Shown here one piece after another: positions 1 to 64,000 of a DNA stretch of 64,000 nucleotides. Source of the DNA: Maribacter caenipelagi (GTDB lineage Bacteria; Bacteroidota; Bacteroidia; Flavobacteriales; Flavobacteriaceae); NCBI RefSeq assembly GCF_004364175.1, contig NZ_SNZW01000013.1, positions 372,001 to 436,000 of the forward strand, in the 5' to 3' direction. Position 1 is the first letter of the stretch. The number at the start of each line of letters is the position of its first letter. The notes under the pieces are model-generated. The model did not search any database, had not been told where the DNA came from, and worked only from the letters and a program-made list of their open reading frames with translations. A program made the translations under genes and the position numbers.

Positions 1-2157
1 TAATTCTTCTTTTGAAGTTTCTAGTTCTTCATTGGTACTTTGTAGTTCTTCATTGCTTGATTGCAATTCCTCATTACTTGATTTTAACTCTTCGTTAGAG
101 ACTTCTAATTCTTCAATAGTAGAACGCAAATATTCTTTTGTAGCGGTCAATTCTTGTTCTAACGCAAACATTTCTGAAACTTCATGTGTTTGAATAGGTT
201 TCAGTTCTATACTTGTTGACTCTACTTGTGCCATTTCTTCAAAGGTTATCATATAATAACCTTCATAGTTTTTTGGCGATTCCAATGGTTTGATTTTGAG
301 TGTGATAGTTTCAAACTTTCCGTTCGTTTTTACATTGACCCCTTTTCGAATTTCTGTTTTTTCACTTTTTCTAACTTTAACTATAAGTGCGCGTAGATCG
401 GTTTTGAGCCCTTCGCGCGCCATATCTACAATATTTAATTTAGCTTCGCCAGGCGATGGTTGTAAGTATTTACCAGTATTACCAGAGAAATATACGGCAT
501 CACCTTCATTATTAATAATTGAACAGGCGGGCGCATAGGCGGCTAAAAGAAGACGTTCGGTTATACCTGCTAAATTTTCACGTGGTTGTAATTTTATGGG
601 AATTGAATTTTCTGTGCTAATATGAATAGGTTCATGAAATAATTGGGCTATATCTGGTGTTTTTTTAATTAGGACATCTTTATGTTTGAAAATTTTATGC
701 TTTCTGTCATTAACGGAATAAAGGTTGGCAAACTCCCCTAAAGATTCTGAACTTCCTAAGAACAACAAGCCACCTGTGTTCAATGCGTAATGAAAAATAG
801 TATATACCCTTTTTTGAGTCTCTAAATTGAGATAGATCAAGAGGTTTCTACAACTGATCAAATCTTGTTTAGAAAAAGGAGGATCCTTTATTAGATTGTG
901 TTCTGCAAAAATAATTTGATCGCGAATTTCCTTTTTTATTCTATAAGTTGATTTGTCTCCTTGAAAATAACGGGAAAGTCGTTCTTCACTTACATCTATA
1001 GCAATGGTTTCAGGATAAATACCCTGTCTTGCCATACTAATTGCATTTGCGTCCAAATCTGATGCGAATATTTGAACTTTTAGTTTTTTGGTTCCTTTTC
1101 GTATTTCTTCATCTAAAAGTATAGCTAATGAATAGGCTTCTTCACCAGTTGAACAGCCCGCAACCCAAATACGAATGGTTTCACCATCTTGTTTTATATT
1201 TAATATTTCAGAAACTATAGCTTTTCGTAAAGCTTCAAATGCTTCTGGATCACGAAAAAAACCGGTGACCCCTATTAATAGTTCATTAAAAAGTTTTCGA
1301 ACTTCACTACGTTCTTTTTGTAGATACTTTACATAATTTTCGAGCTTATCAATTTGGTTAAGAGCCATTCGTTTATTAATTCTACGTATGACTGTGCTGC
1401 TTTTGTAGTCCCCAAAATTACACCCCGTTTCATTTCGTAACAAAATGAAAACTTTTTCTAAAAGTTCTTTTGCTGAATCAAAATTCGATATTTTTTTATC
1501 CGTATCAAATTTTCGATTCTTTGCATACTGTTGTAATTTTTTAGGTATTTCTTTTATGGGTAATATAAAATCATGGGCATTTGCCGCTATGACACTTCGC
1601 GGCATACCATCATATTTTGCCGTTGTTGGTTCTTGTACAATTGCTAGACCGCCTTGATTTTTAATGTTCTTTAAACCTAATGTGCCTTCTGTACCTGTGC
1701 CAGATAGTACTATGCCAATTGCTTTTTCCATTTGATCTTCAGCTAATGAGCGAAAGAAATAATCTATAGGCTTTCTAAACCCACGTGCTTGCGTGGGGTC
1801 CATTAGGTGTAATACACCATTAAAAATTGCCATGTCTTTATTGGGCGGAATAACATAGATATGGTTGGGTTGTACTTCTGTGTGATCCACCACCTCAGAT
1901 ATTATCATCTGGGTATGCTTTTTTATCAAGTCTACCATTAGACTTTTGTGGGTGGGGTCTAAGTGTTGTACCAGAACAAAGGCCATACCTGAATTTTCTG
2001 GCATAATTTCAAAAAAATCATTGAAAGACTCCAGTCCACCGGCAGATGCACCCATACCAACAATTAAAAAATTGTTTTCCGAATCTTCATTAGTACTCTT
2101 TTTTAAAGGAGCATTTGTTTTATTATCCTTTGTATTTGGTGCTTTTTTCTTGACCAT
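1..2157 (-). CDS. CheB/CheR/PAS hybrid chemotaxis-type signalling protein (C-terminus cut by window)
   Basis: I translated this by eye from the complement. It runs from the ATG at 2157 off the left edge, about 719 residues. Order seen: a CheB-type methylesterase domain (GASAGG with Ser38; His65 in VQHLDP; GTGTEG at 153-158), a CheR-type methyltransferase (FFRDPEAF, then the SAM-binding GCSTGEEAYSLA), CRNLLIYL, a PAS-like region, and a repetitive coiled coil of SNEEL/TNEEL units at the cut end. Such hybrids usually continue into PAS and histidine kinase domains and take part in signalling rather than swimming. The usual catalytic Asp of the CheB triad is Glu157 here. The operator at 2266-2277 lies upstream. 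Confidence 0.93.
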   Translation of the reverse strand, partial: MVKKKAPNTKDNKTNAPLKKSTNEDSENNFLIVGMGASAGGLESFNDFFEIMPENSGMAFVLVQHLDPTHKSLMVDLIKKHTQMIISEVVDHTEVQPNHIYVIPPNKDMAIFNGVLHLMDPTQARGFRKPIDYFFRSLAEDQMEKAIGIVLSGTGTEGTLGLKNIKNQGGLAIVQEPTTAKYDGMPRSVIAANAHDFILPIKEIPKKLQQYAKNRKFDTDKKISNFDSAKELLEKVFILLRNETGCNFGDYKSSTVIRRINKRMALNQIDKLENYVKYLQKERSEVRKLFNELLIGVTGFFRDPEAFEALRKAIVSEILNIKQDGETIRIWVAGCSTGEEAYSLAILLDEEIRKGTKKLKVQIFASDLDANAISMARQGIYPETIAIDVSEERLSRYFQGDKSTYRIKKEIRDQIIFAEHNLIKDPPFSKQDLISCRNLLIYLNLETQKRVYTIFHYALNTGGLLFLGSSESLGEFANLYSVNDRKHKIFKHKDVLIKKTPDIAQLFHEPIHISTENSIPIKLQPRENLAGITERLLLAAYAPACSIINNEGDAVYFSGNTGKYLQPSPGEAKLNIVDMAREGLKTDLRALIVKVRKSEKTEIRKGVNVKTNGKFETITLKIKPLESPKNYEGYYMITFEEMAQVESTSIELKPIQTHEVSEMFALEQELTATKEYLRSTIEELEVSNEELKSSNEELQSSNEELQSTNEELETSKEEL

Positions 2158-2234
2158 AATCTCTGTAACGATACCTTTATTGATGGATATCAAATATAAG
2201 CAAAAGCACATACTTGATTCAATTTAGGTTACTT

Positions 2235-2277
2235 ACAAGGTATATTTAAAAAGCGATTTGTTTAATGATAAAAATCA
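2235..2277 (-). promoter_or_regulatory. FNR-type operator (TGATAAAAATCA, 2266-2277) with -7 element
   Basis: The 12-mer fits TGAY-N4-RTCA and sits inside the palindrome AATGATAAAAATCATT. The -7 candidate TACCTTGT (complement, 2242-2235) starts 29.5 bp from the operator centre, as at the other ten sites. It faces the CheB/CheR hybrid. The -7 match is weak (four of six fixed bases). Confidence 0.6.
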
Positions 2278-2351
2278 TTTATTAACAGCAGATATTTCTT
2301 CATTTTAAATTTGCAGTTAACCTTTTAATAAAACATCTACCAGTCATATTA

Positions 2352-2744
2352 TTACATGTATTTTGTAAGAAAATTAAAAAATTCCTTTTTTAGATCTGCA
2401 TAGATTTGCCGTTGGGTTTCCATCTGATTTCTAAATTCTATATGTTTTTTGGTAAGTACCGTGTCCATTGATTCTTGACCTGTTTTTGACTGACCTGCAA
2501 TACGGGTTTCATGCTTTTCTATAGTTTCTTGAAGTTTATCGATTATGCCTTCATGAAGTATAAATTCATTTTGGTAATGTTCTAACTGCGCCAATACTTC
2601 CTTGTTTGTCCATCGCTGTATTAATTCGCTTAATCGATTTTTGAAAGATTTTAACTCATCTTCCCAAAAAGCAAGTTCACTATGCCATTGTTTATGTTCA
2701 AAATGTAAATCTTCATTACTAAGTACTTCGTTAATTGTTTTCAT
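2352..2744 (-). CDS. small coiled-coil protein, function unknown
   Basis: A 130-residue protein, almost entirely charged and helical (many Glu, Lys, Gln and Leu in heptad-like spacing), with no signal peptide or membrane segment. It follows ftsH by 66 bp on the same strand with no obvious terminator between, so it is probably the second gene of the ftsH operon and shares its operator. I do not recognise a family. A partner or substrate adaptor of the protease is conceivable, but only from position. Confidence 0.7.
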   Translation of the reverse strand: MKTINEVLSNEDLHFEHKQWHSELAFWEDELKSFKNRLSELIQRWTNKEVLAQLEHYQNEFILHEGIIDKLQETIEKHETRIAGQSKTGQESMDTVLTKKHIEFRNQMETQRQIYADLKKEFFNFLTKYM

Positions 2745-2810
2745 ATTATTAGTATTTAAATTAGTTCTCTAGTTCGTTTATTGATTTTAATTCTATTATC
2801 ATTCTTTTTG

Positions 2811-4769
2811 TTATTGTTGCTTTTCCACTAATTCTTTTAGTTCTCGTTTGCCAAGCAAATCTTCCAAACTATCTTTTTCTACCACTTCTTGTTCTAATAA
2901 GAGTTGGGCAAGTTTTTCAAGTTTATCTCTATGTTTTAATAATAGGCTTTTTGTTCTCTCATAAGCGGTAGTAATTAATTCTTGCACTTCTTTATCTATA
3001 AGTTTCGCCATTTCTTCACTATATGGTTTGCTTAACATTTGTTCATTTTGCCCTGTAGAATCGTAAAAACTGATAGGTCCTATTTCTTTATCCAAACCAT
3101 AATAGGCAACCATTGCATAGGCTTGCTTGGTTACTTTTTCAAGATCATCTAAGGCACCGGTAGATATTTCGTCAAAAATGATTTCTTCTGCTACTCGCCC
3201 GCCCAATGATGCACAAATTTGATCCATGAATTGTGATTTGGTTACTATTTGGCGCTCTTCTGGTAAATACCAAGCAGCGCCCAAAGATTTTCCTCGCGGA
3301 ATTATAGAAACCTTAAACAATGAATCTACATGCTTTAAATACCAACTAGCAACTGCATGACCAGCTTCGTGGTGGGCCACTATTTCTTTTTCTTTGGCAG
3401 AAATGATCTTGCTTTTTCGCTCTAACCCTCCAATTACACGATCTCTTGCTTCCATAAAATCTGCATGTTCTACTTCTTTTTTGTTCTTTCTGGCTGCAAT
3501 TAAGGCAGCTTCATTGCAGATATTGGCAATATCTGCTCCAGAAAAACCCGGACTCAGTTTGGCAAGTAATGAGCCATCAACATTCTTTGATAGTTTTAAA
3601 GGGCGAAGATGTACACCGAAAATTTCTTCTCGTTCTTCTTTGGTAGGTAGTTCCAAATAAATATGGCGATCAAAACGACCAGGTCGTAAAAGTGCCTTGT
3701 CCAAAACATCTGGTCGATTGGTTGCCGCCAATACAATAACACCGGTGTTTTTTCCAAAGCCATCAAGTTCTGTAAGCAATTGATTTAAGGTACTTTCTCT
3801 TTCGTCATTTGCTTGAAAGGCATTTATTTTTCCACGAGAACGGCCAACGGCATCAATTTCGTCGATAAAAACAATACTAGGGGCTTTTTCCTTTGCTTTT
3901 TTAAACAGGTCGCGAACACGTGAAGCACCGACCCCAACGAACATTTCTACAAACTCAGAACCTGAAATGGAGAAAAAAGGTACCTGGGCTTCACCGGCCA
4001 CTGCTTTGGCCATTAATGTTTTTCCTGTTCCGGGTGGGCCAACTAGCATTACACCTTTTGGAATTTTAGCACCTAGTTTGGTATACCTTTCTGGGTTCTT
4101 TAGAAAATCTACCACCTCCATTACTTCGGCTTTGGCCTCTTTAAGACCGGCAATGTCATTAAAGGTAAAACTACTTTTTGTGTCTTTCTCTGTTAATTTG
4201 GCAGTAGATTTTCCAAAATTAAATAATGTGCCTCCTGTAGAACTTCCACTTCCCAGTCTTCTTAAAAGGTACATCCAGAATAGAAATATGAAGATAAGAG
4301 GCAATAGCCATGTGAGAATATTTGTCCAAGAAGTTTGGCTTTTATATTGTACATCTATTAGCTCTTCTTTAGAAAAATCTTGTTGGGCCTTTTGTAATTT
4401 GCTTTCAAAAGTTTCTACAGACCCTATGTTCATTCTAAAGTGCGGACCTATTTTATTATTAAAAAATCCATCTGTAATCCATTTATATTTTTCTTTTTCA
4501 AAAAGCTCTGGTTTAATGTAAATATCTGCAACCTCTTTATTGATGACCACAATCTTAGCTACATCATGTTCTGCCAAAATTTCTTGCTCAAAAGTTGACC
4601 ATCCTATTTCTCTAGTTTTATTGGTGCTTGAGGCCGTTATGTAAAAAACGATCATTAGTATAAACAATATGATGTAGAACCAGTTATAGCCATAGTCACC
4701 ATATGGTGGTTTCGTATTTCTATTTTTGTAGTGTTGATTCTTATCTTCTGTATTATTCGAATTTTTCAT
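2811..4769 (-). CDS. ftsH: ATP-dependent zinc metalloprotease FtsH
   Basis: Membrane-anchored AAA+ protease that degrades membrane and regulatory proteins. 652 residues. Two N-terminal membrane segments (about 30-48 and 148-168) flank a periplasmic domain. Walker A GPPGTGKT is at about 244-251, Walker B FIDEID at about 301, then the second region of homology ending GRFDR. The zinc motif HEAGH is at about 467-471. The N-terminus is full of Asn and Lys. Placement in a stress cluster suggests a second, stress-induced FtsH, but the rest of the genome would be needed to show a housekeeping copy. The operator at 4838-4849 faces it. Confidence 0.97.
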
Positions 4770-4806
4770 TCCTTATAGAATATTGCTCTCTAACTTATTA
4801 TAGGTT

Positions 4807-4880
4807 CAAAACTATTTCAATAGAATTGGTCATAAAATGATTCAGGTCATTTACAACCTCTACATATTCGGCTTCTTTTG
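4807..4880. promoter_or_regulatory. bidirectional FNR-type operator (TGATTCAGGTCA, 4838-4849) with two -7 elements
   Basis: One palindromic 12-mer lies between the divergent ftsH and lipoprotein genes. On the minus strand TAGTTTTG (4814-4807) is a perfect TAnnTTTG. On the plus strand TTCTTTTG (4873-4880) fits all but the A. Both begin exactly 29.5 bp from the operator centre, which puts the operator near -41 for both start sites. The same 12-mer recurs at 14771. Confidence 0.75.
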
Positions 4881-4899
4881 TTGTATAAAATTCAAAGTG

Positions 4900-5304
4900 A
4901 TGGATAGCAACCAAGAGAACAAATCATTGATGATATTTATAATCTTGTTGATTGTACTATTCTTGGCCAGTTGTGGCCCCGTAGTATTATCAACTAGAAT
5001 AGGAGAGCCACCACCGCCGTGGTTCTATCCAAATAGATTGGAGGTTGTTAGGTATGTATATTTTCCTGAATATAGTTTTTATTATGATCTAACTGCTAGG
5101 GCATATATTTATTTAGATGGTGGTGTTTGGGTTAGGCGCAATGTACTGCCCGTTAGATACCGAAATATCAATTTAAATAAAGCAAGGTATGAGCGTGTTC
5201 GTAATTATAACGATGAAAATATTCGTAGATATCATCAAGAAAATAATACAAATAGGGGTAGGAGTAATAGGACTGTGCCTCGTTCAAGTACAAGAAGAAA
5301 TTAA
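4900..5304 (+). CDS. lipoprotein with Arg/Asn/Tyr-rich C-terminus, function unknown
   Basis: 134 residues from the ATG at 4900. A longer reading from 4837 would begin inside the operator and upstream of the predicted start site, so I reject it. The N-terminus MIFIILLIVLFLASCGP is a lipoprotein signal with Cys lipobox. A Pro-rich stretch follows (PPPPWFYP), then a Tyr-rich middle with YIYLDGGVWVRR, and an Arg/Asn-rich basic tail. It is probably exported and anchored in a membrane. It forms a likely operon with the next lipoprotein. No family recognised. Confidence 0.8.
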   Translation: MDSNQENKSLMIFIILLIVLFLASCGPVVLSTRIGEPPPPWFYPNRLEVVRYVYFPEYSFYYDLTARAYIYLDGGVWVRRNVLPVRYRNINLNKARYERVRNYNDENIRRYHQENNTNRGRSNRTVPRSSTRRN

Positions 5305-5322
5305 TCTATAAATATGTAAATC

Positions 5323-5805
5323 ATGAAAACTCAATTAATTCTAATACTGGTATTACTTTTTACAGCCTGTAAAGGGCAAGAAAAAGAACCAATGACCAAT
5401 GAAATAGAAAAAGATTCGATTGATGCCCCTAAACCTAAACGTTCTTGGAATGTTAATAGGGAATATGATGAACAGGGCAATTTAATTAGATATGATTCTG
5501 TTTACTCGTATTCATATACCAACATTAAAGGTGATTCTATTAAAGTAAATTTAGATAGTATAATGGGTTCTTTTAGATCTTACTTTAAAGAAAATACACC
5601 TTTAGAATGGAAAAATGATTTCTCATTTTTTCCAAAGAGCGATTCTCTTTTTATGCGAGATTTTTTTAGGGACGATTATTTCTTTGATCGCTGGGAAAGA
5701 CAACCTATTGAAATGGAAGAAATGATGAAAAGAATGGACTCTACAAGAAACGCATTCTTAAAAAGATTTCATCCAGGGCTCATAGAATCTAAAGAAAAAG
5801 ATTGA
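5323..5805 (+). CDS. acidic lipoprotein, function unknown
   Basis: 160 residues. Signal MKTQLILILVLLFTACKGQ with the lipobox Cys at 16, then a hydrophilic, acidic domain with Tyr-Asp-Ser repeats and a methionine-rich stretch near the end. It starts 18 bp after the previous stop, so the two lipoproteins are very likely co-transcribed from the operator at 4838. No catalytic motif visible and no family recognised. Confidence 0.75.
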   Translation: MKTQLILILVLLFTACKGQEKEPMTNEIEKDSIDAPKPKRSWNVNREYDEQGNLIRYDSVYSYSYTNIKGDSIKVNLDSIMGSFRSYFKENTPLEWKNDFSFFPKSDSLFMRDFFRDDYFFDRWERQPIEMEEMMKRMDSTRNAFLKRFHPGLIESKEKD

Positions 5806-5843
5806 TTAGACTTAGTGTTTAAAACTACGCTGATCTTTAAAAA

Positions 5844-6650
5844 TTATTTTATGGCTGGCATGATCATTAAAGGTACTTCAGTCTTAAAGTTCATATTTCG
5901 AATAATTGGTTCACTTATCAATTTTTTGAAAAAACTGTGTTCAGTTTTGAGAAAAACGACCATACCAATATTTTTATAGTCTTTTTCCAAATCTTTTAAG
6001 GTTGCCGTAACAGAACTCTTTTTCTTGACCTTTATAAAACGATGCTTGGTTTTCTTTAAATATAGATCAAGTAGTTCTTTGTTTGATTCTTGTTCGTTTT
6101 CAAGCTTCTTTTTAGAATTAACGTATACAATGTTTATTATCGAACCCCATAGTGAAGCTATTTTTATAATTGGGGACAATTCTGCAGGTTTAAAAGTATG
6201 TTTATAATCATTTGCAAAAAGAATATCATCGGGTATATCATAGTCATATTCTCCAGGTACGGCAATAATTGTGCTGCTGTTGATATTTTTTAAAACACTG
6301 GTGGTAACACTTCCCATGAATACATCTTGTACGGCAGAAAAACCTGTGGTCCCCATAAAAACGAATTGAATATCTTTTTCAAAAATTGCTCTATCTATAG
6401 CGCCTAGAGCTGTGTCAGATACCAGAATAGTTTCAAAAGTATGTTTGGCACTTTTTGTAGCTTCTAGTCTTTTATGCAACGCATCTAATTCAATACTTGC
6501 ATCAAATTTGGTTCCTGTTTCAGATGGTACTAGGTAATATGCATGTAATATGTAAAATGTGCATTGTTCACGTTCAAAAAGATAAATGGCATAATCAATG
6601 GCATTTTGCGAGTTTTTTGAAAAATCTGTAGGTAGTAGTATACTGTGCAT
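5844..6650 (-). CDS. universal stress protein, two tandem Usp domains
   Basis: 268 residues from the ATG at 6650 (MHSILLPTDFS). The TTG at 6659 lies almost at the predicted transcription start, so the ATG is preferred. The first Usp domain (about 1-140) keeps the ATP-binding pattern G-2X-G-9X-G-S (GTTGFSAVQDVFMGSV). The second (about 145-268) has lost it, with charged residues instead. Tandem Usp proteins are cytoplasmic and accumulate in starvation and low oxygen. Promoter with operator at 6697-6708. Confidence 0.9.
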   Translation of the reverse strand: MHSILLPTDFSKNSQNAIDYAIYLFEREQCTFYILHAYYLVPSETGTKFDASIELDALHKRLEATKSAKHTFETILVSDTALGAIDRAIFEKDIQFVFMGTTGFSAVQDVFMGSVTTSVLKNINSSTIIAVPGEYDYDIPDDILFANDYKHTFKPAELSPIIKIASLWGSIINIVYVNSKKKLENEQESNKELLDLYLKKTKHRFIKVKKKSSVTATLKDLEKDYKNIGMVVFLKTEHSFFKKLISEPIIRNMNFKTEVPLMIMPAIK

Positions 6651-6665
6651 GGTCTTCAATTTTTT

Positions 6666-6708
6666 TAAAAGTAACTAGGTCAGTTATGTAAAACCATGAT
6701 TTTAATCA
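6666..6708 (-). promoter_or_regulatory. FNR-type operator (TGATTTTAATCA, 6697-6708) with -7 element for uspA
   Basis: The palindrome core TGAT-TTTA-ATCA has the exact FNR core spacing. The -7 candidate TACTTTTA (complement, 6673-6666) starts 29.5 bp from the centre, predicting a start site about 12 nt before the ATG at 6650. A further half-site, AGGTCA, lies within the spacer at 6678-6683. Confidence 0.65.
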
Positions 6709-6756
6709 GCTGGTTCTGTATAACATCTTACTTAATACATTAAAACAGGAGTGAAA

Positions 6757-6799
6757 TGATCTTCATCATTTTAAGACAAGAAGGTATTCGTCAATTTTA
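6757..6799 (+). promoter_or_regulatory. FNR-type operator (TGATCTTCATCA, 6757-6768) for the VOC gene
   Basis: A symmetric site flanked as AAATGATCTTCATCATTT. At the standard 29.5 bp lies CAATTTTA (6792-6799), a weaker -7 match that keeps the central TTT. The predicted start site is about 35 nt before the ATG at 6838. Confidence 0.55.
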
Positions 6800-6837
6800 T
6801 CATCAGTAAAAAAATAGTATTACCTAAAATTAATAAG

Positions 6838-7203
6838 ATGGCTTCAATCATTCATTTTAATATTTCTGCAGAAGAAGTGCTAAGGGCCAAAAGTTTTTAT
6901 GAAAATTTATTTGGTTGGAAAATAGAAAAATTCCCTAAAGGACCAACGGAATATTTTTTAATTGAAACCTTGGCGAATACCGGTGAAAAAGGAGTAGGAG
7001 GCGGTATTACTAAAAGACAAAAAACTGAACAGCAAATTACCAATTTTATTGAAGTAGATTCAATTGATGAAGCTATTGCAAAAGTTAAGGAACTTGGAGG
7101 CGAAATCGTTGATCCAAAATCAGTTATTGTCAATAGAGGATTCGTGGCAAGGTGTAAGGATACCGAGGGGAATATTTTTGGGTTAATGGAAATGGTGAAT
7201 TAA
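6838..7203 (+). CDS. VOC (glyoxalase/bleomycin-resistance fold) family protein
   Basis: 121 residues, a single vicinal-oxygen-chelate module. It has the usual opening HFNISAEEVLRAKSFYENLFGWKIE, the central GGGI turn, and the end DTEGNIFGLME. Members bind a metal and act on small oxygenated molecules, or bind drugs. The substrate cannot be read here. The short single-domain form would act as a dimer. Its own operator lies 70 bp upstream, so it belongs to the stress cluster. Confidence 0.88.
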   Translation: MASIIHFNISAEEVLRAKSFYENLFGWKIEKFPKGPTEYFLIETLANTGEKGVGGGITKRQKTEQQITNFIEVDSIDEAIAKVKELGGEIVDPKSVIVNRGFVARCKDTEGNIFGLMEMVN

Positions 7204-7265
7204 ATGCCAGCTTTGCCAAAAAGGGAATACGTTTGCTATGGTTATTTGATATCATAGTAACATAC

Positions 7266-7308
7266 TGACCTAGGTCATTTTCAAACTTTTTTATTAGACG
7301 TAGTTTTA
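7266..7308 (+). promoter_or_regulatory. FNR-type operator (TGACCTAGGTCA, 7266-7277) with -7 TAGTTTTA
   Basis: A perfect 12-bp palindrome, identical to the site at 10779. TAGTTTTA (7301-7308) starts 29.5 bp from the centre. It drives the sigma-like gene and the permease behind it. Confidence 0.7.
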
Positions 7309-7378
7309 AAATAATAGGTTGTTAATATATCTGACAATTTAAAGAATTGATATAATGAAATTATAAGACTTGACTTAT

Positions 7379-8074
7379 ATGGCAAAGACCAAAGATCTAA
7401 ATACCGAAAAACTAGAATATGACTTTCAACAATTTTATCAAAAATTGGAAGATTTTAATTATGATTTAAAAGAATTTATTCATGGTAGCTTAAAGGCTTC
7501 AGAAAACCAAGGTCTTCTTGATAAAGGCTATTATAAAGCTGATGAAATTCTTGATGAAATCTATATAGAGATTTACGAAAATTATTCTTTAATTTCAGAT
7601 ATATCTGAATTTCAACGATTACTTTTTAGAGCGGGAATCAATAAACTGGAAACGATAAAGTCTCAAGAAGTGCCAGATGATATTACCTATCATTCTTTAT
7701 TAAAGGCAGAATTAAAAGCTTTAAATGAAAAATTTACTACAGCCGGTGATGGAGACCGTATAATGTTAGAGGAATTAGATGATATTTCATACGTTCAAAA
7801 TAGAGGTTGGCTAGAGAATATTTATTTATATGAACCATTAGAAAGACAGTTGGTCAGTACACTGTGTTTAGATGAAGCCGCCCTGCTATCTGATGAGAAA
7901 AGAAAGTTATTATGGGTATTGTATTCAACCATTCCAGAAAAAAGTAAAACCGTGGTAGAGTTGCTGGTTTTTGGCAAACAGAATTTAAAAACTATAGCTG
8001 AAATATTAGATGTGCCACAAGATTTTGTAGATAAAATTATATTCAAGGTCAAAGAGAGATTTAGGTTGGTGTAA
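7379..8074 (+). CDS. sigma-70-like protein (uncertain)
   Basis: 231 residues from the ATG at 7379 (an in-frame TTG at 7370 is less likely). The N-terminal half is acidic and helical, with KADEILDEIYIEIYEN and FQRLLFRAGINKLE resembling sigma region 2. The C-terminus (NLKTIAEILDVPQDFVDKI) looks like the region-4 helix-turn-helix. The DNA-binding residues are not convincing enough to name a family, so this could be a sigma factor or a diverged relative. It precedes the permease by 21 bp and has its own operator. Confidence 0.6.
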   Translation: MAKTKDLNTEKLEYDFQQFYQKLEDFNYDLKEFIHGSLKASENQGLLDKGYYKADEILDEIYIEIYENYSLISDISEFQRLLFRAGINKLETIKSQEVPDDITYHSLLKAELKALNEKFTTAGDGDRIMLEELDDISYVQNRGWLENIYLYEPLERQLVSTLCLDEAALLSDEKRKLLWVLYSTIPEKSKTVVELLVFGKQNLKTIAEILDVPQDFVDKIIFKVKERFRLV

Positions 8075-8095
8075 TTTTCTAAACCGTTTTGACCT

Positions 8096-9225
8096 ATGCA
8101 TAAATATACACTCAATTTAGCTAATACTTTTTATTTTTTATTTTCTATCACGCTATGCGTTTGGATCTTAATTGCCGCCAAGGTGATTCTTATACCCTTA
8201 GTTTTTAGTTTTTTTTTGCCTTAATGTTAAAGCCAATAGTAACTTATTTTGAGCGTAAATTCAATAATAGGATTTTAGCAATATTTACTTCATATGTCTT
8301 AGCTGTCGCACCTCTTTTCTTTCTAATTTTTTTCTTTTTCAATCAAACACGAATTTTATTTAGTAAACTACCATCGGTACAGGATAGACTTGCTGAAATG
8401 ATAATCGTGTTTTCAGAATCGTTCGACCAAAAATTCAATCTAGAGGCAGATACTACCGCAAGTTGGATTTCAGAAAATGTTTTGGCCGTATCAGATTTTT
8501 CAATTGAAATTATTAGAGGTAGCCTGCAGTCTACTACAACGGTATTGGCGCACTTGGTACTCATTGTAGTAATAACTTATTTTATGCTACTTTACAGTAC
8601 GGCATTCAAAAATTTTCTGTTGGCACAATCTAATAATGAGAATAGAAATCGGCTTGATCAACTATTCAAAAATGTCCAATATTTAGCAAAACGATATATG
8701 CTTGGGCAAGGTTTAATCATATTAATTCTAGGACTATTAATTGGTAGCGGACTTTGGTTGATAGGTGTTCCCTATCCATTTTTTTGGGGATTTTTAGCCG
8801 GTTTTCTTGAAATCATCCCCTATATAGGTACTTCTATTGGTGGTGTTTTACCCGTAGTTTATGTATTAATGATTACAGATAATTTTTGGCAGCCATTTGC
8901 AGTCATTGTACTATATCTTGTTGTACAACAATTAGAAGGTAATCTTATATCTCCTAATGTAATGGGAGCCAGTGTTAGAATTAACCCTTTATTCGTAATC
9001 TTGGGACTTTTTGTAGGGGGTGTTTTATGGGGTATTGCCGGTATGGTTTTGGCATTGCCCATATTAGCGATGTCAAAAGAAATATTTAGAACTTATGATA
9101 TGTTTAAACCTTTGAGTTATCTTATGGAAGATGGTTTATTACGTAAAAAAGATATTTTTTTAGAACGATTTGATGACGAAAAATATAGGTTCTTCAACCT
9201 CTTTTTCAATGAGAGGAAAGACTAA
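8096..9225 (+). CDS. AI-2E family membrane permease, reading frame broken at a T9 tract
   Basis: The intact part (from the ATG at 8224) has 333 residues, several membrane segments and the family motif region around PFFWGFLAGFLEIIPYIG. The missing first membrane segment is present just upstream in another frame. Reading from the ATG at 8096 gives a membrane helix ending AKVILIPLVFSFF, then hits a stop after the run AG-T9-GCC (8211-8219). Ten Ts instead of nine would join both parts into about 376 residues, normal for the family. So either the gene is phase-variable or slips, the base call is wrong, or translation restarts at 8224. It is 21 bp after the sigma-like gene. Confidence 0.8.
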
Positions 9226-9241
9226 TAGAGTATCGATGAAA

Positions 9242-9913
9242 TCAATTAATTATTTTTTTAATTTGAGTATCATTGGGTTGCCTTATTTTTTGGTACAAAG
9301 TTAAGTCTAGGGCAATGAACCAAACAATAAATAGGGCAAAGGTGATTTTTTGTACTACGGGCAGTATATGTATAATAATTCCCGTTTCATAAATGTAGTA
9401 ATTGGAAAGAAATATAATAATGCAAACTACACCTAATAGAAATAGTTTTTTATAGCTTGTCTTATATAGTTCTATACAGCAAGTGATAAAGGCAACTAAA
9501 CCAAATATGCCTGCTATGCGAACAACTATATCATGATAATCAAGTACTAAAAACAAAATTGAAAACAATGATAAATACCCTGACCCACCCATCAATTTTT
9601 GGATGTTATTTTTTCTTTTAAATAATTTGGGGAGTAAAGTCCATAGTAGTAATATGCTGGTACATAATAAGCTTAATGCTATAATAGCATATAACCGGGC
9701 TTTGTTGGTTTCACCGTTAATCGCATTTAGATCTAATAAATCACAAAGATAATTGTGCCAAAAGCTAAAACGGTTTAAATCTGGGTCTATCCAAGATCCT
9801 CCAGGGTATTTTTTGGCAGCAATAACATAGAAAATAATAAAGAATCCAATACCTATTAATGATAAAAATAATAGTAGATGCTCATAGGGTTCCAATACTG
9901 GCTTAGTCTTCAT
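9242..9913 (-). CDS. six- to seven-pass membrane protein, function unknown
   Basis: 223 residues with hydrophobic stretches near residues 12-30, 75-92, 105-123, 130-147, 155-172 and 185-205. The loop after the first helix carries PGGSWIDPDLNRFSFWHNYLCDLLD. The order recalls the DUF998-type membrane proteins, but I cannot confirm that. It ends convergent with the permease. I see no operator at its start. The hairpin at 9956-9984 lies just upstream. Confidence 0.75.
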   Translation of the reverse strand: MKTKPVLEPYEHLLLFLSLIGIGFFIIFYVIAAKKYPGGSWIDPDLNRFSFWHNYLCDLLDLNAINGETNKARLYAIIALSLLCTSILLLWTLLPKLFKRKNNIQKLMGGSGYLSLFSILFLVLDYHDIVVRIAGIFGLVAFITCCIELYKTSYKKLFLLGVVCIIIFLSNYYIYETGIIIHILPVVQKITFALFIVWFIALDLTLYQKIRQPNDTQIKKIIN

Positions 9914-9955
9914 GAGCAGGTGTATAAATTTTATTGTAGTTAAAGCTATAAAATA

Positions 9956-9984
9956 GAAACAGGAGACCTTAGGCCTCCTGTTTC
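9956..9984 (-). terminator. hairpin 1 of the RNA array (perfect 10-bp stem)
   Basis: GAAACAGGAG (9956-9965) pairs with CTCCTGTTTC (9975-9984), loop of 9 nt. Read leftward it is followed by TATTTTAT, a plausible intrinsic terminator. It closes the last unit. Confidence 0.65.
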
Positions 9985-10138
9985 CTTTAAAGTGCTCATT
10001 TTATTCTTTGTGTTACATCTATCCTTAAGTCATCTTATTGCTAAAATGATATAGGGGCGATTTCGACAACTAACAACTTGAACACTCAGGCATTTATTAC
10101 CTTACGGTAATAGTACCTTTTCTTTAAATGCTTTTTAA

Positions 10139-10171
10139 AAAGGACCAGAATACCAGAATATTCGGTCCTTT
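10139..10171 (-). terminator. hairpin 2 of the RNA array
   Basis: AAAGGACC (10139-10146) pairs with GGTCCTTT (10164-10171). The loop holds the repeat CCAGAATA. Leftward it is followed by a short U-rich tract. Confidence 0.55.
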
Positions 10172-10335
10172 ATTTGATATCGCAATTCTATAAATTTTGA
10201 ACGCAGAACAACTAACTATGTACAAACACATATTCCCTTGTTTATTCTAGTAAAAGAATTATTTGCAATACCATTTTATGACTGCTAAGGCATTACTGCT
10301 TAGAAGTCTGTTTTATACTTAAATTTTAAAGAAAA

Positions 10336-10359
10336 AACAGGAAGCCTAAACTTCCTGTT
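10336..10359 (-). terminator. hairpin 3 of the RNA array, with U tract
   Basis: AACAGGAAG (10336-10344) pairs perfectly with CTTCCTGTT (10351-10359), loop of 6 nt. Leftward it is followed by TTTTCTTT, so it is the clearest intrinsic terminator of the four and fixes the leftward direction. Confidence 0.65.
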
Positions 10360-10520
10360 CTTCATAAAGAATAGAATTTGTTATAGCCTTTTATCAATCT
10401 TTAAATTAACCTATTGCTAAATTGATTCAAAAATTAATGTAGATTACGACATCATCTATTTCTCTACTATGATCTGTACTATCTTGCGATAATTCAAATC
10501 AATGCCTTATAATTTTGTAA

Positions 10521-10550
10521 GAAACCAAGTCATCGCAATGACTTGGTTTC
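10521..10550 (-). terminator. hairpin 4 of the RNA array (13-bp perfect stem, CGCA loop)
   Basis: Positions 10521-10533 pair perfectly with 10538-10550. There is no good U tract on either side, so it may be a structural or processing element rather than a terminator. Confidence 0.55.
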
Positions 10551-10747
10551 TAAGAAGTCGGTATTTTTTCAAATTACACTTACAATGATCCTTTTTTATG
10601 ATTATTTCTAAACACATTTAGAGATCAAATGGTCTATTGAATTAGTAGTACCTTCTTCTTTATAAATTGAACCTTGGTCCCCCCGAGCAAGATTCAAATG
10701 ATTATTAATTTCAAAGAACTTATTATAATTGATGAATAATTATAGTG

Positions 10748-10790
10748 CTAAAATAATACGGGCATTACCTTTTTAAAATGACCTAGGTCA
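10748..10790 (-). promoter_or_regulatory. FNR-type operator (TGACCTAGGTCA, 10779-10790) facing the RNA array
   Basis: The perfect palindrome overlaps the htrA stop codon. The -7 candidate TATTTTAG (complement, 10755-10748) begins 29.5 bp from the centre and matches five of six fixed bases. Leftward there is no protein gene for about 835 bp, only the hairpin array. Confidence 0.65.
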
Positions 10791-11834
10791 GTTTGGTGAA
10801 AATTTTTCAGTTTTCGGAATTATAAAAGCCAAATTCATGATTTTACCTTTTCTTAAAATTTTAGCTTTCAAGGTGTCACCGAATTGAAGATTATGTATGA
10901 TAGCCCAAGCTTTGGTCATGTTTTTCTCATTGGTTAATGGTACATCATTAAAAGAAAGTAGAACATCACCACCAACAGCTATAGTATTGCCGTCTATCTG
11001 TAAGTGATAATATGATTCTTTCAAGCCTAGGTTTGCTCCTAATGATTGCGGAGCCACTTTTTGTACCAATACACCGGCAATTTGTGGTAAATTAAATATT
11101 TCTGCTAATGACCCGGTAATGAAATAAGCCTCAATTCCCGTCCACAGAGGTCTTTCATCACAAAGTAGTTCTTTTGCTATGTTAGAAGTAGCAGCGAAAG
11201 ATATGCCTTGAAAACCTTTAGAATGACTTATAATAAAGCTGGCAATACCGATTACCTCTCCGTTCATATTAAATAATGGTCCGCCAGAACTACCCTCATT
11301 TACCGCGGCGTCGGTTTGTAAGAAATCGGTTTTTATGAACCCACTAGATACTTTTTCGGGAGAATATTTGCCACTTACATAACCTACGGATAAAGAATAT
11401 CCTAGACCAAATGGCGAACCGATAACAAATACCTGGTCTCCAATTTTAACTTTATCCGAATCTGCCAAAGTAGCAACCGAAAGTGGAGTTTTTTTTAATT
11501 TGGTCAATCTAATTAATGCAACATCTGCCGTAGGATATGAGTATAGAACTTTAGCAGGCACTTCCTCGCCATCTGAAAAAACCACTTTAATAATAGCTGC
11601 ATTTTGTACAATATGTGCAGCAGTCATTATATCGCCGTCATTTGAGATAACAAAGCCTGATCCAAGACCTTCTAAGGTGAGCAAGGTTTTAAAATTACCT
11701 TGGCTATATATTTCTGGTTGCCAAGTTTTTATGAGTACAACAGAAGCATTGGCCTCTTCATACAATTTGCTTATGTTTTGAGAAGTAATTTGTTTGGTAT
11801 AGAATATGAAAAGTATAATTAGAATTATTTTCAT
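10788..11834 (-). CDS. HtrA/DegP-type serine protease, one PDZ domain
   Basis: 348 residues. Signal peptide about 1-18 (MKIILIILFIFYTKQITSQ), so exported. Trypsin-like domain with the catalytic triad His74 (TAAHIV), Asp104 (DVALIRL) and Ser183 (GSSGGPLFN), then one PDZ domain from about 235 to 335. Periplasmic HtrA proteases remove misfolded envelope proteins. Only one PDZ domain and a moderate length set it apart from the longer DegP-type. An operator 154 bp upstream may drive it with a leader of about 120 nt. Confidence 0.93.
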   Translation of the reverse strand: MKIILIILFIFYTKQITSQNISKLYEEANASVVLIKTWQPEIYSQGNFKTLLTLEGLGSGFVISNDGDIMTAAHIVQNAAIIKVVFSDGEEVPAKVLYSYPTADVALIRLTKLKKTPLSVATLADSDKVKIGDQVFVIGSPFGLGYSLSVGYVSGKYSPEKVSSGFIKTDFLQTDAAVNEGSSGGPLFNMNGEVIGIASFIISHSKGFQGISFAATSNIAKELLCDERPLWTGIEAYFITGSLAEIFNLPQIAGVLVQKVAPQSLGANLGLKESYYHLQIDGNTIAVGGDVLLSFNDVPLTNEKNMTKAWAIIHNLQFGDTLKAKILRKGKIMNLAFIIPKTEKFSPN

Positions 11835-11956
11835 TGCTAGATGTTGTAATTAAAAAAAATATTTAAACATTCGATACCCTTAGTCTTAAAAACTTAAAGA
11901 ACAGCTCTAATTTTAGATGTTCTGATACTCAAGTTGAAGTTTAAAAGAAATTAGCA

Positions 11957-11999
11957 GTAAACTAAGATTAGCGATTTTAGTGTGGAATGATTTAAGTCA
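11957..11999 (-). promoter_or_regulatory. FNR-type operator (TGATTTAAGTCA, 11988-11999) upstream of htrA
   Basis: Flanked as GAATGATTTAAGTCATTC. Leftward TAGTTTAC (11964-11957) sits at the standard distance, though the last two bases miss. Rightward, at the same distance, there is no -7 match, so htrA is the likelier target than the response regulator. The rest of 11835-12165 shows nothing else I can name. Confidence 0.55.
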
Positions 12000-12165
12000 T
12001 TCAGTTGCTGGCGAAACCCATTTCCGTAATTTATAATCGAATAATATTCAATGAAATTAGAGTATTTACCAGATTTCGATTAATTAATGGTATTATTCCT
12101 ACTTAATATGTAGTTTTTTTGTATCTTTTTATATCCTCATAAGCTTGAACTTAATAGGTTGTATT

Positions 12166-12552
12166 ATGATCAGTATTCTTATAATTGAAGATGAAAATGA
12201 TATACGGGAAAATACTTCTGAACTTTTAGAACTGGAAGGCTACACTACACTAACAGCTGCTAATGGGAAAATTGGCTTGGAAAAGATTAAATCTAATATG
12301 CCAGATTTGATTTTATGTGATCTTCGCATGCCTGAAATGGATGGTTTTACGGTATTAAGTCATCTTGGTCAATATCCTGATTTAAAAAGAATTCCATTTG
12401 TTTTTTTTAGTGCTAAATCTGAAAAATTGGATATTAAGACTGGCATAGAAGCCGGAGCAGACGGCTATTTAGTAAAGCCTTTTGAGTTTAAAGATTTGTT
12501 GGCCATTATTGAAAAATGTCTTCATAAAATTAAGCGTTCTTCATTACAATAA
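12166..12552 (+). CDS. single-domain response regulator
   Basis: 128 residues from the ATG at 12166. An in-frame TTG at 12145 would add MNLIGCI and is unlikely. It is a receiver domain only: acidic pair EDE near residues 8-10, phosphoacceptor Asp52 in ILCDLRMPEMDG, and the conserved Lys in YLVKPF. With no output domain, it probably acts by protein contact, for example in a relay or with the CheB/CheR hybrid kinase. Its promoter is unclear. Confidence 0.9.
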   Translation: MISILIIEDENDIRENTSELLELEGYTTLTAANGKIGLEKIKSNMPDLILCDLRMPEMDGFTVLSHLGQYPDLKRIPFVFFSAKSEKLDIKTGIEAGADGYLVKPFEFKDLLAIIEKCLHKIKRSSLQ

Positions 12553-12607
12553 ATTAGATTTTACTTCTATAAAATCATTTAAGTTTTATTCAGATTTTCT
12601 TTTTTCC

Positions 12608-12650
12608 TGATTCAAATCATTTAGCTTTTTTGCTGCAATAGGTACATTGG
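12608..12650 (+). promoter_or_regulatory. FNR-type operator (TGATTCAAATCA, 12608-12619) with -7 TACATTGG
   Basis: The -7 candidate (12643-12650) matches five of six fixed bases at exactly 29.5 bp from the operator centre. The predicted start site is about 14 nt before the ATG at 12668. Confidence 0.65.
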
Positions 12651-12667
12651 TAGAAAATAGATAGAAC

Positions 12668-13840
12668 ATGTATACTGCAGAAAAACTACCGTTGTTAAAA
12701 ACTACATTTGAATCTTTAATGGCAAAAAAGGCCTTTCATTGTGTGTCCATATATATATCAATGGATAAAAAGGGGATGCAACAAAATCTTCATTTGGCCC
12801 AAGCTAAATTGAAAAATTGTTTAAAAGAGGTTAGCACGGTATTGTTGCAATATCAATTGCACCAAAAGGAAGTAGAAGATTATCTTGAACCAATTACTCA
12901 ATTGTTAGATAGAGTGGATTTATGGAGAAATCCATCTGACGGACTGGTAATTTTTTTAGATCCTGAAACGGGATTGCAGTATTTTAAAATACCAATTTCA
13001 TTTGAAACACAAACATATGTAGCTAATCATTTTTATCTAAAACCACTATTACCGATTTACACTAATGATGGTACGTATTACCTACTTGAAATTAGTAGAG
13101 ATTATGTTAAACTCTACAAAGCATCAAGATATCAATTTAAAGACCTATTTGTTGAAGATTTTGCGCCAAAGCGTTTAGAAGAAGCTGTTGGGTTTGATTA
13201 TAGACCAAAAGTTTTACAATTTAGAAATGCAAATAATTTGAGTAGCGCAGGGGTGTTTCATGGTCATGGAGAAGGAAAGGATGATGATAAAAAAGAGATG
13301 GTAAAATTTTTTAGGGCTTTGGACAAGGGGCTTAAGAAGGTCATTGAAAACCAGAATGCACCATTATTATTAGCCTGTACAGACTATTTGTATAGTATTT
13401 ATAAAGAGACAAGTACCTATAAAAATGTTTATGATGGGCATTTGGGTGGTGATCCAGAATTTAAGGTGAAGACTTCATTACATCAAGATTCTTGGAATTT
13501 AATAGCACCCTATTTTAAAAAACATGAATCTGAAATGATACAAAAATTTAAAGATTTAAGTTATTCGCAAAAAACCTCATACGAAATTGGAGAAATACTT
13601 AGAGCAACTTTTCAAGGTACTGTAGAGGTGCTGTTCGTTGAAAATGAAACCGATGTTTTTGGTACGTTCGATTTAAAAACAAATAGAGTATCCGTAGATA
13701 AAACAAAAGAAATAAGTAATACATCTTTAACCAATTTAGCTGCTTTAGAATGTTATAAGCGAGGTGGTAAGGTATACCTTTTGCCTACTGAGCAAATGCC
13801 GATGAAACACAGTAATTTAAACGCCATATTTAGGTATTGA
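12668..13840 (+). CDS. baeRF-like protein (bacterial relative of eRF1-fold release factors)
   Basis: 390 residues, soluble, no signal peptide. The layout fits the baeRF proteins: an N-terminal domain with VSIYISM, a middle domain beginning YYLLEISRDYVKLYKAS, and a C-terminal domain with AALECYKRGGKVYLLP and the ending NAIFRY. Members are predicted to act on ribosomes or RNA in place of, or alongside, release factors. Biochemistry is scarce. The middle part holds a His/Gly/Asp/Lys-rich loop (HGHGEGKDDDKK). Its own operator places it in the stress cluster. The family assignment is from memory of sequence layout. Confidence 0.7.
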   Translation: MYTAEKLPLLKTTFESLMAKKAFHCVSIYISMDKKGMQQNLHLAQAKLKNCLKEVSTVLLQYQLHQKEVEDYLEPITQLLDRVDLWRNPSDGLVIFLDPETGLQYFKIPISFETQTYVANHFYLKPLLPIYTNDGTYYLLEISRDYVKLYKASRYQFKDLFVEDFAPKRLEEAVGFDYRPKVLQFRNANNLSSAGVFHGHGEGKDDDKKEMVKFFRALDKGLKKVIENQNAPLLLACTDYLYSIYKETSTYKNVYDGHLGGDPEFKVKTSLHQDSWNLIAPYFKKHESEMIQKFKDLSYSQKTSYEIGEILRATFQGTVEVLFVENETDVFGTFDLKTNRVSVDKTKEISNTSLTNLAALECYKRGGKVYLLPTEQMPMKHSNLNAIFRY

Positions 13841-13957
13841 TCTTTAAGCTCAGAACTGTCTATAAATACTTAGAGAGCGAATGCTGACATTGAAATTCAG
13901 AAAATAATCACCATTTTTTAATTGATCAAATCTTTTAAAAAAACAAAAAAGAAAGAC

Positions 13958-14650
13958 ATGAAACTAAAATGTATTGTATTGGAGAAATCGATTATCCACC
14001 AAAAGGCAATAGAGAAAATGGTAAACTACCATCCTAATTTAGAAATGTCTGGTATATATAATAGTTCGTTAGAGGCTAACCAACATTTAAAGAACTATAA
14101 TATTGATCTCATGTTCTTAGATGTAGATATGCCATTGCTTTCTGGTTTTGATTTTTTAGGATCATTAAAGAATCCTCCTAAAACAATTTTGACATCAAAT
14201 AATGCTGATTATGCAGTTAAAGCATTTGAATATAATATTTCTTATTATTTGTTAAAACCCATTACAACGATCAGTTTTAATATTGCAGTTAGCAAGGTTT
14301 TAAAACACCATAATCTAATTTATCCTAAAAACGGCAATGGCGAATTTGTACTATTGAAAAGTAATTTTAAAAAGGTAAAAGTTGTACTACGCGATATAAA
14401 ATGGGTGAAGGCCATAGGCGATTATGTAAAAATTGTAACCGATAAGCAAAATTTTGTGGTTCAGTTTACCATGAAGCGATTTGAAAAAATGCTACCTGAC
14501 GACAAATTTTTAAGAATTCATAAATCCTATATAGTGAACTTAAGAAGTATAGATCAGTTTACTAGTAGAAATGTTGAAATAAATGGAAACTCATTGCCTA
14601 TGAGCAGAAGCAAAAAACAACTGCTTGAAAATAAATTGATGTTTAACTGA
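13958..14650 (+). CDS. LytTR-family response regulator
   Basis: 230 residues from the ATG at 13958 (a TTG at 13922 would add a Lys-rich leader and is less likely). Receiver domain with phosphoacceptor Asp in MFLDVDMPLLSG and the conserved Lys in YYLLKPI. It is followed by a LytTR DNA-binding domain (VKAIGDYVKIVT, FLRIHKSYIVNL, LPMSRSKKQLL). Such regulators usually pair with a sensor kinase of the LytS or YehU type, but none is next to it. I see no good operator upstream. Confidence 0.93.
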   Translation: MKLKCIVLEKSIIHQKAIEKMVNYHPNLEMSGIYNSSLEANQHLKNYNIDLMFLDVDMPLLSGFDFLGSLKNPPKTILTSNNADYAVKAFEYNISYYLLKPITTISFNIAVSKVLKHHNLIYPKNGNGEFVLLKSNFKKVKVVLRDIKWVKAIGDYVKIVTDKQNFVVQFTMKRFEKMLPDDKFLRIHKSYIVNLRSIDQFTSRNVEINGNSLPMSRSKKQLLENKLMFN

Positions 14651-14770
14651 TAACCAATCGGTCTTTATTGATATTATTTTAAAATAATTAAAGAAATTAG
14701 GCTTGATCACATTTATTTTGAATTCGTATATCTGACAGTTATTTTTTGTGACAAAATAAAATATACAGAG

Positions 14771-14813
14771 TGATTCAGGTCATTTTACGGATCTTTTATT
14801 CTTACGATTTTTA
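14771..14813 (+). promoter_or_regulatory. FNR-type operator (TGATTCAGGTCA, 14771-14782)
   Basis: Identical to the 12-mer at 4838. At the standard distance lies GATTTTTA (14806-14813), a weak -7 match that keeps TTT. The predicted start is about 18 nt before the ATG at 14835. Confidence 0.6.
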
Positions 14814-14834
14814 AGTAATTAATAAACAGAAGTT

Positions 14835-15473
14835 ATGGTGTATACAAAAATATTTGATCAGAATGTTGAAGCTTATGAGCAATGGTACCAGGATTACCCT
14901 GAGGTATTTGAATCAGAACTTTTGGCGATAAAAGAACAGTTACAGAAACTGCCCGAGAACCTGAAAGGTATTGAAGTGGGTTTGGGAACAGGTAGATTTT
15001 CAGAACCTTTAGGTATAAAAGAAGGAGTAGAGCCTTCAAAAGAAATGGCTGCATTGGCTATTAAAAGAGGAGTTTCGGTTTTAAACGGTTATGCCGAACA
15101 GTTACCTTTCGGAGATCTAAGATTCGATTTTGTTCTCTTTGTTACAGTTTGTCATTTAGATAACATAAAACACGCTTTTGCCGAAGCATATAGGGTTCTT
15201 AAACCTGCAGGAGCAATAGTAATTGGTTTTTTGGATAGCGAAAGAAGTATAGCCCAGCAATATTTAGAAAAGCGCCATAGAAGTACGTTTTTTGCAAAGG
15301 CAAATTTTTATACAGTCAGTAGAATAGAGGTCCTTTTGAAAGAAGCAGGCTTTAAAAGTTTAGAATTCAATCAAACACTATTTGGCAATTTAGATGACAT
15401 AAAAGAGGTTCAAATGTCTAAAGAAGGTTTTGGAGAAGGATCTTTTGTTGTTGTAAAAGCCATTAAAAAATAG
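14835..15473 (+). CDS. class I SAM-dependent methyltransferase
   Basis: 212 residues. SAM motif I is GIEVGLGTGRFSEPLG. The acidic residue after beta-2 is in GVEPSKEM. Motif II is PFGDLRFDFVLFVTVCHLD, followed by RVLKPAGAIVIGF. This is the Methyltransf_11 pattern typical of small-molecule methyltransferases. The substrate is unknown. It has its own operator and stands alone. Confidence 0.88.
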   Translation: MVYTKIFDQNVEAYEQWYQDYPEVFESELLAIKEQLQKLPENLKGIEVGLGTGRFSEPLGIKEGVEPSKEMAALAIKRGVSVLNGYAEQLPFGDLRFDFVLFVTVCHLDNIKHAFAEAYRVLKPAGAIVIGFLDSERSIAQQYLEKRHRSTFFAKANFYTVSRIEVLLKEAGFKSLEFNQTLFGNLDDIKEVQMSKEGFGEGSFVVVKAIKK

Positions 15474-15533
15474 CGGAAGGCATATAAGTTGAAATGTTCA
15501 TATTATTTAAATAACTCGATTAGAAATTTTTGA

Positions 15534-16175
15534 TCAATTATTAGTAACTTCTTTAGAATTGAAATAATCTAATATTTGAATGGCTTTTTGGTCAGTAACC
15601 TCCTCGAAATTTTTATAAAATTGCCCTACAGCTCTAAAATTATCTGGTTGTAAAATACAAATGACTTCTTCTACATGTTCTAAATTACTTATTTTATAAA
15701 TTGCAGATGGTGGTGCAACGGGTATTGCAATTATAATTTTAGAAGGTTTTTGTTTGTGTACCAAAGCTATTGTTGCCAATAGGGTGTTACCAGTGGCAAT
15801 ACCATCATCAACAATTATAACTGTCTTTTTTTGTAAATTTAAAGGAGAGCGATTTTTATAATATTGTTTGTACCGTTCTTTTAGTGATTTACGAATACGC
15901 TCTGTCTCTCTATCAATATAATTTTTATCAAAAACCATTGAGTTTGATAGTATTATACTTTCAAGGCTAACTGCGCCGATCGCGTATTCCTTATTATTTG
16001 GATGCCCTATTTTTTTTGTTAATACTACATCTAATGGCGCATTTAGAAACTTTGCTACAGATGCTCCAATTGGTAGTCCGCCTCTTGGTATTGCCAAGAT
16101 TATTACTTCTTCGTCTTTGTATTTTGCTAATAGTATAGCTAGTTGACTGCCTGCATCATTTCTATCTTCAAACAT
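15534..16175 (-). CDS. phosphoribosyltransferase-fold protein
   Basis: 213 residues from the ATG at 16175, which lies 11 nt after the hydrolase stop. A longer frame to 16214 would overlap the hydrolase and is rejected. The PRPP-binding motif is VIIVDDGIATGNTLL, the N-terminal loop is LAIPRGGLPIGASVA, and the ending NFRAVGQFYKNFEEV is typical of this non-purine branch. The true substrate is unknown. It forms a two-gene operon with the hydrolase. The same two domains occur fused in some actinobacterial dormancy proteins. Confidence 0.88.
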   Translation of the reverse strand: MFEDRNDAGSQLAILLAKYKDEEVIILAIPRGGLPIGASVAKFLNAPLDVVLTKKIGHPNNKEYAIGAVSLESIILSNSMVFDKNYIDRETERIRKSLKERYKQYYKNRSPLNLQKKTVIIVDDGIATGNTLLATIALVHKQKPSKIIIAIPVAPPSAIYKISNLEHVEEVICILQPDNFRAVGQFYKNFEEVTDQKAIQILDYFNSKEVTNN

Positions 16176-16186
16176 TGTTTTGATTT

Positions 16187-16834
16187 TTAACTTTTTAGAT
16201 ATGTAGCAAACCAATTAGCCGATATTTGCGCCACTTCATTTAATTTGCCCGGTTCTTCGAATAAGTGACTTGCCTTTGGTATTATTTCTAGTTTGCGTTG
16301 GCAGTGTAGTTTTTGATAAGCTTTTTCATTAAGTTCAATTACAACATCATCATTGCCGCCTACTATGAGTAATGTGGCAGCTGTTACCTTTGATATGTCG
16401 TTTATGGCAAGGTCTGGTCGCCCACCTCTAGAAACTACCGCTTTAATTAGTTCTTCATAAAAGGCAGCGGCCCTTAATGCCGAGGCTGCACCTGTACTTG
16501 CTCCAAAATATCCAATCGATAATTTTTTTGTTTCTTTTAGTTGTTGTACCCATTGCGTTACGTCAATAAGCCGTAGGGTCAGTAAATCTATATCAAATCT
16601 ATTTTTGTATATGCTATCTTCATCTTCAGTCAATAAATCAAAAAGTAAAGTAGCCAGGTCATTTTTTTGTAATACTTCAGCAACAAAGTTGTTACGAGGA
16701 CTAAGACGGCTACTACCGCTACCATGAGAAAAAATGACCAGACCTATAGCATTTTTAGGAATAACTAAGTCTCCTTTTAGAATAACTCCGTCTAACTGAA
16801 TATTGACAGCTTTATGGTTGAAATTATTTTCCAT
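16187..16834 (-). CDS. alpha/beta hydrolase of dienelactone-hydrolase type
   Basis: 215 residues, cytoplasmic. Oxyanion region SHGSGSS, nucleophile elbow GYFGASTGAASAL (Ser in GASTG), acid in IVGGNDDVV, and catalytic His in ASHLFEEPG, so the triad is complete. It is the first gene of the operon with the phosphoribosyltransferase. The operator lies 55 bp upstream. The substrate is unknown. Confidence 0.9.
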   Translation of the reverse strand: MENNFNHKAVNIQLDGVILKGDLVIPKNAIGLVIFSHGSGSSRLSPRNNFVAEVLQKNDLATLLFDLLTEDEDSIYKNRFDIDLLTLRLIDVTQWVQQLKETKKLSIGYFGASTGAASALRAAAFYEELIKAVVSRGGRPDLAINDISKVTAATLLIVGGNDDVVIELNEKAYQKLHCQRKLEIIPKASHLFEEPGKLNEVAQISANWFATYLKS

Positions 16835-16857
16835 TTTTAGCTTTTTTCACAAAGACT

Positions 16858-16900
16858 TAAATGTAATGGAAGAAGGGAATTTGACAAATGATCCAAGTCA
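16858..16900 (-). promoter_or_regulatory. FNR-type operator (TGATCCAAGTCA, 16889-16900) with -7 TACATTTA
   Basis: The -7 element (complement, 16865-16858) fits TAnnTTTA at exactly 29.5 bp from the operator centre. The predicted start lies about 20 nt before the hydrolase ATG. I see nothing else between 16900 and 17082. Confidence 0.7.
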
Positions 16901-17082
16901 TTTATACTTTTTCAATAAAATAATCTAAGAGCACAAAAGCCTGTTTTATAACTTTAGTTCGTAAGAATCTATAATGTAGAAGGATCATTTTGTGTTCAAT
17001 TGATTTTCACAGCAATGAGTTAAGGTAAGAGAAGCTCTTTTTTCTTTAGAATTACGGTTCAAACTTTATACATATATTCCAC

Positions 17083-18063
17083 TTAAAGTTTGTTTAACTT
17101 TTTTTCTTGCTTCTCTAATTTTCTGAAGTAGCCTCTAGTTAAAAAATTATGTTTTAGTGCTTCCATGTTTTCGTTGAATCTTTCTGTTCCTTGCTCAATA
17201 TTTTGCATGCTTCGCTCAAGTTGATTTACAAATAATGAGTCTTTAGCCAGGTAAGAAATAGCACCTTGTCCATCATTTATTTCTGCAATAATAAGGTTTA
17301 GGTTTTTAGACATTTGATCAATTTCTGAAGAGGTAGTCTCCAAGTTTTGAATAACATTTTTTATTCTTCTACCAGAAAGGGTATCATTTAATAAAACATC
17401 CGCAGTACTTTCCTTAAAATTAAATTGACCTACTATATCGTTCAAATTGGTAATAGTTGCATTTGCTTTATAACTTGTGTTTTTTAAATTAATAATAGTT
17501 TTATGCAAGTCGTTGGCCATTATGGTATCATTTAATAACCTACCTAGCGTTCCTTGCCCATTTGTAAGGGTCTTTGAAATCTTTAACAGATCGGCAGTTA
17601 ATAATGCGGCATTTTCATTGGTAATGCTCAATGTACTCATCATATCTTGTGTGCCTATTTTGTTTGAAGATAATAGCTGATCTCCAGGGCTTATTTTAGA
17701 AGAAATACCTTCACCTGGAATAATATTGATTAACATACTGCCAACCAGACCATTTGTGCCGATACTGGCAATGGCATTTTTTTTAATATGGTTACGCATA
17801 TTATCTTGTATAACCATACGAACCTGTATTGTGGTGTCGTTGATCATTTCTATGCCATTTACAGTGCCAACATTAATGCCGGAAAAGCGAACGTTATTTC
17901 CATTTTGGAGTCCGGTGGCATTTTTAAATACTGCCGTAATTTCAAATGTTTTACTGAACATATTCTGTCGATTTCCAATAAGATATGCTGCAATTAGAAG
18001 TAGTATAGTACCTAATACTACAAAAATGCCTAACCTTAAGTTTTCCAATTTTGTATTTGCCAT
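17083..18063 (-). CDS. mlaD: MlaD-like MCE-domain protein of a lipid transporter
   Basis: 326 residues. One N-terminal membrane anchor (about 10-28, GIFVVLGTILLLIAAYLIG), a single MCE domain (about 38-120) with VRFSGINVGTVNGIEM, then a long helical C-terminal part rich in Asn, Leu and Thr (for example GTLGRLLNDT) that in this family may form a channel. It would bind phospholipids on the periplasmic side. Third gene of the mlaE-mlaF-mlaD operon. No mlaC or mlaB is visible. Confidence 0.9.
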   Translation of the reverse strand: MANTKLENLRLGIFVVLGTILLLIAAYLIGNRQNMFSKTFEITAVFKNATGLQNGNNVRFSGINVGTVNGIEMINDTTIQVRMVIQDNMRNHIKKNAIASIGTNGLVGSMLINIIPGEGISSKISPGDQLLSSNKIGTQDMMSTLSITNENAALLTADLLKISKTLTNGQGTLGRLLNDTIMANDLHKTIINLKNTSYKANATITNLNDIVGQFNFKESTADVLLNDTLSGRRIKNVIQNLETTSSEIDQMSKNLNLIIAEINDGQGAISYLAKDSLFVNQLERSMQNIEQGTERFNENMEALKHNFLTRGYFRKLEKQEKKLNKL

Positions 18064-18067
18064 AATC

Positions 18068-18865
18068 TTATTTTTTAAAGAATGCTTCTACTTTTGGGTC
18101 TGTCGATGCCGATAATTCTGAATAAGTGCCTTCGGCATAATTAATGCCATCTACTAAAAGAACCATTCGTTCAGAAATTACTCTAGCACAATCCACATCA
18201 TGAGTGATTATTAAAGAACTGGTACCGTACTTTTTTTGAATACTTCTCATTAACTCAATTATTTCTTTTGCCGTTATTGGATCTAAACCACTTGTGGGCT
18301 CGTCGTATAGAATAATCTTTGGTTTCAAAATAAGTGTTCGTGCTAATGCTACACGCCTTTTCATACCACCGGAAAGTTCATCTGGCATTAAATTCATGGT
18401 ATGTGCCAAACCAACATTTTCCAAGGCTTCTAAAACTAGGGGAGTTGTATCTTTTACAATCCCCAATTTGTCTCGGTGCCGTCGCATTGGGAATTCTAAA
18501 TTCTCACGAACGGTCATGGAATCATACAAGGCACTGCCTTGAAATAGAAAACCGATATCTGAACGTAATTCATCTAAGGTTTGTCTATCTAACGTTGATA
18601 TTTCCTTGCCCATTACTTCAATATAGCCACTGTCAGGAGCCATTAACCCTACCAGACATTTGATCATTACCGATTTTCCAGAACCAGATTTTCCCATAAC
18701 AACTAGATTTTCACCTTCGTAAAGCACTAAGTTGAATCCATTTAAAACATGGTTCTCACCAAAACTCTTAGTAACGTTATTTAAGCGAATGACCGCTTTT
18801 TGTTCAAAATTGTCTTTCGATTTTTGATGTTCATTAGTTTTTATTTTGGGTGTATCCTTATTCAT
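18068..18865 (-). CDS. mlaF: MlaF-like ABC ATPase
   Basis: 265 residues from the ATG at 18865, directly after the mlaE stop. An alternative ATG at 18877 overlaps mlaE by about 10 bp. Walker A GKSGSGKS, signature LSGGM, Walker B IILYDEPTSGLDP, H-loop IITHD. The LSGGMKRRVALART stretch is typical of MlaF. It powers lipid movement between the membranes together with MlaE and MlaD. Confidence 0.93.
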   Translation of the reverse strand: MNKDTPKIKTNEHQKSKDNFEQKAVIRLNNVTKSFGENHVLNGFNLVLYEGENLVVMGKSGSGKSVMIKCLVGLMAPDSGYIEVMGKEISTLDRQTLDELRSDIGFLFQGSALYDSMTVRENLEFPMRRHRDKLGIVKDTTPLVLEALENVGLAHTMNLMPDELSGGMKRRVALARTLILKPKIILYDEPTSGLDPITAKEIIELMRSIQKKYGTSSLIITHDVDCARVISERMVLLVDGINYAEGTYSELSASTDPKVEAFFKK

Positions 18866-18866
18866 A

Positions 18867-19670
18867 TCATAGTTCATAGAAAATATCAGAAACGAATACC
18901 GCAATAAAATCGACTATAAATAATAATAGTGATGCCATGACAACGGCCGTGTTTGCAGATATACCAACACCTACTGTTCCTTTTTTACAATAATAGCCCT
19001 TAAAGCAACCTACTAGACCAATTACAAAACCAAAAAAGAATGATTTTATAGTTGCAGGTATTAAATCTCCAAAGCTGAGTGCATCAAAAACGGTATTAAA
19101 ATAGAGTTGAAAAGAAACTTGTCCTTTTAGATTCTCTACTAGCGCCGAACCTAGCAAGGCGATTAAATCTCCAAATACGATTAAAATGGGAATCATTAAT
19201 GTGGTGGCCAGAATTCGTGTTACCACTAAATACTTAAATGGGTTGGTACCAGATACTTCCATTGCATCAATCTGTTCTGTAACCCGCATAGAACCTAATT
19301 CTGCACCTATGCCCGAAGCAATTCTGCCAGCGCAAATTAGGGCGGTAATTACCGGTCCTATTTCCCTAACAATAGAAATACCGACCATATTCGGCATCAT
19401 AGATACTGCCCCAAATTGAATCATTGTAGGTCTAGACTGTAATGTTAGTACCAAACCTATAATAAAACCGGTCATACCTACTAACATTAAAGATCGGTTA
19501 CCCATTTGATAGCACTGTCGTAACAACTCTTTAAATTCAAAAGGCACAGAAAAAAGTTCTTTAAAAAAACGACGTGCGAAAAAAGACAGTTCTCCAATTT
19601 GAATAAAAAACTGTTTTAATCGCCCAAGTATTTTAGATATCTCAAATACTGAGGGTATACTCTCTGCCAT
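18867..19670 (-). CDS. mlaE: MlaE-like permease
   Basis: 267 residues from the ATG at 19670. A TTG at 19676 is inside the -7 element and is rejected. Several membrane segments. The family stretch is EIGPVITALICAGRIASGIGAELGSMRVTEQIDAM, followed by GTNPFKYLVVTRILATTL. It is the inner-membrane part of an Mla-type phospholipid transporter. The predicted transcription start falls on or next to the ATG, so the message may be leaderless. Confidence 0.93.
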   Translation of the reverse strand: MAESIPSVFEISKILGRLKQFFIQIGELSFFARRFFKELFSVPFEFKELLRQCYQMGNRSLMLVGMTGFIIGLVLTLQSRPTMIQFGAVSMMPNMVGISIVREIGPVITALICAGRIASGIGAELGSMRVTEQIDAMEVSGTNPFKYLVVTRILATTLMIPILIVFGDLIALLGSALVENLKGQVSFQLYFNTVFDALSFGDLIPATIKSFFFGFVIGLVGCFKGYYCKKGTVGVGISANTAVVMASLLLFIVDFIAVFVSDIFYEL

Positions 19671-19673
19671 ATT

Positions 19674-19716
19674 CAAATGTAAAAGGAAACTGTTGTTCTT
19701 AAAATGACTAATGTCA
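19674..19716 (-). promoter_or_regulatory. FNR-type operator (TGACTAATGTCA, 19705-19716) with perfect -7 TACATTTG
   Basis: The -7 element (complement, 19681-19674) is a full match to TAnnTTTG at exactly 29.5 bp. The ATG of mlaE at 19670 comes 3 nt after its last base. Confidence 0.7.
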
Positions 19717-19811
19717 TGGCAGACAATCGAGAGCAGTTATGATAAAGTTAATGGGTTTAAAATGTAAATAAGGCTAAACTAGCCTATTCAAAAGATTTAT
19801 TTAAAACCAAA

Positions 19812-19842
19812 AAACCCTGCAAATTTAATATTTGCAGGGTTT
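19812..19842 (-). terminator. intrinsic terminator next to a tRNA remnant
   Basis: Positions 19812-19824 pair perfectly over 13 bp with 19830-19842. Leftward it is followed by TTTTGGTTTT. It would end a minus-strand RNA coming from the tRNA-like piece on its right. Confidence 0.7.
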
Positions 19843-19850
19843 GGATTCTT

Positions 19851-19865
19851 GTGACCTCAACGGGA
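19851..19865 (-). repeat. tRNA 3'-end remnant, possible attachment-site scar
   Basis: GTGACCTCAACGGGA matches 13 of 15 bases of the 3' end of the tRNA-Arg gene at 25174-25188 and looks like acceptor plus half of a T-arm. The rest of a tRNA is missing to the right. It marks the left edge of a region with different base composition. Confidence 0.4.
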
Positions 19866-20069
19866 CAGAGTTCTAACTTTTTGAAGGAAGATATTAAGAT
19901 TATTATCGATAAATCATTTCATATTAGAAGTGCTTGATTTTAATTCATTTAAGAAGTTTTATGTTTTAAATTACCCGAAATGGTTTTGTTTTAAAAAAAG
20001 TTCCTTTCGCGGGACGGCTTGAAATATCAAAGTTGGGTAGGGATAGAGAATGAAACTTGTCCGCTGCAA

Positions 20070-20282
20070 TTAATCGGCCTTACCAACAAATTCGTGCGGG
20101 TATACTATGTGTCGGATATTTAATTGTAGCTGATTTTTTTCACCGCAGACGAATGCTACACCATCGGCCCTGGCTAAGATTTCGGCTTGGCAAATCCGCA
20201 AGGGTTTTCCAAGATCGGAATCCAGCCGCTTTTTTAAAGTTAAGGTTTTTGGTTTTTCAAGGGAAAGCTGAATTATGGCCAA
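20070..20282 (-). pseudogene. thioesterase-like fragment (uncertain)
   Basis: 70 residues. GKPLRICQAEILARADGVAFV resembles the last strands of a PaaI/DUF4442-type hot-dog thioesterase. The active-site half is missing, so this may be a broken gene left by an insertion. It lies 18 bp behind the SDR gene on the same strand. It could also be chance. The rest of 19866-20069 shows nothing I can name. Confidence 0.3.
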
Positions 20283-20300
20283 CTTAAGTGAGCTGCCTTT

Positions 20301-21053
20301 TTAGTGGATACTATATCCCCCATCAACCACAAGCGTATGTCCAATTACTAGACTTGCAGAATCACTGCAAAGCCAAAGTACGGCATTGGCAATTTCCTCT
20401 GAACGACCTAAACGACCTATCGGAACGTCTTTCAACATTTCATTTATTGCGTCTCCTTGTCCGTCCGCTATCATTTGGTCGGCCATTGCAGTATGAATTA
20501 GTCCCGGGCAAATGGTATTTATTCGAATTCCTTGTGAAGCGTATTCCAATGCCGCACTTTTTGTGAGTCCGATTACTCCGTGTTTTGAAGCGTGATAAGT
20601 TCCTCTTTGTGCGCCACCTAAAATTCCTCCAATTGAAGAACAATTCACGATTGCGCCACTTTTTTGTTTACGCATTTGCTGTAGTTCGTATTTCATACAA
20701 CTCCAGACACCTCGAAGGTTAATATTCATTACTCTGTCAAAATCCTCACGCGTTTGGTCTGCAGCATCTGCAAGGGCATTTTGTACGCCTGCATTATTAT
20801 AAGCAGCGTCAATTCTTCCAAATGTTTTTACAGTTTTTTCAATCATGGCTTTAACCTGCTCGTCATCAGATACATCACAAGCAATGGCAAGCGTAGTAAA
20901 TCCTTTGTCCGATAGTTTTTGAGATGCAATATTTACTGCATTTTCGTCCCAGTCGGCTAAAACTATAGATGCTCCAGCTTCGCCAAATACTTTTGCCGTT
21001 GCAAATCCCAATCCTGATGCAGCTCCTGTAACAAGTGCTATTTTTCCTTTCAT
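20301..21053 (-). CDS. short-chain dehydrogenase/reductase
   Basis: 250 residues, classical SDR. Cofactor motif TGAASGLG near residue 10, ADWDE after beta-2 (Asp there favours NAD), NNAG near 89, catalytic Ser-Tyr-Lys in NCSSIGG and TYHASKHG, and the end VIGHTLVVDGGYS. Complete and of normal length. The substrate is unknown. It is divergent from the AraC regulator. Confidence 0.92.
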   Translation of the reverse strand: MKGKIALVTGAASGLGFATAKVFGEAGASIVLADWDENAVNIASQKLSDKGFTTLAIACDVSDDEQVKAMIEKTVKTFGRIDAAYNNAGVQNALADAADQTREDFDRVMNINLRGVWSCMKYELQQMRKQKSGAIVNCSSIGGILGGAQRGTYHASKHGVIGLTKSAALEYASQGIRINTICPGLIHTAMADQMIADGQGDAINEMLKDVPIGRLGRSEEIANAVLWLCSDSASLVIGHTLVVDGGYSIH

Positions 21054-21326
21054 AATAGTTATATAGTTTTATAGGTCTTTTTATTAGGTTGCACAAAAGC
21101 GAATATAGTTATCAATCAGTACACGCCTATTTAGTAAATGATTATATCCAACTTTGAGCCCCAGGCTATGATTTTTGGAGTACAATAAAAACGGCTGATT
21201 GCTCATAGAGTTTGGTAAAATAGGCAAAATTACCGAAAAACTCTCCTTTGCGGTACTCTTGATAAACATAAAAAAAAATAAATGAAACTTAGCGTATGTG
21301 CGTATAAATCTCCCTAACATTGGCTA

Positions 21327-21345
21327 ACTTTTTAGTTTGATTTTC
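21327..21345 (+). promoter_or_regulatory. 19-bp repeated promoter element, copy 1 (before araC)
   Basis: ACTTTTTAGTTTGATTTTC occurs identically at 22243-22261. It contains TTAGTTTG, a near -7 element, 14-20 bp before the ATG at 21359. The rest of the 305-bp SDR-AraC divergent gap (21054-21358) shows nothing else I can name; a 78-residue frame there looks non-coding. Confidence 0.55.
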
Positions 21346-21358
21346 ATAATTTAGGGAC

Positions 21359-22228
21359 ATGAAGATTAGAACGACAACACCCTCCCAAGAGTTCGTGACC
21401 GATTTAAAGCTAAAGGGCTTTAAGGTCATCAAAATCGAACCGACGGCAAAGGGATATATCGAATATACCCGAAGGGACTTCTACAAAATGGCTCTGGTAA
21501 AGGGCAAGGTCAAAGTGCATCAGGCAAACGAGCATTTTGTCTTTGAGGGTGCGTACCTGCGGTTTTCCAACCCCCATCTTCCGTATTCCTCCGAAGTATT
21601 GTCTAAAAACTATGAAGGCTATGCGTGTTTCTTCATAGAGGAATTTCTAAATCCGGGACGTCATTCAAAGAGCCTTCAACAATCCCCGATATTCAGGATA
21701 GGGGCCGCCCCGGCGGTTGAACTTAATGAACGTCAATGGGACAGCATGGCCGACATTTTTGAAAGATTGTTATCGGAACAAGACCAGAACCATGATTTTA
21801 AGGTGGACATTATACGCACCTACATTACCCTGCTTATTCAAGAGGCCTTGAAGATGGATTCCTTTCAGGCGGATAAACCTTATCAAAAGGCTCCGTTAAG
21901 AATTACAGCTAGATTTTTGGAGCTTATAGAGCAACAATACCCAATAGTAAGTCCGGACCGACCGGTACAGCTTCGGACGGCTATGGACTTTGCCAGGCAT
22001 CTTTCCGTACACGTCAACTACCTGAACCGCATGGTCAAGGATACCACAGGAAAGACCAGTACCGAACATATTGCAGAACGTGTTGTTGGCGAGGCAAAGG
22101 CCTTATTAAAACATACGGATTGGAATATTTCAGAAATTGCCCATGCCTTGGGTTTCGAGTACCCGAACTACTTTAATGCCTTTTTTAAAAAGAGAACTGG
22201 GGCCATACCCAAATCCTTCCGGCAATAA
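21359..22228 (+). CDS. AraC-family transcription regulator
   Basis: 289 residues. N-terminal cupin-like sensing part (about 20-150), then a C-terminal double helix-turn-helix: FARHLSVHVNYLNRMVKDTTGKTSTEHI and ISEIAHALGFEYPNYFNAFFKKRTGAIPKSFR. It is flanked by an SDR and a quinohemoprotein dehydrogenase, which it may control. The same 19-bp element precedes it and the dehydrogenase, hinting at shared control. Codon use is richer in GC than the flanking genome. Confidence 0.92.
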   Translation: MKIRTTTPSQEFVTDLKLKGFKVIKIEPTAKGYIEYTRRDFYKMALVKGKVKVHQANEHFVFEGAYLRFSNPHLPYSSEVLSKNYEGYACFFIEEFLNPGRHSKSLQQSPIFRIGAAPAVELNERQWDSMADIFERLLSEQDQNHDFKVDIIRTYITLLIQEALKMDSFQADKPYQKAPLRITARFLELIEQQYPIVSPDRPVQLRTAMDFARHLSVHVNYLNRMVKDTTGKTSTEHIAERVVGEAKALLKHTDWNISEIAHALGFEYPNYFNAFFKKRTGAIPKSFRQ

Positions 22229-22242
22229 TATTTGAAATACTT

Positions 22243-22261
22243 ACTTTTTAGTTTGATTTTC
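22243..22261 (+). promoter_or_regulatory. 19-bp repeated promoter element, copy 2 (before the dehydrogenase)
   Basis: Identical to 21327-21345. It lies 14 bp after the araC stop and 58 bp before the ATG at 22320. Confidence 0.55.
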
Positions 22262-22319
22262 TGAATTTTGTTTGTTCTGTCTATTATAATTTTATGGGAT
22301 GGAACAATTACCGAGGAAA

Positions 22320-24470
22320 ATGAAAAAACGAACTAGAGTAAAAACATTAAGAGGCACCTTTGTGATGTCCATATTACTTTGTTTCTTAGGCTGTGCGACC
22401 GAAGAAAAAAAAGAAAATGGGTCGTGGGCCTATCATCGAGGGGATGCGGCAAGCTCAAATTACTCCACTTTGGACGAAATCAATCCCTCGAACGTGGCCC
22501 GATTACAACCGGTTTGGACGTTTAACATAAAGGACATGTCTGCGGATGCCCGCCCCGGACTGAGCCAATGCACGCCCATCATTGTCGATGGTGCACTTTA
22601 TACCGTATCCGCAAAAGGATGGCTCTATGCCTTGGATGCCAAAACAGGGGATCAAATCTGGTCCTTCGACCCTTTTGATGGAGGGGAAGGTGGTGGCACC
22701 GTCCGTGGAGTTTCCTATTGGGAAAGTGGCGAAGATAAGCGTATTATTTTCGGGTCAGGGGACCGTCTTTTGGCCGTGAACGCCCAAAACGGAAAACGCG
22801 TTGGGGAATTTGGGGACAATGGAGGCGTGGATTTAAAGATCGGTCTTCGCGATGACCCGAAGGACCTCTTTATCGCCCTGACGACCCCGGGAATCGTTTA
22901 TAAAGATCTTATTATTGTAGGTGGCAGGTTGCAGGACCTGTACGGTTCGCCCCCTGGATATATCCGGGCCTACGACTGCCGCACGGGAGAACTGGTCTGG
23001 ACGTTCCATACCATACCACTTCCCGGAGAACCCGGATATGAGACGTGGCCGAAGGAGGCCTATAAAACGGCGGGAGGCGTAAACAACTGGGCGGGCATGA
23101 GCCTTGACAGTGAACGCGATATGGTCTTCATCTCGTTGGGTTCGCCATCCTACGATTTTTACGGGGCCGACCGTCTGGGCGAGAACCTATATGGTAATTG
23201 CGTTTTGGCGTTGAAGGCCTCCACGGGGGAATATGTCTGGCATTACCAGACCGTGCACCATGATGTTTGGGATTACGATCTACCGGCCCCTCCAAATTTG
23301 GTTACCCTAAATCGGGACGGCAAAAAAATCGATGCGGTGGCCCAGATTACCAAACAAGGGTTTGTTTTTGTTCTGGATCGGGAAACGGGGGAATCCCTTT
23401 TTCCCGTCGAGGAACGAAAAGTTCCACCTTCCTATATGCCAGGGGAAGAAGCTTGGCCTACGCAACCCTTTCCGCTCAAACCCGAACCGTATGCACGGCA
23501 GACTTTTACAGAGGAAGAATTGGCCAATTACAGCGAAGACAACCATGATTCCCTTTTAAAAAAGTTCCGCTCGCTTCGATACGAGGGAATGTTCACGCCC
23601 CCCGACCTGAAAGGCACATTTATGTTTCCTGGCACAAGGGGCGGGGCGCAATGGGGCGGAGCGGCCTTTGACAAGGAAACTTCGACTCTTTTTATCCGTT
23701 CCATGGATGCTGCAGAGCTCATCACTATCGTTGAGGAAAAAATTGATGTGGGTGCGAACGCTTCGCTGATGGAACAAGGGGCGGCTCTCTATGGCTCTTA
23801 TTGTGCCTCTTGCCATGGCCCTGAGAAAAAAGGAAGTGATGTGTATCCCTCCCTGATCGATATCGGTTCAAGGTTGTCCAAGGAGATAATCAACCAAAAG
23901 ATCATGAACGGTGTCGGTATGATGCCCGGGTACTCCAGTATATTCGACGAAGGCCAACAAGAAGCGATAATGGCCTATATGCTCGAACTGGAGGGAGGTT
24001 CCAGTACAACGGCCAATAAAACCGTCGTCGACAACAGTACCGAGGAAACAAGATACCTGAACACCACGGGCTATACGACTTGGACGGATTCCGAGGGGAG
24101 GCCAGCGGTAAAACCGCCTTGGGGCGCTTTGAACGCCCTGAACCTATCGACAGGGGAATATTATTGGAAAGTTCCTTTGGGCAACTACGAGGAACTTCAG
24201 GAAGCAGGAGCGCCGCCCACGGGACAGGAAGGCAAGTCGGGGCCAGTAGTTACCGCTGGAGGGCTGATATTTATAAGTGGTTCGGAAGATAAACAATTGC
24301 GCGCCATCGATAAGGCAACAGGGGAAACCCTTTGGCAGACTACCCTTCCGGCCATGGCCAACGCTACCGCCTGTACCTACGAAGTGGAAGGAAAACAGTT
24401 TGTAACGATTTCAGTTGGAGGAACCAAGGAAAATCCATCGGGTTCTGTGATGGCGTTTGCGCTGCCATGA
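22320..24470 (+). CDS. PQQ-dependent quinohemoprotein dehydrogenase lipoprotein
   Basis: 716 residues from the ATG at 22320, which has GAGG 4 bp upstream. An ATG at 22299 would add 7 residues. The signal MSILLCFLGCAT ends in a lipobox Cys. PQQ beta-propeller repeats (LYALDAKTGDQIWSF, VLDRETGESLF, LRAIDKATGETLW) are interrupted by a c-type cytochrome domain with CASCH near residue 494 and distal Met in GVGMMPGYSS. It oxidises an alcohol or sugar outside the cytoplasm and passes electrons to its own haem. The substrate is unknown. GC is high compared with the neighbours, a sign of transfer. Confidence 0.92.
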   Translation: MKKRTRVKTLRGTFVMSILLCFLGCATEEKKENGSWAYHRGDAASSNYSTLDEINPSNVARLQPVWTFNIKDMSADARPGLSQCTPIIVDGALYTVSAKGWLYALDAKTGDQIWSFDPFDGGEGGGTVRGVSYWESGEDKRIIFGSGDRLLAVNAQNGKRVGEFGDNGGVDLKIGLRDDPKDLFIALTTPGIVYKDLIIVGGRLQDLYGSPPGYIRAYDCRTGELVWTFHTIPLPGEPGYETWPKEAYKTAGGVNNWAGMSLDSERDMVFISLGSPSYDFYGADRLGENLYGNCVLALKASTGEYVWHYQTVHHDVWDYDLPAPPNLVTLNRDGKKIDAVAQITKQGFVFVLDRETGESLFPVEERKVPPSYMPGEEAWPTQPFPLKPEPYARQTFTEEELANYSEDNHDSLLKKFRSLRYEGMFTPPDLKGTFMFPGTRGGAQWGGAAFDKETSTLFIRSMDAAELITIVEEKIDVGANASLMEQGAALYGSYCASCHGPEKKGSDVYPSLIDIGSRLSKEIINQKIMNGVGMMPGYSSIFDEGQQEAIMAYMLELEGGSSTTANKTVVDNSTEETRYLNTTGYTTWTDSEGRPAVKPPWGALNALNLSTGEYYWKVPLGNYEELQEAGAPPTGQEGKSGPVVTAGGLIFISGSEDKQLRAIDKATGETLWQTTLPAMANATACTYEVEGKQFVTISVGGTKENPSGSVMAFALP

Positions 24471-25143
24471 TTTGAGCTGAAATTGAACCAGGTAATAAAA
24501 AAAGTTTGAGTCCCAAAAAAACGCCGATTTACGGAGCATCACGTTGGGGTAAGAAGCAAATCTATTATTAGTCCCATTTTCCGTCCTTTTTAGTAGTTTC
24601 GTTAATAGGCCTTTTACGGTACACTTGAAATTTACAAAACCCCCTGGTCGGCAAGATGCCCAATTCGTTATTTGTGATAATTCCAATCATTTATATTCAG
24701 TCAATCCTGTTAGGTTGAGATTCTTCATAATAGATTTCCAATCAAGTAATAACTTTTTTAATAATCAATTTTAAGAATTTTTAATGGTCCATTTGAGCTT
24801 AAATTTCTTTTATTGGACCACCCATTACACCACCAGTTACACCACCTATTTAAAGAAGTTGATTTTGATGAAAAGAGGACACTGCTCGATTCAATTTTAA
24901 GTTCTGTTTCTTCCTCATATTTAAATAACATATGCTATTACTAGCTGAAGAAGTAAAAGTTCAAATTACAAAAATACTGATAATCAATACTTTAGATTGG
25001 ATTGTCCTTTTAAGGTGACACTTGGGGATTCAAACTTTTAAAACGATGATATTCAAATACTTACCGTTATCCAAAACTCAAAGACCCTGGAGGGAACAGT
25101 TCAAACTAACTTATTGTACATGATTGATTATCAACAAAATAAA
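24471..25143. other. gene-free region with tRNA-like scraps
   Basis: About 670 bp without a supportable gene. A 91-residue frame overlapping the dehydrogenase end is not convincing. Two pieces recall tRNA T-arms: GTGACACTTGGGGATTCAAA (25015-25034), and GAGGGAACAGTTCAAACT (25090-25107). They may be debris of earlier insertions at tRNA genes. Confidence 0.3.
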
Positions 25144-25170
25144 AAGAGACAAACGTGAAGTTTGTCTCTT
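25144..25170 (-). terminator. terminator of tRNA-Arg
   Basis: AAGAGACAAAC (25144-25154) pairs with GTTTGTCTCTT (25160-25170). Leftward it is followed by a U-rich tract, 4 bp after the tRNA end. Confidence 0.75.
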
Positions 25171-25174
25171 ATCG

Positions 25175-25248
25175 TGACCTCGACAGGATTCAAACCTGTA
25201 ACCTCTTGAGCCGTAATCAAGTGCGCTATTCAGTTGCGCCACGAGGCC
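25175..25248 (-). tRNA. tRNA-Arg(ACG)
   Basis: 74 nt on the complement. Acceptor GGCCTCG pairs with CGAGGTC (one G-U). D stem GCGC/GCGC. Anticodon stem CTTGA/TCAAG with loop TTACGGC, anticodon ACG. T arm ACAGG-TTTGAAT-CCTGT. Discriminator A, CCA not encoded. A plus-strand frame across it is a shadow. Confidence 0.93.
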
Positions 25249-25324
25249 ATTTTGATTTTTCCCTTAACGGGGTGCAAATATATTTCTTTTTACATTTACC
25301 ACAAAATAAAGAACACAATATTAA

Positions 25325-25837
25325 ATGGATTTTAAAAGCTTAATTAGAGATGTGCCTAATTTTCCTAAAGATGGAGTCGTTTTCAAGGACATAACTTTGT
25401 TACTTCAAAACCCTAAAGCACTTAATGAAACGGCAAATGCATTGTATAATTTGTTAGATGGGCAGAAAATAGACAAAGTAGTTGGTATGGAAAGTAGAGG
25501 GTTCATATTCGGACCCATGCTAGCCAAAAAACTTAATGCTGGCTTTGTACCTGTTCGTAAACCTGGTAAGTTGCCATCTACTACCATAAGTGAAACATAT
25601 AATTTAGAATATGGTACAGATACTTTGGAGATTCATATTGATGCAATAGAGAAAGGCGATAAGGTGTTAATACATGATGATGTCTTAGCAACCGGTGGTA
25701 CGGCTAAAGCTGCATGTAAGTTAATAGAAAAATTAGGGGGAGAAATTGTACAATGTAATTTTCTTATAGAGCTTACATTTTTAAAGGGTAATTCTAAAAT
25801 AAGTAACTACTCGGTAAAATCTTTGATAAAATATTAG
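25325..25837 (+). CDS. apt: adenine phosphoribosyltransferase
   Basis: 170 residues, normal length. Salvages adenine to AMP with PRPP. DVPNFPKDGVVFKDITLLL at the N-terminus, GMESRGFIFG, the KPGKLP loop, and the PRPP motif VLIHDDVLATGGTAKAA. Its stop overlaps the stop of the small convergent gene on the other strand. Confidence 0.96.
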   Translation: MDFKSLIRDVPNFPKDGVVFKDITLLLQNPKALNETANALYNLLDGQKIDKVVGMESRGFIFGPMLAKKLNAGFVPVRKPGKLPSTTISETYNLEYGTDTLEIHIDAIEKGDKVLIHDDVLATGGTAKAACKLIEKLGGEIVQCNFLIELTFLKGNSKISNYSVKSLIKY

Positions 25838-25986
25838 TCCAGCGCTTTTGTGGTAATGAAATACCGCCAGCCGATAAGAGCCATTTGTAGCTTACTTGCT
25901 TTAGATAAATCTAACCGTTGTTTACTATAAGATGGTAAAAGAGCTTTGTTAAGCTTAGCTATTAGTTTGTAGAACTTATTTTTCAA
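25834..25986 (-). CDS. small conserved flavobacterial protein (50 residues)
   Basis: Translated by eye. TTG start at 25986 is the only start after an in-frame stop. It reads MKNKFYKLIAKLNKALL, then PSYSKQRLDLSKASKLQM and ALIGWRYFITTKALD. I recall this short Lys-rich protein ending TTxxLD from many Flavobacteriia, where it has been labelled SsrA-binding protein, a name this size does not support. Convergent with apt, overlapping by 3 bp. Confidence 0.65.
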   Translation of the reverse strand: MKNKFYKLIAKLNKALLPSYSKQRLDLSKASKLQMALIGWRYFITTKALD

Positions 25987-26566
25987 TTTGAAATTTTAAC
26001 AAAAATACATAAATAACATAACGATTGATCAAGTCGCTAAGTTTCTTTGATTAAAGTATTGAGAAATATCTAATGATATACTAAGGTTACTATTATACTT
26101 AAAATTAAAACAACAAGAAGTTTTATTAAAGCAATCATATATTAAAGTTTTAGTGGTTGATTATTTTGTGTGATTGTTTTTGAAAGATATAATGGTTGTT
26201 GTATTTCTACAAATGTAATTGGTTAAAACAATGTATTTGACTGCTAATATGTAAGTAAAATAACAAGTGGTATTTTTATTTGTAATTACTTATCTACAAT
26301 ATTGTGTTGATATATAAGTATTATAGTGTTTGTGGTTATAGTTAATAAGAAATGTAGAGGGTGTTTTGACGCTTTTGAAAAATTGTAGGCTTAATATTCA
26401 GTATAATTGACGAAAATGACATGTTTCATTCCTAAATAAAAAATATACCAGATGTTTTAGATGCATCTGAATGCATTAAAAGAGTGAAACGTTTTTAGTT
26501 TTTAGATGACATCAATTGTCATACGCCATCACATATCTTCTATTTATATTTGTTAAAATTCTTTTC
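25987..26566. other. AT-rich intergenic region
   Basis: 580 bp without a clear gene. It holds a possible 22-residue hydrophobic peptide on the minus strand (26070-26138, MIALIKLLVVLILSIIV), a degenerate operator-like site (26417-26428) and a 17-bp palindrome ATGACA-TCAAT-TGTCAT (26506-26522) before the antiporter. Confidence 0.4.
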
Positions 26567-27505
26567 ATGCAAGATTTCTTATTCATTGTTGGCGGGTTGG
26601 TGTTGCTTATTGCAGGTGGAAACTGGCTCTTGAAAGCTGCGGTAGATTTATCGTTGAAACTAAAAATTCCTAAAATCGTAATTGGAATGACGGTGGTATC
26701 TTTTGCTACATCGGCACCAGAGCTTATTGTAAGTATAAACGCCGCTTTAGACGGATTTCCAGATTTGGCTTTCGGTAACGTAGTAGGTTCTAATATTGCT
26801 AATCTAGGTTTGGTGCTTGCTATTACTATTTTGCTTAGTCCTATTGATGTTAGTAAAAGTTTCTATACTACAGATTGGCCTGTAATGATGTTGGCTTCTT
26901 TACTCTTTTTCTTCTTTATATATTTTGATGGTGTGCTTGTGCAATATGAAGGTATAATCATGGTAGTTTTTCTTTTTCTATTTTTAATATATCTGTTGCG
27001 TTTTCAAAAACCTGCTGTTATAGATGAAGAAGATGAACCAGATGTTATGATGCCTACTTACAAAACAGCCTTATTCTTAGGGCTAGGTGGAGGTGCACTT
27101 TGGGGAGGTTCTGAACTCTTGATTAGTGGAGCTGTTGGTATGGCGACTATATTTGGTGTTAGTGAGCGTGTAATCGCTATAACTATTGTTTCGGTGGGGA
27201 CAAGCATTCCAGAATTGGCAGCATCTATTATAGCAGTAATTAAAAAAGAAAAAGCAATCTCTTTAGGGAACTTGATTGGGTCAAATATTTTTAATCTTCT
27301 TGCGGTATTGGGAATTACATCTATAATTACACCAATATCGGTTATGGATGAAGGTCTTTTGACAAATGATATCTTCTGGATGTTGGGTATTTCTTTCCTT
27401 ATTCTTCCATTGGTTTTTATACCCAAAGGTTTACGGTTAGGGTGGAGAGATGGTTTGATATTGATAAGTGTTTATTTAGCATTTATATATGTGACTATTG
27501 GATAA
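26567..27505 (+). CDS. calcium/sodium antiporter (CaCA family)
   Basis: 312 residues from the ATG at 26567. A TTG at 26516 lies inside the palindrome and is rejected. Ten or so membrane helices in two inverted halves. The two alpha-repeat motifs are SFATSAPELIVSINAALDGFPDLAFGNVVGSNIANLGL and SVGTSIPELAASIIAVIKKEKAISLGNLIGSNIFNLLAV, both with the GNxxGSN and PE signatures. It exchanges Ca2+ for Na+ at the inner membrane. Confidence 0.94.
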   Translation: MQDFLFIVGGLVLLIAGGNWLLKAAVDLSLKLKIPKIVIGMTVVSFATSAPELIVSINAALDGFPDLAFGNVVGSNIANLGLVLAITILLSPIDVSKSFYTTDWPVMMLASLLFFFFIYFDGVLVQYEGIIMVVFLFLFLIYLLRFQKPAVIDEEDEPDVMMPTYKTALFLGLGGGALWGGSELLISGAVGMATIFGVSERVIAITIVSVGTSIPELAASIIAVIKKEKAISLGNLIGSNIFNLLAVLGITSIITPISVMDEGLLTNDIFWMLGISFLILPLVFIPKGLRLGWRDGLILISVYLAFIYVTIG

Positions 27506-27533
27506 GCCAATATGTTTAAAATAGTGTCAATAA

Positions 27534-27567
27534 AAAAACGCCCTGGAAAAAATCCAAGGCGTTTTTA
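27534..27567. terminator. bidirectional terminator
   Basis: AAAACGCC-CTGGA pairs with TCCA-AGGCGTTTT, with A/T tracts on both sides, between the convergent antiporter and glutamine synthetase genes. Confidence 0.8.
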
Positions 27568-27591
27568 GTATAATCAACAATTAATTTGGTA

Positions 27592-28614
27592 TTAGATTTT
27601 TGCAGTTTTAACTGTCTTGATAATTCTAGCTGCAATTTTGTAAGGATCACCGTTAGAAGCTGGTCTTCTATCTTCTAACCAACCTTTATATCCTTTTTCA
27701 ACAGCAATTAATGGAATACGAATCGATGCACCTCTATCTGAGATACCCCAAGAGAAATCATTAATTGAAGCAGTTTCATGTAAACCAGTTAAACGTTGGT
27801 CGTTAAACTCACCGTAAACAGCAATATGTTCTTTTACAAATGGTCTAAAAGACTCGCATATTGCAGCATAAACATCTTTGCTACCACTTGTTCTTAAAGC
27901 AGTGTTAGAGAAATTGGCATGCATACCTGATCCATTCCAATCCATGTCTTTACCTAATGGTTTTGGGTGGTAATCGATATAGTAACCATATTTTTCAGTT
28001 AATCTGTCAAGAAGATATCTTGCGATCCAGATTTCATCACCTGCTTTTTTGGCACCCTTTGCAAATAATTGAAATTCCCATTGTCCAGAAGCAACTTCTT
28101 GGTTGATTCCTTCAAAGTTTAATCCTGCATCGATACAAAGATCAGCATGCTCCTCAACTAAACCTCTACCATGAGTGTTTTTACCACCAACTGAGCAGTA
28201 GTACATACCTTGTGGTGCTGGATAACCACCAATAGGGAAACCTAATGGTAATTGTGTTTTAGTATCCATAATGAAATATTCTTGTTCGAAACCGAACCAG
28301 AAATCTTCATCTTCATCATCAATAGTAGATCTACCGTTAGAGACGTGAGGTGTTCCGTCGGCATTCATTACTTCCGTCATTACTAAATAACCGTTAGTTC
28401 TAGCAGGGTCAGGGTATATTGCTACGGGTACTAACAAACAATCAGAAGATCCGCCTTCAGCTTGTCTAGTAGAAGATCCATCAAAAGACCAATTGCCTAA
28501 TTCTTCAAGAGTTCCTTTAAAATCTTCATGCTCTTCAACCTTTGTCTTGCTTCGCATGTTTTGAGTTGGAAAGTATCCATCTAACCAGATGTATTCTAAT
28601 TTAATTTTGGCCAT
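27592..28614 (-). CDS. glutamine synthetase, short (type II-like) form
   Basis: 340 residues. Makes glutamine from glutamate, ammonia and ATP. Beta-grasp start AKIKLEYIWLDGYFPTQNMRSKTK, then NWSFDGSSTRQA, EQEYFI, GKNTHGRGLVEEHADLCIDAG, WNGSGMHANFS, and the ATP loop NDQRLTGLHETAS. Length and motifs fit the eukaryote-like GSII group. It is divergent from the GSIII gene, so two unrelated glutamine synthetases share one 186-bp control region. Confidence 0.93.
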   Translation of the reverse strand: MAKIKLEYIWLDGYFPTQNMRSKTKVEEHEDFKGTLEELGNWSFDGSSTRQAEGGSSDCLLVPVAIYPDPARTNGYLVMTEVMNADGTPHVSNGRSTIDDEDEDFWFGFEQEYFIMDTKTQLPLGFPIGGYPAPQGMYYCSVGGKNTHGRGLVEEHADLCIDAGLNFEGINQEVASGQWEFQLFAKGAKKAGDEIWIARYLLDRLTEKYGYYIDYHPKPLGKDMDWNGSGMHANFSNTALRTSGSKDVYAAICESFRPFVKEHIAVYGEFNDQRLTGLHETASINDFSWGISDRGASIRIPLIAVEKGYKGWLEDRRPASNGDPYKIAARIIKTVKTAKI

Positions 28615-28646
28615 AATATGTTCGTTATTTTTTAATAAAAGACAAA

Positions 28647-28777
28647 CAAAAATATGTTTTTTATCAATCTATATGAATTTTTGAGGGTGTTAATGTGTAA
28701 AAATTAAATTTATTGTTATCTACCCCTGTTTTTTATCGGGTATTTTGTCATATTTATATTTATAGAACGTAATTTTG
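28647..28777. promoter_or_regulatory. divergent glutamine synthetase promoters
   Basis: Minus-strand -7 TATTTTTG (28654-28647) for the short synthetase. Plus-strand -7 TAATTTTG (28770-28777) for glnN. Between them lie AGGGTGTTAATG (28684-28695) and the imperfect inverted repeat TACCC-N12-GGGTA (28721-28742). Both resemble the PII-locus palindromes at 52361 and 52412. Confidence 0.5.
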
Positions 28778-28800
28778 TCAAATTAACAATGTAATTACAT

Positions 28801-30987
28801 ATGAAGTCATCACGATTTACTGCCATAGCCGAAAGTCAGAAGAGAAATAGTATTGCCATAGAGGAGAAAGGAAGACGTTCTGATTTATTCGGTGTCAATG
28901 TATTTAATGAAAAGAAGATGTTGCAATACCTAACTAAAGATGCCCTAGAAAGTTTAAAGGGTGCTATGGTTTCAGGGTCTAAGATCGATCGCAAAATTGC
29001 GGATCAAGTTGCTGAAGCAATAAAAGGTTGGGCAATTACCATGGGTGCTACTCATTATACGCACTGGTTTCAACCCTTAACAGGTTCAACGGCAGAAAAA
29101 CATGATGCTTTCTTTGATCTTTTGCCAGATGGTACGGCATTAGAAAAATTTGGTGGCGGACAATTAGTTCAACAGGAACCAGATGCTTCGAGTTTTCCGA
29201 GTGGCGGAATTAGAAATACGTTCGAAGCAAGGGGGTATACTGCATGGGATCCTTCTTCACCAGCTTTTATTTATGGTACCACATTATGTATACCTACAAT
29301 ATTTGTTTCATATACAGGTGAAGCTTTAGATAACAAAGCTCCATTATTAAGAGCCTTAGGTGCAGTTGATGAGGCGGCTACAGCTGTTGCTAAATATTTC
29401 GATAAAACCGTTACTAAGGTAAATGCTACTTTAGGGTGGGAGCAAGAATATTTTTTAATTGATAAAGCACTTGCGCATTCTAGACCAGATATTATGATGA
29501 CGGGTCGTACTTTGGTGGGTGAAACTCCGGCTAAAGGGCAACAACTAGATGATCATTATTTCGGAGTGATACCTAGTCGTGTGTTGAGTTTTATGAGCGA
29601 TTTAGAAAAGGAATGTACCAAATTAGGTATTCCTGTTAAAACAAGACATAATGAAGTTGCGCCAAATCAGTTCGAATTAGCTCCTGTTTTTGAAGAGGCG
29701 AATCTTGCCATTGATCATAATTTGTTATTGATGGATGTGATGGATAAGATTGCAGACAAGCATCATCTTAAAGTACTTTTTCATGAAAAACCATTTGCAG
29801 GTATCAATGGGTCGGGTAAGCATAACAACTGGTCTCTACAGACCAATACCGGGGTAAATCTTCTTAGTCCCGGTTCTACACCAATGAAGAACTTACAGTT
29901 TTTGACCTTTTTTATTAACACCATTAAAGCGGTAGATGCTTATGAAGAACTTTTGCGTTCTTCAATAGCTTCGGCAAGTAATGATCATAGGCTGGGGGCA
30001 AACGAAGCTCCACCAGCAATATTTTCAATTTTTGTAGGTACTCAATTAAGTAATGTTTTAGATGAGCTTGAAGGGGTATCCAAAGGAAAATTGTCTCCAG
30101 AGGAAAAAACAGAGCTTAAGCTGAACGTAGTAGGTAAAATTCCAGAAATATTGATGGATAATACCGATCGAAACAGAACTTCACCTTTTGCATTTACAGG
30201 TAATAAATTTGAAATGCGTGGCGTTGGTTCCAAGACCAATTGTGCCAAGCCAATGACCATTTTAAATACCATTGTTGCAAAGCAATTAAAAGATTTTAAG
30301 AAAGAGGTAGATGCACTGGTAGACAAGAAGAACCTTAAAAAAGACGAAGCTGTTTTTAATGTACTTCGTGAATATATAAAAACATCCAAACGAATTCGTT
30401 TTGACGGTGATGGCTATAGTGTTGAATGGGAAAACGAAGCTAAACGAAGAAAATTAAGTAACAATAAAAATACACCAGAAGCTCTAGAGGTATTGACATC
30501 AAAAGATAGTATTGCACTTTTTGAGTCGATGAACGTAATGAGCGAGGTTGAGATTAGTGCTCGTCAAGAAGTAGATTTAGAGAATTATATTATGCACCTG
30601 CAGATAGAGGGTAGAGTGTATAATGAACTGGTATATGGTTATATCATGCCGGCAGCATTAAAATATCAAAACGAGTTGATTAAGAACGTATCCGGATTAA
30701 AAGAAATTTATGGGGCTGCGCATAAAAAATTCTCTGAAGGTCAGTTGACAATGATCGAAGAAATTGCAGAGCATGTAGTAGGTATCAAAAAAATGGTAGA
30801 TGCTATGGCAGATGCTCGTAAAAAGGCAAATTCTTTAAAAGATACGAAGAAGAAAGCCGAAGCCTATTGCCATAATGTAAAACCATATTTTGTTGAGATT
30901 AGAATGCATAGTGATAAACTAGAAAAACTGATGGACAACAATTTATGGCCGTTAACAAAGTATAGAGAATTATTATTTATTCAGTAA
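28801..30987 (+). CDS. glnN: glutamine synthetase type III
   Basis: 728 residues, the normal size for GSIII, which is about twice that of other glutamine synthetases and typical of Bacteroidota. N-terminal FGVNVFNEKKM, catalytic region THYTHWFQPLTGSTAEKHDAF, EQEYFLID, TRHNEVAPNQFE, HEKPFAGINGSGKHNNWS and the NRTSPFAFTGNKFEMR stretch. The C-terminus is helical. Confidence 0.96.
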   Translation: MKSSRFTAIAESQKRNSIAIEEKGRRSDLFGVNVFNEKKMLQYLTKDALESLKGAMVSGSKIDRKIADQVAEAIKGWAITMGATHYTHWFQPLTGSTAEKHDAFFDLLPDGTALEKFGGGQLVQQEPDASSFPSGGIRNTFEARGYTAWDPSSPAFIYGTTLCIPTIFVSYTGEALDNKAPLLRALGAVDEAATAVAKYFDKTVTKVNATLGWEQEYFLIDKALAHSRPDIMMTGRTLVGETPAKGQQLDDHYFGVIPSRVLSFMSDLEKECTKLGIPVKTRHNEVAPNQFELAPVFEEANLAIDHNLLLMDVMDKIADKHHLKVLFHEKPFAGINGSGKHNNWSLQTNTGVNLLSPGSTPMKNLQFLTFFINTIKAVDAYEELLRSSIASASNDHRLGANEAPPAIFSIFVGTQLSNVLDELEGVSKGKLSPEEKTELKLNVVGKIPEILMDNTDRNRTSPFAFTGNKFEMRGVGSKTNCAKPMTILNTIVAKQLKDFKKEVDALVDKKNLKKDEAVFNVLREYIKTSKRIRFDGDGYSVEWENEAKRRKLSNNKNTPEALEVLTSKDSIALFESMNVMSEVEISARQEVDLENYIMHLQIEGRVYNELVYGYIMPAALKYQNELIKNVSGLKEIYGAAHKKFSEGQLTMIEEIAEHVVGIKKMVDAMADARKKANSLKDTKKKAEAYCHNVKPYFVEIRMHSDKLEKLMDNNLWPLTKYRELLFIQ

Positions 30988-31012
30988 GTCAAATTCGTAA
31001 TTGAAAAAATTG

Positions 31013-31069
31013 AGGGAATATTAAGCTGAACAGCAGTGGCAGTTTTAATGATTCCCTTATTTTTGCCAC
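31013..31069 (+). terminator. glnN terminator overlapping the purM promoter
   Basis: AGGGAAT (31013-31019) pairs with ATTCCCT (31051-31057), with further TTAA pairing inside. The T-rich tail includes TATTTTTG (31059-31066), a good -7 element about 14 bp before the purM ATG. Confidence 0.55.
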
Positions 31070-31080
31070 AAATCTAAATT

Positions 31081-32259
31081 ATGTCCACATCAAGCAGTGA
31101 AAGATATCAGCAACGTGGCGTGTCTGCCTCAAAGGAAGATGTACACAATGCGATAAAAAATATTGACAAAGGTCTTTTTCCAAAGGCATTTTGTAAAATA
31201 GTTCCTGATTATTTAACGGGAGATCAAGATTATTGCTTGGTAATGCATGCAGATGGTGCGGGTACTAAATCTTCTTTGGCATATATGTATTGGAAGGAAA
31301 CCGGAGATATCTCTGTGTGGAAAGGTATTGCGCAAGATGCATTGATCATGAATATAGATGATTTGATCTGTGTTGGGGCTACCGATAATATTATGCTTTC
31401 TTCTACTATAGGTAGAAATAAAAATAAGATTCCGGGCGAAGTACTCTCGGCAATTATTAATGGTACCGAAGAATTGATCAATGATTTAGGTGAATTTGGA
31501 ATTACCATTCACTCTACTGGTGGTGAAACGGCAGATGTAGGTGATTTGGTGAGAACCATCATTGTAGATTCTACTGTTACTGCCAGATTAAAAAGAACTG
31601 ACGTAATTGACAACGCCAATATAAAAGCCGGTGATGTTATTGTTGGTCTTGAATCATTTGGTCAAGCCAATTATGAGAAGGAGTATAATGGAGGAATGGG
31701 TAGTAACGGACTTACATCTGCTCGCCATGATGTTTTTTCAAATTATTTAGCGGAGAAATTTCCAGAAAGTTTTGATGCAGAAGTGCCTAAAGATCTTGTT
31801 TATTCCGGTACTATAAAGTTGACAGATGCTGTAGAGAATTCTCCTATCGATGCAGGTAAATTGGTGTTATCACCAACGAGAACTTATGCACCCATCGTCA
31901 AAAAAATACTTTCCAAATATAGTTCAGAAGAAATCCACGGAATGATTCATTGTAGTGGTGGGGCACAGACCAAAATTCTTCATTTTATAGATGAATTGCA
32001 TGTGGTAAAAGATAATTTATTTGATGTGCCGCCACTTTTTCAATTGATTCAAGAACAGTCAGGTACAGATTGGAAAGAGATGTATAAAGTGTTTAATTGT
32101 GGTCATAGGTTAGAGTTTTATCTTCCTGAAAATGTGGCAAATGATATCATTGAAATTTCTAAAAGTTTTGGTGTAAATGCTCAGATTATCGGTAGAGTAG
32201 AGGCTTCTGATTCAAAAAAACTAACAATTTCAAGTAAGTATGGCACCTTTATGTATTAA
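31081..32259 (+). CDS. purM: phosphoribosylformylglycinamidine cyclo-ligase (AIR synthase)
   Basis: 392 residues, a little longer than the usual 340-350, as in other Bacteroidota. Purine synthesis: closes FGAM to AIR with ATP. MHADGAGTKSSLAYMY, DDLICVGATDNIMLSSTIGRNK, GGETADVGD, GLESFGQANYEKEYNGGMGSNGLTSARH, and IHCSGGAQTKIL are the AIR synthase motifs. Confidence 0.92.
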   Translation: MSTSSSERYQQRGVSASKEDVHNAIKNIDKGLFPKAFCKIVPDYLTGDQDYCLVMHADGAGTKSSLAYMYWKETGDISVWKGIAQDALIMNIDDLICVGATDNIMLSSTIGRNKNKIPGEVLSAIINGTEELINDLGEFGITIHSTGGETADVGDLVRTIIVDSTVTARLKRTDVIDNANIKAGDVIVGLESFGQANYEKEYNGGMGSNGLTSARHDVFSNYLAEKFPESFDAEVPKDLVYSGTIKLTDAVENSPIDAGKLVLSPTRTYAPIVKKILSKYSSEEIHGMIHCSGGAQTKILHFIDELHVVKDNLFDVPPLFQLIQEQSGTDWKEMYKVFNCGHRLEFYLPENVANDIIEISKSFGVNAQIIGRVEASDSKKLTISSKYGTFMY

Positions 32260-32311
32260 TACATACGATTAGGGTAAATAAATCGTTCTTTTTGTATAAA
32301 CCTATCTTGCT

Positions 32312-32755
32312 ATGGAAAGAAAAGAATTTTTACGAACGCTAGGTGCGGGTGCTGCCTTTGCAATTACTTTTCCCTGTCTAGGGAGCTGCTCAAAAGATAG
32401 TGCTGTGGAAGGAGATATTGTAACTCCGCCAACAGATGTGGATTTTACAATCGACTTAGAGTCTTCTGAAGCGGCAAAGCTGGCAAATAATGGAGGTTTC
32501 ATTCTAAAAAACTTAGTTGTTGTCGTTAAGAACCTAGAAGGCGAATTTGTAGCTGCTACTCAAATTTGTAGTCACGAACAATATGATCAGGTACGATTTG
32601 TAAATCAAGACGGTGGTATTTTCTATTGCGATGTACACGGGTCTAAATTTTCACAAACAGGTACGCCTTTAAATGAAATTCCGAATAGCACTTCCAAGGC
32701 ATTAAAAATATATAATACTAGCCTAGAGGGTTCTATATTGCGTGTTTTTGAATAA
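32312..32755 (+). CDS. Rieske-type [2Fe-2S] lipoprotein
   Basis: 147 residues. The leader MERKEFLRTLGAGAAFAITFP with LGSC lipobox looks like a Tat-like lipoprotein signal. The cluster ligands are CSH (in TQICSHEQ) and CDVH (in FYCDVHGSKFS), the normal Cys-X-His and Cys-X2-His pairs. An exported electron carrier or redox subunit. The next gene, an ApbE homologue, also acts outside the cytoplasm on redox proteins. Confidence 0.9.
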   Translation: MERKEFLRTLGAGAAFAITFPCLGSCSKDSAVEGDIVTPPTDVDFTIDLESSEAAKLANNGGFILKNLVVVVKNLEGEFVAATQICSHEQYDQVRFVNQDGGIFYCDVHGSKFSQTGTPLNEIPNSTSKALKIYNTSLEGSILRVFE

Positions 32756-32844
32756 TTATCACGCTACAAATCAATAAACCATAACTACACCAACCTAAAC
32801 TTATTATTCTTTATGTTTATATGTATCCCCAATTAGAGAAGTAA

Positions 32845-33831
32845 GTGAAAAATATTTATGCCTTAATACTCTGTCTAATGACCTGCTTTGCGTACGGTCA
32901 AGAGAAAAAGTATGTTACGGTCAAGAAATCGTACGAGGTAATGGGCGGTGAATTTGATATTACCGTAATTTCTGAAGATGAAGAACTAGGGTATATTTAT
33001 ATACAAGAGGCATTGGCAGAGGTACAAAGAATAGAGAAGCTTATTTCTTCTTGGGATGAGGACTCTGAAACAAGTTTAGTGAATAAAAATGCAGGAATTA
33101 AACCTGTACCTGTCAGCTGGGAGCTGTATAAACTAATTGAACGATCCATTCTTTTATCTGAAATAACCAATGGTGCTTTTGATATTACGTTTACAGCATT
33201 AAATGATATTTGGAAACTCGATGGTACCATGGATGCCATGCCATCATCAAATGAGATGAAAGAGGTAAGCGGTAAAGTCGGTTATAAAAACATCGTACTT
33301 AATAGTAAAGAACAAACCGTCTATCTTAATAAAAAAGGAATGCGAATTTCCTTTGGTGGTATTGGTAAAGGTTTTGCGGCTGATAAGGCAAAGGCTTTGT
33401 TGGTCTCTAATGACGTTAAAGCTGGTATCATTAATATAGATGGCGATATTACAACTTGGGGTACAAAGGTGACAGGCGACAAGTGGCTTATAGGGGTAGT
33501 GAATCCTGATCAAAAGGGAGGTATATCTTCATGGATTCCTATTTTAGAGTCTTCTGTGGCAACCACTGGTGGCGATGGTAATTTTATAATGTCTGGCAAT
33601 AAAAAATATACACATATTATAGATCCTAGAACGGGGTATCCTGCTACTGGTATTAATAGTGTGTCGGTTTTTGCCAAAAGTGCCGAAACATCAGATGCAT
33701 TGGCTACTTCGATATTTGTAATGGGTATCGATGCAGGGCTTGCTCTTATTAATCAATTAGGCGATACAGAGGTGATTATAGTTGATAGCGCCAATAAAAT
33801 GCATAAAAGCAATGGTATCTTACTTAATTAG
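32845..33831 (+). CDS. apbE: FAD:protein FMN transferase (ApbE-like)
   Basis: 328 residues from the GTG at 32845. Signal peptide MKNIYALILCLMTCFAYG. Attaches FMN to Thr of target proteins such as Rnf or Nqr subunits, using FAD and Mg2+. Family parts: RIEKLISSWDEDSETSLVN, RISFGGIGKGFAADKAKALL, GIINIDGDITTWG, VATTGGDGNF, HIIDPRTGYPA, and SDALATSIFVMG. Confidence 0.92.
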   Translation: MKNIYALILCLMTCFAYGQEKKYVTVKKSYEVMGGEFDITVISEDEELGYIYIQEALAEVQRIEKLISSWDEDSETSLVNKNAGIKPVPVSWELYKLIERSILLSEITNGAFDITFTALNDIWKLDGTMDAMPSSNEMKEVSGKVGYKNIVLNSKEQTVYLNKKGMRISFGGIGKGFAADKAKALLVSNDVKAGIINIDGDITTWGTKVTGDKWLIGVVNPDQKGGISSWIPILESSVATTGGDGNFIMSGNKKYTHIIDPRTGYPATGINSVSVFAKSAETSDALATSIFVMGIDAGLALINQLGDTEVIIVDSANKMHKSNGILLN

Positions 33832-33939
33832 ATTTCATTTTTAAAAATTCACTTTATCTTTTTTTAATTCTTACCGTTATAATCCCTTTAGTGTGTCTGT
33901 AATTTTATTGTAAATTTGCCGTACAAGTGAAGTAAGCAT

Positions 33940-35016
33940 ATGATAGACAAGTTAAACATCGTAAAACAACGTTTTGATGAGGTTTCAGACCTTATAATTC
34001 AGCCAGATATTATTTCTGACCAAGAGAAATATGTAAAGCTCACAAAAGAATATAAAGATCTTAAAGATTTAATGGATAAGCGAGAAGAATATCTTGAGCT
34101 TACCAATAATATTGCCGAAGCTGAAGAAATCATTGCTGACGGAAGCGATGCAGAAATGCTTGAAATGGCAAAAATGCAAATGGAAGAGGCTAAAGGCGGA
34201 TTGCCGAAGCTTGAAGAGGATATTAAGCTAATGTTGATTCCTAAAGATCCAGAAGATGCAAAAGATGTAGTAGTGGAAATCAGAGCTGGAACTGGTGGTG
34301 ACGAAGCTAGTATTTTTGCAGGAGATCTTTTTAGAATGTATACTAAGTATTGTGAGTCTAAAGGATGGAAAACTAACGTAATCGACCTTAGCGAGGGTAC
34401 TAGTGGAGGTTATAAAGAAATTCAGTTCGAAGTTTCTGGTGCAAACGTTTACGGTACTTTGAAATTTGAAGCTGGTGTGCACCGTGTACAACGTGTACCT
34501 CAGACAGAAACGCAAGGTAGGGTTCATACCAGTGCAGCTACCGTTATGGTTTTGCCAGAAGCTGAAGATTTTGATGTGCAGATAGACCCTAAAGATGTAA
34601 GAATAGATTTTTTCTGCTCTTCTGGTCCTGGTGGTCAATCGGTAAACACAACATATTCTGCTGTACGTTTAACGCACATACCAACCGGATTGATAGCACA
34701 ATGTCAAGATCAAAAATCGCAACATAAAAATAAGGACAAGGCTTTTAGAGTACTTCGTTCAAGGTTATACGATTTAGAATTGGCAAAGAAGCAAGAAGAA
34801 GATGCTGCTAAGCGAAATTCTCAAGTAAGTAGCGGTGACCGTTCTGCAAAGATTAGAACCTACAACTACCCACAGGGTAGAGTTACCGACCACCGAATAG
34901 GTCTTACCTTATATGATTTGTCTAATATTATAGATGGTGACATTCAAAAGATAATAGACGAATTGAGTTTTGTAGAGAACACCGAGAAATTGAGGGAAGC
35001 CTCTGAGATATTTTAA
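33940..35016 (+). CDS. prfA: peptide chain release factor 1
   Basis: 358 residues, normal length. Ends translation at UAA and UAG. The GGQ motif (SGPGGQSVN) is at about 231-233. The codon-reading loop is [17 protein letters not shown], near residue 190. It is followed by pyrF after 3 bp, so the two are one operon. Confidence 0.96.
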
Positions 35017-35019
35017 TTT

Positions 35020-35841
35020 ATGACTACTCAAGAGTTAGTAGATCAAATACATAAAAAACAATCTTTTTTGTGTATAGGTTTAGATACGGATTTAGAAAAA
35101 ATTCCGGCTTTTTTGTTGGAAGATGAAGACCCTATTTTTTCTTTCAATAAAGCTATTATTGATGCCACTCATGATTTGTGCGTAGCGTATAAGCCCAACA
35201 TTGCTTTTTATGAAGCTTATGGAGTACAAGGCTGGTCGGCATTACGTAAAACGATTAAGTATTTAAATACTAATTACCCTGATATTTTTACTATTGCAGA
35301 TGCAAAAAGGGGAGATATTGGTAATACTTCTACGAGATACGCCAAAGCGTTTTTTGAAGATTTAAATTTTGATTCGATTACTATAGCTCCTTATATGGGG
35401 CGCGATTCTGTTGAGCCATTTTTGGCGTTTAAGGATAAGCATACCATTTTACTTGCACTAACTTCAAATGAAGGTGCTTTTGATTTTCAAACAAAAAAGA
35501 TAGATGGGGTTGAACTTTATAAAGAAGTTCTATCTGTTTCTACGACTTATAAGGGTGCTGAGAATTTAATGTATGTAGTAGGGGCAACCAAGGCAGAATA
35601 TCTAAAAGAGATTCGTAAGATAGTGCCTAATAGCTTTTTATTGGTGCCAGGTGTTGGCGCGCAAGGTGGTAGCCTAAAAGATGTTTGTGAATATGGTATG
35701 ACCAAAGATATTGGCCTGCTAATTAATTCTTCACGCGGAATAATATATGCATCTGATCAAGAAAATTTTGCAGATGCTGCCAAATCTAAGGCTAAAGAAT
35801 TGCAAGAAGCTATGAAAATAGAGCTAGAAAGATTAAACTAA
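35020..35841 (+). CDS. pyrF: orotidine 5'-phosphate decarboxylase, type 2
   Basis: 273 residues. Last step of UMP synthesis. [26 protein letters not shown], and the catalytic [20 protein letters not shown] and [10 protein letters not shown] bind the phosphate. The long form matches the type 2 branch. Three bp behind prfA. Confidence 0.95.
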
Positions 35842-36024
35842 ATCTTCTAAAGTTCTTTTTATTCTCTGTGCTTTTAACTCGAAAAATTCTCCTAATTGAG
35901 TGTTTGACTGAATGTGAGAAGCTTTTTCTAAAAAAGTCTGATATTGATACTCCAATAAGCTGATAATATCATTATTTGCTTCCATTGGGGTTACCGATCC
36001 TACCCTACAATACTGCTTGTTCAT
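35833..36024 (-). CDS. small conserved protein, function unknown
   Basis: 63 residues, soluble, helical ([24 protein letters not shown]). It overlaps the pyrF end by 9 bp on the opposite strand. I recall similar small proteins beside pyrF in other Flavobacteriia, with [20 protein letters not shown]-like sequence. No function can be given. The 225 bp to the next gene show nothing else. Confidence 0.6.
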
Positions 36025-36249
36025 TATACTATATTTATGTTCTTACAAATATACGTTCAGAATTAGGTTTTGGACGTGGGTATGTTGAGCTATACGTCTA
36101 ATTAATAGGTAATATGTCTTTTTTTTAACATAAACACCGATGAAAATTTAAAACAATCTACTTTTTAAGCGAATTTCAATTATCATAAACATTTTGTCAA
36201 AAAGAATTGATACATTGTAAATTAACCGAGTTTAAAAGAGGAATTTAAT

Positions 36250-37032
36250 TTGCTTCATTATATCACCTATCATCATAAAATTTCTACAGAATGGGTCACT
36301 TTTGTGCATGGAGCAGGTGGTAGTTCTTCTATTTGGTATAAACAGATACGAGAATTTAAAAAGCACTTTAATGTATTGCTATTAGATTTGAGAGGTCATG
36401 GTAACTCTAAACCAAGCCTTAAAAATGTGTTTGATGAAAAATATACTTTTGACGTAATCACCAATGACATTGTTGAGGTCATTGATCATGAAAAGATTGA
36501 AAAATCGCACTTTGTTGGTATTTCGTTGGGCACTATACTTATTAGGAATTTGGCAGAAAATCACCCTGAGCGAGTGGAGAGTATGGTTATGGGCGGTGCT
36601 ATCATGAAGCTCAACCTGCGTTCACAAATATTAATGAAGCTTGGTATTATATTTAAAACCGTAATTCCTTATTTATGGCTTTATAAATTCTTTGCAATTA
36701 TTATAATGCCGAATAAAAACCATAGGGAGTCTAGATTGCTTTTTGTTCGTGAAGCAAAGAAATTGTATCAAAAAGAATTTATTCGTTGGTTTAAACTTAC
36801 GTCAGAGATTAATCCGCTACTTCGTTTTTTTAGATCTGCAGACATCAAAATACCTACACTTTATGTAATGGGTGAAGAAGATTATTTGTTTCTGCCAAGC
36901 ATTCGTAAAATTGTAAAATTGCATCAGAATTCTCAGCTGATAGTAGTAGAAGACTGTGGTCATGTGGTTAATGTAGAGCAACCTAATTTTTTTAACGAGA
37001 AGGTGGTAGCTTATTTAACGAAACAAAGCTGA
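36250..37032 (+). CDS. alpha/beta hydrolase
   Basis: 260 residues from the TTG at 36250. Oxyanion loop FVHGAGGSSSIWY, nucleophile GISLGT (Ser), acid in MGEEDYLF, and His in CGHVVNVEQP. A standard lipase/esterase-like hydrolase without signal peptide. The lid region has hydrophobic helices (PYLWLYKFFAIIIM), so the substrate may be lipid-like. Substrate unknown. Confidence 0.88.
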   Translation: MLHYITYHHKISTEWVTFVHGAGGSSSIWYKQIREFKKHFNVLLLDLRGHGNSKPSLKNVFDEKYTFDVITNDIVEVIDHEKIEKSHFVGISLGTILIRNLAENHPERVESMVMGGAIMKLNLRSQILMKLGIIFKTVIPYLWLYKFFAIIIMPNKNHRESRLLFVREAKKLYQKEFIRWFKLTSEINPLLRFFRSADIKIPTLYVMGEEDYLFLPSIRKIVKLHQNSQLIVVEDCGHVVNVEQPNFFNEKVVAYLTKQS

Positions 37033-37097
37033 ATGACCGTGCATCTAATTTGAAATAGGTAAAAACTAATTCTTTTATAAAATTATTTTAGAATGAA

Positions 37098-37125
37098 AAA
37101 GGCCGATGCTTTACCATCGGCCTTT
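37098..37125. terminator. bidirectional terminator
   Basis: AAAGGCCGATG (37098-37108) pairs with CATCGGCCTTT (37115-37125), between the convergent hydrolase and susD. Confidence 0.8.
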
Positions 37126-37154
37126 GACCATTAAACTAAACTATAACTCAATCT

Positions 37155-38585
37155 TTAATTTACATCCCAAAAAAGTGGTGTAGTTAAATTGTCTCCTCCA
37201 ATAGCACTAGAAGCTGCGTCATAATTAGCCCCGTTTACTGCAGATTCTTTTACAGGATATATCATTCTTAAAGGAACTTCTTGCTGAGTTTGAGTTGATA
37301 GAGCCAATTCTGGCCAGTCTAATCTTCTGTACTCAGTCCAAGCTTCAAATCCTCTATTGAATAAAGAAATCCATTTTTGTGTACCTATTTTTTGTTTATA
37401 ATCGCCAGTAGCCGTAGCATATGCAACAGATGGTTGTGCTAAATAAGCATCTACTTCATCTTGCGTTCCGCCATAGTAAAGAATAGATGCAGTGATTCCT
37501 GCATTGTAAAACTCTTCGGCATCGCCAGCAATAAAACCTCTTTCTACAGCTTCTGCTTGAAAGAATGCAACTTCAACATAGTCCATAATAGAACCTGGGT
37601 AGGTTGGGTCTCCAACAATATCAAAGTTAAGATGAGTAAAGTTTGCATAAGAATTGTTACCCCCAATCGGACCACCTATATATGGGTCTTTGTTATCTGC
37701 AAAATAGTTATCTAAACGTGGGTCGTTCAATTCTACCAACTTGTTTAAGGAAGTTTCTCCTGCAATATAATCTTCACTTCTGTTTTCAACTTCGAACAAG
37801 TTGTATATAGGATTTATGTTCGTTGTTGGTGAAGATTCATAATAGATAATGGTGTTGTCATCATTTGATGTAAAAACACCTGCATTTACAGCTTCAGAAA
37901 CTGTAGTGCTCGCTAATGCAGAGTTAAAGTCTGCTAAACGCATACCCAATCTTAATTTTACCGAGTTTGCTAATTTTCTCCATTTAACAACATCGCCTCC
38001 GTAGAAAATATCATTTGTTCCAAACGATTCTCCTCCACCTGCAAGTGCTGCTTGTGCAGCAGAAATTCTACTGATTAAATCTAAGTAGATAGTTTCTGCA
38101 TCGTCATATACCGGAAAAAGGTTATTGATATCTGCTGATTCGCTATATGGAATGTTACCATTTAAATCTACTAAATGTTGATACGTGTACACTTTAATAG
38201 TTTCAATTATTGCCAATTGATTTGACTTTTTAGTCGGCTCTAATATTTCATCGGCCTCAATTAATGCAACGGCTGAATTCAGATCATTTAATACGTTATT
38301 GTAATATGTGGTCCAATAAGTTTGTGATGGATCTCTACCAATAACTAAATAGTTAGATTCATCTACATAAGTGGCCTGTGACCAGTGTTGCGCCCATAAT
38401 CGAAATACGTTAGTTCCACTTATGGTGGTAATTCTGTCCGCCAAGTTCTTTTCGGCGTTAGCCACTAGAGTCTCTGGTGGAACCGCGGTCGGTAATTTGG
38501 GGTCATTGTTGTAATCAGTAATATCTTCTGTGCAACTAGACAGTAGCATACCTGCCGATGCTAATACTATATATATATTCCTCAT
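37155..38585 (-). CDS. SusD/RagB-family nutrient-binding lipoprotein
   Basis: 476 residues from the ATG at 38585 (MRNIYIVLASAGMLLSSC). A longer frame to 38681 would overlap the TonB receptor and lacks the signal, so it is rejected. Lipobox LSSC, then the helical SusD-like fold with TPR-like repeats (for example YQHLVDLNGNIPYSESA). It would sit on the outer face and hand a ligand to the TonB receptor just upstream. The ligand cannot be read. No glycosidase or peptidase gene is next to the pair. Confidence 0.92.
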   Translation of the reverse strand: MRNIYIVLASAGMLLSSCTEDITDYNNDPKLPTAVPPETLVANAEKNLADRITTISGTNVFRLWAQHWSQATYVDESNYLVIGRDPSQTYWTTYYNNVLNDLNSAVALIEADEILEPTKKSNQLAIIETIKVYTYQHLVDLNGNIPYSESADINNLFPVYDDAETIYLDLISRISAAQAALAGGGESFGTNDIFYGGDVVKWRKLANSVKLRLGMRLADFNSALASTTVSEAVNAGVFTSNDDNTIIYYESSPTTNINPIYNLFEVENRSEDYIAGETSLNKLVELNDPRLDNYFADNKDPYIGGPIGGNNSYANFTHLNFDIVGDPTYPGSIMDYVEVAFFQAEAVERGFIAGDAEEFYNAGITASILYYGGTQDEVDAYLAQPSVAYATATGDYKQKIGTQKWISLFNRGFEAWTEYRRLDWPELALSTQTQQEVPLRMIYPVKESAVNGANYDAASSAIGGDNLTTPLFWDVN

Positions 38586-38595
38586 TGTTTTATTT

Positions 38596-41500
38596 TTAGA
38601 ATTGTAATTTAATATTAAAGCCATACTCCTTAACTGAAGGATATGCACCAATCTGGAAGCCTTGTAAATTACCTGCTCCAAAACTTTGCTCTGGATCAGC
38701 GTAAGGAAGGTCTTTGCTTATTATCCATAAGTTTCTACCCACTGCGGTAAATGACACAGCGTTGAACGGTAGTTTATCTATGAATTTTTTAGGTAGAGAA
38801 TAGCCTAATGTTACTTCTCTTAATTTTACATATGAAGCGTCATAAACAAACTGTGCATCTGGAGCGTTACCGTATCTTCCATAAGGATTTTCATACGTGG
38901 TAAAGTCTGCTCTAACTGTGTTTGTAGAACCGTCTGCCTGTACACCAGGTAGTATTACACCACCAGAGGTGTTGTCATTAGTTACAGGGTCTCTTAAAGG
39001 ATTTCCTAAATCATTTACACCAGCTGTAACGTCGTAAATACCAGTAGCCATACCGAAGTATGTATCTCCACTAAATACGCTACCACCTTCTTGAATATCA
39101 ATTAAAAAGCTAAGGCTGATATCTTTGTATTTGAAAGTGTTAGAAAGGCCCATTTTCCAATCAGGATTGATATCTCCAAGTACTTCTTGAGAAGATTCTG
39201 TTTTAAGATATAGCCCATCTTCACCAACAACTCTTTCACCATTTATATACTCGTAGTCAGTACCTTTTAAAGTACCATAAGCTTCGCCTTTTGCAGCATT
39301 TAAACTGACGCCAAAAAAGCTATTAACTAGAATGTTCTGTGAATCTTCAAAAAGATCTAACACTTCACTTTTATAAGCAGAAAAGTTAACGTCTGTTCTC
39401 CATGAAAAATCTGGTGTTTTAATCGAAGTAAAGTATAGTTGTGCTTCAACACCTTTGTTAGATACCTCCGCAGAGTTTACCACAGTGTTGGTAAAACCAG
39501 TTGAAGGAGTTATTTCTACAGGGATGATTGCATCACTAGTGATTTGCTCATAAAGAGAAACATCAAAACCAATACGTCTGTTCCAGAAATTCATCTCTAA
39601 ACCTAATTCCTTACTTTCAGTTCTTTCTTCTTTAAGGTTAGGGTTGTTTGATGTTCCAGGGTTAGAGTAAAGCGTTGCTCCTCCAAATCCTGCAATAGGA
39701 TTGAAAGTGTTCAATAATTGATATGAGGTAGCACCGTTACCAACTTGTGCGTAACCTGCTCTAAGTTTACCAAATGAAACGATATTGCTTTCAAATAAAT
39801 TAGAAAAAACAAAACTTGCAGAAACAGCTGGATAGTAAAATGAGTTTTGACCATCAGGCAATGTAGAGAAAGTGTCATTTCTTATAGAACCTTCTAAAAA
39901 CAACATGTTATCATAATCAATACTTGCATTTGCAAATGCACCAAATACACGTACATCTGCATCATATTCTGAACTTGCATCAAAAACAATTGGATTAACT
40001 GAATTAGAAAGTGCATAAATACCGGCTAGTTTTAGACCACCATCGGTTGTAGCAGTAACATAATTATTTTTCGTTTGTCTATAATTGGTACCTAAAACAC
40101 CTGAAATTCCGAATTTTTCAGAAAGGTCACCGTTGAAGTTCAAGAAGAAATCATAATTGTATTCAGAGAAATTTATGTTTTTTCTAGAGTATTCTGGAGT
40201 GTCAATACTACCGATGTTATTTCTTTCTTCTCTTAGTTCAGCATACGTATCAACCGTTGCTCTACCAAAAATCTCTAACCAAGGTAAAACATCATATGAT
40301 ATACTACCGTAACCAAAAAGCCTATTTCTTTCGTCGGTATTATAGTTTTCATACCTTGTAAAATATGGGTTATCCCAATATTTAGGATCAAGACTTGTTG
40401 GACCAGATGGGTTCCAGGAAATATTCTGTCCTGTTGCAAAATACGCATCACGTTGATCTTTCAAATCTGTGCTAGTAGCCCACCACTGTCTAAAATTGGT
40501 CATGATGTTTTCTGCATCGTAACCAGTTCCATATCTACCTAAACCAGAGCTTTTGGTGTAAGTCGCCTTACCAGTTACGGAAATTTTATCATTTAAGTCC
40601 ATAACCCCGACTAAATCAATGTTATGTCTTCCAATTTCACTGTTAGGTAGTATACCTGTTTGGTCTAATCTAGTATAACTCATTCTTAAGCTACCTGTTT
40701 CAAAACCTTGGCTAATTGCTATATTCTGAGAGCTGGTTACACTATTTTGAAAAATGTATTCAGGACCATTTTCCGGTGCTACCCACGGACTCTTTTGTAA
40801 GTAACTGTCCAGCTGTGGAAAATAAGAATCCCATTGGTAAAGCATTAAATTTGGGTCATATCTTAAACCGAAAGAGCCATCTTCACCAGTGGGTGGGGTA
40901 AGGTCTTCAATACCGTCACCATCGACATCGATGGAGTCAACATAGCCTGCGCCATAAAACGGACCGTATCCTTGACCATATTCTTGTTGAAAAATTGGAA
41001 AAGTATCTCTGTCATACTTACCAATATTTACAGAGCTCGTAATAGATATGCCTAAGCCTTCTCCTTTTTTACCTTTTTTAGTGTTGATGATTATAACACC
41101 ATTTGCAGCTCTTGAACCATAAAGTGCTGTTGCTGCCGATCCTTTTAGAACGTTAATACTTTCAATATCATCTGGGTTAATATCACTAGCGGCATTACCA
41201 TAGTCATATCCGTCACCACCTTCAGCCTGTGATGTCGAGTTGTTGGTGTCATTGTTTAATGGTACACCATCTACTACGAAAAGAGCTTGATTGTTACCTG
41301 TAATAGAAGAATACCCTCTTATTACAACGTTAGCAGAACCCCCTAAAGTAGAACTCTTTTTAATATCTAAACCGGCAACTTTACCAGATAAAGAATTAAC
41401 GAAGTTTTGATCTTTGGCAGTATTTACCTGATCACCTTGAACTTCTTGTGTTGCGTAACCAAGAGATTTTTTCTCTCTAGAAATACCAAGAGCTGTTACC

Positions 41501-41817
41501 ACAACTTCGTCCAATGCTTGAGCATCTTCCTCCATTTGAACATTAATTGTGTTTGCTCCTCCAACTGTTTTAGTTGTTTGTTTAAGCCCGATGTAAGTGA
41601 ATGCTAATACATCTCCTGTGTTTGCGGCAATAGAATAATTTCCATCAAAATCTGTTTGAGTACCATTGGTGGTGCCTTTGATAAGAATGTTTACACCTGG
41701 CAGGGGTAAACCAGTTTGATCTGTGACTGTACCTGTTATACTCTTGTCTTGCGCAAAGCTAATGTACGCTACAAAAGAAAGTAACAGAGTAAGAAAATTT
41801 CTCGCGTTTGTTCTCAT
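38596..41817 (-). CDS. SusC/RagA-family TonB-linked outer membrane receptor
   Basis: 1073 residues. Signal MRTNARNFLTLLLSFVAYISFAQ. An N-terminal carboxypeptidase-regulatory-like domain (ITGTVTDQTGLPLPGVNILI), the plug with DIESINVLKGSAATALYGSR and AANGVIIINTKKGKKG, then the barrel ending in LQF. Imports a large ligand with TonB energy. Pairs with the SusD gene 10 bp downstream. No clear -7 element or other site was found in the 307 bp before it (41818-42124). Confidence 0.94.
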   Translation of the reverse strand: MRTNARNFLTLLLSFVAYISFAQDKSITGTVTDQTGLPLPGVNILIKGTTNGTQTDFDGNYSIAANTGDVLAFTYIGLKQTTKTVGGANTINVQMEEDAQALDEVVVTALGISREKKSLGYATQEVQGDQVNTAKDQNFVNSLSGKVAGLDIKKSSTLGGSANVVIRGYSSITGNNQALFVVDGVPLNNDTNNSTSQAEGGDGYDYGNAASDINPDDIESINVLKGSAATALYGSRAANGVIIINTKKGKKGEGLGISITSSVNIGKYDRDTFPIFQQEYGQGYGPFYGAGYVDSIDVDGDGIEDLTPPTGEDGSFGLRYDPNLMLYQWDSYFPQLDSYLQKSPWVAPENGPEYIFQNSVTSSQNIAISQGFETGSLRMSYTRLDQTGILPNSEIGRHNIDLVGVMDLNDKISVTGKATYTKSSGLGRYGTGYDAENIMTNFRQWWATSTDLKDQRDAYFATGQNISWNPSGPTSLDPKYWDNPYFTRYENYNTDERNRLFGYGSISYDVLPWLEIFGRATVDTYAELREERNNIGSIDTPEYSRKNINFSEYNYDFFLNFNGDLSEKFGISGVLGTNYRQTKNNYVTATTDGGLKLAGIYALSNSVNPIVFDASSEYDADVRVFGAFANASIDYDNMLFLEGSIRNDTFSTLPDGQNSFYYPAVSASFVFSNLFESNIVSFGKLRAGYAQVGNGATSYQLLNTFNPIAGFGGATLYSNPGTSNNPNLKEERTESKELGLEMNFWNRRIGFDVSLYEQITSDAIIPVEITPSTGFTNTVVNSAEVSNKGVEAQLYFTSIKTPDFSWRTDVNFSAYKSEVLDLFEDSQNILVNSFFGVSLNAAKGEAYGTLKGTDYEYINGERVVGEDGLYLKTESSQEVLGDINPDWKMGLSNTFKYKDISLSFLIDIQEGGSVFSGDTYFGMATGIYDVTAGVNDLGNPLRDPVTNDNTSGGVILPGVQADGSTNTVRADFTTYENPYGRYGNAPDAQFVYDASYVKLREVTLGYSLPKKFIDKLPFNAVSFTAVGRNLWIISKDLPYADPEQSFGAGNLQGFQIGAYPSVKEYGFNIKLQF

Positions 41818-42124
41818 AAATTTAATTTGAGTGTTAGTTAGAAAATAGGTTAGTAGAATAGGTATAAAAGAGTCGGACGATTTTTTAGATAGCTAATTCT
41901 TAAAAATGAGACCAAAACTTATATTTTTTTGATGTGTACCGACCCTATATACCTTGCGCGAAAATAGAATGAGATGTATGTTGAAGGGGTAGTTTCCGAC
42001 CTAAGTTAAAGGTGATCTGATGTAAATTTACCTTTACTAACTCTGTAGAATATTAGTAATTAGGTAATTGTAATAATGGAAGTGGAATTGTGAAAATATT
42101 AGTATAATTAAGTGATTATTACTG

Positions 42125-43594
42125 TTAAGGCTCAATAATATGTTTTTCTATATATTCTTTTGGAGTCATTTGCATTCTTTTTTTAAATGCTTTGTAGAAA
42201 GAAACCTTATTATTGAAGCCGCATTCGTAGATTAAATCTACTACCTGTTTTTTAGGTTTAGATGCTATAATTCTAACAGCTTCTGATATTCTATAATCAT
42301 TGATTAGTTCATAGAAATTCTTATCTAATTCTTGATTAATTACTTGAGATAAGCTGTACCGGTCTACGTTAATTTTCTTGGCAAGTTTTATAAGCGTAAG
42401 GTTATTGTCCAAGTATATTTTGTCATTAATCAATGCATCTAGTAACTGATCTTTTACCCTTATACTCATGTTTTCAGTAAGGCTAGAGTTTTTGTATTTG
42501 TCTTTAGGTTTATTAGTCGGCTCTAAACCGATAGTGCCAAGTACGATATTGGGCTGAACAACTAATAGAATTTCTAATACGGTAATAAAAAGAATTAGGT
42601 ATACTGCAATGAAGTATTTAGATATGTAATCAAAAACATAAATATGTTCAAACGCTGCTCTTGCAATGATGAATAAAATTAAAATAACTATAAAAACAAT
42701 TAATGTAAGTATCCAATTTTTAAAACCATGATCCATTTGTTTGTTCTTGTTTTCAAAATCAGCTATTATAAGTACTAGATATGCAGATAAGTGTACAGCT
42801 TTTATCCAATTACTATTCATTATTATATCTAATCCGTTCAAGAAGATATTGTCTTGAACATTATAAGTGTCGTAATAATTACCGAATATTATTAGGGATG
42901 CCAGTACTAAAAAGAATGGGAGGTAGTGCAATATTATCTCTTTTCTTGATAGTAGCGTTTCTTTATATTTTGTTTTAAGGTATAAGTATAGCGAAGGTGC
43001 CCATAAAAAGAATAGTACTCTATAAATTGAGACGGAAGGTGCGTATAAAAAGAAATCTTGCCAATACAATACGAGTTCTATTAGTGCCAAAGAAATAGCA
43101 AATAAAAATACTCCTAAAAATATATTGCTTTTTACAGCACGGTACTTGTAGGCAAGAAAGAACGAAGTAATCAACCCTACACATGCTATTAAAATAAAAA
43201 TAATATTTAACAGGTAAACCTGAACTTTATGTTTGTAGTTATTGGCTTCTAGCTGATTTCCTTCTTTTAAAATAGAACCCTCATTACCTGATGTATTAGT
43301 AATGTGTTTACGGCAATCATTAATATAAGTTTGAAGTGAATCTACATTCGCAAAGCCTAATGATTTTGCGGATATAAAATAATCATAAGCTTTTTCAAAA
43401 TTGTTGTCTTTATATTCACATACACCTAAAATGTAGAAGTCTTCAGCAGTGTATTCATTAATCTGCTTAGTAGAAAGGGTAACCGAAGCTTGATTGCAAG
43501 CTATCAAATTACCTACAATTGGTAGAGGAGTTGCATAGAAAGGTAGTAATAAGAATAAAATGAATAATAATAAATAGTTTTTTGTAGACACCAA
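42125..43594 (-). CDS. membrane-bound AraC-type regulator near the SusCD locus
   Basis: 489 residues. N-terminal signal and a short extracytoplasmic helical part with TPR-like NFEKAYDYFISAKSLGF, then about eight membrane segments (from near residue 130 to 345), and a C-terminal AraC helix-turn-helix (LTLIKLAKKINVDRYSLSQVINQ and VDLIYECGFNNKVSFYKAFKKRMQMTPKEYIEKH). This design, a membrane sensor fused to AraC output, suits a signal from the envelope. It lies 307 bp from susC on the same strand and may control it. Confidence 0.88.
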   Translation of the reverse strand: MVSTKNYLLLFILFLLLPFYATPLPIVGNLIACNQASVTLSTKQINEYTAEDFYILGVCEYKDNNFEKAYDYFISAKSLGFANVDSLQTYINDCRKHITNTSGNEGSILKEGNQLEANNYKHKVQVYLLNIIFILIACVGLITSFFLAYKYRAVKSNIFLGVFLFAISLALIELVLYWQDFFLYAPSVSIYRVLFFLWAPSLYLYLKTKYKETLLSRKEIILHYLPFFLVLASLIIFGNYYDTYNVQDNIFLNGLDIIMNSNWIKAVHLSAYLVLIIADFENKNKQMDHGFKNWILTLIVFIVILILFIIARAAFEHIYVFDYISKYFIAVYLILFITVLEILLVVQPNIVLGTIGLEPTNKPKDKYKNSSLTENMSIRVKDQLLDALINDKIYLDNNLTLIKLAKKINVDRYSLSQVINQELDKNFYELINDYRISEAVRIIASKPKKQVVDLIYECGFNNKVSFYKAFKKRMQMTPKEYIEKHIIEP

Positions 43595-43720
43595 CAGTAT
43601 TTTAGAATATAAATAACTTAAATAGTATAGACAGTCTTTGATTAAAAAGGTTTAATCTTTGCCTTTAATGAAGTTAAATCAAATGCAAAACTATTGATTT
43701 TATATGAGAATTGGTCACAA

Positions 43721-43746
43721 AAAAACCGATGCTCCCATCGGTTTTT
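43721..43746 (-). terminator. terminator after the DUF4197 gene
   Basis: AAAAACCGATG (43721-43731) pairs with CATCGGTTTTT (43736-43746). Leftward it is followed by Ts. It lies 125 bp after the DUF4197 stop. Confidence 0.75.
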
Positions 43747-43770
43747 AACTAACTAACTAACTAACTAACT
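43747..43770. repeat. tetranucleotide repeat (AACT)x6
   Basis: Six perfect AACT units followed by CAAAAAATAACTAACTCAAAAAA, in the 3' untranslated part of the DUF4197 message, next to its terminator. Confidence 0.9.
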
Positions 43771-43871
43771 CAAAAAATAACTAACTCAAAAAATTGAAAA
43801 TGAATGCTTTAATACTGTTCTTTAGTTTTTAACGCATAACTTTTTAAGTTATTGTAATAGTTCTTGAAAAA

Positions 43872-44588
43872 CTACTTTTTATCTTGAAGCGCAAATACTT
43901 TTTTAAGCACATCTGTAGTTCTAGATGAGTACTTTGTTCTAATTTCTTCTTCTTCTATAGCTATCATTTTATAAACTCCAGATAAGGCTTCTTCGGTTAC
44001 GTAATCCGTTAAATCAGGATTTACTTTATTCGTAAGTGGAATTGAGTTATATTTTGTTATGATTGAGCTCCAAATTTTATCGGCACCTACCTTTTTAAAA
44101 GATTCATTAATTACAGGGTTGAATTTTGCGTACAATTCAGTATTTGTTTTCGTTTCCAAATAAGTGGTCGCAGCATTATTGCTTCCTAAAAGTATATTCT
44201 TGGCATCTGCAAAAGTCATTTCCTTAACGGCATTCACGAAAATAGGTGTTGCTTCAGAAACAGCATCTTCTGCTGCACGATTTAAAACTTTTAAACCTTC
44301 ATCTGCTAAGCTACCCAAGCCTATGTCACGTAAAGTTTTATCTACTTTTTGTAAATCTTCTGGTAAAAGGATTTTTACTAAATCATTCTTGTAGAAACCA
44401 TCTGTTGCGGTTAATTTACTAACCTGTTTTTCAATACCAAGGTCAAGAGCTTCTTTTAATCCGTTTGCAATTGTTTCGTTACTTAAAACGCCTTCTGTTG
44501 AAGTTGGTAATTGATTTACCACTTGTTGTAGTTCTGCACAAGAAACTGCTAGTAACATGCATAAGGCTAAGCTTACTTTTTTTATCAT
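43872..44588 (-). CDS. DUF4197 lipoprotein
   Basis: 238 residues. Signal MIKKVSLALCMLLAVSC with lipobox Cys17. The rest is helical and fits DUF4197: GLKEALDLGIEKQVSKLTATDGFYKND, IRIPEDLQKV-like ILLPEDLQKVDKTLRDIGLG, and TFADAKNILLGSNNAATTYLE. Exported, function unknown. Confidence 0.88.
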   Translation of the reverse strand: MIKKVSLALCMLLAVSCAELQQVVNQLPTSTEGVLSNETIANGLKEALDLGIEKQVSKLTATDGFYKNDLVKILLPEDLQKVDKTLRDIGLGSLADEGLKVLNRAAEDAVSEATPIFVNAVKEMTFADAKNILLGSNNAATTYLETKTNTELYAKFNPVINESFKKVGADKIWSSIITKYNSIPLTNKVNPDLTDYVTEEALSGVYKMIAIEEEEIRTKYSSRTTDVLKKVFALQDKK

Positions 44589-44619
44589 CTTTATGAAATT
44601 TATTTAGGGTATACTGTAC

Positions 44620-45471
44620 TTACGAGAATATTACAGTTTTATTGTTGTAGACCATTGTTTTACGAGCAATATGAAGTTTTACGCCCCTTGAAAGCACTAT
44701 TTTTTCCAAGTCCCTACCTTTTGCAATGAAATCTTCAATAGAATGGGAGTGGGTTACAGTGGTTACATCTTGTTCAATAATTGGACCAGCGTCTAACTCT
44801 TCGGTAACATAATGACTTGTTGCGCCAATAATTTTCACGCCTCTTTTGAAAGCCGCATGATATGGTTTTGCTCCAGCAAACGCAGGTAAGAATGAATGAT
44901 GAATATTTATAATCTTATTATGAAATTTGTTGATAAGTGTTCCGCTAACGATTTGCATATACCTAGCCAATACAATGAAATCAACATTATATTTTTCTAA
45001 TAAAGCCAATTGTTCTTTTTCTGCTTCAATTCTATTTATTCTAGTAAAAGGAACATGATAGTAGGGAATATTAAATTGATCAGCGATATCTTTTAAATCC
45101 TTGTGGTTGCTTAATATAAAAGGTATTTCAACTGCTAGTTCACCAGAGCGGTACCTACTTAGTAAGTCATAAAGGCAATGTTTGTATTTAGAGACGAAAA
45201 TGGCCATTTTGGGCAATTTGTCATCTGTATATAAACTCCACTGCATTTTATAAGAAGATGCTAATTCTTGTTGAAAAAGGGTTTTAAAATGCTCTAAGTC
45301 AGAGAAATCTTCTTCAAATTCTACTACTGTACGCATAAAAAATACGTTAGCAGGTTTATCTACATGCTGATCTAGGTAGACGATGTTACCTTTATTTTTG
45401 CTTATGAATCCGGTAACGGTACTAATAATACCTGCTTGATCGGGGCAATGGACTAAAATTGTTGTTTTCAA
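44620..45471 (-). CDS. purU: formyltetrahydrofolate deformylase
   Basis: 283 residues. Frees formate and THF from 10-formyl-THF. N-terminal ACT domain (ILVHCPDQAGIISTVTGFI), then a formyltransferase-like domain with HCLYDLL, ILARYMQIVS, INIHHSFLPAFAGAKPYH and the catalytic Asp region EELDAGPIIEQDV. Complete. Confidence 0.94.
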   Translation of the reverse strand: MKTTILVHCPDQAGIISTVTGFISKNKGNIVYLDQHVDKPANVFFMRTVVEFEEDFSDLEHFKTLFQQELASSYKMQWSLYTDDKLPKMAIFVSKYKHCLYDLLSRYRSGELAVEIPFILSNHKDLKDIADQFNIPYYHVPFTRINRIEAEKEQLALLEKYNVDFIVLARYMQIVSGTLINKFHNKIINIHHSFLPAFAGAKPYHAAFKRGVKIIGATSHYVTEELDAGPIIEQDVTTVTHSHSIEDFIAKGRDLEKIVLSRGVKLHIARKTMVYNNKTVIFS

Positions 45472-45556
45472 TGTACATCTAATTATGGTACCAAAAATAG
45501 CCCATAATTCTTAAAATGTCTGCTATAACTTCTAATTAACGAAGAATTTAGAGTGA

Positions 45557-45946
45557 TTAAGAATGTTGAGATTTCCAAACTTTATAAGATTTTCTAAAGC
45601 TTTTAATTTCTTTTCTTAGTAGATTAATATACTCTGTTTCTTTAACACCATGTTTCTCTAAACCCATACAATAAGAGTTGATATTTCTGATGATAATATT
45701 GATATAAGAAATTGTTTCTAACCGCTCATTACTACAATTAGAATATTCTACCTGTGCAATTTTTTGAGGTATAAGAATAGAATCTGTTAATATAGAATTC
45801 GCCATTATATCTCTAAGGCTCTTTGATTCGCAAAGGCGCATTAAATCTTTGTTGAAAGTTACATACGACGCAATCTCTCTGCTCATTGTGCAGAGTTCCA
45901 ATGCTTTCCTATAAATAGGTAAATGTTTTAAACTTCGATATGCCAT
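45557..45946 (-). CDS. four-helix-bundle-like protein, function unknown
   Basis: 129 residues from the ATG at 45946. Helical throughout, with YRKALELCTMSREIASYV and INSYCMGLEKHGV. The layout recalls the 23S rRNA-intervening-sequence (S23) four-helix proteins, but the typical NIAEG motif is absent, so I do not assign it. Eight positions before it a TTG would lengthen it. Divergent from the Lrp-family gene. Confidence 0.6.
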   Translation of the reverse strand: MAYRSLKHLPIYRKALELCTMSREIASYVTFNKDLMRLCESKSLRDIMANSILTDSILIPQKIAQVEYSNCSNERLETISYINIIIRNINSYCMGLEKHGVKETEYINLLRKEIKSFRKSYKVWKSQHS

Positions 45947-46064
45947 TATGTGGGGTGTAATTAGCGTCACATAAAATTACGTTAGTTATTTGTAAATTTT
46001 CTATCGAATATAAATGTAATTTGTATTTTTACCTTTGATAATAAAATATTAAACAGAAAAACTT

Positions 46065-46514
46065 TTGAATCCAAAGATAGATGAGCTTAACTGGAAAATA
46101 CTGAAACAATTGCAAGATAATGCTAGAGAATCATTTGCGAATATTGGTCGAAACGTAGGGCTAACGGCACCTGCAGTTGCTGAGCGTGTTAAGAAAATGG
46201 AAGACCTTGGTATTATACAAGGTTATAAGGCTAAAGTGTCTCATGCACTGACAGGTCATCAGCTAAAAGCCATTATAACATTGCGGGCTTTTATGGGAAA
46301 ATTAAAGCCATTTTTGGCTGTGGTTCTTAACTTAGAAGAGGTCATAAACTGTTATCGAATCACCGGAAATGAAAATATTGTTATGGAGGTTGTTTTAAAA
46401 GATCAGTTTCATCTAGAAAAGTTTATTGATCAATTAATTCAATATGGAGAAACTAGAACTCATATTGTTTTGTCGCAGGTTATTTCGAATGCGCCAATGC
46501 ATAAGATAAAATAG
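46065..46514 (+). CDS. Lrp/AsnC-family transcription regulator
   Basis: 149 residues from the TTG at 46065. N-terminal helix-turn-helix (LNWKILKQLQDNARESFANIGRNVGLTAPAVAERVKKME) and a C-terminal RAM ligand-binding domain (LEEVINCYRITGNENIVMEV). It senses amino acids or related molecules. Target genes unknown. Confidence 0.92.
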   Translation: MNPKIDELNWKILKQLQDNARESFANIGRNVGLTAPAVAERVKKMEDLGIIQGYKAKVSHALTGHQLKAIITLRAFMGKLKPFLAVVLNLEEVINCYRITGNENIVMEVVLKDQFHLEKFIDQLIQYGETRTHIVLSQVISNAPMHKIK

Positions 46515-46617
46515 ATATTTTATTCAATTGTTTTAACTTGCTTTAAGTAATTTACAAATCAATTTTAAAAGACTATTTGTTGATATTTATTTTGGCTAGA
46601 TTTTTGATGTGAAATAA

Positions 46618-48033
46618 ATGATGAAAAAAATACTACTCCTTGCCTTCGTTTTAATTTCTTCGGTTGTGTATTCTCAAGAGCTTAGACTTTTAAGAGGTGC
46701 CATAACAGAGAATTTAGTTGTAAATGATTCAGTGAATGAAACGTACTCACTTTATTTACCTTCTAATTTTGAGGTGAATAGACCCTGGCCTGTTACTTTT
46801 GTGATGGATTTAGAGGGGAAGGGTAAGGCAGCGGTCTCTATGTTAATCAATGCCGCTGAGCAAGAAGGGTATGTTTTGGCTAGTTCTAATAATCTTAGTG
46901 ATTCATTGGCTATTTCTGAAAATGTGCTTATCGCAAATAGAATGTTCAATGCTGTTTTTAATACCATACCTACGGCAAAAAATCGAACCTATACTGCAGG
47001 ATTTGCGAGCGGTGCAATGTTTGCATCTATTTTGCCTACGTTTGTTCGGGAAATTAAAGGTGTTATTTCTATAGGAGCGGCTGTTGGTAATGTAGAAATT
47101 CTAAACACAAAATATCCTTTTCAGTTTATTGGCTTGGTAAATAGGTCAGATTATAATTTTACGGCTATGTATGATACAAAGCAGTTACTGAACAAACTGA
47201 AATTTCCAAATGAGTTATTGGTGTTTGATGGTGCTCGAAATCTACCAGAGATAGAAACAATTGCGAAGGCATTTAGAATGCTTACGTTGACTAGTATGGC
47301 GAAAGGTTATTTACAACGAAACGATAGTTTAATTAACATATCTTATAATCAGTTTTTGGTAGATGTAAATACTAATGTATCAAACCAAAAACCACTTTTG
47401 GCAACGTATCAAATGTCAGATATGGAGAAAATTTTCTATCCATTAATGAAATTAGATTCTTTGAAGGCTTCGCAAAAAATTTTAAGACGTAGTACTTCTT
47501 ATAGACAAGCTAATAGAAGTCAGAATAGTTATTTTTTAAAGGAGTCGTTTACGAAAGAAGATTATAGCTATTATTTAGAAGAAGATATTATTACCTATAA
47601 CTATGCTAATTTAGGATGGTGGAATTATCAGATGGAAGAACTGAATAAGTTGGATAAAAGTTCTAATCTGTTCGAACGCCAAATGTCAAGTCGATTACGA
47701 GGTTATATTAATGCATTGGTTTCTGATAATATAGATTTTGTATCTACAGATGAGCAAGTAGATTTTGAAGCTTTAAACTTATTGTACATGATAAAAACCA
47801 TAACTGCTCCTACTGAATGTGATGGTTATTTAAAAGTAATTTCGATGAGTTCAAAAATGGAAGATTATGGTACTGCCTTATTTTACTTAGAAGAACTTTT
47901 AAAAACCGGGTATGCCAATAAGGAAGAGTTATATGCTATTGAGCACACATCATTGTTCAGAATAATGCCTGAGTTTAATGAGGTGGTAGAAAAGTACTTG
48001 AAAGGTGCTAGATATGATGTTATTGAACAGTGA
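46618..48033 (+). CDS. exported alpha/beta-hydrolase-like protein
   Basis: 471 residues. Signal MMKKILLLAFVLISSVVYSQ. The first half recalls an esterase or PHB-depolymerase fold (YSLYLPSNFEVNRPWPVTFVMDLEGKG, YTAGFASGAMFASILP in the nucleophile elbow position), but the second half is helical and I cannot name it. Its 3' end overlaps the convergent DJ-1/PfpI gene by 14 bp. Confidence 0.7.
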   Translation: MMKKILLLAFVLISSVVYSQELRLLRGAITENLVVNDSVNETYSLYLPSNFEVNRPWPVTFVMDLEGKGKAAVSMLINAAEQEGYVLASSNNLSDSLAISENVLIANRMFNAVFNTIPTAKNRTYTAGFASGAMFASILPTFVREIKGVISIGAAVGNVEILNTKYPFQFIGLVNRSDYNFTAMYDTKQLLNKLKFPNELLVFDGARNLPEIETIAKAFRMLTLTSMAKGYLQRNDSLINISYNQFLVDVNTNVSNQKPLLATYQMSDMEKIFYPLMKLDSLKASQKILRRSTSYRQANRSQNSYFLKESFTKEDYSYYLEEDIITYNYANLGWWNYQMEELNKLDKSSNLFERQMSSRLRGYINALVSDNIDFVSTDEQVDFEALNLLYMIKTITAPTECDGYLKVISMSSKMEDYGTALFYLEELLKTGYANKEELYAIEHTSLFRIMPEFNEVVEKYLKGARYDVIEQ

Positions 48034-48763
48034 GGTGTGGCACTTTTTCTATATCCCAATCAATAACTAGCCCTTTTGCGAGAGATTTGGTAATTTCTTT
48101 TCCGTATAAAACTTCACATAAATATAGTGCAGCTTCAAAGCTTTTAGCTCCGCCTGCAGAGGTGATGTATTTTCCGTCGTGTACAAATAGTACGTTATCT
48201 TTTATATTCAAATTTGGAAACATTTTTCTGTAATTTTCAACATCACTGGGGAAAGTAGTTGAAGCTACCGAATCTAAAATTCCCGCTTTTGCCAAAGGGA
48301 ATGCGCCGTCACAATGGCTCGTCATATAAAGTGCATTCTTATCAACTTTTTTGATGAAATCTATCATTGTGCTGTCTTTTAGGTCACTACCCATAGAATG
48401 CTCTGCACTTGGTACTACCAATATATCTATTTTAGGTAAATCATCTTTCGTGTAATCATAATCTGGTAAAATGCGAACACCTTCAAAAGTGGTTATAGGA
48501 TCTAAGGTATTTGCAACGACGAAAGTATTCATAGCCTTTATACCTTCTCTGAATTTAGTATGCTGAAAAATATCGAAGGGTGCGGTAAATTCAGTATTGA
48601 AAGTGCCGTCCATAATAAGGAAAGCAACATTGTAACTTTCTAGGTTTAACTCGGGCATTACTCTAATTTTCTTAGCAGTAATTTCTCTTGCTGATGTCGG
48701 TTTTTTTTCTTCGCAGCTAATTAGAATAAAAAGTAAGATGGGAAATATATATGTAAATTTCAT
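48020..48763 (-). CDS. DJ-1/PfpI-family lipoprotein
   Basis: 247 residues from the ATG at 48763. Signal MKFTYIFPILLFILISC with lipobox Cys. A DJ-1/PfpI fold follows: NVAFLIMDGTFNTEFTAPFDIF, IDILVVPSAEHS, and the nucleophile Cys in TSHCDGAFPLAKAGIL, then TTFPSDVENY. The residues around the Cys resemble the isonitrile-hydratase and GATase-AraC group. An exported form is less common. Substrate unknown. Confidence 0.87.
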   Translation of the reverse strand: MKFTYIFPILLFILISCEEKKPTSAREITAKKIRVMPELNLESYNVAFLIMDGTFNTEFTAPFDIFQHTKFREGIKAMNTFVVANTLDPITTFEGVRILPDYDYTKDDLPKIDILVVPSAEHSMGSDLKDSTMIDFIKKVDKNALYMTSHCDGAFPLAKAGILDSVASTTFPSDVENYRKMFPNLNIKDNVLFVHDGKYITSAGGAKSFEAALYLCEVLYGKEITKSLAKGLVIDWDIEKVPHLTVQ

Positions 48764-48852
48764 ATTCAAAAAGTATAAGGTTCTAATGTACGATTATATG
48801 TAAAAAAAGGTACAATGAATAAATTGTATTTTTGAAGTTCAAAGTAAGAGAT

Positions 48853-49497
48853 ATGAGATTATGTATTGCAGTTTTGATTTTGGGAATGTTTGTTTCATGC
48901 GGACAAGAAAAGAAATATCACGATGAAAAAAATGACGTAACAGCAGAGGTGACTTCAGATAAGTTAGCTGATATTTTATTGTTTCAAGAGGAGTTAAATG
49001 CTGAATTTAAGGATCCTGAAACCTCACCATTAGCAGATCGTTTTCGTATAAATTTTGAAACCTTAGATTTCTTTGAGCCAGATACCAGTTATGTAATCGA
49101 GGCAGAGTTTGTTAGAACTCCCGAAGCAATACCGTTTTCAATGCCGACTACGACGGACAGAGAGTCGACAGAAGTTGTTTTTGGTATTGCGAAGTTTACT
49201 ATTAAGGGGGTAGCATACCAATTAGAGATTTACCAATCTCCAGATTTAATTACTCAAGAGAAATACGAAGACTATTTATTTTTGCCTTTTACAGATAGAA
49301 CGAATGGAGAAGAAACTTATGGAGGTGGTAGATATTTGGATTTAAGAATTCCTGATGGGAATACAATTGTTCTAGATTTTAATAAGGCATATAATCCGTA
49401 CTGCGCTTATAACAAGAAATTCAGTTGCCCCTTGGTGCCTGCTGTAAATAATTTAGATACCGAAATTAAAGTAGGGGTAAAGGCATTCGAGCATTAA
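48853..49497 (+). CDS. DUF1684 lipoprotein
   Basis: 214 residues from the ATG at 48853. Signal MRLCIAVLILGMFVSC. Fits DUF1684: PLADRFRINFETLDFFEPDTSY, YEDYLFLPFTDRTNGEETYGGGRYLDL, and the end DFNKAYNPYCAYNKKFSCPLVP. Exported; function unknown. Confidence 0.88.
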   Translation: MRLCIAVLILGMFVSCGQEKKYHDEKNDVTAEVTSDKLADILLFQEELNAEFKDPETSPLADRFRINFETLDFFEPDTSYVIEAEFVRTPEAIPFSMPTTTDRESTEVVFGIAKFTIKGVAYQLEIYQSPDLITQEKYEDYLFLPFTDRTNGEETYGGGRYLDLRIPDGNTIVLDFNKAYNPYCAYNKKFSCPLVPAVNNLDTEIKVGVKAFEH

Positions 49498-49511
49498 GGT
49501 GTATAAAATGA

Positions 49512-49540
49512 AAAACCTCGGCTGGTATTGCCGAGGTTTT
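49512..49540. terminator. bidirectional terminator
   Basis: AAAACCTCGGC pairs with GCCGAGGTTTT around a short loop, between the convergent DUF1684 and porin genes. Confidence 0.8.
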
Positions 49541-49582
49541 AAAACTTAAACTATAAAATCAACCATTAGTTTTATCAGCAAC

Positions 49583-50599
49583 TTAGAAAGAGTAAACGGC
49601 TGCTACTAAAAAAGAAGATAAGCTTTTAGAAGTTGCACCATCTGCATCGAAGTAAGGCTCAACATCACTACCCCAAGAATCTAATCTGATTTCTGGCTTA
49701 ATTGTTAAGTTATCTACTGAATAGCTACCTGTTAAAGTTAAGCCTAATACACTTGGGTTGTCTATTGCAGGGTCATCTAAATCAACTGCAAAGTATTCAC
49801 CTCTTAAACCAATAGAGAAGTCATCAGAAGTAGCGTATTGTGGGTAAAGTGCTACACCTGAGAAACCTGCACCGTCATTATCAGCATAAGCTGCATTGAT
49901 TCCTAAGAAGAAATCTTCAGAAAGATCAAAACCACCTGTATAATCAATTTCGAAGCCTAAAGCCTCACCACCATCGTAGTAGAAGTTAAGGTACTGACCT
50001 GAGTACCCTAATTGAGCACCTGCAGAGTAAGCACCAGTTAAGTTATTGTTCGTGTCAGTTACGTTCATAATTGCTAACATTAAACTGAAATCATCGGAAA
50101 GTGCAAAATCAGCTTTTAAACCAACGTGTGAGAAAGGTCCGTTAGAAAACAAATATGAGGTACTGTAGTTAAAATTACCTACAGGAGATATTACTTCGTA
50201 CCCTAGGTAAGTATTAAATCTACCCATTGTTAAAGTAGTACCTTCAGATACATTCCAGTAAGCATAAAGTTGGTTTAGGTTATATCCGCCAACAGCTTCA
50301 TCACCTCTTGGACCAAATACAACATCTGCAACTACACCAGTTTTCTCACCTTCATAAGTGGCAATTATATTTGCCATACCCAAAGCAAAACCAAGCTCAT
50401 TTGCAAATGAACTGCCAAATGATTGTGCTTTGGCATCAGATGCACTTAAGTTAGTTTGGTAATATGCATCAACAGAACCACTAATGCTTATTTTTTTCTC
50501 TTCTTCCTCTTCTTGAGCTACTACACCAGTAACTGCAAAAAGCATAAGACCTGTTGCGAAAATATTTTTTACGTACTTTGTATTAATAATCGTTTTCAT
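49583..50599 (-). CDS. outer membrane beta-barrel porin (OmpL-like)
   Basis: 338 residues. Signal MKTIINTKYVKNIFATGLMLFAVTGVVAQ, then an acidic linker (EEEEEK) and alternating strands rich in Tyr, Phe, Gly and Asp, ending in Phe (AAVYSF). This is the BBP2/OmpL-like pattern. It follows amtB on the same strand after a hairpin, which suggests uptake of small nitrogen compounds. Confidence 0.88.
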   Translation of the reverse strand: MKTIINTKYVKNIFATGLMLFAVTGVVAQEEEEEKKISISGSVDAYYQTNLSASDAKAQSFGSSFANELGFALGMANIIATYEGEKTGVVADVVFGPRGDEAVGGYNLNQLYAYWNVSEGTTLTMGRFNTYLGYEVISPVGNFNYSTSYLFSNGPFSHVGLKADFALSDDFSLMLAIMNVTDTNNNLTGAYSAGAQLGYSGQYLNFYYDGGEALGFEIDYTGGFDLSEDFFLGINAAYADNDGAGFSGVALYPQYATSDDFSIGLRGEYFAVDLDDPAIDNPSVLGLTLTGSYSVDNLTIKPEIRLDSWGSDVEPYFDADGATSKSLSSFLVAAVYSF

Positions 50600-50663
50600 A
50601 AATTTTGATTTTTTCCCCGAAAGGGATGAATTAATTTGAGTGATTTATTGATAAGGTTATGTA

Positions 50664-50689
50664 ACGGAGCGTTCTGCAAAACGCTCCGT
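50664..50689 (-). terminator. hairpin between amtB and the porin gene
   Basis: ACGGAGCGTT (50664-50673) pairs with AACGCTCCGT (50680-50689), 6 bp after the amtB stop. There is no U tract leftward, so it may only reduce read-through into the porin gene. Confidence 0.65.
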
Positions 50690-50695
50690 ATTTTT

Positions 50696-51940
50696 TTAGT
50701 GTTGATTCATTCTGAAATCAGCATAAGCATCCATACCGTGCTCATGAATATCTAAGCCTTCAACCTCTTCTTCTTTAGAAACTCTAAGACCGATAGTTGC
50801 TTTAAGAACACCTAAGATGATACCAGAGGTTACGATACAGAAGCCACCTACGATTAATACACCGTATAATTGAGTCATGAATTGAGCTCCACTAGCAAGG
50901 TTTCCAAAAATACCTACTGCCAATGTTCCCCAAATACCACAAATTAAGTGAACTGCTACTGCACCTACAGGATCATCTAATTTGATTTTGTCTACTAATG
51001 CGACACCACCAACGATGATGATACCAGCGATGAAACCTATAACAACGGCCTCATTGGGTGACATTAAATCTGCACCTGCCGTTATACCAACTAGTCCACC
51101 TAGTATACCGTTTAGAAACATGGTTAAATCTAGGTTTTTGTAAAGTATGGTAGAGGTTATCATTGCGCCGAAACCACCAGCTGCGGCCGCTAAACTTGTA
51201 GTAACCAACACTAGAGAAGTTAATTCTGGATCTGCCGATAAAACTGAACCACCGTTAAAACCGAACCAACCTAACCATAGTATTAATACCCCGGCAGTTG
51301 CCATTGGTATACTATGACCTGGTATAGCGTTTGGCTTACCATCTTTACCGAATTTTCCAATTCTAGAACCTAATAAGAAGATTGCTACCAAAGCAGCCCA
51401 TCCACCTACTGAGTGCACTAATGTTGAACCTGCAAAATCGTAGAATCCCCATGAATCCAAGAATCCGCCACCCCATTTCCAAGCACCTATTATAGGGTAT
51501 ACTAAACCTACATAGATAACTGTAAATATCATGAAAGCACCAATTTTCATACGTTCTGCAACTGCACCTGATACAATTGTTGCCGCTGTAGCAGCAAACA
51601 TTCCTTGAAAAAGGAAGTCTGTCCACCAAGTGTAACCGCCATCTGCATATTCAGGTGTCATTCCGCCTTCTGGGGCAGCAATGCCAAAGCTATCCATGCT
51701 GAATTTGATAATTCCCATGTCGCCTTCTTCGAAACCAGGGTACATTAAATTGAAACCCCATGCATAATAAAGTAATAGACCACCTGTAATAATAAAGATG
51801 TTCTTAAATAATATGTTTATTGTGTTCTTTTGTCTGGTTAAGCCTATTTCTAAAAAGGCAAACCCTGTATGCATGAAGAATACCAATGCGGTAGCCAACA
51901 TCATCCATACGTTATTTGCTGTAAATAATCCTGCGTCCAT
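50696..51940 (-). CDS. amtB: ammonium transporter
   Basis: 414 residues, eleven or so membrane segments. Carries ammonium across the inner membrane. Conserved parts: MHTGFAFLEIGLTRQKN, FAGSTLVHSVGGWAALVA with the first pore His, GWFGFNGGSVL, and DDPVGAVAVHLICGIWGTLAVGIF with the second pore His. The PII gene lies upstream on the same strand, 34 bp away, the usual pair. Confidence 0.96.
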   Translation of the reverse strand: MDAGLFTANNVWMMLATALVFFMHTGFAFLEIGLTRQKNTINILFKNIFIITGGLLLYYAWGFNLMYPGFEEGDMGIIKFSMDSFGIAAPEGGMTPEYADGGYTWWTDFLFQGMFAATAATIVSGAVAERMKIGAFMIFTVIYVGLVYPIIGAWKWGGGFLDSWGFYDFAGSTLVHSVGGWAALVAIFLLGSRIGKFGKDGKPNAIPGHSIPMATAGVLILWLGWFGFNGGSVLSADPELTSLVLVTTSLAAAAGGFGAMITSTILYKNLDLTMFLNGILGGLVGITAGADLMSPNEAVVIGFIAGIIIVGGVALVDKIKLDDPVGAVAVHLICGIWGTLAVGIFGNLASGAQFMTQLYGVLIVGGFCIVTSGIILGVLKATIGLRVSKEEEVEGLDIHEHGMDAYADFRMNQH

Positions 51941-51974
51941 TTCGTTTAGTTTTTTAGTTATTTAGTTATATGGT

Positions 51975-52313
51975 TTAGTTGATACCTGCTAATCCGTCTT
52001 CCTTGGTTCTTATTCTATACGCTTCAAGTACCTCTGAAACGAAAATTTTACCATCTCCTACATTACCTGAGTAAGCAGCTGTAAGAATTGCGTTTACTGT
52101 TTTTTCAAGAAAGTCATCTGATACTACAATAGTTAAGTACCTACGTTGTATATCTGTGGTGCTGTAAGAAATGCCACGGTATACATGTCCTTCTTTTTCA
52201 TTTCCTACTCCTGTTACATCCCAGTAACTGAAGAAGTTGACTTCAATGTTATGCAACGCCTCTTTGACATCGTCAAACTTTGATTTTCTGATAATTGCCT
52301 CGATTTTTTTCAT
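51975..52313 (-). CDS. glnK: PII signalling protein
   Basis: 112 residues from the ATG at 52313 (MKKIEAIIRKSKFDDVK). A longer frame to 52361 would run into the palindrome and promoter and is rejected. T-loop GHVYRGISYSTTDIQRR keeps the Tyr equivalent to Tyr51 of E. coli PII. TAAYSGNVGDGKIFVSEV is the second signature. It senses ATP, ADP and 2-oxoglutarate and gates AmtB. First gene of the glnK-amtB(-porin) operon. Confidence 0.94.
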   Translation of the reverse strand: MKKIEAIIRKSKFDDVKEALHNIEVNFFSYWDVTGVGNEKEGHVYRGISYSTTDIQRRYLTIVVSDDFLEKTVNAILTAAYSGNVGDGKIFVSEVLEAYRIRTKEDGLAGIN

Positions 52314-52335
52314 TTGAATAAGTTTTTGATACTGC

Positions 52336-52432
52336 CAAATATATGTTAAAAACTTTCGCACCCTAAAAATATTAGGGTGTCAATGAAGATTTTTATGAGT
52401 ATGATAATATATACCCCTAAAATTTTAGGGTA
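52336..52432 (-). promoter_or_regulatory. glnK promoter with two palindromic operators
   Basis: -7 element TATATTTG (complement, 52343-52336) is perfect. Operator 1: CCCTAA-N5-TTAGGG (52361-52377), about 37 bp before the predicted start. Operator 2: CCCTAAAATTTTAGGG (52415-52430), extended by TACC/GGTA. Their centres are about 53 bp apart, five helix turns. The rest of 52314-52604 shows nothing else. Confidence 0.65.
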
Positions 52433-52604
52433 TTGATAATAATAGAAGATAAAATTGAAGATACTTAGAATTAGAAAAGTTGATTTACTTCTGTGTATAG
52501 AATAATTGTTAGAAAATTGAGTAATTATCTAACGATTGTGTAATAAAACGGCAAATACTTAAAAAAATGTATAAAAATAAAATAGTAGACGTTGAATGTT
52601 AGTT

Positions 52605-52976
52605 CTATAACATTTTGCAAATCCATAGTCCTAATGATATAGCTAGTATACCAATTGCGACGCTTAGACCCATGTAAAGAGATGTTTGCAGTAACGTAGA
52701 TTCTTTAAATAGAATATTGCTTTCTAATGCGAATGTAGAGAATGTAGTAAAGCCGCCGCAAAAACCGGTGGCTAGTAATAAGGTTTGATTTTCTGAAATG
52801 TAATTGTTCTTGAGGGAAAGACCTATTAATATACCTATTAATAAGCAACCAATAATATTGACTAAAAATGTACCTAGATAGAAATTTGAATAGCAAGCGT
52901 TCAGGTTCTTTGATATATAGTATCTTAAAATACTACCGAAACCGCCGCCCAAAAAAACCAGTAAAAATTGTTTCAT
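52605..52976 (-). CDS. crcB: fluoride channel CrcB/Fluc
   Basis: 123 residues, four membrane segments. Exports fluoride. GGGFGSILRYYISKNLN at the start, GTFLVNIIGCLLIG, and FCGGFTTFSTFALES are the family signatures. No fluoride riboswitch is visible upstream. Confidence 0.93.
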   Translation of the reverse strand: MKQFLLVFLGGGFGSILRYYISKNLNACYSNFYLGTFLVNIIGCLLIGILIGLSLKNNYISENQTLLLATGFCGGFTTFSTFALESNILFKESTLLQTSLYMGLSVAIGILAISLGLWICKML

Positions 52977-52995
52977 ACCTTATAAAGGTAAAAAA

Positions 52996-53187
52996 CTAAA
53001 CTGCTTTCTTGTAGCTTGTAGTAAGTAAATCTAACGGATAGATTACAGATGTTGGTTGTTTAGCTGATTTTTGAGATGGTGTTTTCGCTTTTTGAGAAAC
53101 ACTTATCAAGCTAACCGCTACCAAGGCAATGTTAATACCTACTAATACTAAGAAAATTGTAAGAAATGTCATCATAATATATTGCAC
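52996..53187 (-). CDS. small membrane protein, function unknown
   Basis: 63 residues (or 59 from the ATG at 53175). One membrane segment (IFLVLVGINIALVAVSLIS), then a Lys/Gln/Ser linker and a conserved-looking end YPLDLLTTSYKKAV. Not a recognised family. Confidence 0.55.
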   Translation of the reverse strand: MQYIMMTFLTIFLVLVGINIALVAVSLISVSQKAKTPSQKSAKQPTSVIYPLDLLTTSYKKAV

Positions 53188-53292
53188 CTTATAGATGAAT
53201 AACGCAAAATTACGGTATTTGGTATATTAAACGCAGATATTCAGCGTTTTGTTGTGAAAATGTTAATTTTTGTGGTGTAGGAAAAAAATTAA

Positions 53293-53481
53293 CTATTCTT
53301 TTAGGAAAAATTTTATAAACAATAGTAGAATTACGAATAGCGTAAAGAAAATGCCGATCCATTTAACGCCTTTATAATTTTTTTGGTGCAATTTGAAGTC
53401 TTTTTTATAAGAAATGACAATAATAATGGCAAATACCACTGCAAAAGCGATTGCAAAAATCATTTGTCCGGTGCTAAACAT
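53293..53481 (-). CDS. small two-helix membrane protein
   Basis: 62 residues. Two membrane segments (MIFAIAFAVVFAIIIVISY and IGIFFTLFVILLLFIKFF) joined by the basic loop KKDFKLHQKNYKGVKW. I recall proteins of this size and loop in Flavobacteriia. It overlaps nothing once the MazG-like gene is started at 53527. Confidence 0.65.
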   Translation of the reverse strand: MFSTGQMIFAIAFAVVFAIIIVISYKKDFKLHQKNYKGVKWIGIFFTLFVILLLFIKFFLKE

Positions 53482-53526
53482 ATTTCATATTTTTACGCAA
53501 AGCTAACGGAAAACGGTATAATAAAG

Positions 53527-53913
53527 ATGAAAAACAAAATCAAAGCAGTAGAAGAGTTTCATAATTCTTTTGGTCTCGGAGTTTCAGAAGATATGATTGC
53601 AGATTTAGGAGAAGCAAAGAATACTTTGCGTTTCAATTTAATGGATGAGGAAAATAAAGAGTATTTAGAAGCGGCTCAGAATAATGACTTAGTTGAAGTT
53701 GCCGATGCCTTAGGCGATATGTTATATATATTGTGTGGTACTATTTTAGAACATGGTATGCAATATAAAATTGAAGAAGTCTTCAACGAAATACAAAGAA
53801 GTAACATGAGTAAACTTGGTGAAAATGGTAAACCTATTTATCGTGAAGACGGTAAGGTTTTAAAAGGTCCTAATTATTCTAAGCCGAATATTGGAGTAAT
53901 ATTAGATAAATAA
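53527..53913 (+). CDS. MazG-like nucleotide pyrophosphohydrolase
   Basis: 128 residues from the ATG at 53527. A longer start at 53383 would run through the antisense small membrane gene and is rejected. All-alpha NTP-PPase pattern: VEEFHNSFG, then ENKEYLEAAQNNDLVEVADALGDMLYILCG with the metal-binding E-x-x-D motif. Removes pyrophosphate from (d)NTPs. True substrate unknown. Confidence 0.88.
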   Translation: MKNKIKAVEEFHNSFGLGVSEDMIADLGEAKNTLRFNLMDEENKEYLEAAQNNDLVEVADALGDMLYILCGTILEHGMQYKIEEVFNEIQRSNMSKLGENGKPIYREDGKVLKGPNYSKPNIGVILDK

Positions 53914-53940
53914 AAAAGGGGGCGATTCGCCCCCTTTTTT
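53912..53940. terminator. bidirectional terminator
   Basis: A6-GGGGGCG pairs with CGCCCCC-T6, between convergent genes. Confidence 0.85.
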
Positions 53941-55009
53941 ATTTATCTACTTTAAAACGCCATCCGAACTTATCTTCAGATTTATTATACTGTATATCTG
54001 TTATAATTTTCTTCAGTCGTAGTGCATAGCTATTTTCTAACTCTGGCAACTCATAATCTGTATCTCTAAATCCGAAACCAGCAATTGGCGAAATAACCGC
54101 TGCTGTACCCGCACCGAACATTTCTTTTAAAGAACCATCTTTAGCTGCTTCAACAACTTCTTTTACCGTAATCTTTCTAACCTCGGTTTTTATACCTTGA
54201 TCTTTAGCAATATCTAAAATACTTTTTCTGGTGATACCATCAAGTATACGATCACTAGTTGGTCCTGTTAACAAAGTATCGTTAATTCTAATAAAGATGT
54301 TCATGGCACCCGCTTCTTCGATATACTCGTGGGTGGTATCATCTGTCCAGATTACTTGGTTGTACCCTTTTGCTACTGCTAATTGGGTAGGGTAGAATTG
54401 ACCTGCATAATTACCACCAGCTTTTGCGAAACCAACACCACCGTTTGCAGATCTAGAGTATTTCTCTTCTATTAGTACTTTTACCTTGCCAGAAAAATAT
54501 GCTCCAGATGGCGCACAGGCAATAATAAACTTATATTCATCTGCCGGTGATGCATGAAACCCATTACCAGAAGCGAACATAAAAGGTCTTATATATAATG
54601 AACTGCCTTCTTGGGTAGGTATAAAATCTTTATCTAATTTCAGTAATGTAGTTAGCCCTTCCATGAAATAATCTTCAGGAATTTGAGGTATACACATTCT
54701 CTCTGCAGATATATTAAATCGCTTGTGGTTTTCTAATGGTCTAAATAAATAGATATCATTATTTTTATCTTTGTAAGCTTTCATACCCTCAAAAATAGAC
54801 TGTCCGTAATGAAAAATCTTCGAAGAGGGATCTAGTGTAATTGGTTGATATGGTATAATTTTCGGCATTTCCCACGCACCATTTTTATAGGTACAGACCA
54901 TCATATGGTCTGAGAATACAGATCCAAAAGCAAGATTGTCAAAATCTACTTGGTCTATTTTAGAAGTTTTTACCTTTTCTATTGTGATATCTTTCGTTGC
55001 AATACTCAT
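53939..55009 (-). CDS. ilvE: branched-chain amino acid aminotransferase
   Basis: 356 residues, fold-type IV PLP enzyme. Interconverts Leu, Ile and Val with their keto acids. FHYGQSIFEGMKAYK, the PLP Lys region GGVGFAKAGGNYAGQ, HEYIEEAGAMNIF, and TGPTSDRILDGITRKSIL are typical of the BCAT subclass. Confidence 0.95.
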   Translation of the reverse strand: MSIATKDITIEKVKTSKIDQVDFDNLAFGSVFSDHMMVCTYKNGAWEMPKIIPYQPITLDPSSKIFHYGQSIFEGMKAYKDKNNDIYLFRPLENHKRFNISAERMCIPQIPEDYFMEGLTTLLKLDKDFIPTQEGSSLYIRPFMFASGNGFHASPADEYKFIIACAPSGAYFSGKVKVLIEEKYSRSANGGVGFAKAGGNYAGQFYPTQLAVAKGYNQVIWTDDTTHEYIEEAGAMNIFIRINDTLLTGPTSDRILDGITRKSILDIAKDQGIKTEVRKITVKEVVEAAKDGSLKEMFGAGTAAVISPIAGFGFRDTDYELPELENSYALRLKKIITDIQYNKSEDKFGWRFKVDK

Positions 55010-55117
55010 GAAATACGTAACTTTAGTTGATTAAAATTAAACAAATATCCCTACTAGCACTTCTTTTTTAGTTTTAAATTGATGAGTTTTGCAGGTATAT
55101 CAACATTTTTAGGATTT

Positions 55118-55597
55118 ATGAAAGGATTTAACATATTACTTGTGTTTTTATTTGGATTTTTCACTTGTCTTGCACAGCAAGATGTAGCTAATGGTTCATC
55201 AAAATTTTATGGTGATGAATTTAAAATAACCGAATTAAGTAGTAAAGAAGATGTCATGAAGCAATTTGCGTCTATGCCCGTAGCTGACTCTTTAAACCTT
55301 CAATTTAAAACCAAGGTAAAAGAGGTTTGTAAGGTAAAGGGATGTTGGATGATTGTTGAGCTGCCAGAAGGTGAACAAGCAATGGTACGTTTTAAAGATT
55401 ACGGATTCTTTATGCCTGCAGATATTTTAGAGAAAGAAGTTGTTTTAAACGGATTTGCGTTTGTAGAAGAAATGAGTGTTGGTGATCAACAGCACTATGC
55501 AAAAGATGGCGGTAAAACAGAAGAAGAGATAGCAAAAATTACAACTCCGAAGAGAACATATAGTTTCGAAGCATCGGGAGTGTTAGTTCCAAATTAA
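55118..55597 (+). CDS. DUF4920 exported protein
   Basis: 159 residues from the ATG at 55118 (MKGFNILLVFLFGFFTCLAQ, a clear signal peptide). An ATG at 55079 would place 13 extra residues before it. DUF4920 marks: VCKVKGCWMIVELPEGEQAMVRFKDYGFFMP. The CxxxGCW motif suggests a metal or redox role, which is a guess. It is immediately before mnmD. Confidence 0.87.
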   Translation: MKGFNILLVFLFGFFTCLAQQDVANGSSKFYGDEFKITELSSKEDVMKQFASMPVADSLNLQFKTKVKEVCKVKGCWMIVELPEGEQAMVRFKDYGFFMPADILEKEVVLNGFAFVEEMSVGDQQHYAKDGGKTEEEIAKITTPKRTYSFEASGVLVPN

Positions 55598-55598
55598 T

Positions 55599-56261
55599 TT
55601 GAAAAGAGAAATAATTACTACAGGCGATGGTTCTAAAACCATTCAGATTATGGACTGGCAAGAACAGTACCACTCAAAACATGGCGCTATTCAAGAAGCT
55701 TATCATGTATTTATTAAATCTGGTTTAGATTTATTCAAAGACCAAGAACTTCAAATTCTAGAAATAGGTTTTGGTACAGGGCTAAATGCTTTTATAACAT
55801 TAATTGAATTTGAAAAGCGAGATTTACGAATAAGGTATACAGGTGTAGAGGCTTATCCTGTTTTAAATGAAGAGCTCGAGCAGTTGAATTATTTGGAAGA
55901 ATTGAAATCTCTGTCTAGAAAAGATGATTTTCACTTAATGCATTCTTCACCTTGGGGGCAAGAAATAGAAATTACCAAAAATTTTAGTCTTAATAAGCAG
56001 CAGAAATTTTTTAAAGAGATTGATGCTTTCAATACTTACGATCTTATTTATTTTGATGCATTTGGTGCTCGCGTACAACCAGAATTATGGACGGTCGAAA
56101 TTTTTCAAATCATGTTCAATGCAATGAAGAGTGGTGGGTGTTTGGTTACCTATGCGGCTAAAGGTAGCGTTAGGCGAGCTATGTTAGAAGTGGGGTTTCT
56201 TGTAGAACGACTTCCTGGACCTCCTGGTAAAAGAGAAATGCTGCGTGCAAAAAAACAATAA
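55599..56261 (+). CDS. mnmD: tRNA 5-(aminomethyl)-2-thiouridine methyltransferase MnmD
   Basis: 220 residues from the TTG at 55599, one base after the previous stop. Methylates the wobble uridine of some tRNAs. EQYHSKHGAIQEAYHVFI, SAM motif EIGFGTGLNAF, YFDAFGARVQPELW, and the ending KGSVRRAMLEVGFLVERLPGPPGKREMLRA are typical of the stand-alone MnmD type. Confidence 0.92.
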   Translation: MKREIITTGDGSKTIQIMDWQEQYHSKHGAIQEAYHVFIKSGLDLFKDQELQILEIGFGTGLNAFITLIEFEKRDLRIRYTGVEAYPVLNEELEQLNYLEELKSLSRKDDFHLMHSSPWGQEIEITKNFSLNKQQKFFKEIDAFNTYDLIYFDAFGARVQPELWTVEIFQIMFNAMKSGGCLVTYAAKGSVRRAMLEVGFLVERLPGPPGKREMLRAKKQ

Positions 56262-56374
56262 TATTTTTCACGTTAATATAACTTTAACGCACTGCACATC
56301 AATAGGTTCGGCGACAATGTTAAATCGGAATTAAATAGTGTATCAACATACCACAAATATGATACCTTTATTCC

Positions 56375-57337
56375 ATGAAAGTATTGATAACAGGTGCGAC
56401 AGGTTTAGTGGGTAGCGAGTTAGTATCTCAATGCCATGAAAAAGGTTATGCAGTTAATTATCTCACCACACGTAAAAGCAAAATTGTTTCTGAACATAAT
56501 TACCAAGGTTACTTTTGGGATCCTAAATCTGGTGAAATAGATACCGGGTGTTTAGATGGGGTTTCTGTAATAATTAATTTGGCAGGTTCAAGTATTTCTA
56601 AACGATGGACGAGTAGTTATAAGAAAGAAATTTCAAATAGTAGGGTTAATACCTTAGAGTTACTGAAGAAGACACTTTTAGGGAATGAAAATCATACTGT
56701 TAAATCATTAATTTCTGCCTCTGCAATTGGTATTTATCCCGATTCGGTAAGTAATTTTTATACTGAAGACGAAACTTCTGTTGATGATAGTTTTTTAGGA
56801 GAAGTAGTAGCTATCTGGGAGAAGAAAATTAATGAATTTAAATCATTGGGGCTTAGGGTGGCTAAAGTTCGTACCGGACTTGTGATGTCTAAAGATGGTG
56901 GTGCGTTACCAGAAATGGCAAAACCGGTCAAATATTATGTTGGTGCAGCTTTTGGTTCTGGTCAGCAATGGCAATCTTGGATTCATATTACAGATTTGGC
57001 AGCTATTTTTTTACATATAGCCAAGTACGAGTTAAAAGGAACGTTTAATGGTGTTGCGCCCAACCCTATAACAAATGCCAAGCTCATAAAAGAAATTGCC
57101 AAAGCATTAGATCGACCACTTATTTTACCAAATATTCCGAAGTTTGTTATGTATACCATACTTGGTAAAATGGCATATATTTTATTTGCAAGTCAACGTG
57201 TAAGTAGTAAAAAAATTGAAGAAGAAGGTTTTGTTTTTCAATATGCGAATATTTGTCAAGCACTTGGTGCTATTTATGATACTAATGCTGAATGTGTAGA
57301 TTCTAAAAATAAAGTGACAAAACAATTTGTTTCTTAA
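56375..57337 (+). CDS. TIGR01777-type NAD-dependent epimerase (YfcH-like)
   Basis: 320 residues. Extended SDR: GATGLVGSEL, VINLAGSSISKRW, SASAIGIYP, KVRTGLVMSKDGGALP, and GSGQQWQSWIHITDLAAIFLH. The function is unproven in most bacteria. Followed by a terminator at 57365-57390. Confidence 0.93.
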   Translation: MKVLITGATGLVGSELVSQCHEKGYAVNYLTTRKSKIVSEHNYQGYFWDPKSGEIDTGCLDGVSVIINLAGSSISKRWTSSYKKEISNSRVNTLELLKKTLLGNENHTVKSLISASAIGIYPDSVSNFYTEDETSVDDSFLGEVVAIWEKKINEFKSLGLRVAKVRTGLVMSKDGGALPEMAKPVKYYVGAAFGSGQQWQSWIHITDLAAIFLHIAKYELKGTFNGVAPNPITNAKLIKEIAKALDRPLILPNIPKFVMYTILGKMAYILFASQRVSSKKIEEEGFVFQYANICQALGAIYDTNAECVDSKNKVTKQFVS

Positions 57338-57364
57338 AGGTCAAACTATTTGTCAGATATAATG

Positions 57365-57390
57365 AAATCCGCTTATGGCGGATTTTTTTT
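57365..57390 (+). terminator. terminator after the epimerase gene
   Basis: AAATCCGC (57365-57372) pairs with GCGGATTT (57378-57385), followed by Ts. Confidence 0.85.
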
Positions 57391-57475
57391 TAAACTTTTG
57401 TGACATTTTGACATTTTTAAAGAATTGGCAGTACTTTTGCCTGCTTTTAATCAGCGATTTAAATTACAATAAATT

Positions 57476-58033
57476 ATGAGTGATAAAGAAAACACTTTGG
57501 ATGATGAATTCTTGGAAGATGCGCTATTGGATGACCAAGAACAAGAACAAAAGCTAGAGAATGAAGAGGAAAAGGAAGAAAAGTCGGTAGAAGAAACGCT
57601 TAGCGATGAACTGGCGAAAGAGAAAGATAAGTTTTTAAGATTGTTTGCAGAATTTGAGAATTATAAAAGACGTACTTCTAAAGAGCGTATGGAGTTGTTT
57701 AAGACTGCAGGGCAAGAAGTAATTGTTTCGTTATTGCCAGTTTTAGATGATTTCGATAGAGCTATGAAAGAATTGGCAAAATCTGATGATAAAGATGCTT
57801 TTACCGGTATTGAGCTTATTAACGTAAAGCTTAGAGAGACACTCAAAAACAAAGGTTTAGAAATGGTCGAGGCTAAGGCAGGCGACGTTTTCGATGCAGA
57901 AATACATGAAGCAATAACTCAAATACCAGCACCTGATAAAAAGATGAAAGGTAAAATTATTGACGTTATCGAAAAAGGGTTTAAGTTGGGCGACCGTATC
58001 ATTAGGCATCCAAAAGTAGTAGTAGGAAATTAA
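57476..58033 (+). CDS. grpE: nucleotide exchange factor GrpE
   Basis: 185 residues. Releases ADP from DnaK. An acidic, Glu-rich N-terminus (about 1-45) and long helix, then FAEFENYKRRTSKE, LLPVLDDFDRAM, and the C-terminal beta part ITQIPAPDKKMKGKIIDVIEKGFKLGDRIIRHPKVVV. Nine bp before dnaJ, so an operon. Confidence 0.95.
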   Translation: MSDKENTLDDEFLEDALLDDQEQEQKLENEEEKEEKSVEETLSDELAKEKDKFLRLFAEFENYKRRTSKERMELFKTAGQEVIVSLLPVLDDFDRAMKELAKSDDKDAFTGIELINVKLRETLKNKGLEMVEAKAGDVFDAEIHEAITQIPAPDKKMKGKIIDVIEKGFKLGDRIIRHPKVVVGN

Positions 58034-58042
58034 AAAATTGGA

Positions 58043-59164
58043 ATGAAGGAAGATTATTATGAAGTATTGGGCATCAGTAAGAGTGCAACTGCTGCAGAAA
58101 TAAAAAAGGCATACCGTAAAAAGGCATTGCAATATCACCCAGATAAAAATCCGGGAGATAGTTCTGCCGAAGAGAAATTCAAGAAATCTGCTGAAGCTTA
58201 TGAAATATTAAGTGATGCCGACAAAAAAGCTCGTTACGATCAGTTTGGTCATTCTGCCTTTGAAGGCGGCGGTGGCGGCGGTTTTGGCGGTGGCGGTATG
58301 AATATGGATGATATCTTCAGCCAATTTGGTGATATTTTCGGTGGCGGCTTCGGCGGCGGAGGCTTTGGTGGCTTCGGCGGTGGCGGTGGTCAACGCAGAG
58401 TGAAAGGAAGTAATCTACGTATCAGAGTTTCATTGACTTTAGAAGAGATTGCAAACGGAGTTGAGAAAAAAGTTAAGGTAAAAAGAAAAGTTCAAGCCGA
58501 AGGGGTTACCTATAAAACATGTGCTACCTGTAATGGTAGAGGGCAGGTGACAAAAATTCAGAACACCATACTTGGTAGAATGCAAACAGCAGCTGTTTGT
58601 AGTACTTGTGGCGGTAGTGGTCAAATTTTAGACGGTAAACCTGGTGATGCAGATGCACAAGGACTAAAGGTTGTTGAAGAAACGGTATCTATTAATATAC
58701 CTGCAGGTGTAGAAGAAGGTATGCAGTTAAAAGTACCTAATAAAGGTAATGACGCACCTGGAAACGGAGTGCCAGGAGATTTACTGGTAGCCATAGAAAC
58801 CCAAGAGCATAGCACATTAAAAAGAGAAGGTGATAATTTACACTATGATCTTTATGTAAGTATTTCTGAAGCTGTTTTAGGAACATCAAAAGAAATCGAT
58901 GCCGTTGGAGGTAAAGTTCGCATTAAGCTAGAAGCAGGAATACAATCTGGTAAAATACTTAGGCTTAGAGGTAAAGGTATTACAAGTTTAAATGGATATG
59001 GTGCTGGTGATATATTGGTTCATGTAAACGTTTGGACACCTAAAGAATTGAATAAAGAGCAGAGAGAGTTCTTTGAGAAAATGCAGGGCAACGATAATTT
59101 TGAGCCTAAACCAGAGAAATCTGATAAATCATTTTTCGAAAAAGTTAAAGATATGTTCTCGTAA
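58043..59164 (+). CDS. dnaJ: chaperone DnaJ
   Basis: 373 residues. J domain with HPD in YHPDKNPG, then a Gly/Phe-rich linker made of GGG/GFGG repeats (about 73-112), then a zinc region with only two CxxC motifs (TCATCNGRG and CSTCGGSG), fewer than the four of E. coli DnaJ, as I recall from other Flavobacteriia. C-terminal substrate domains follow. Operon with grpE. Confidence 0.95.
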
Positions 59165-59196
59165 GTTCTAAATATCTTGTTTTTAAATAAAAAACG

Positions 59197-59293
59197 TATA
59201 TTTGAGATAATATTGGGCAACCAATATTAATTTTCTTTTTCATAGCAATTTTTTTCCCATCCTTGATTTATCAAGGGTGGGTTTTGCTTTTTA
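59197..59293 (+). ncRNA. candidate small RNA (or tandem dnaJ terminators)
   Basis: A perfect -7 TATATTTG (59197-59204), with TTG at 59177-59179, puts a start site near 59208. There begins a 9-bp hairpin with GCAA loop (TAATATTGG, 59208-59216, with CCAATATTA, 59221-59229). A U-rich stretch and a second hairpin with T tract (CCCATCCTTGA, 59256-59266, with TCAAGGGTGGG, 59271-59281) follow. That gives an RNA of about 85 nt. It could also be two terminators of dnaJ. Confidence 0.4.
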
Positions 59294-59401
59294 GGGCAAA
59301 ATAGTTTTTGCTTTACAAGCTTTATAATTGGTATGCTATAAAGGAATCATAAAGAGTGTAGCTAGTCAAAACAATTCAATATCTTTGTAGAAATTGAGTA
59401 C

Positions 59402-60340
59402 ATGAGTCATATTTTGGTTGCTAATGAGGTCACCAAACAGTTTGGAAGCCATACGGCATTGAAGAACGTTTCCCTTGAAATTCCTAAGAATAGTATCTAC
59501 GGTTTACTTGGACCGAACGGGGCGGGTAAGACTACGTTAATTCGTATCATAAATCAAATTACATATCCTGATCAAGGTTCGGTTTATTTTGATGGTGAGC
59601 TACTTAAACCAGAACATATTGCGCAAATAGGTTATCTGCCAGAAGAACGTGGTCTTTATAAAAGTATGAAGGTTGGCGAGCAAGCACTTTATCTAGCACA
59701 GTTAAAAGGTTTGTCTAAAGCTGAAGCTAAAAAGCGCCTAAAATATTGGTTCGAAAGATTGGAGATAGGTGATTGGTGGAACAAAAAAATACAGGAACTA
59801 TCTAAAGGTATGGCGCAAAAAATACAGTTCGTAGTAACTGTACTTCATGAGCCCAAGTTGCTAATTTTTGATGAGCCTTTCAGTGGTTTTGATCCTATAA
59901 ACGCCAATATTATTAAAGAACAGATTTTAAGTTTAAAAGAGAATGGTACTTCTATTATATTCTCAACACATAGAATGGAATCTGTAGAAGAATTGTGCGA
60001 ATATATTGCTCTTATTCATAAATCAGAGAAAATATTGGACGGCAAATTATCTGATATTAAAAAAGCATACAAAAGCAACATCTTTGAAATAGGCTTAGAG
60101 ACAGATAATGACCAGTTGCTGCTAAATGATATGCAAGATAAATTTCAAATACTATCTCAAGATTATGATAGTATTGAGAAACAGTTGAACCTTAGGGTGC
60201 AATTACCTTCAAATGAATCTAGAGATATTTTAGCCTTTTTAGGTTCGCGAGCAAACGTAAATGGTTTTAAAGAAACGATTCCATCTGCAAGTGATATTTT
60301 TATAAAGACTATTCAAAATAAAAATATCGACAATGAATAA
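59402..60340 (+). CDS. ABC exporter ATPase
   Basis: 312 residues. Walker A GPNGAGKT, the signature SKGMAQK, Walker B LLIFDEPFSGFDP, and an extra C-terminal domain of about 80 residues, as in NatA-type ATPases. The stop overlaps the start of the permease gene by 8 bp, so they work together. The substrate is unknown, sodium being one guess. Confidence 0.93.
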   Translation: MSHILVANEVTKQFGSHTALKNVSLEIPKNSIYGLLGPNGAGKTTLIRIINQITYPDQGSVYFDGELLKPEHIAQIGYLPEERGLYKSMKVGEQALYLAQLKGLSKAEAKKRLKYWFERLEIGDWWNKKIQELSKGMAQKIQFVVTVLHEPKLLIFDEPFSGFDPINANIIKEQILSLKENGTSIIFSTHRMESVEELCEYIALIHKSEKILDGKLSDIKKAYKSNIFEIGLETDNDQLLLNDMQDKFQILSQDYDSIEKQLNLRVQLPSNESRDILAFLGSRANVNGFKETIPSASDIFIKTIQNKNIDNE

Positions 60341-61676
60341 ATTACCACTTATAATTAAAAGGGAATACATCGCCAAGGTCCGTAATAAGTCATTTGTTGT
60401 TATGACTTTTCTTAGTCCTTTCTTAATGGTAGGTATGATATTATTGATAGCATACTTAACCCAGTTAAACGATACTGAAAAAAAAGTCATAGGGGTCTTG
60501 AACGAAAGCGGTTATTTTGCGAATGAGTTTGTAACCTCAGAAGCTACTTCTTATATCAATTTTAAAGATATTTCACTAGCAAAAGCAAAAGACTCAACCG
60601 TTAATTTAGGTTTTTATGGTCTAATATATCTGCCTAACGAATCTAATTTAGAGCAAGTTGCGCAAAGAGCTTTCTTTTATAGTAAAGATGCACCTAGTGC
60701 TAGCGTTTTAGATAAATTAGAAAGTTCGATTACCGGGCGATTACGGCAAGAAAGATTACGCGAACTGGGTATGTCACCAAAAGAATATGCAGAAATGGAC
60801 CGTGGCTACAATATTAACATTGAAACTTTTGATGGTCTTCAGAATATAAAAGGCATTAATGAGATAAAAGCGATTATTGGTGGTGCATTTGGCTACCTGA
60901 TTATGATGTTCATAATTATTTATGGTGGCTTTGTAATGCGTAGTGTAATTGAAGAGAAAACAAGCCGAATTATTGAAGTCATTATCTCATCTGTAAAACC
61001 TTTTCATTTGATGATGGGCAAGATCATTGGAACTTCGCTGGCTGGTATTACGCAGTTTGGAATTTGGATCGTATCGGGTGCCATCCTATTATTTATTGGT
61101 TTGGCTATTTTTGATATAGATCCAGCAAGTTTAACTAAAGGCAGTGGTGTTGCGCCAGGTATGGCTAATACTACTAATGTTGATGTAGATGCGCTTACTC
61201 AGAACATTCAATTATACGCTCAAGAGATATTTGAGATTCCCATTTTTGCAATGCTGTTTTTTTTCATTGTTTATTTCGTTTTAGGCTATTTGATTTATAG
61301 TTCTATTTACGCTGCTATTGGAGCAGCTGTAGATAATGAAACAGATACACAGCAGTTTATTTTTCCGGTAATTTTACCATTAATGTTAGCTATTTATGTG
61401 GGTTTCTTTTCTGTATTTAGTAATCCTAACGGACCTATTGCAGTTGCTTTTTCCCTATTTCCATTGACATCTCCTATTGTAATGTTAATGCGTTTGCCAT
61501 GGGGTATTGGTGAAGGTGGTGTACCTGTTTGGCAATTGATTACGTCAATTGCGATATTAATAGCTACTTTTATTGGTATAGTATGGGTAGCTGCAAAAAT
61601 ATATCGTGTGGGTATACTTATGTATGGTAAAAAACCTAGCTATAAAGAATTATATAAGTGGCTTAAATATTCATGA
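60333..61676 (+). CDS. ABC-2 type permease (NatB-like)
   Basis: 447 residues. First helix after a short N-terminus, a large extracytoplasmic domain (about 45-180), then five or six membrane segments (MMFIIIYGGFVMRSVIEEKTSRIIEVIISSVKPFHLMMGKI is the typical ABC-2 loop). It overlaps the ATPase by 8 bp and the MscS gene by 4 bp. Confidence 0.93.
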   Translation: MNKLPLIIKREYIAKVRNKSFVVMTFLSPFLMVGMILLIAYLTQLNDTEKKVIGVLNESGYFANEFVTSEATSYINFKDISLAKAKDSTVNLGFYGLIYLPNESNLEQVAQRAFFYSKDAPSASVLDKLESSITGRLRQERLRELGMSPKEYAEMDRGYNINIETFDGLQNIKGINEIKAIIGGAFGYLIMMFIIIYGGFVMRSVIEEKTSRIIEVIISSVKPFHLMMGKIIGTSLAGITQFGIWIVSGAILLFIGLAIFDIDPASLTKGSGVAPGMANTTNVDVDALTQNIQLYAQEIFEIPIFAMLFFFIVYFVLGYLIYSSIYAAIGAAVDNETDTQQFIFPVILPLMLAIYVGFFSVFSNPNGPIAVAFSLFPLTSPIVMLMRLPWGIGEGGVPVWQLITSIAILIATFIGIVWVAAKIYRVGILMYGKKPSYKELYKWLKYS

Positions 61677-62611
61677 TGATCCAAGAAAGTACAGAAACGA
61701 TTAAGGAAATAATTGAGGATGATATTTGGGGGACTATAAAGAAATTTTTAGACCTAGGCTATCATTTTGGCGAGGGCGATAAATCTATTCATATAACAAT
61801 AGGTCTTTTATTATTACTTACTGTAGCATTTTTACTTACTAGTACTGTTCTACAAGCAATACGTAGATTTTTTACTAGGAAAATGGAGGCTGATGACAAA
61901 CTGAAATTTATCAGCATATTTAAGTTCATCAAATATTTGGTATATGTAATAGTCATTCTTTTTACGATGAGTGCCGCAGGTATAAATATTACCATTTTAA
62001 TTACGGCATCTGCAGCCTTGTTTGTCGGACTTGGATTAGCCTTACAAGAGATTTTTCAGGATATAATTGGAGGTATTTTTATTATTGTAGACAAATCGTT
62101 AAGAGTAGGCGATATTATTGAAATAGATAATAAGGTCGGTAAGGTCTTTGAAATTAAATTACGAACCACTAGAGCTATAACGAGAGATGATAAGGTAATA
62201 ATTATACCAAATCATAAGTTTATAAGTGATATTGTATACAACTACACTCAAAATCATAAAACGACAAGAGAATTGGTGCGTATTGGTGTGGCTTATGGTA
62301 GTGATGTTGAATTGGTAACTAAAATACTTTTAGATATCGTTAAGACGCAAAGAACTATTTTAAAGAGCCCAAAACCATTTGTGATATTCGAAGATTTTGG
62401 TGATTCTGCGCTCATATTTACAATCAATTTTTATATTACCGATAGTTTTACCGATCCCCGTGTAAAAAGCGAAGTACGGTATAAGATTGATGCTGAATTT
62501 AGAAAGCATAAAATTTCCATTCCTTTCCCACAAAGAGATGTTCATTTGTTTCAACAAGGGCCATTTCAACATAGCAATGTTCCAAATTCAGAGAATAATG
62601 AGAAAACGTAG
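61673..62611 (+). CDS. MscS-family mechanosensitive channel
   Basis: 312 residues. Membrane helices in the first third, then the pore helix and MscS domain: SAALFVGLGLALQEIFQDIIGGIFIIVDKSLRVGDIIEI, IIIPNHKFISDIVYNYT, and a cytoplasmic domain ending SIPFPQRDVHLF. It releases solutes after osmotic downshock. Overlaps both neighbours, so all four genes are one operon. Confidence 0.93.
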   Translation: MMIQESTETIKEIIEDDIWGTIKKFLDLGYHFGEGDKSIHITIGLLLLLTVAFLLTSTVLQAIRRFFTRKMEADDKLKFISIFKFIKYLVYVIVILFTMSAAGINITILITASAALFVGLGLALQEIFQDIIGGIFIIVDKSLRVGDIIEIDNKVGKVFEIKLRTTRAITRDDKVIIIPNHKFISDIVYNYTQNHKTTRELVRIGVAYGSDVELVTKILLDIVKTQRTILKSPKPFVIFEDFGDSALIFTINFYITDSFTDPRVKSEVRYKIDAEFRKHKISIPFPQRDVHLFQQGPFQHSNVPNSENNEKT

Positions 62612-63479
62612 CTGTTTTTTTCTTTCCTTATTCTTGTTGCTTTTCGCTATTAATTCAATCATGGCGCAAACACCAGACGTTTTTAGATTGGAATACATGC
62701 TAATGCCAGAAAATAGTGGAGACGTTGAAACATCGCGTATTAAGTTGGTGTTGAACGTACCAATTGCAGTTCGTGACAAGAAAGATTTTTTGGTTCTTGG
62801 TGCGGAGTATAATAGATACAATTTTGAGGTTCCAGATGATTTATTTCCTAATTCTAATGACTTAAGCAAGTTTCATGTTTTAGATGTAAACTTGGCATAT
62901 ATGTATAAGTTATCTGAAACCTGGCGCTTAATAGGTGTAGTTACGCCAAGATGGTCTACGAATTTTGTTCAAGAATTGCAGAACGAAGATTTTAATATGA
63001 ACTATACGCTAGGTGCATATAAAAATGTAAAGGATATTGATAAACCATATATGTTGGTTTTAGGTATTTCTTATAATGGTACATCACCAATAGACGTGCC
63101 GCTACCGTTTGTGTATTTTGAGAAACGATTTCATCCGAACTGGGCTTATACCTTGGGCGCACCAAAATCGGGGATGAAATACTTTACCAAAAAGGGACAT
63201 TTCTTTCAGACTGAAATATTTTTAGATGGGTATTATGTAAATATTCAAAACGATATTTTGTTGCCTGGCAATAATTTATCTACAGATGTTTCTTCTACGG
63301 CATTGTTATTGACAATAGGTTACCAGTATAAGATAACTAAAGATATGTCCGTTTACTTTATAGGCGGTCGTTCTATTTATCAAAATAGTGCGTTACGAAA
63401 CGAGGAAAGAGATGATATATTTACATTAAACGATGCCTCGGGTCTATATTTTAGAACAGGAATTAGAATAGGAATTTAA
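62598..63479 (+). CDS. outer membrane beta-barrel protein (DUF6268-like)
   Basis: 293 residues from the ATG at 62598. A longer frame from 62487 lies inside mscS and lacks the signal. Signal MRKRSCFFLSLFLLLFAINSIMAQ, then alternating strands with Tyr and Phe ending in GIRIGI. No enzyme motif. It overlaps mscS by 14 bp. The family name is a recollection. Confidence 0.8.
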   Translation: MRKRSCFFLSLFLLLFAINSIMAQTPDVFRLEYMLMPENSGDVETSRIKLVLNVPIAVRDKKDFLVLGAEYNRYNFEVPDDLFPNSNDLSKFHVLDVNLAYMYKLSETWRLIGVVTPRWSTNFVQELQNEDFNMNYTLGAYKNVKDIDKPYMLVLGISYNGTSPIDVPLPFVYFEKRFHPNWAYTLGAPKSGMKYFTKKGHFFQTEIFLDGYYVNIQNDILLPGNNLSTDVSSTALLLTIGYQYKITKDMSVYFIGGRSIYQNSALRNEERDDIFTLNDASGLYFRTGIRIGI

Positions 63480-63488
63480 AAAGCAGTT

Positions 63489-64000
63489 ATGCCAAAAATA
63501 TTAGTAATAGAAGATGAAGCAGCAATTAGAAGGGTATTGGTTAAGATTTTATCCGAAGAAAATGATGCATATTCTGTAGAAGAAGCTGAAGATGGTTTAA
63601 AAGGTATTGAGACTATTAAGAACAATGACTATGACCTAGTGCTTTGCGATATAAAAATGCCTAAAATGGATGGTGTAGAGGTACTTGAGGCTGCTAGAAA
63701 AATAAAACCAGAAATTCCGTTTATAATGATATCTGGTCACGGAGACTTAGATACCGCCGTAAATACAATGAGACTGGGTGCTTTTGATTATATCTCCAAA
63801 CCACCAGATTTAAATAGGTTACTTACTACCGTTAGAAATGCGTTGGACAGAAAAGTTTTGGTTGTCGAGAACAAAAACTTAAAGAAAAAGGTGAGTAAAA
63901 ATTACGAAATGATCGGTGAAAGTAGTGAGATAGCTATTATCAAAGACATGATCGAAAAAGTTGCACCTACCGATGCTCGTGTTTTAATTACGGGGTCTAA
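63489..64000 (+). CDS. NtrC-type response regulator, N-terminal part (cut by window)
   Basis: 170 codons visible from the ATG at 63489. Receiver domain with acidic pair EDE (8-10), phosphoacceptor Asp in VLCDIKMPKMDG, the conserved Thr/Ser in IMISGHGD, and Lys in DYISKPP. After a linker (KNLKKKVSKNY) comes EMIGESSEIAIIKDMIEKVAPTDARVLITG, the start of the sigma-54 AAA+ domain. The Walker A region is cut off. A sigma-54 activator whose partner kinase is not visible. Confidence 0.93.
   Translation, partial: MPKILVIEDEAAIRRVLVKILSEENDAYSVEEAEDGLKGIETIKNNDYDLVLCDIKMPKMDGVEVLEAARKIKPEIPFIMISGHGDLDTAVNTMRLGAFDYISKPPDLNRLLTTVRNALDRKVLVVENKNLKKKVSKNYEMIGESSEIAIIKDMIEKVAPTDARVLITGS

Follow-up and report, generated by a model that had tools for sequence, protein, structure and literature searches.

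What controls a crowded set of stress genes in Maribacter caenipelagi whose promoters carry palindromes resembling FNR operators? The genes lie in a 64,000-nucleotide stretch of contig C2 (the window), where the first-pass annotation had described FNR-type operators held at a fixed distance from a -7 promoter element.

Operators and -7 boxes in the window

A pattern search for TGAYN4RTCA returns 12 sites in the window, all in its first 20 kb, compared with the 1.7 per 20 kb expected from base composition. Eleven are the operators of the annotation, each found where it had been placed, and the twelfth (2181) is internal to a reading frame and lacks a -7 box at the 23-bp gap. One operator works both ways, and in all 12 directions the -7 octamer starts 23 bp past the operator, or 29.5 bp from its centre, with TT at positions 5-6, exactly as had been claimed. 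The full TAnnTTT[A/G] box is present in five of the 12 octamers; the other seven fall one or two letters short of the six-letter consensus.

2266..2277, minus strand: operator (pattern match); -7 octamer TACCTTGT at 2242-2235; toward a CheB-CheR-PAS gene (C2:371164-374211, ending left of the window) and the histidine kinase gene behind it
4838..4849, two-way operator (pattern match), -7 boxes in both directions: minus, TAGTTTTG at 4814-4807, toward FtsH; plus, TTCTTTTG at 4873-4880, toward a 155-aa unknown protein
6697..6708, minus strand: operator; TACTTTTA at 6673-6666; toward the universal stress protein (Usp) gene
6757..6768, plus strand: operator; CAATTTTA at 6792-6799; toward a glyoxalase-fold gene (6838-7203)
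7266..7277, plus strand: operator; TAGTTTTA at 7301-7308; toward a 234-aa gene (7370-8074)
10779..10790, minus strand: operator; TATTTTAG at 10755-10748; toward a likely noncoding RNA
11988..11999, minus strand: operator; TAGTTTAC at 11964-11957; toward the HtrA-like protease
12608..12619, plus strand: operator; TACATTGG at 12643-12650; toward baeRF, possibly with a LytTR regulator behind
14771..14782, plus strand: operator; GATTTTTA at 14806-14813; toward a methyltransferase (14835-15473)
16889..16900, minus strand: operator; TACATTTA at 16865-16858; toward an alpha/beta-hydrolase (16187-16834) and a phosphoribosyltransferase (15534-16214)
19705..19716, minus strand: last operator of the island; TACATTTG at 19681-19674; toward MlaE-ABC ATPase-MlaD (17083-19676)
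2811..4769, minus strand: FtsH-type AAA+ M41 protease
5844..6659, minus strand: universal stress protein
10788..11834, minus strand: trypsin-like/PDZ (HtrA-like) protease
12668..13840, plus strand: baeRF (archaeo-eukaryotic release factor) family protein

The remark that the remaining 44 kb hold no equally good site was borne out, as TGAYN4RTCA does not occur between 20 and 64 kb of the window.

The window operators are the right end of a larger operator island

The clustering is real, but the "20-kb cluster" of the annotation is only the right quarter of a 79-kb operator island (C2:313143-391705, 78.6 kb) that carries 48 TGAYN4RTCA sites and reaches position 19716 of the window. The 20 kb and 44 kb that flank the island contain none. 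Across C2:292-392 kb, TAnnTTTR occurs 23 times at a gap of 23, versus three times at all the remaining 39 gaps between 5 and 44 combined. In the whole genome, TGAYN4RTCA-N{10,36}-TANNTTTR occurs 67 times compared with 20 for the reversed pattern; 48 of the 67 pairs have the 23-bp gap, and 23 of these 48 are in the island. When a pair is accepted at 4 or more of the 6 -7 letters, 44 of 54 candidate island operon heads have one, the other 10 lacking it, versus 0/37 heads outside. This rule is strict enough for targets to be predicted from sequence alone, and the claim of one regulon is supported.

The operator by itself is common, with 317 copies in the genome versus 240 for the reversed pattern, as a chance or compositional artefact would have it. 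We nevertheless reject this explanation as scarcely credible, given the controls for spacing, clustering, reversed patterns and operon heads outside the island, together with the conservation described below. An equal density of pairs elsewhere, the outcome named by the annotation as fatal to its reading, was not what we found: a sample of eight 20-kb stretches, taken together with the remaining 44 kb of the window, holds eight operators (16 directions), with no TAnnTTTR at gap 23 and a loose T...TT there in 2 of the 16 directions.

A receiver-Crp fusion is the likely regulator

The annotation had noted that the Crp/Fnr protein itself is outside the window. Indeed, the best candidate is encoded 25 kb to the left, within the island, by a receiver-cNMP-HTH_Crp fusion gene (C2:345657-346721) that adjoins and follows a multi-PAS histidine kinase gene (C2:342533-345685). 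Its product matches PF00072 (E 9.5e-28), PF00027 (E 2e-21) and PF13545 (E 6.1e-15), and the order of a cNMP-binding domain followed by a Crp-type HTH places it in the Crp/Fnr family. The receiver residues and the paired kinase gene likewise indicate a two-component response regulator. D9, D52, T82 and K104, which we take to be the phosphorylation residues, and an E and an R that are presumably recognition-helix residues, are kept in 11/11 orthologues; in 69 of 80 named loci the gene just upstream encodes a kinase domain. The predicted structure, of reasonable confidence by pLDDT and low confidence by pTM, shows secondary-structure elements in the succession that a receiver, beta-roll, long helix and HTH would give.

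The cysteine ligands of the FNR N terminus are not present, the sole Cys invariant in the 11 orthologues being Cys 51, inside the receiver. CRP contacts cAMP through Glu72 and Arg82; the aligned positions here are Gln (10/11) and Tyr (10/11), such that CRP-type contacts are not found in this alignment. Thus, the FNR-type regulator of the annotation gives way to a candidate of the two-component type, a receiver-Crp fusion that lacks the N-terminal Cys cluster, and this island-encoded protein is the likely regulator. No such fusion or regulon in Bacteroidota was evident from titles and abstract openings among the matches listed in a search of open-licence papers, which is a slight indication of novelty.

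Promoter geometry points to activation

In mapped promoters of Flavobacterium psychrophilum, the -7 box spans -12 to -5, as given in the excerpted text (PMC9723704). Because of this position and the 23-bp gap, the operator centre would fall at -41.5, in class II geometry; this agrees with the -41 of the annotation and with its proposal that the operator is joined to a Bacteroidota promoter. The median distance from the predicted start site to the start codon is 20 nt, and the excerpted text gives a median of 24 (PMC9723704). A conventional -33 element is scarce, with TTG at an 18-21-bp spacer in 9 of 42 cases.

An alternative, that the receiver-Crp protein represses the island or merely marks it in a nucleoid-like role, draws on the site positions, which include divergent and paired sites. 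We consider it quite improbable, since the fixed -41.5 centre and the rarity of the -33 TTG are, as judged by sequence, the layout of activator-dependent promoters.

Pairs are conserved and track the candidate regulator across genomes

Across 149 genomes there are 621 strict pairs versus 13 reversed controls. The mean is 13.5 pairs per genome in the 11 genomes with a close receiver-Crp orthologue, 6.7 in the 55 with the paralogue type only and 1.3 in the 83 with no receiver-Crp match (cut-off E 1e-60). Pair counts thus track the receiver-Crp regulator, in raw counts that ignore phylogeny and GC content. Upstream of homologues of island genes in relatives, the pair is present in 203/396 cases, versus 0 for a reversed operator. 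The conservation expected by the annotation was on the whole borne out, though of the window's own 11 operon heads with a site, 10 have homologues in the compared loci, and these keep the pair in just 16/32, with 0/2 each for FtsH, HtrA and the Usp at 5844..6659. The kinase operon itself has the operator in its promoter in 60/92 loci (reversed control, 5; downstream regions, 36/99), and the exact 23-bp pair in only 20/92, or 7/13 among close orthologues. Outside Flavobacteriaceae, operators are often present and the pair is rare (0 or 1 in Hymenobacter and Mucilaginibacter loci).

FNR and FixK act at class II promoters with a TGA..TCA palindrome centred at -41.5, as predicted for the island. 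A separate FNR-type protein could control the island, with the receiver-Crp protein secondary. One such protein (C4:7669) has N-terminal Cys and is encoded beside cbb3 oxidase genes; the first 110 kb of its contig hold 19 operator/-7 pairs with this geometry and identical half-sites, cbb3 oxidase and HemN genes, and 11 of the genome's 30 Usp domain matches. However, the cores differ, with Y at position 5 in 35/42 C2 sites versus 6/19 C4 sites. Genomes with an FNR-type gene (cut-off E 1e-50) and no receiver-Crp have few pairs (1.7), versus 6.2 in the converse case, and genomes G056 and G054 possess such islands, yet five PF13545 proteins were identified per genome and none has an FNR-like Cys cluster in its first 45 residues. 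FNR as sole regulator is weakened by these findings, and we regard FNR control of the island as unlikely.

The core also varies with regulator subtype. Position 4 is C in 52/80 sites near orthologues (6 genomes) versus 17/100 near paralogues (10 genomes), with three genomes that have both subtypes nearby (27/58) kept out of the test; within G054 alone, the values are 4/4 and 3/11. Because pair counts track receiver-Crp and the core differs by subtype, the regulator is unlikely to be an oxygen-sensing FNR of the classical kind. Cross-binding with FNR-type proteins is likely, as the half-sites are common to both. The receiver-Crp protein further differs from FNR and FixK in having a receiver in front and no N-terminal Cys cluster, and the island promoters have a TAnnTTTG -7 box instead of a sigma-70 -10 box.

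The 10779 site appears to drive a small RNA

The operators generally lie in promoter regions, as the annotation held, except that no reading frame longer than 36 aa occurs within ~0.8 kb downstream of the 10779 site. We dropped this site as the promoter of the gene at 9242-9913 because the intervening ~0.8 kb has hairpins and no longer ORF. Instead, a conserved noncoding RNA, with a paralogue at C2:347827, appears to be transcribed from it.

10518..10743, minus strand: predicted noncoding RNA of ~225 nt, with a GTTCTTTG block and a terminator hairpin at 10550-10521

The terminator covaries at 12/13 pairs among 12 copies, which is no proof because these were selected for a perfect hairpin. FnrS is an FNR-controlled small RNA of E. 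coli. Here too, a small RNA would share its regulator with stress genes, but it is ~225 nt with a GTTCTTTG leader; sequence relation was checked through Rfam, where the predicted RNA has zero matches.

Proposed mechanism and known counterparts

The island is probably the core regulon of its own kinase and receiver-Crp system, which would activate most of its operons. We infer binding, phosphorylation, activation and a signal as follows. The multi-PAS kinase would phosphorylate the receiver of the adjacent fusion protein, whose phosphorylated dimer would then bind A(A/C)TGAYYTARRTCATTT with its centre at -41.5. Together with sigma-A on the TAnnTTTG box, the dimer would switch on most island operons as well as its own kinase operon and the small RNA. 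For flavobacterial survival, this supplies a regulator, an operator and a spacing that can be tested, plus a candidate small RNA.

DosR has a LuxR-type output, whereas the output here is Crp. As described in excerpts of the cited papers, DosR/DevR of Mycobacterium tuberculosis is a two-component dormancy regulon of ~50 genes, rich in Usps and heat shock proteins, and in Streptomyces coelicolor the majority of Usp genes are neighbours of osdRK, while the predicted OsdR targets include PPDK and a zinc alcohol dehydrogenase (PMC5069765, PMC6127331). Two-component control of a Usp- and heat-shock-rich gene set near its regulator is thus common to both and, by predicted gene content, to the island; the OsdR operators printed in these excerpts are GC-rich, unlike those of the island. 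The lxa (low-oxygen-activated) locus of Burkholderia cenocepacia, again from an excerpt, holds genes for six Usps, a heat shock protein of the alpha-crystallin type, a phosphofructokinase and a BON-domain protein, and its proposed regulator is of Crp type, the B. dolosa homologue being FixK under the FixLJ kinase system (PMC6127331). This single Usp-rich stress locus resembles the island, but has the receiver and the Crp activator on two proteins instead of one island-encoded fusion, and it differs in phylum and -7 promoter. Low-oxygen induction is a feature of lxa; for the Maribacter island, low oxygen is a putative signal. In the same order, MalR-like Crp/Fnr proteins of a Flavobacteriales genome bin are predicted carbon-source sensors, and the excerpt mentions no receiver fusion and no stress island (PMC8510549).

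Actinobacteria and proteobacteria have known dormancy regulons rich in Usps; the island appears to add one from Bacteroidota, with a regulator that differs in being fused. We see roughly even chances for a broader reading: widespread, undescribed kinase and receiver-Crp systems of Bacteroidota would place FNR-like class II promoters under phosphorylation control and govern portable Flavobacteriaceae dormancy islands with fixed promoter geometry and a small RNA family of their own, which would make them an independent counterpart of DosR.

Gene content and a tRNA-linked block

The ~78 genes of the 80-kb island, many for stress survival, encode universal stress proteins (14 of the genome's 30 Usp domain matches), HSP20, a hibernation factor, proteases, PPDK, PfkB, BON, a cation P-type ATPase, FeoAB, MlaE/D and others, a predicted set that fits survival under energy or oxygen limitation.

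25174..25248 (C2:397174), minus strand: tRNA-Arg(ACG)

A copy of the 3' 24 bp of this tRNA lies at C2:311244-311267, to the left of the operator island. No integrase gene was found among the part of all ORFs scanned with Pfam. In genome G075 the block is absent at the corresponding place, a verdict that for the left flank depends on a single 1.5-kb match at 69%. The direct repeat at the far side and the absence from this relative indicate a putative tRNA-linked island, in which an entire regulon is collected in a single block.

An operator-promoter pair of fixed spacing marks a stress island

C2:372001-436000 (contig C2): the window, within a genome of 4.28 Mb on 20 contigs

All eleven operators (TGAYN4RTCA) claimed in the first-pass annotation were found in the window, where the only other match, at 2181, is unpaired with a -7 box. 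The accompanying claim that no equal site exists in the remaining 44 kb also holds, with zero matches between 20 and 64 kb. Twelve operators are seen in the first 20 kb versus 1.7 expected by base composition. Genome-wide, the pattern has 317 matches and its reversed control 240; because so short a pattern is common in the genome, the evidence lies in its spacing and clustering.

When neighboring stretches were added to the window, 48 operators were located in C2:313143-391705, with none in the 20 kb leftward or the 44 kb rightward of this island, and sampled DNA elsewhere in the genome carries 8 per 160 kb. The island includes 78 ORFs of at least 75 aa. A pair, wherein the operator is followed at a gap of 23 bp by a -7 box (TAnnTTTR) with at least four of six consensus letters, is present at 44 of its 54 candidate operon heads (39 when at least five letters are required) and at 0 of 37 operon heads outside. 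The stress island is a genuine regulon.

Spacing is constrained as well. The 96 operator directions in C2:292-392 kb yield 23 TAnnTTTR boxes at gap 23 and three over 39 other gaps combined. A logo from the 42 promoters with at least five of six -7 letters reads A(A/C)TGAYYTARRTCAT(T)(T/G), then 21 weakly conserved bases, then TAnnTTT(A/G); a -33 TTG is mostly missing (present in only 9 of 42). According to a Flavobacterium psychrophilum start-site map, TAnnTTTG spans -12 to -5 (PMC9723704), and therefore the operator centre is predicted at -41.5, in agreement with the class II geometry proposed earlier. The median predicted leader is 20 nt long, with 27 of 44 falling within 10-35 nt, compared with a published median of 24 (PMC9723704). 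Negative leader values probably reflect over-extended start codons in mechanical ORF calls.

A receiver-Crp protein is the candidate regulator

Among the Crp-type HTH genes of the genome, one lies in the island; it encodes a receiver-cNMP_binding-HTH_Crp protein (receiver-Crp) of 355 aa. It is preceded by a multi-PAS histidine kinase gene, and a full pair lies at C2:342182 in the promoter region of this kinase gene. All 11 receiver-Crp orthologues compared keep the phosphorylation residues as well as Glu and Arg of the recognition helix, and the FNR Cys cluster is missing. In contrast to CRP, Gln and Tyr occupy the positions aligned with its cAMP contacts. A structure predicted with moderate confidence has the expected order of elements, and none of the 60 PDB chains considered among 328 matched spans both halves of the protein.

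Receiver-Crp (E 1e-60 or better) is present in 66 of 149 genomes of the family, Flavobacteriaceae. Across all 149, strict pairs number 621 versus 13 reversed controls. As raw means, ignoring phylogeny and base composition, strict pairs average 13.5 in the 11 genomes with a close orthologue, 6.7 in the 55 with the paralogue type only, and 1.3 in the 83 with neither. Sorted by FNR-type genes as well, the means (again raw, ignoring phylogeny and base composition) are 9.1 for both genes (36 genomes), 6.2 for receiver-Crp alone (30), 1.7 for FNR-type alone (53), and 0.6 for neither (30). Operators number 153 versus 12 reversed near the orthologue regulator (400 kb, 9 genomes) and 129 versus 16 near the paralogue (400 kb, 10 genomes).

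Moreover, the operator core follows the regulator subtype, being TGACCTAGGTCA-like by orthologues and TGATATATATCA-like by paralogues. Ignoring phylogeny and base composition, position 4 is C in 52 of 80 sites by orthologues (6 genomes) and 17 of 100 by paralogues (10 genomes), a comparison that omits G011, G037, and G056, relatives with both subtypes close together (C in 27 of 58). In another relative, G054, the subtypes lie apart and both core flavours occur (4 of 4 by the orthologue versus 3 of 11 by the paralogue). We infer with strong confidence that receiver-Crp regulates the island operators.

The pair is conserved among relatives

The 80 named loci, taken among the matches listed out of 582 relatives, include Flavobacteriaceae, Hymenobacter, Spirosoma, Pedobacter, Chitinophaga, and Saprospiraceae. 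These 1.49 Mb contain 425 operators versus 60 reversed. At gap 23 there are 116 TAnnTTTR boxes, and no other gap in the 10-39 range has more than five. A kinase domain is encoded upstream of receiver-Crp in 69 of the 80. Many non-flavobacterial loci have operators with the exact pair missing, which counts against a uniform rule.

Homologues of island genes are present in 53 of 99 relatives' loci. There, a pair lies upstream of 203 of 396 homologues, compared with control counts of 0 for the reversed operator, 4 at gap 18, and 11 at gap 28. The 396, which include genes inside operons as well as related Usp queries, remain after removal of two receiver queries (198 places, zero pairs) and one duplicate locus.

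A predicted noncoding RNA faces an island operator

Window 10518-10743, minus strand: predicted noncoding RNA with a TTAGCnnTATAATTA-like start region, a GTTCTTTG leader, and a terminator

The operator at 10779 leads into about 225 nt that lack a reading frame above 36 aa and close with a strong hairpin. A paralogue is located at C2:347827 (L025:15480-15850), and homologues occur in relatives' loci L078, L143, L153, L157, L163, L164, L177, L185, and L193. A strict RNA pattern is found in 7 of 149 genomes versus 0 in the control, and all seven carry receiver-Crp. Without the hairpin criterion, GTTCTTTG lies downstream of 9 of 528 pairs (three of them from L078), with about one expected by overall frequency. 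The RNA is unmatched in Rfam up to E 1. A conserved noncoding RNA family is predicted to sit under this operator.

Gene content resembles the DosR regulon

Pfam scans place in the island 14 of the genome's 30 universal stress protein (Usp) domain matches, along with HSP20, an S30AE hibernation factor, and baeRF; FtsH, an HtrA-like protease, and a site-2 protease with CBS; ribonucleotide reductase, two PfkB kinases, PEP synthase/PPDK, and a phosphoribosyltransferase; a cation P-type ATPase, FeoA-FeoB, and MlaE/MlaD with an ABC ATPase; and BON proteins, further kinases, and CheB-CheR. Some ORFs match no family. A stand-alone receiver protein (window 12145-12552, plus strand) adjoins baeRF and a LytTR regulator.

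This content resembles that of the DosR regulon, which likewise mixes Usps, HSP20, PfkB, P-type ATPase, and ribonucleotide reductase. The island represents a new form of Usp-rich dormancy locus. The lxa locus and DosR are described as alike in Usps, alpha-crystallin, and phosphofructokinase (PMC6127331). By analogy, low oxygen may be the signal, which is a guess.

Repeats of a tRNA end flank the island

Window 25174-25248: tRNA-Arg, its 3′ 24 bp repeated at C2:311244-311267

The island is flanked on both sides by direct repeats of the 3′ end of this tRNA-Arg, and 17 bp of this end recur at C2:298359. G075, a genome of the same genus, has the tRNA about 0.9 kb from a left-flank match (a single 1.5-kb match at 69%) and lacks the block of about 104 kb. 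The repeats and this empty site suggest that the island was acquired as one block. The ORFs scanned include no integrase. In G011, a partly collinear block is on a different contig, with no tRNA gene within 100 kb.

The geometry recurs beside other regulator genes

A second set of pairs, with the same geometry and another core, occupies C4:7612-96941 (L027-L032). Genes for cbb3 oxidase and an FNR-like protein lie there too, as do 11 Usp domain matches. On contig C5, a paralogous receiver-Crp gene (446409-447512; L018, L033) has a kinase upstream, a Usp downstream, and the same operator geometry. Because this geometry recurs on C4 and C5, cross-talk among such regulators is likely. In relatives, 36 of 99 regions immediately behind the regulator gene carry a pair.
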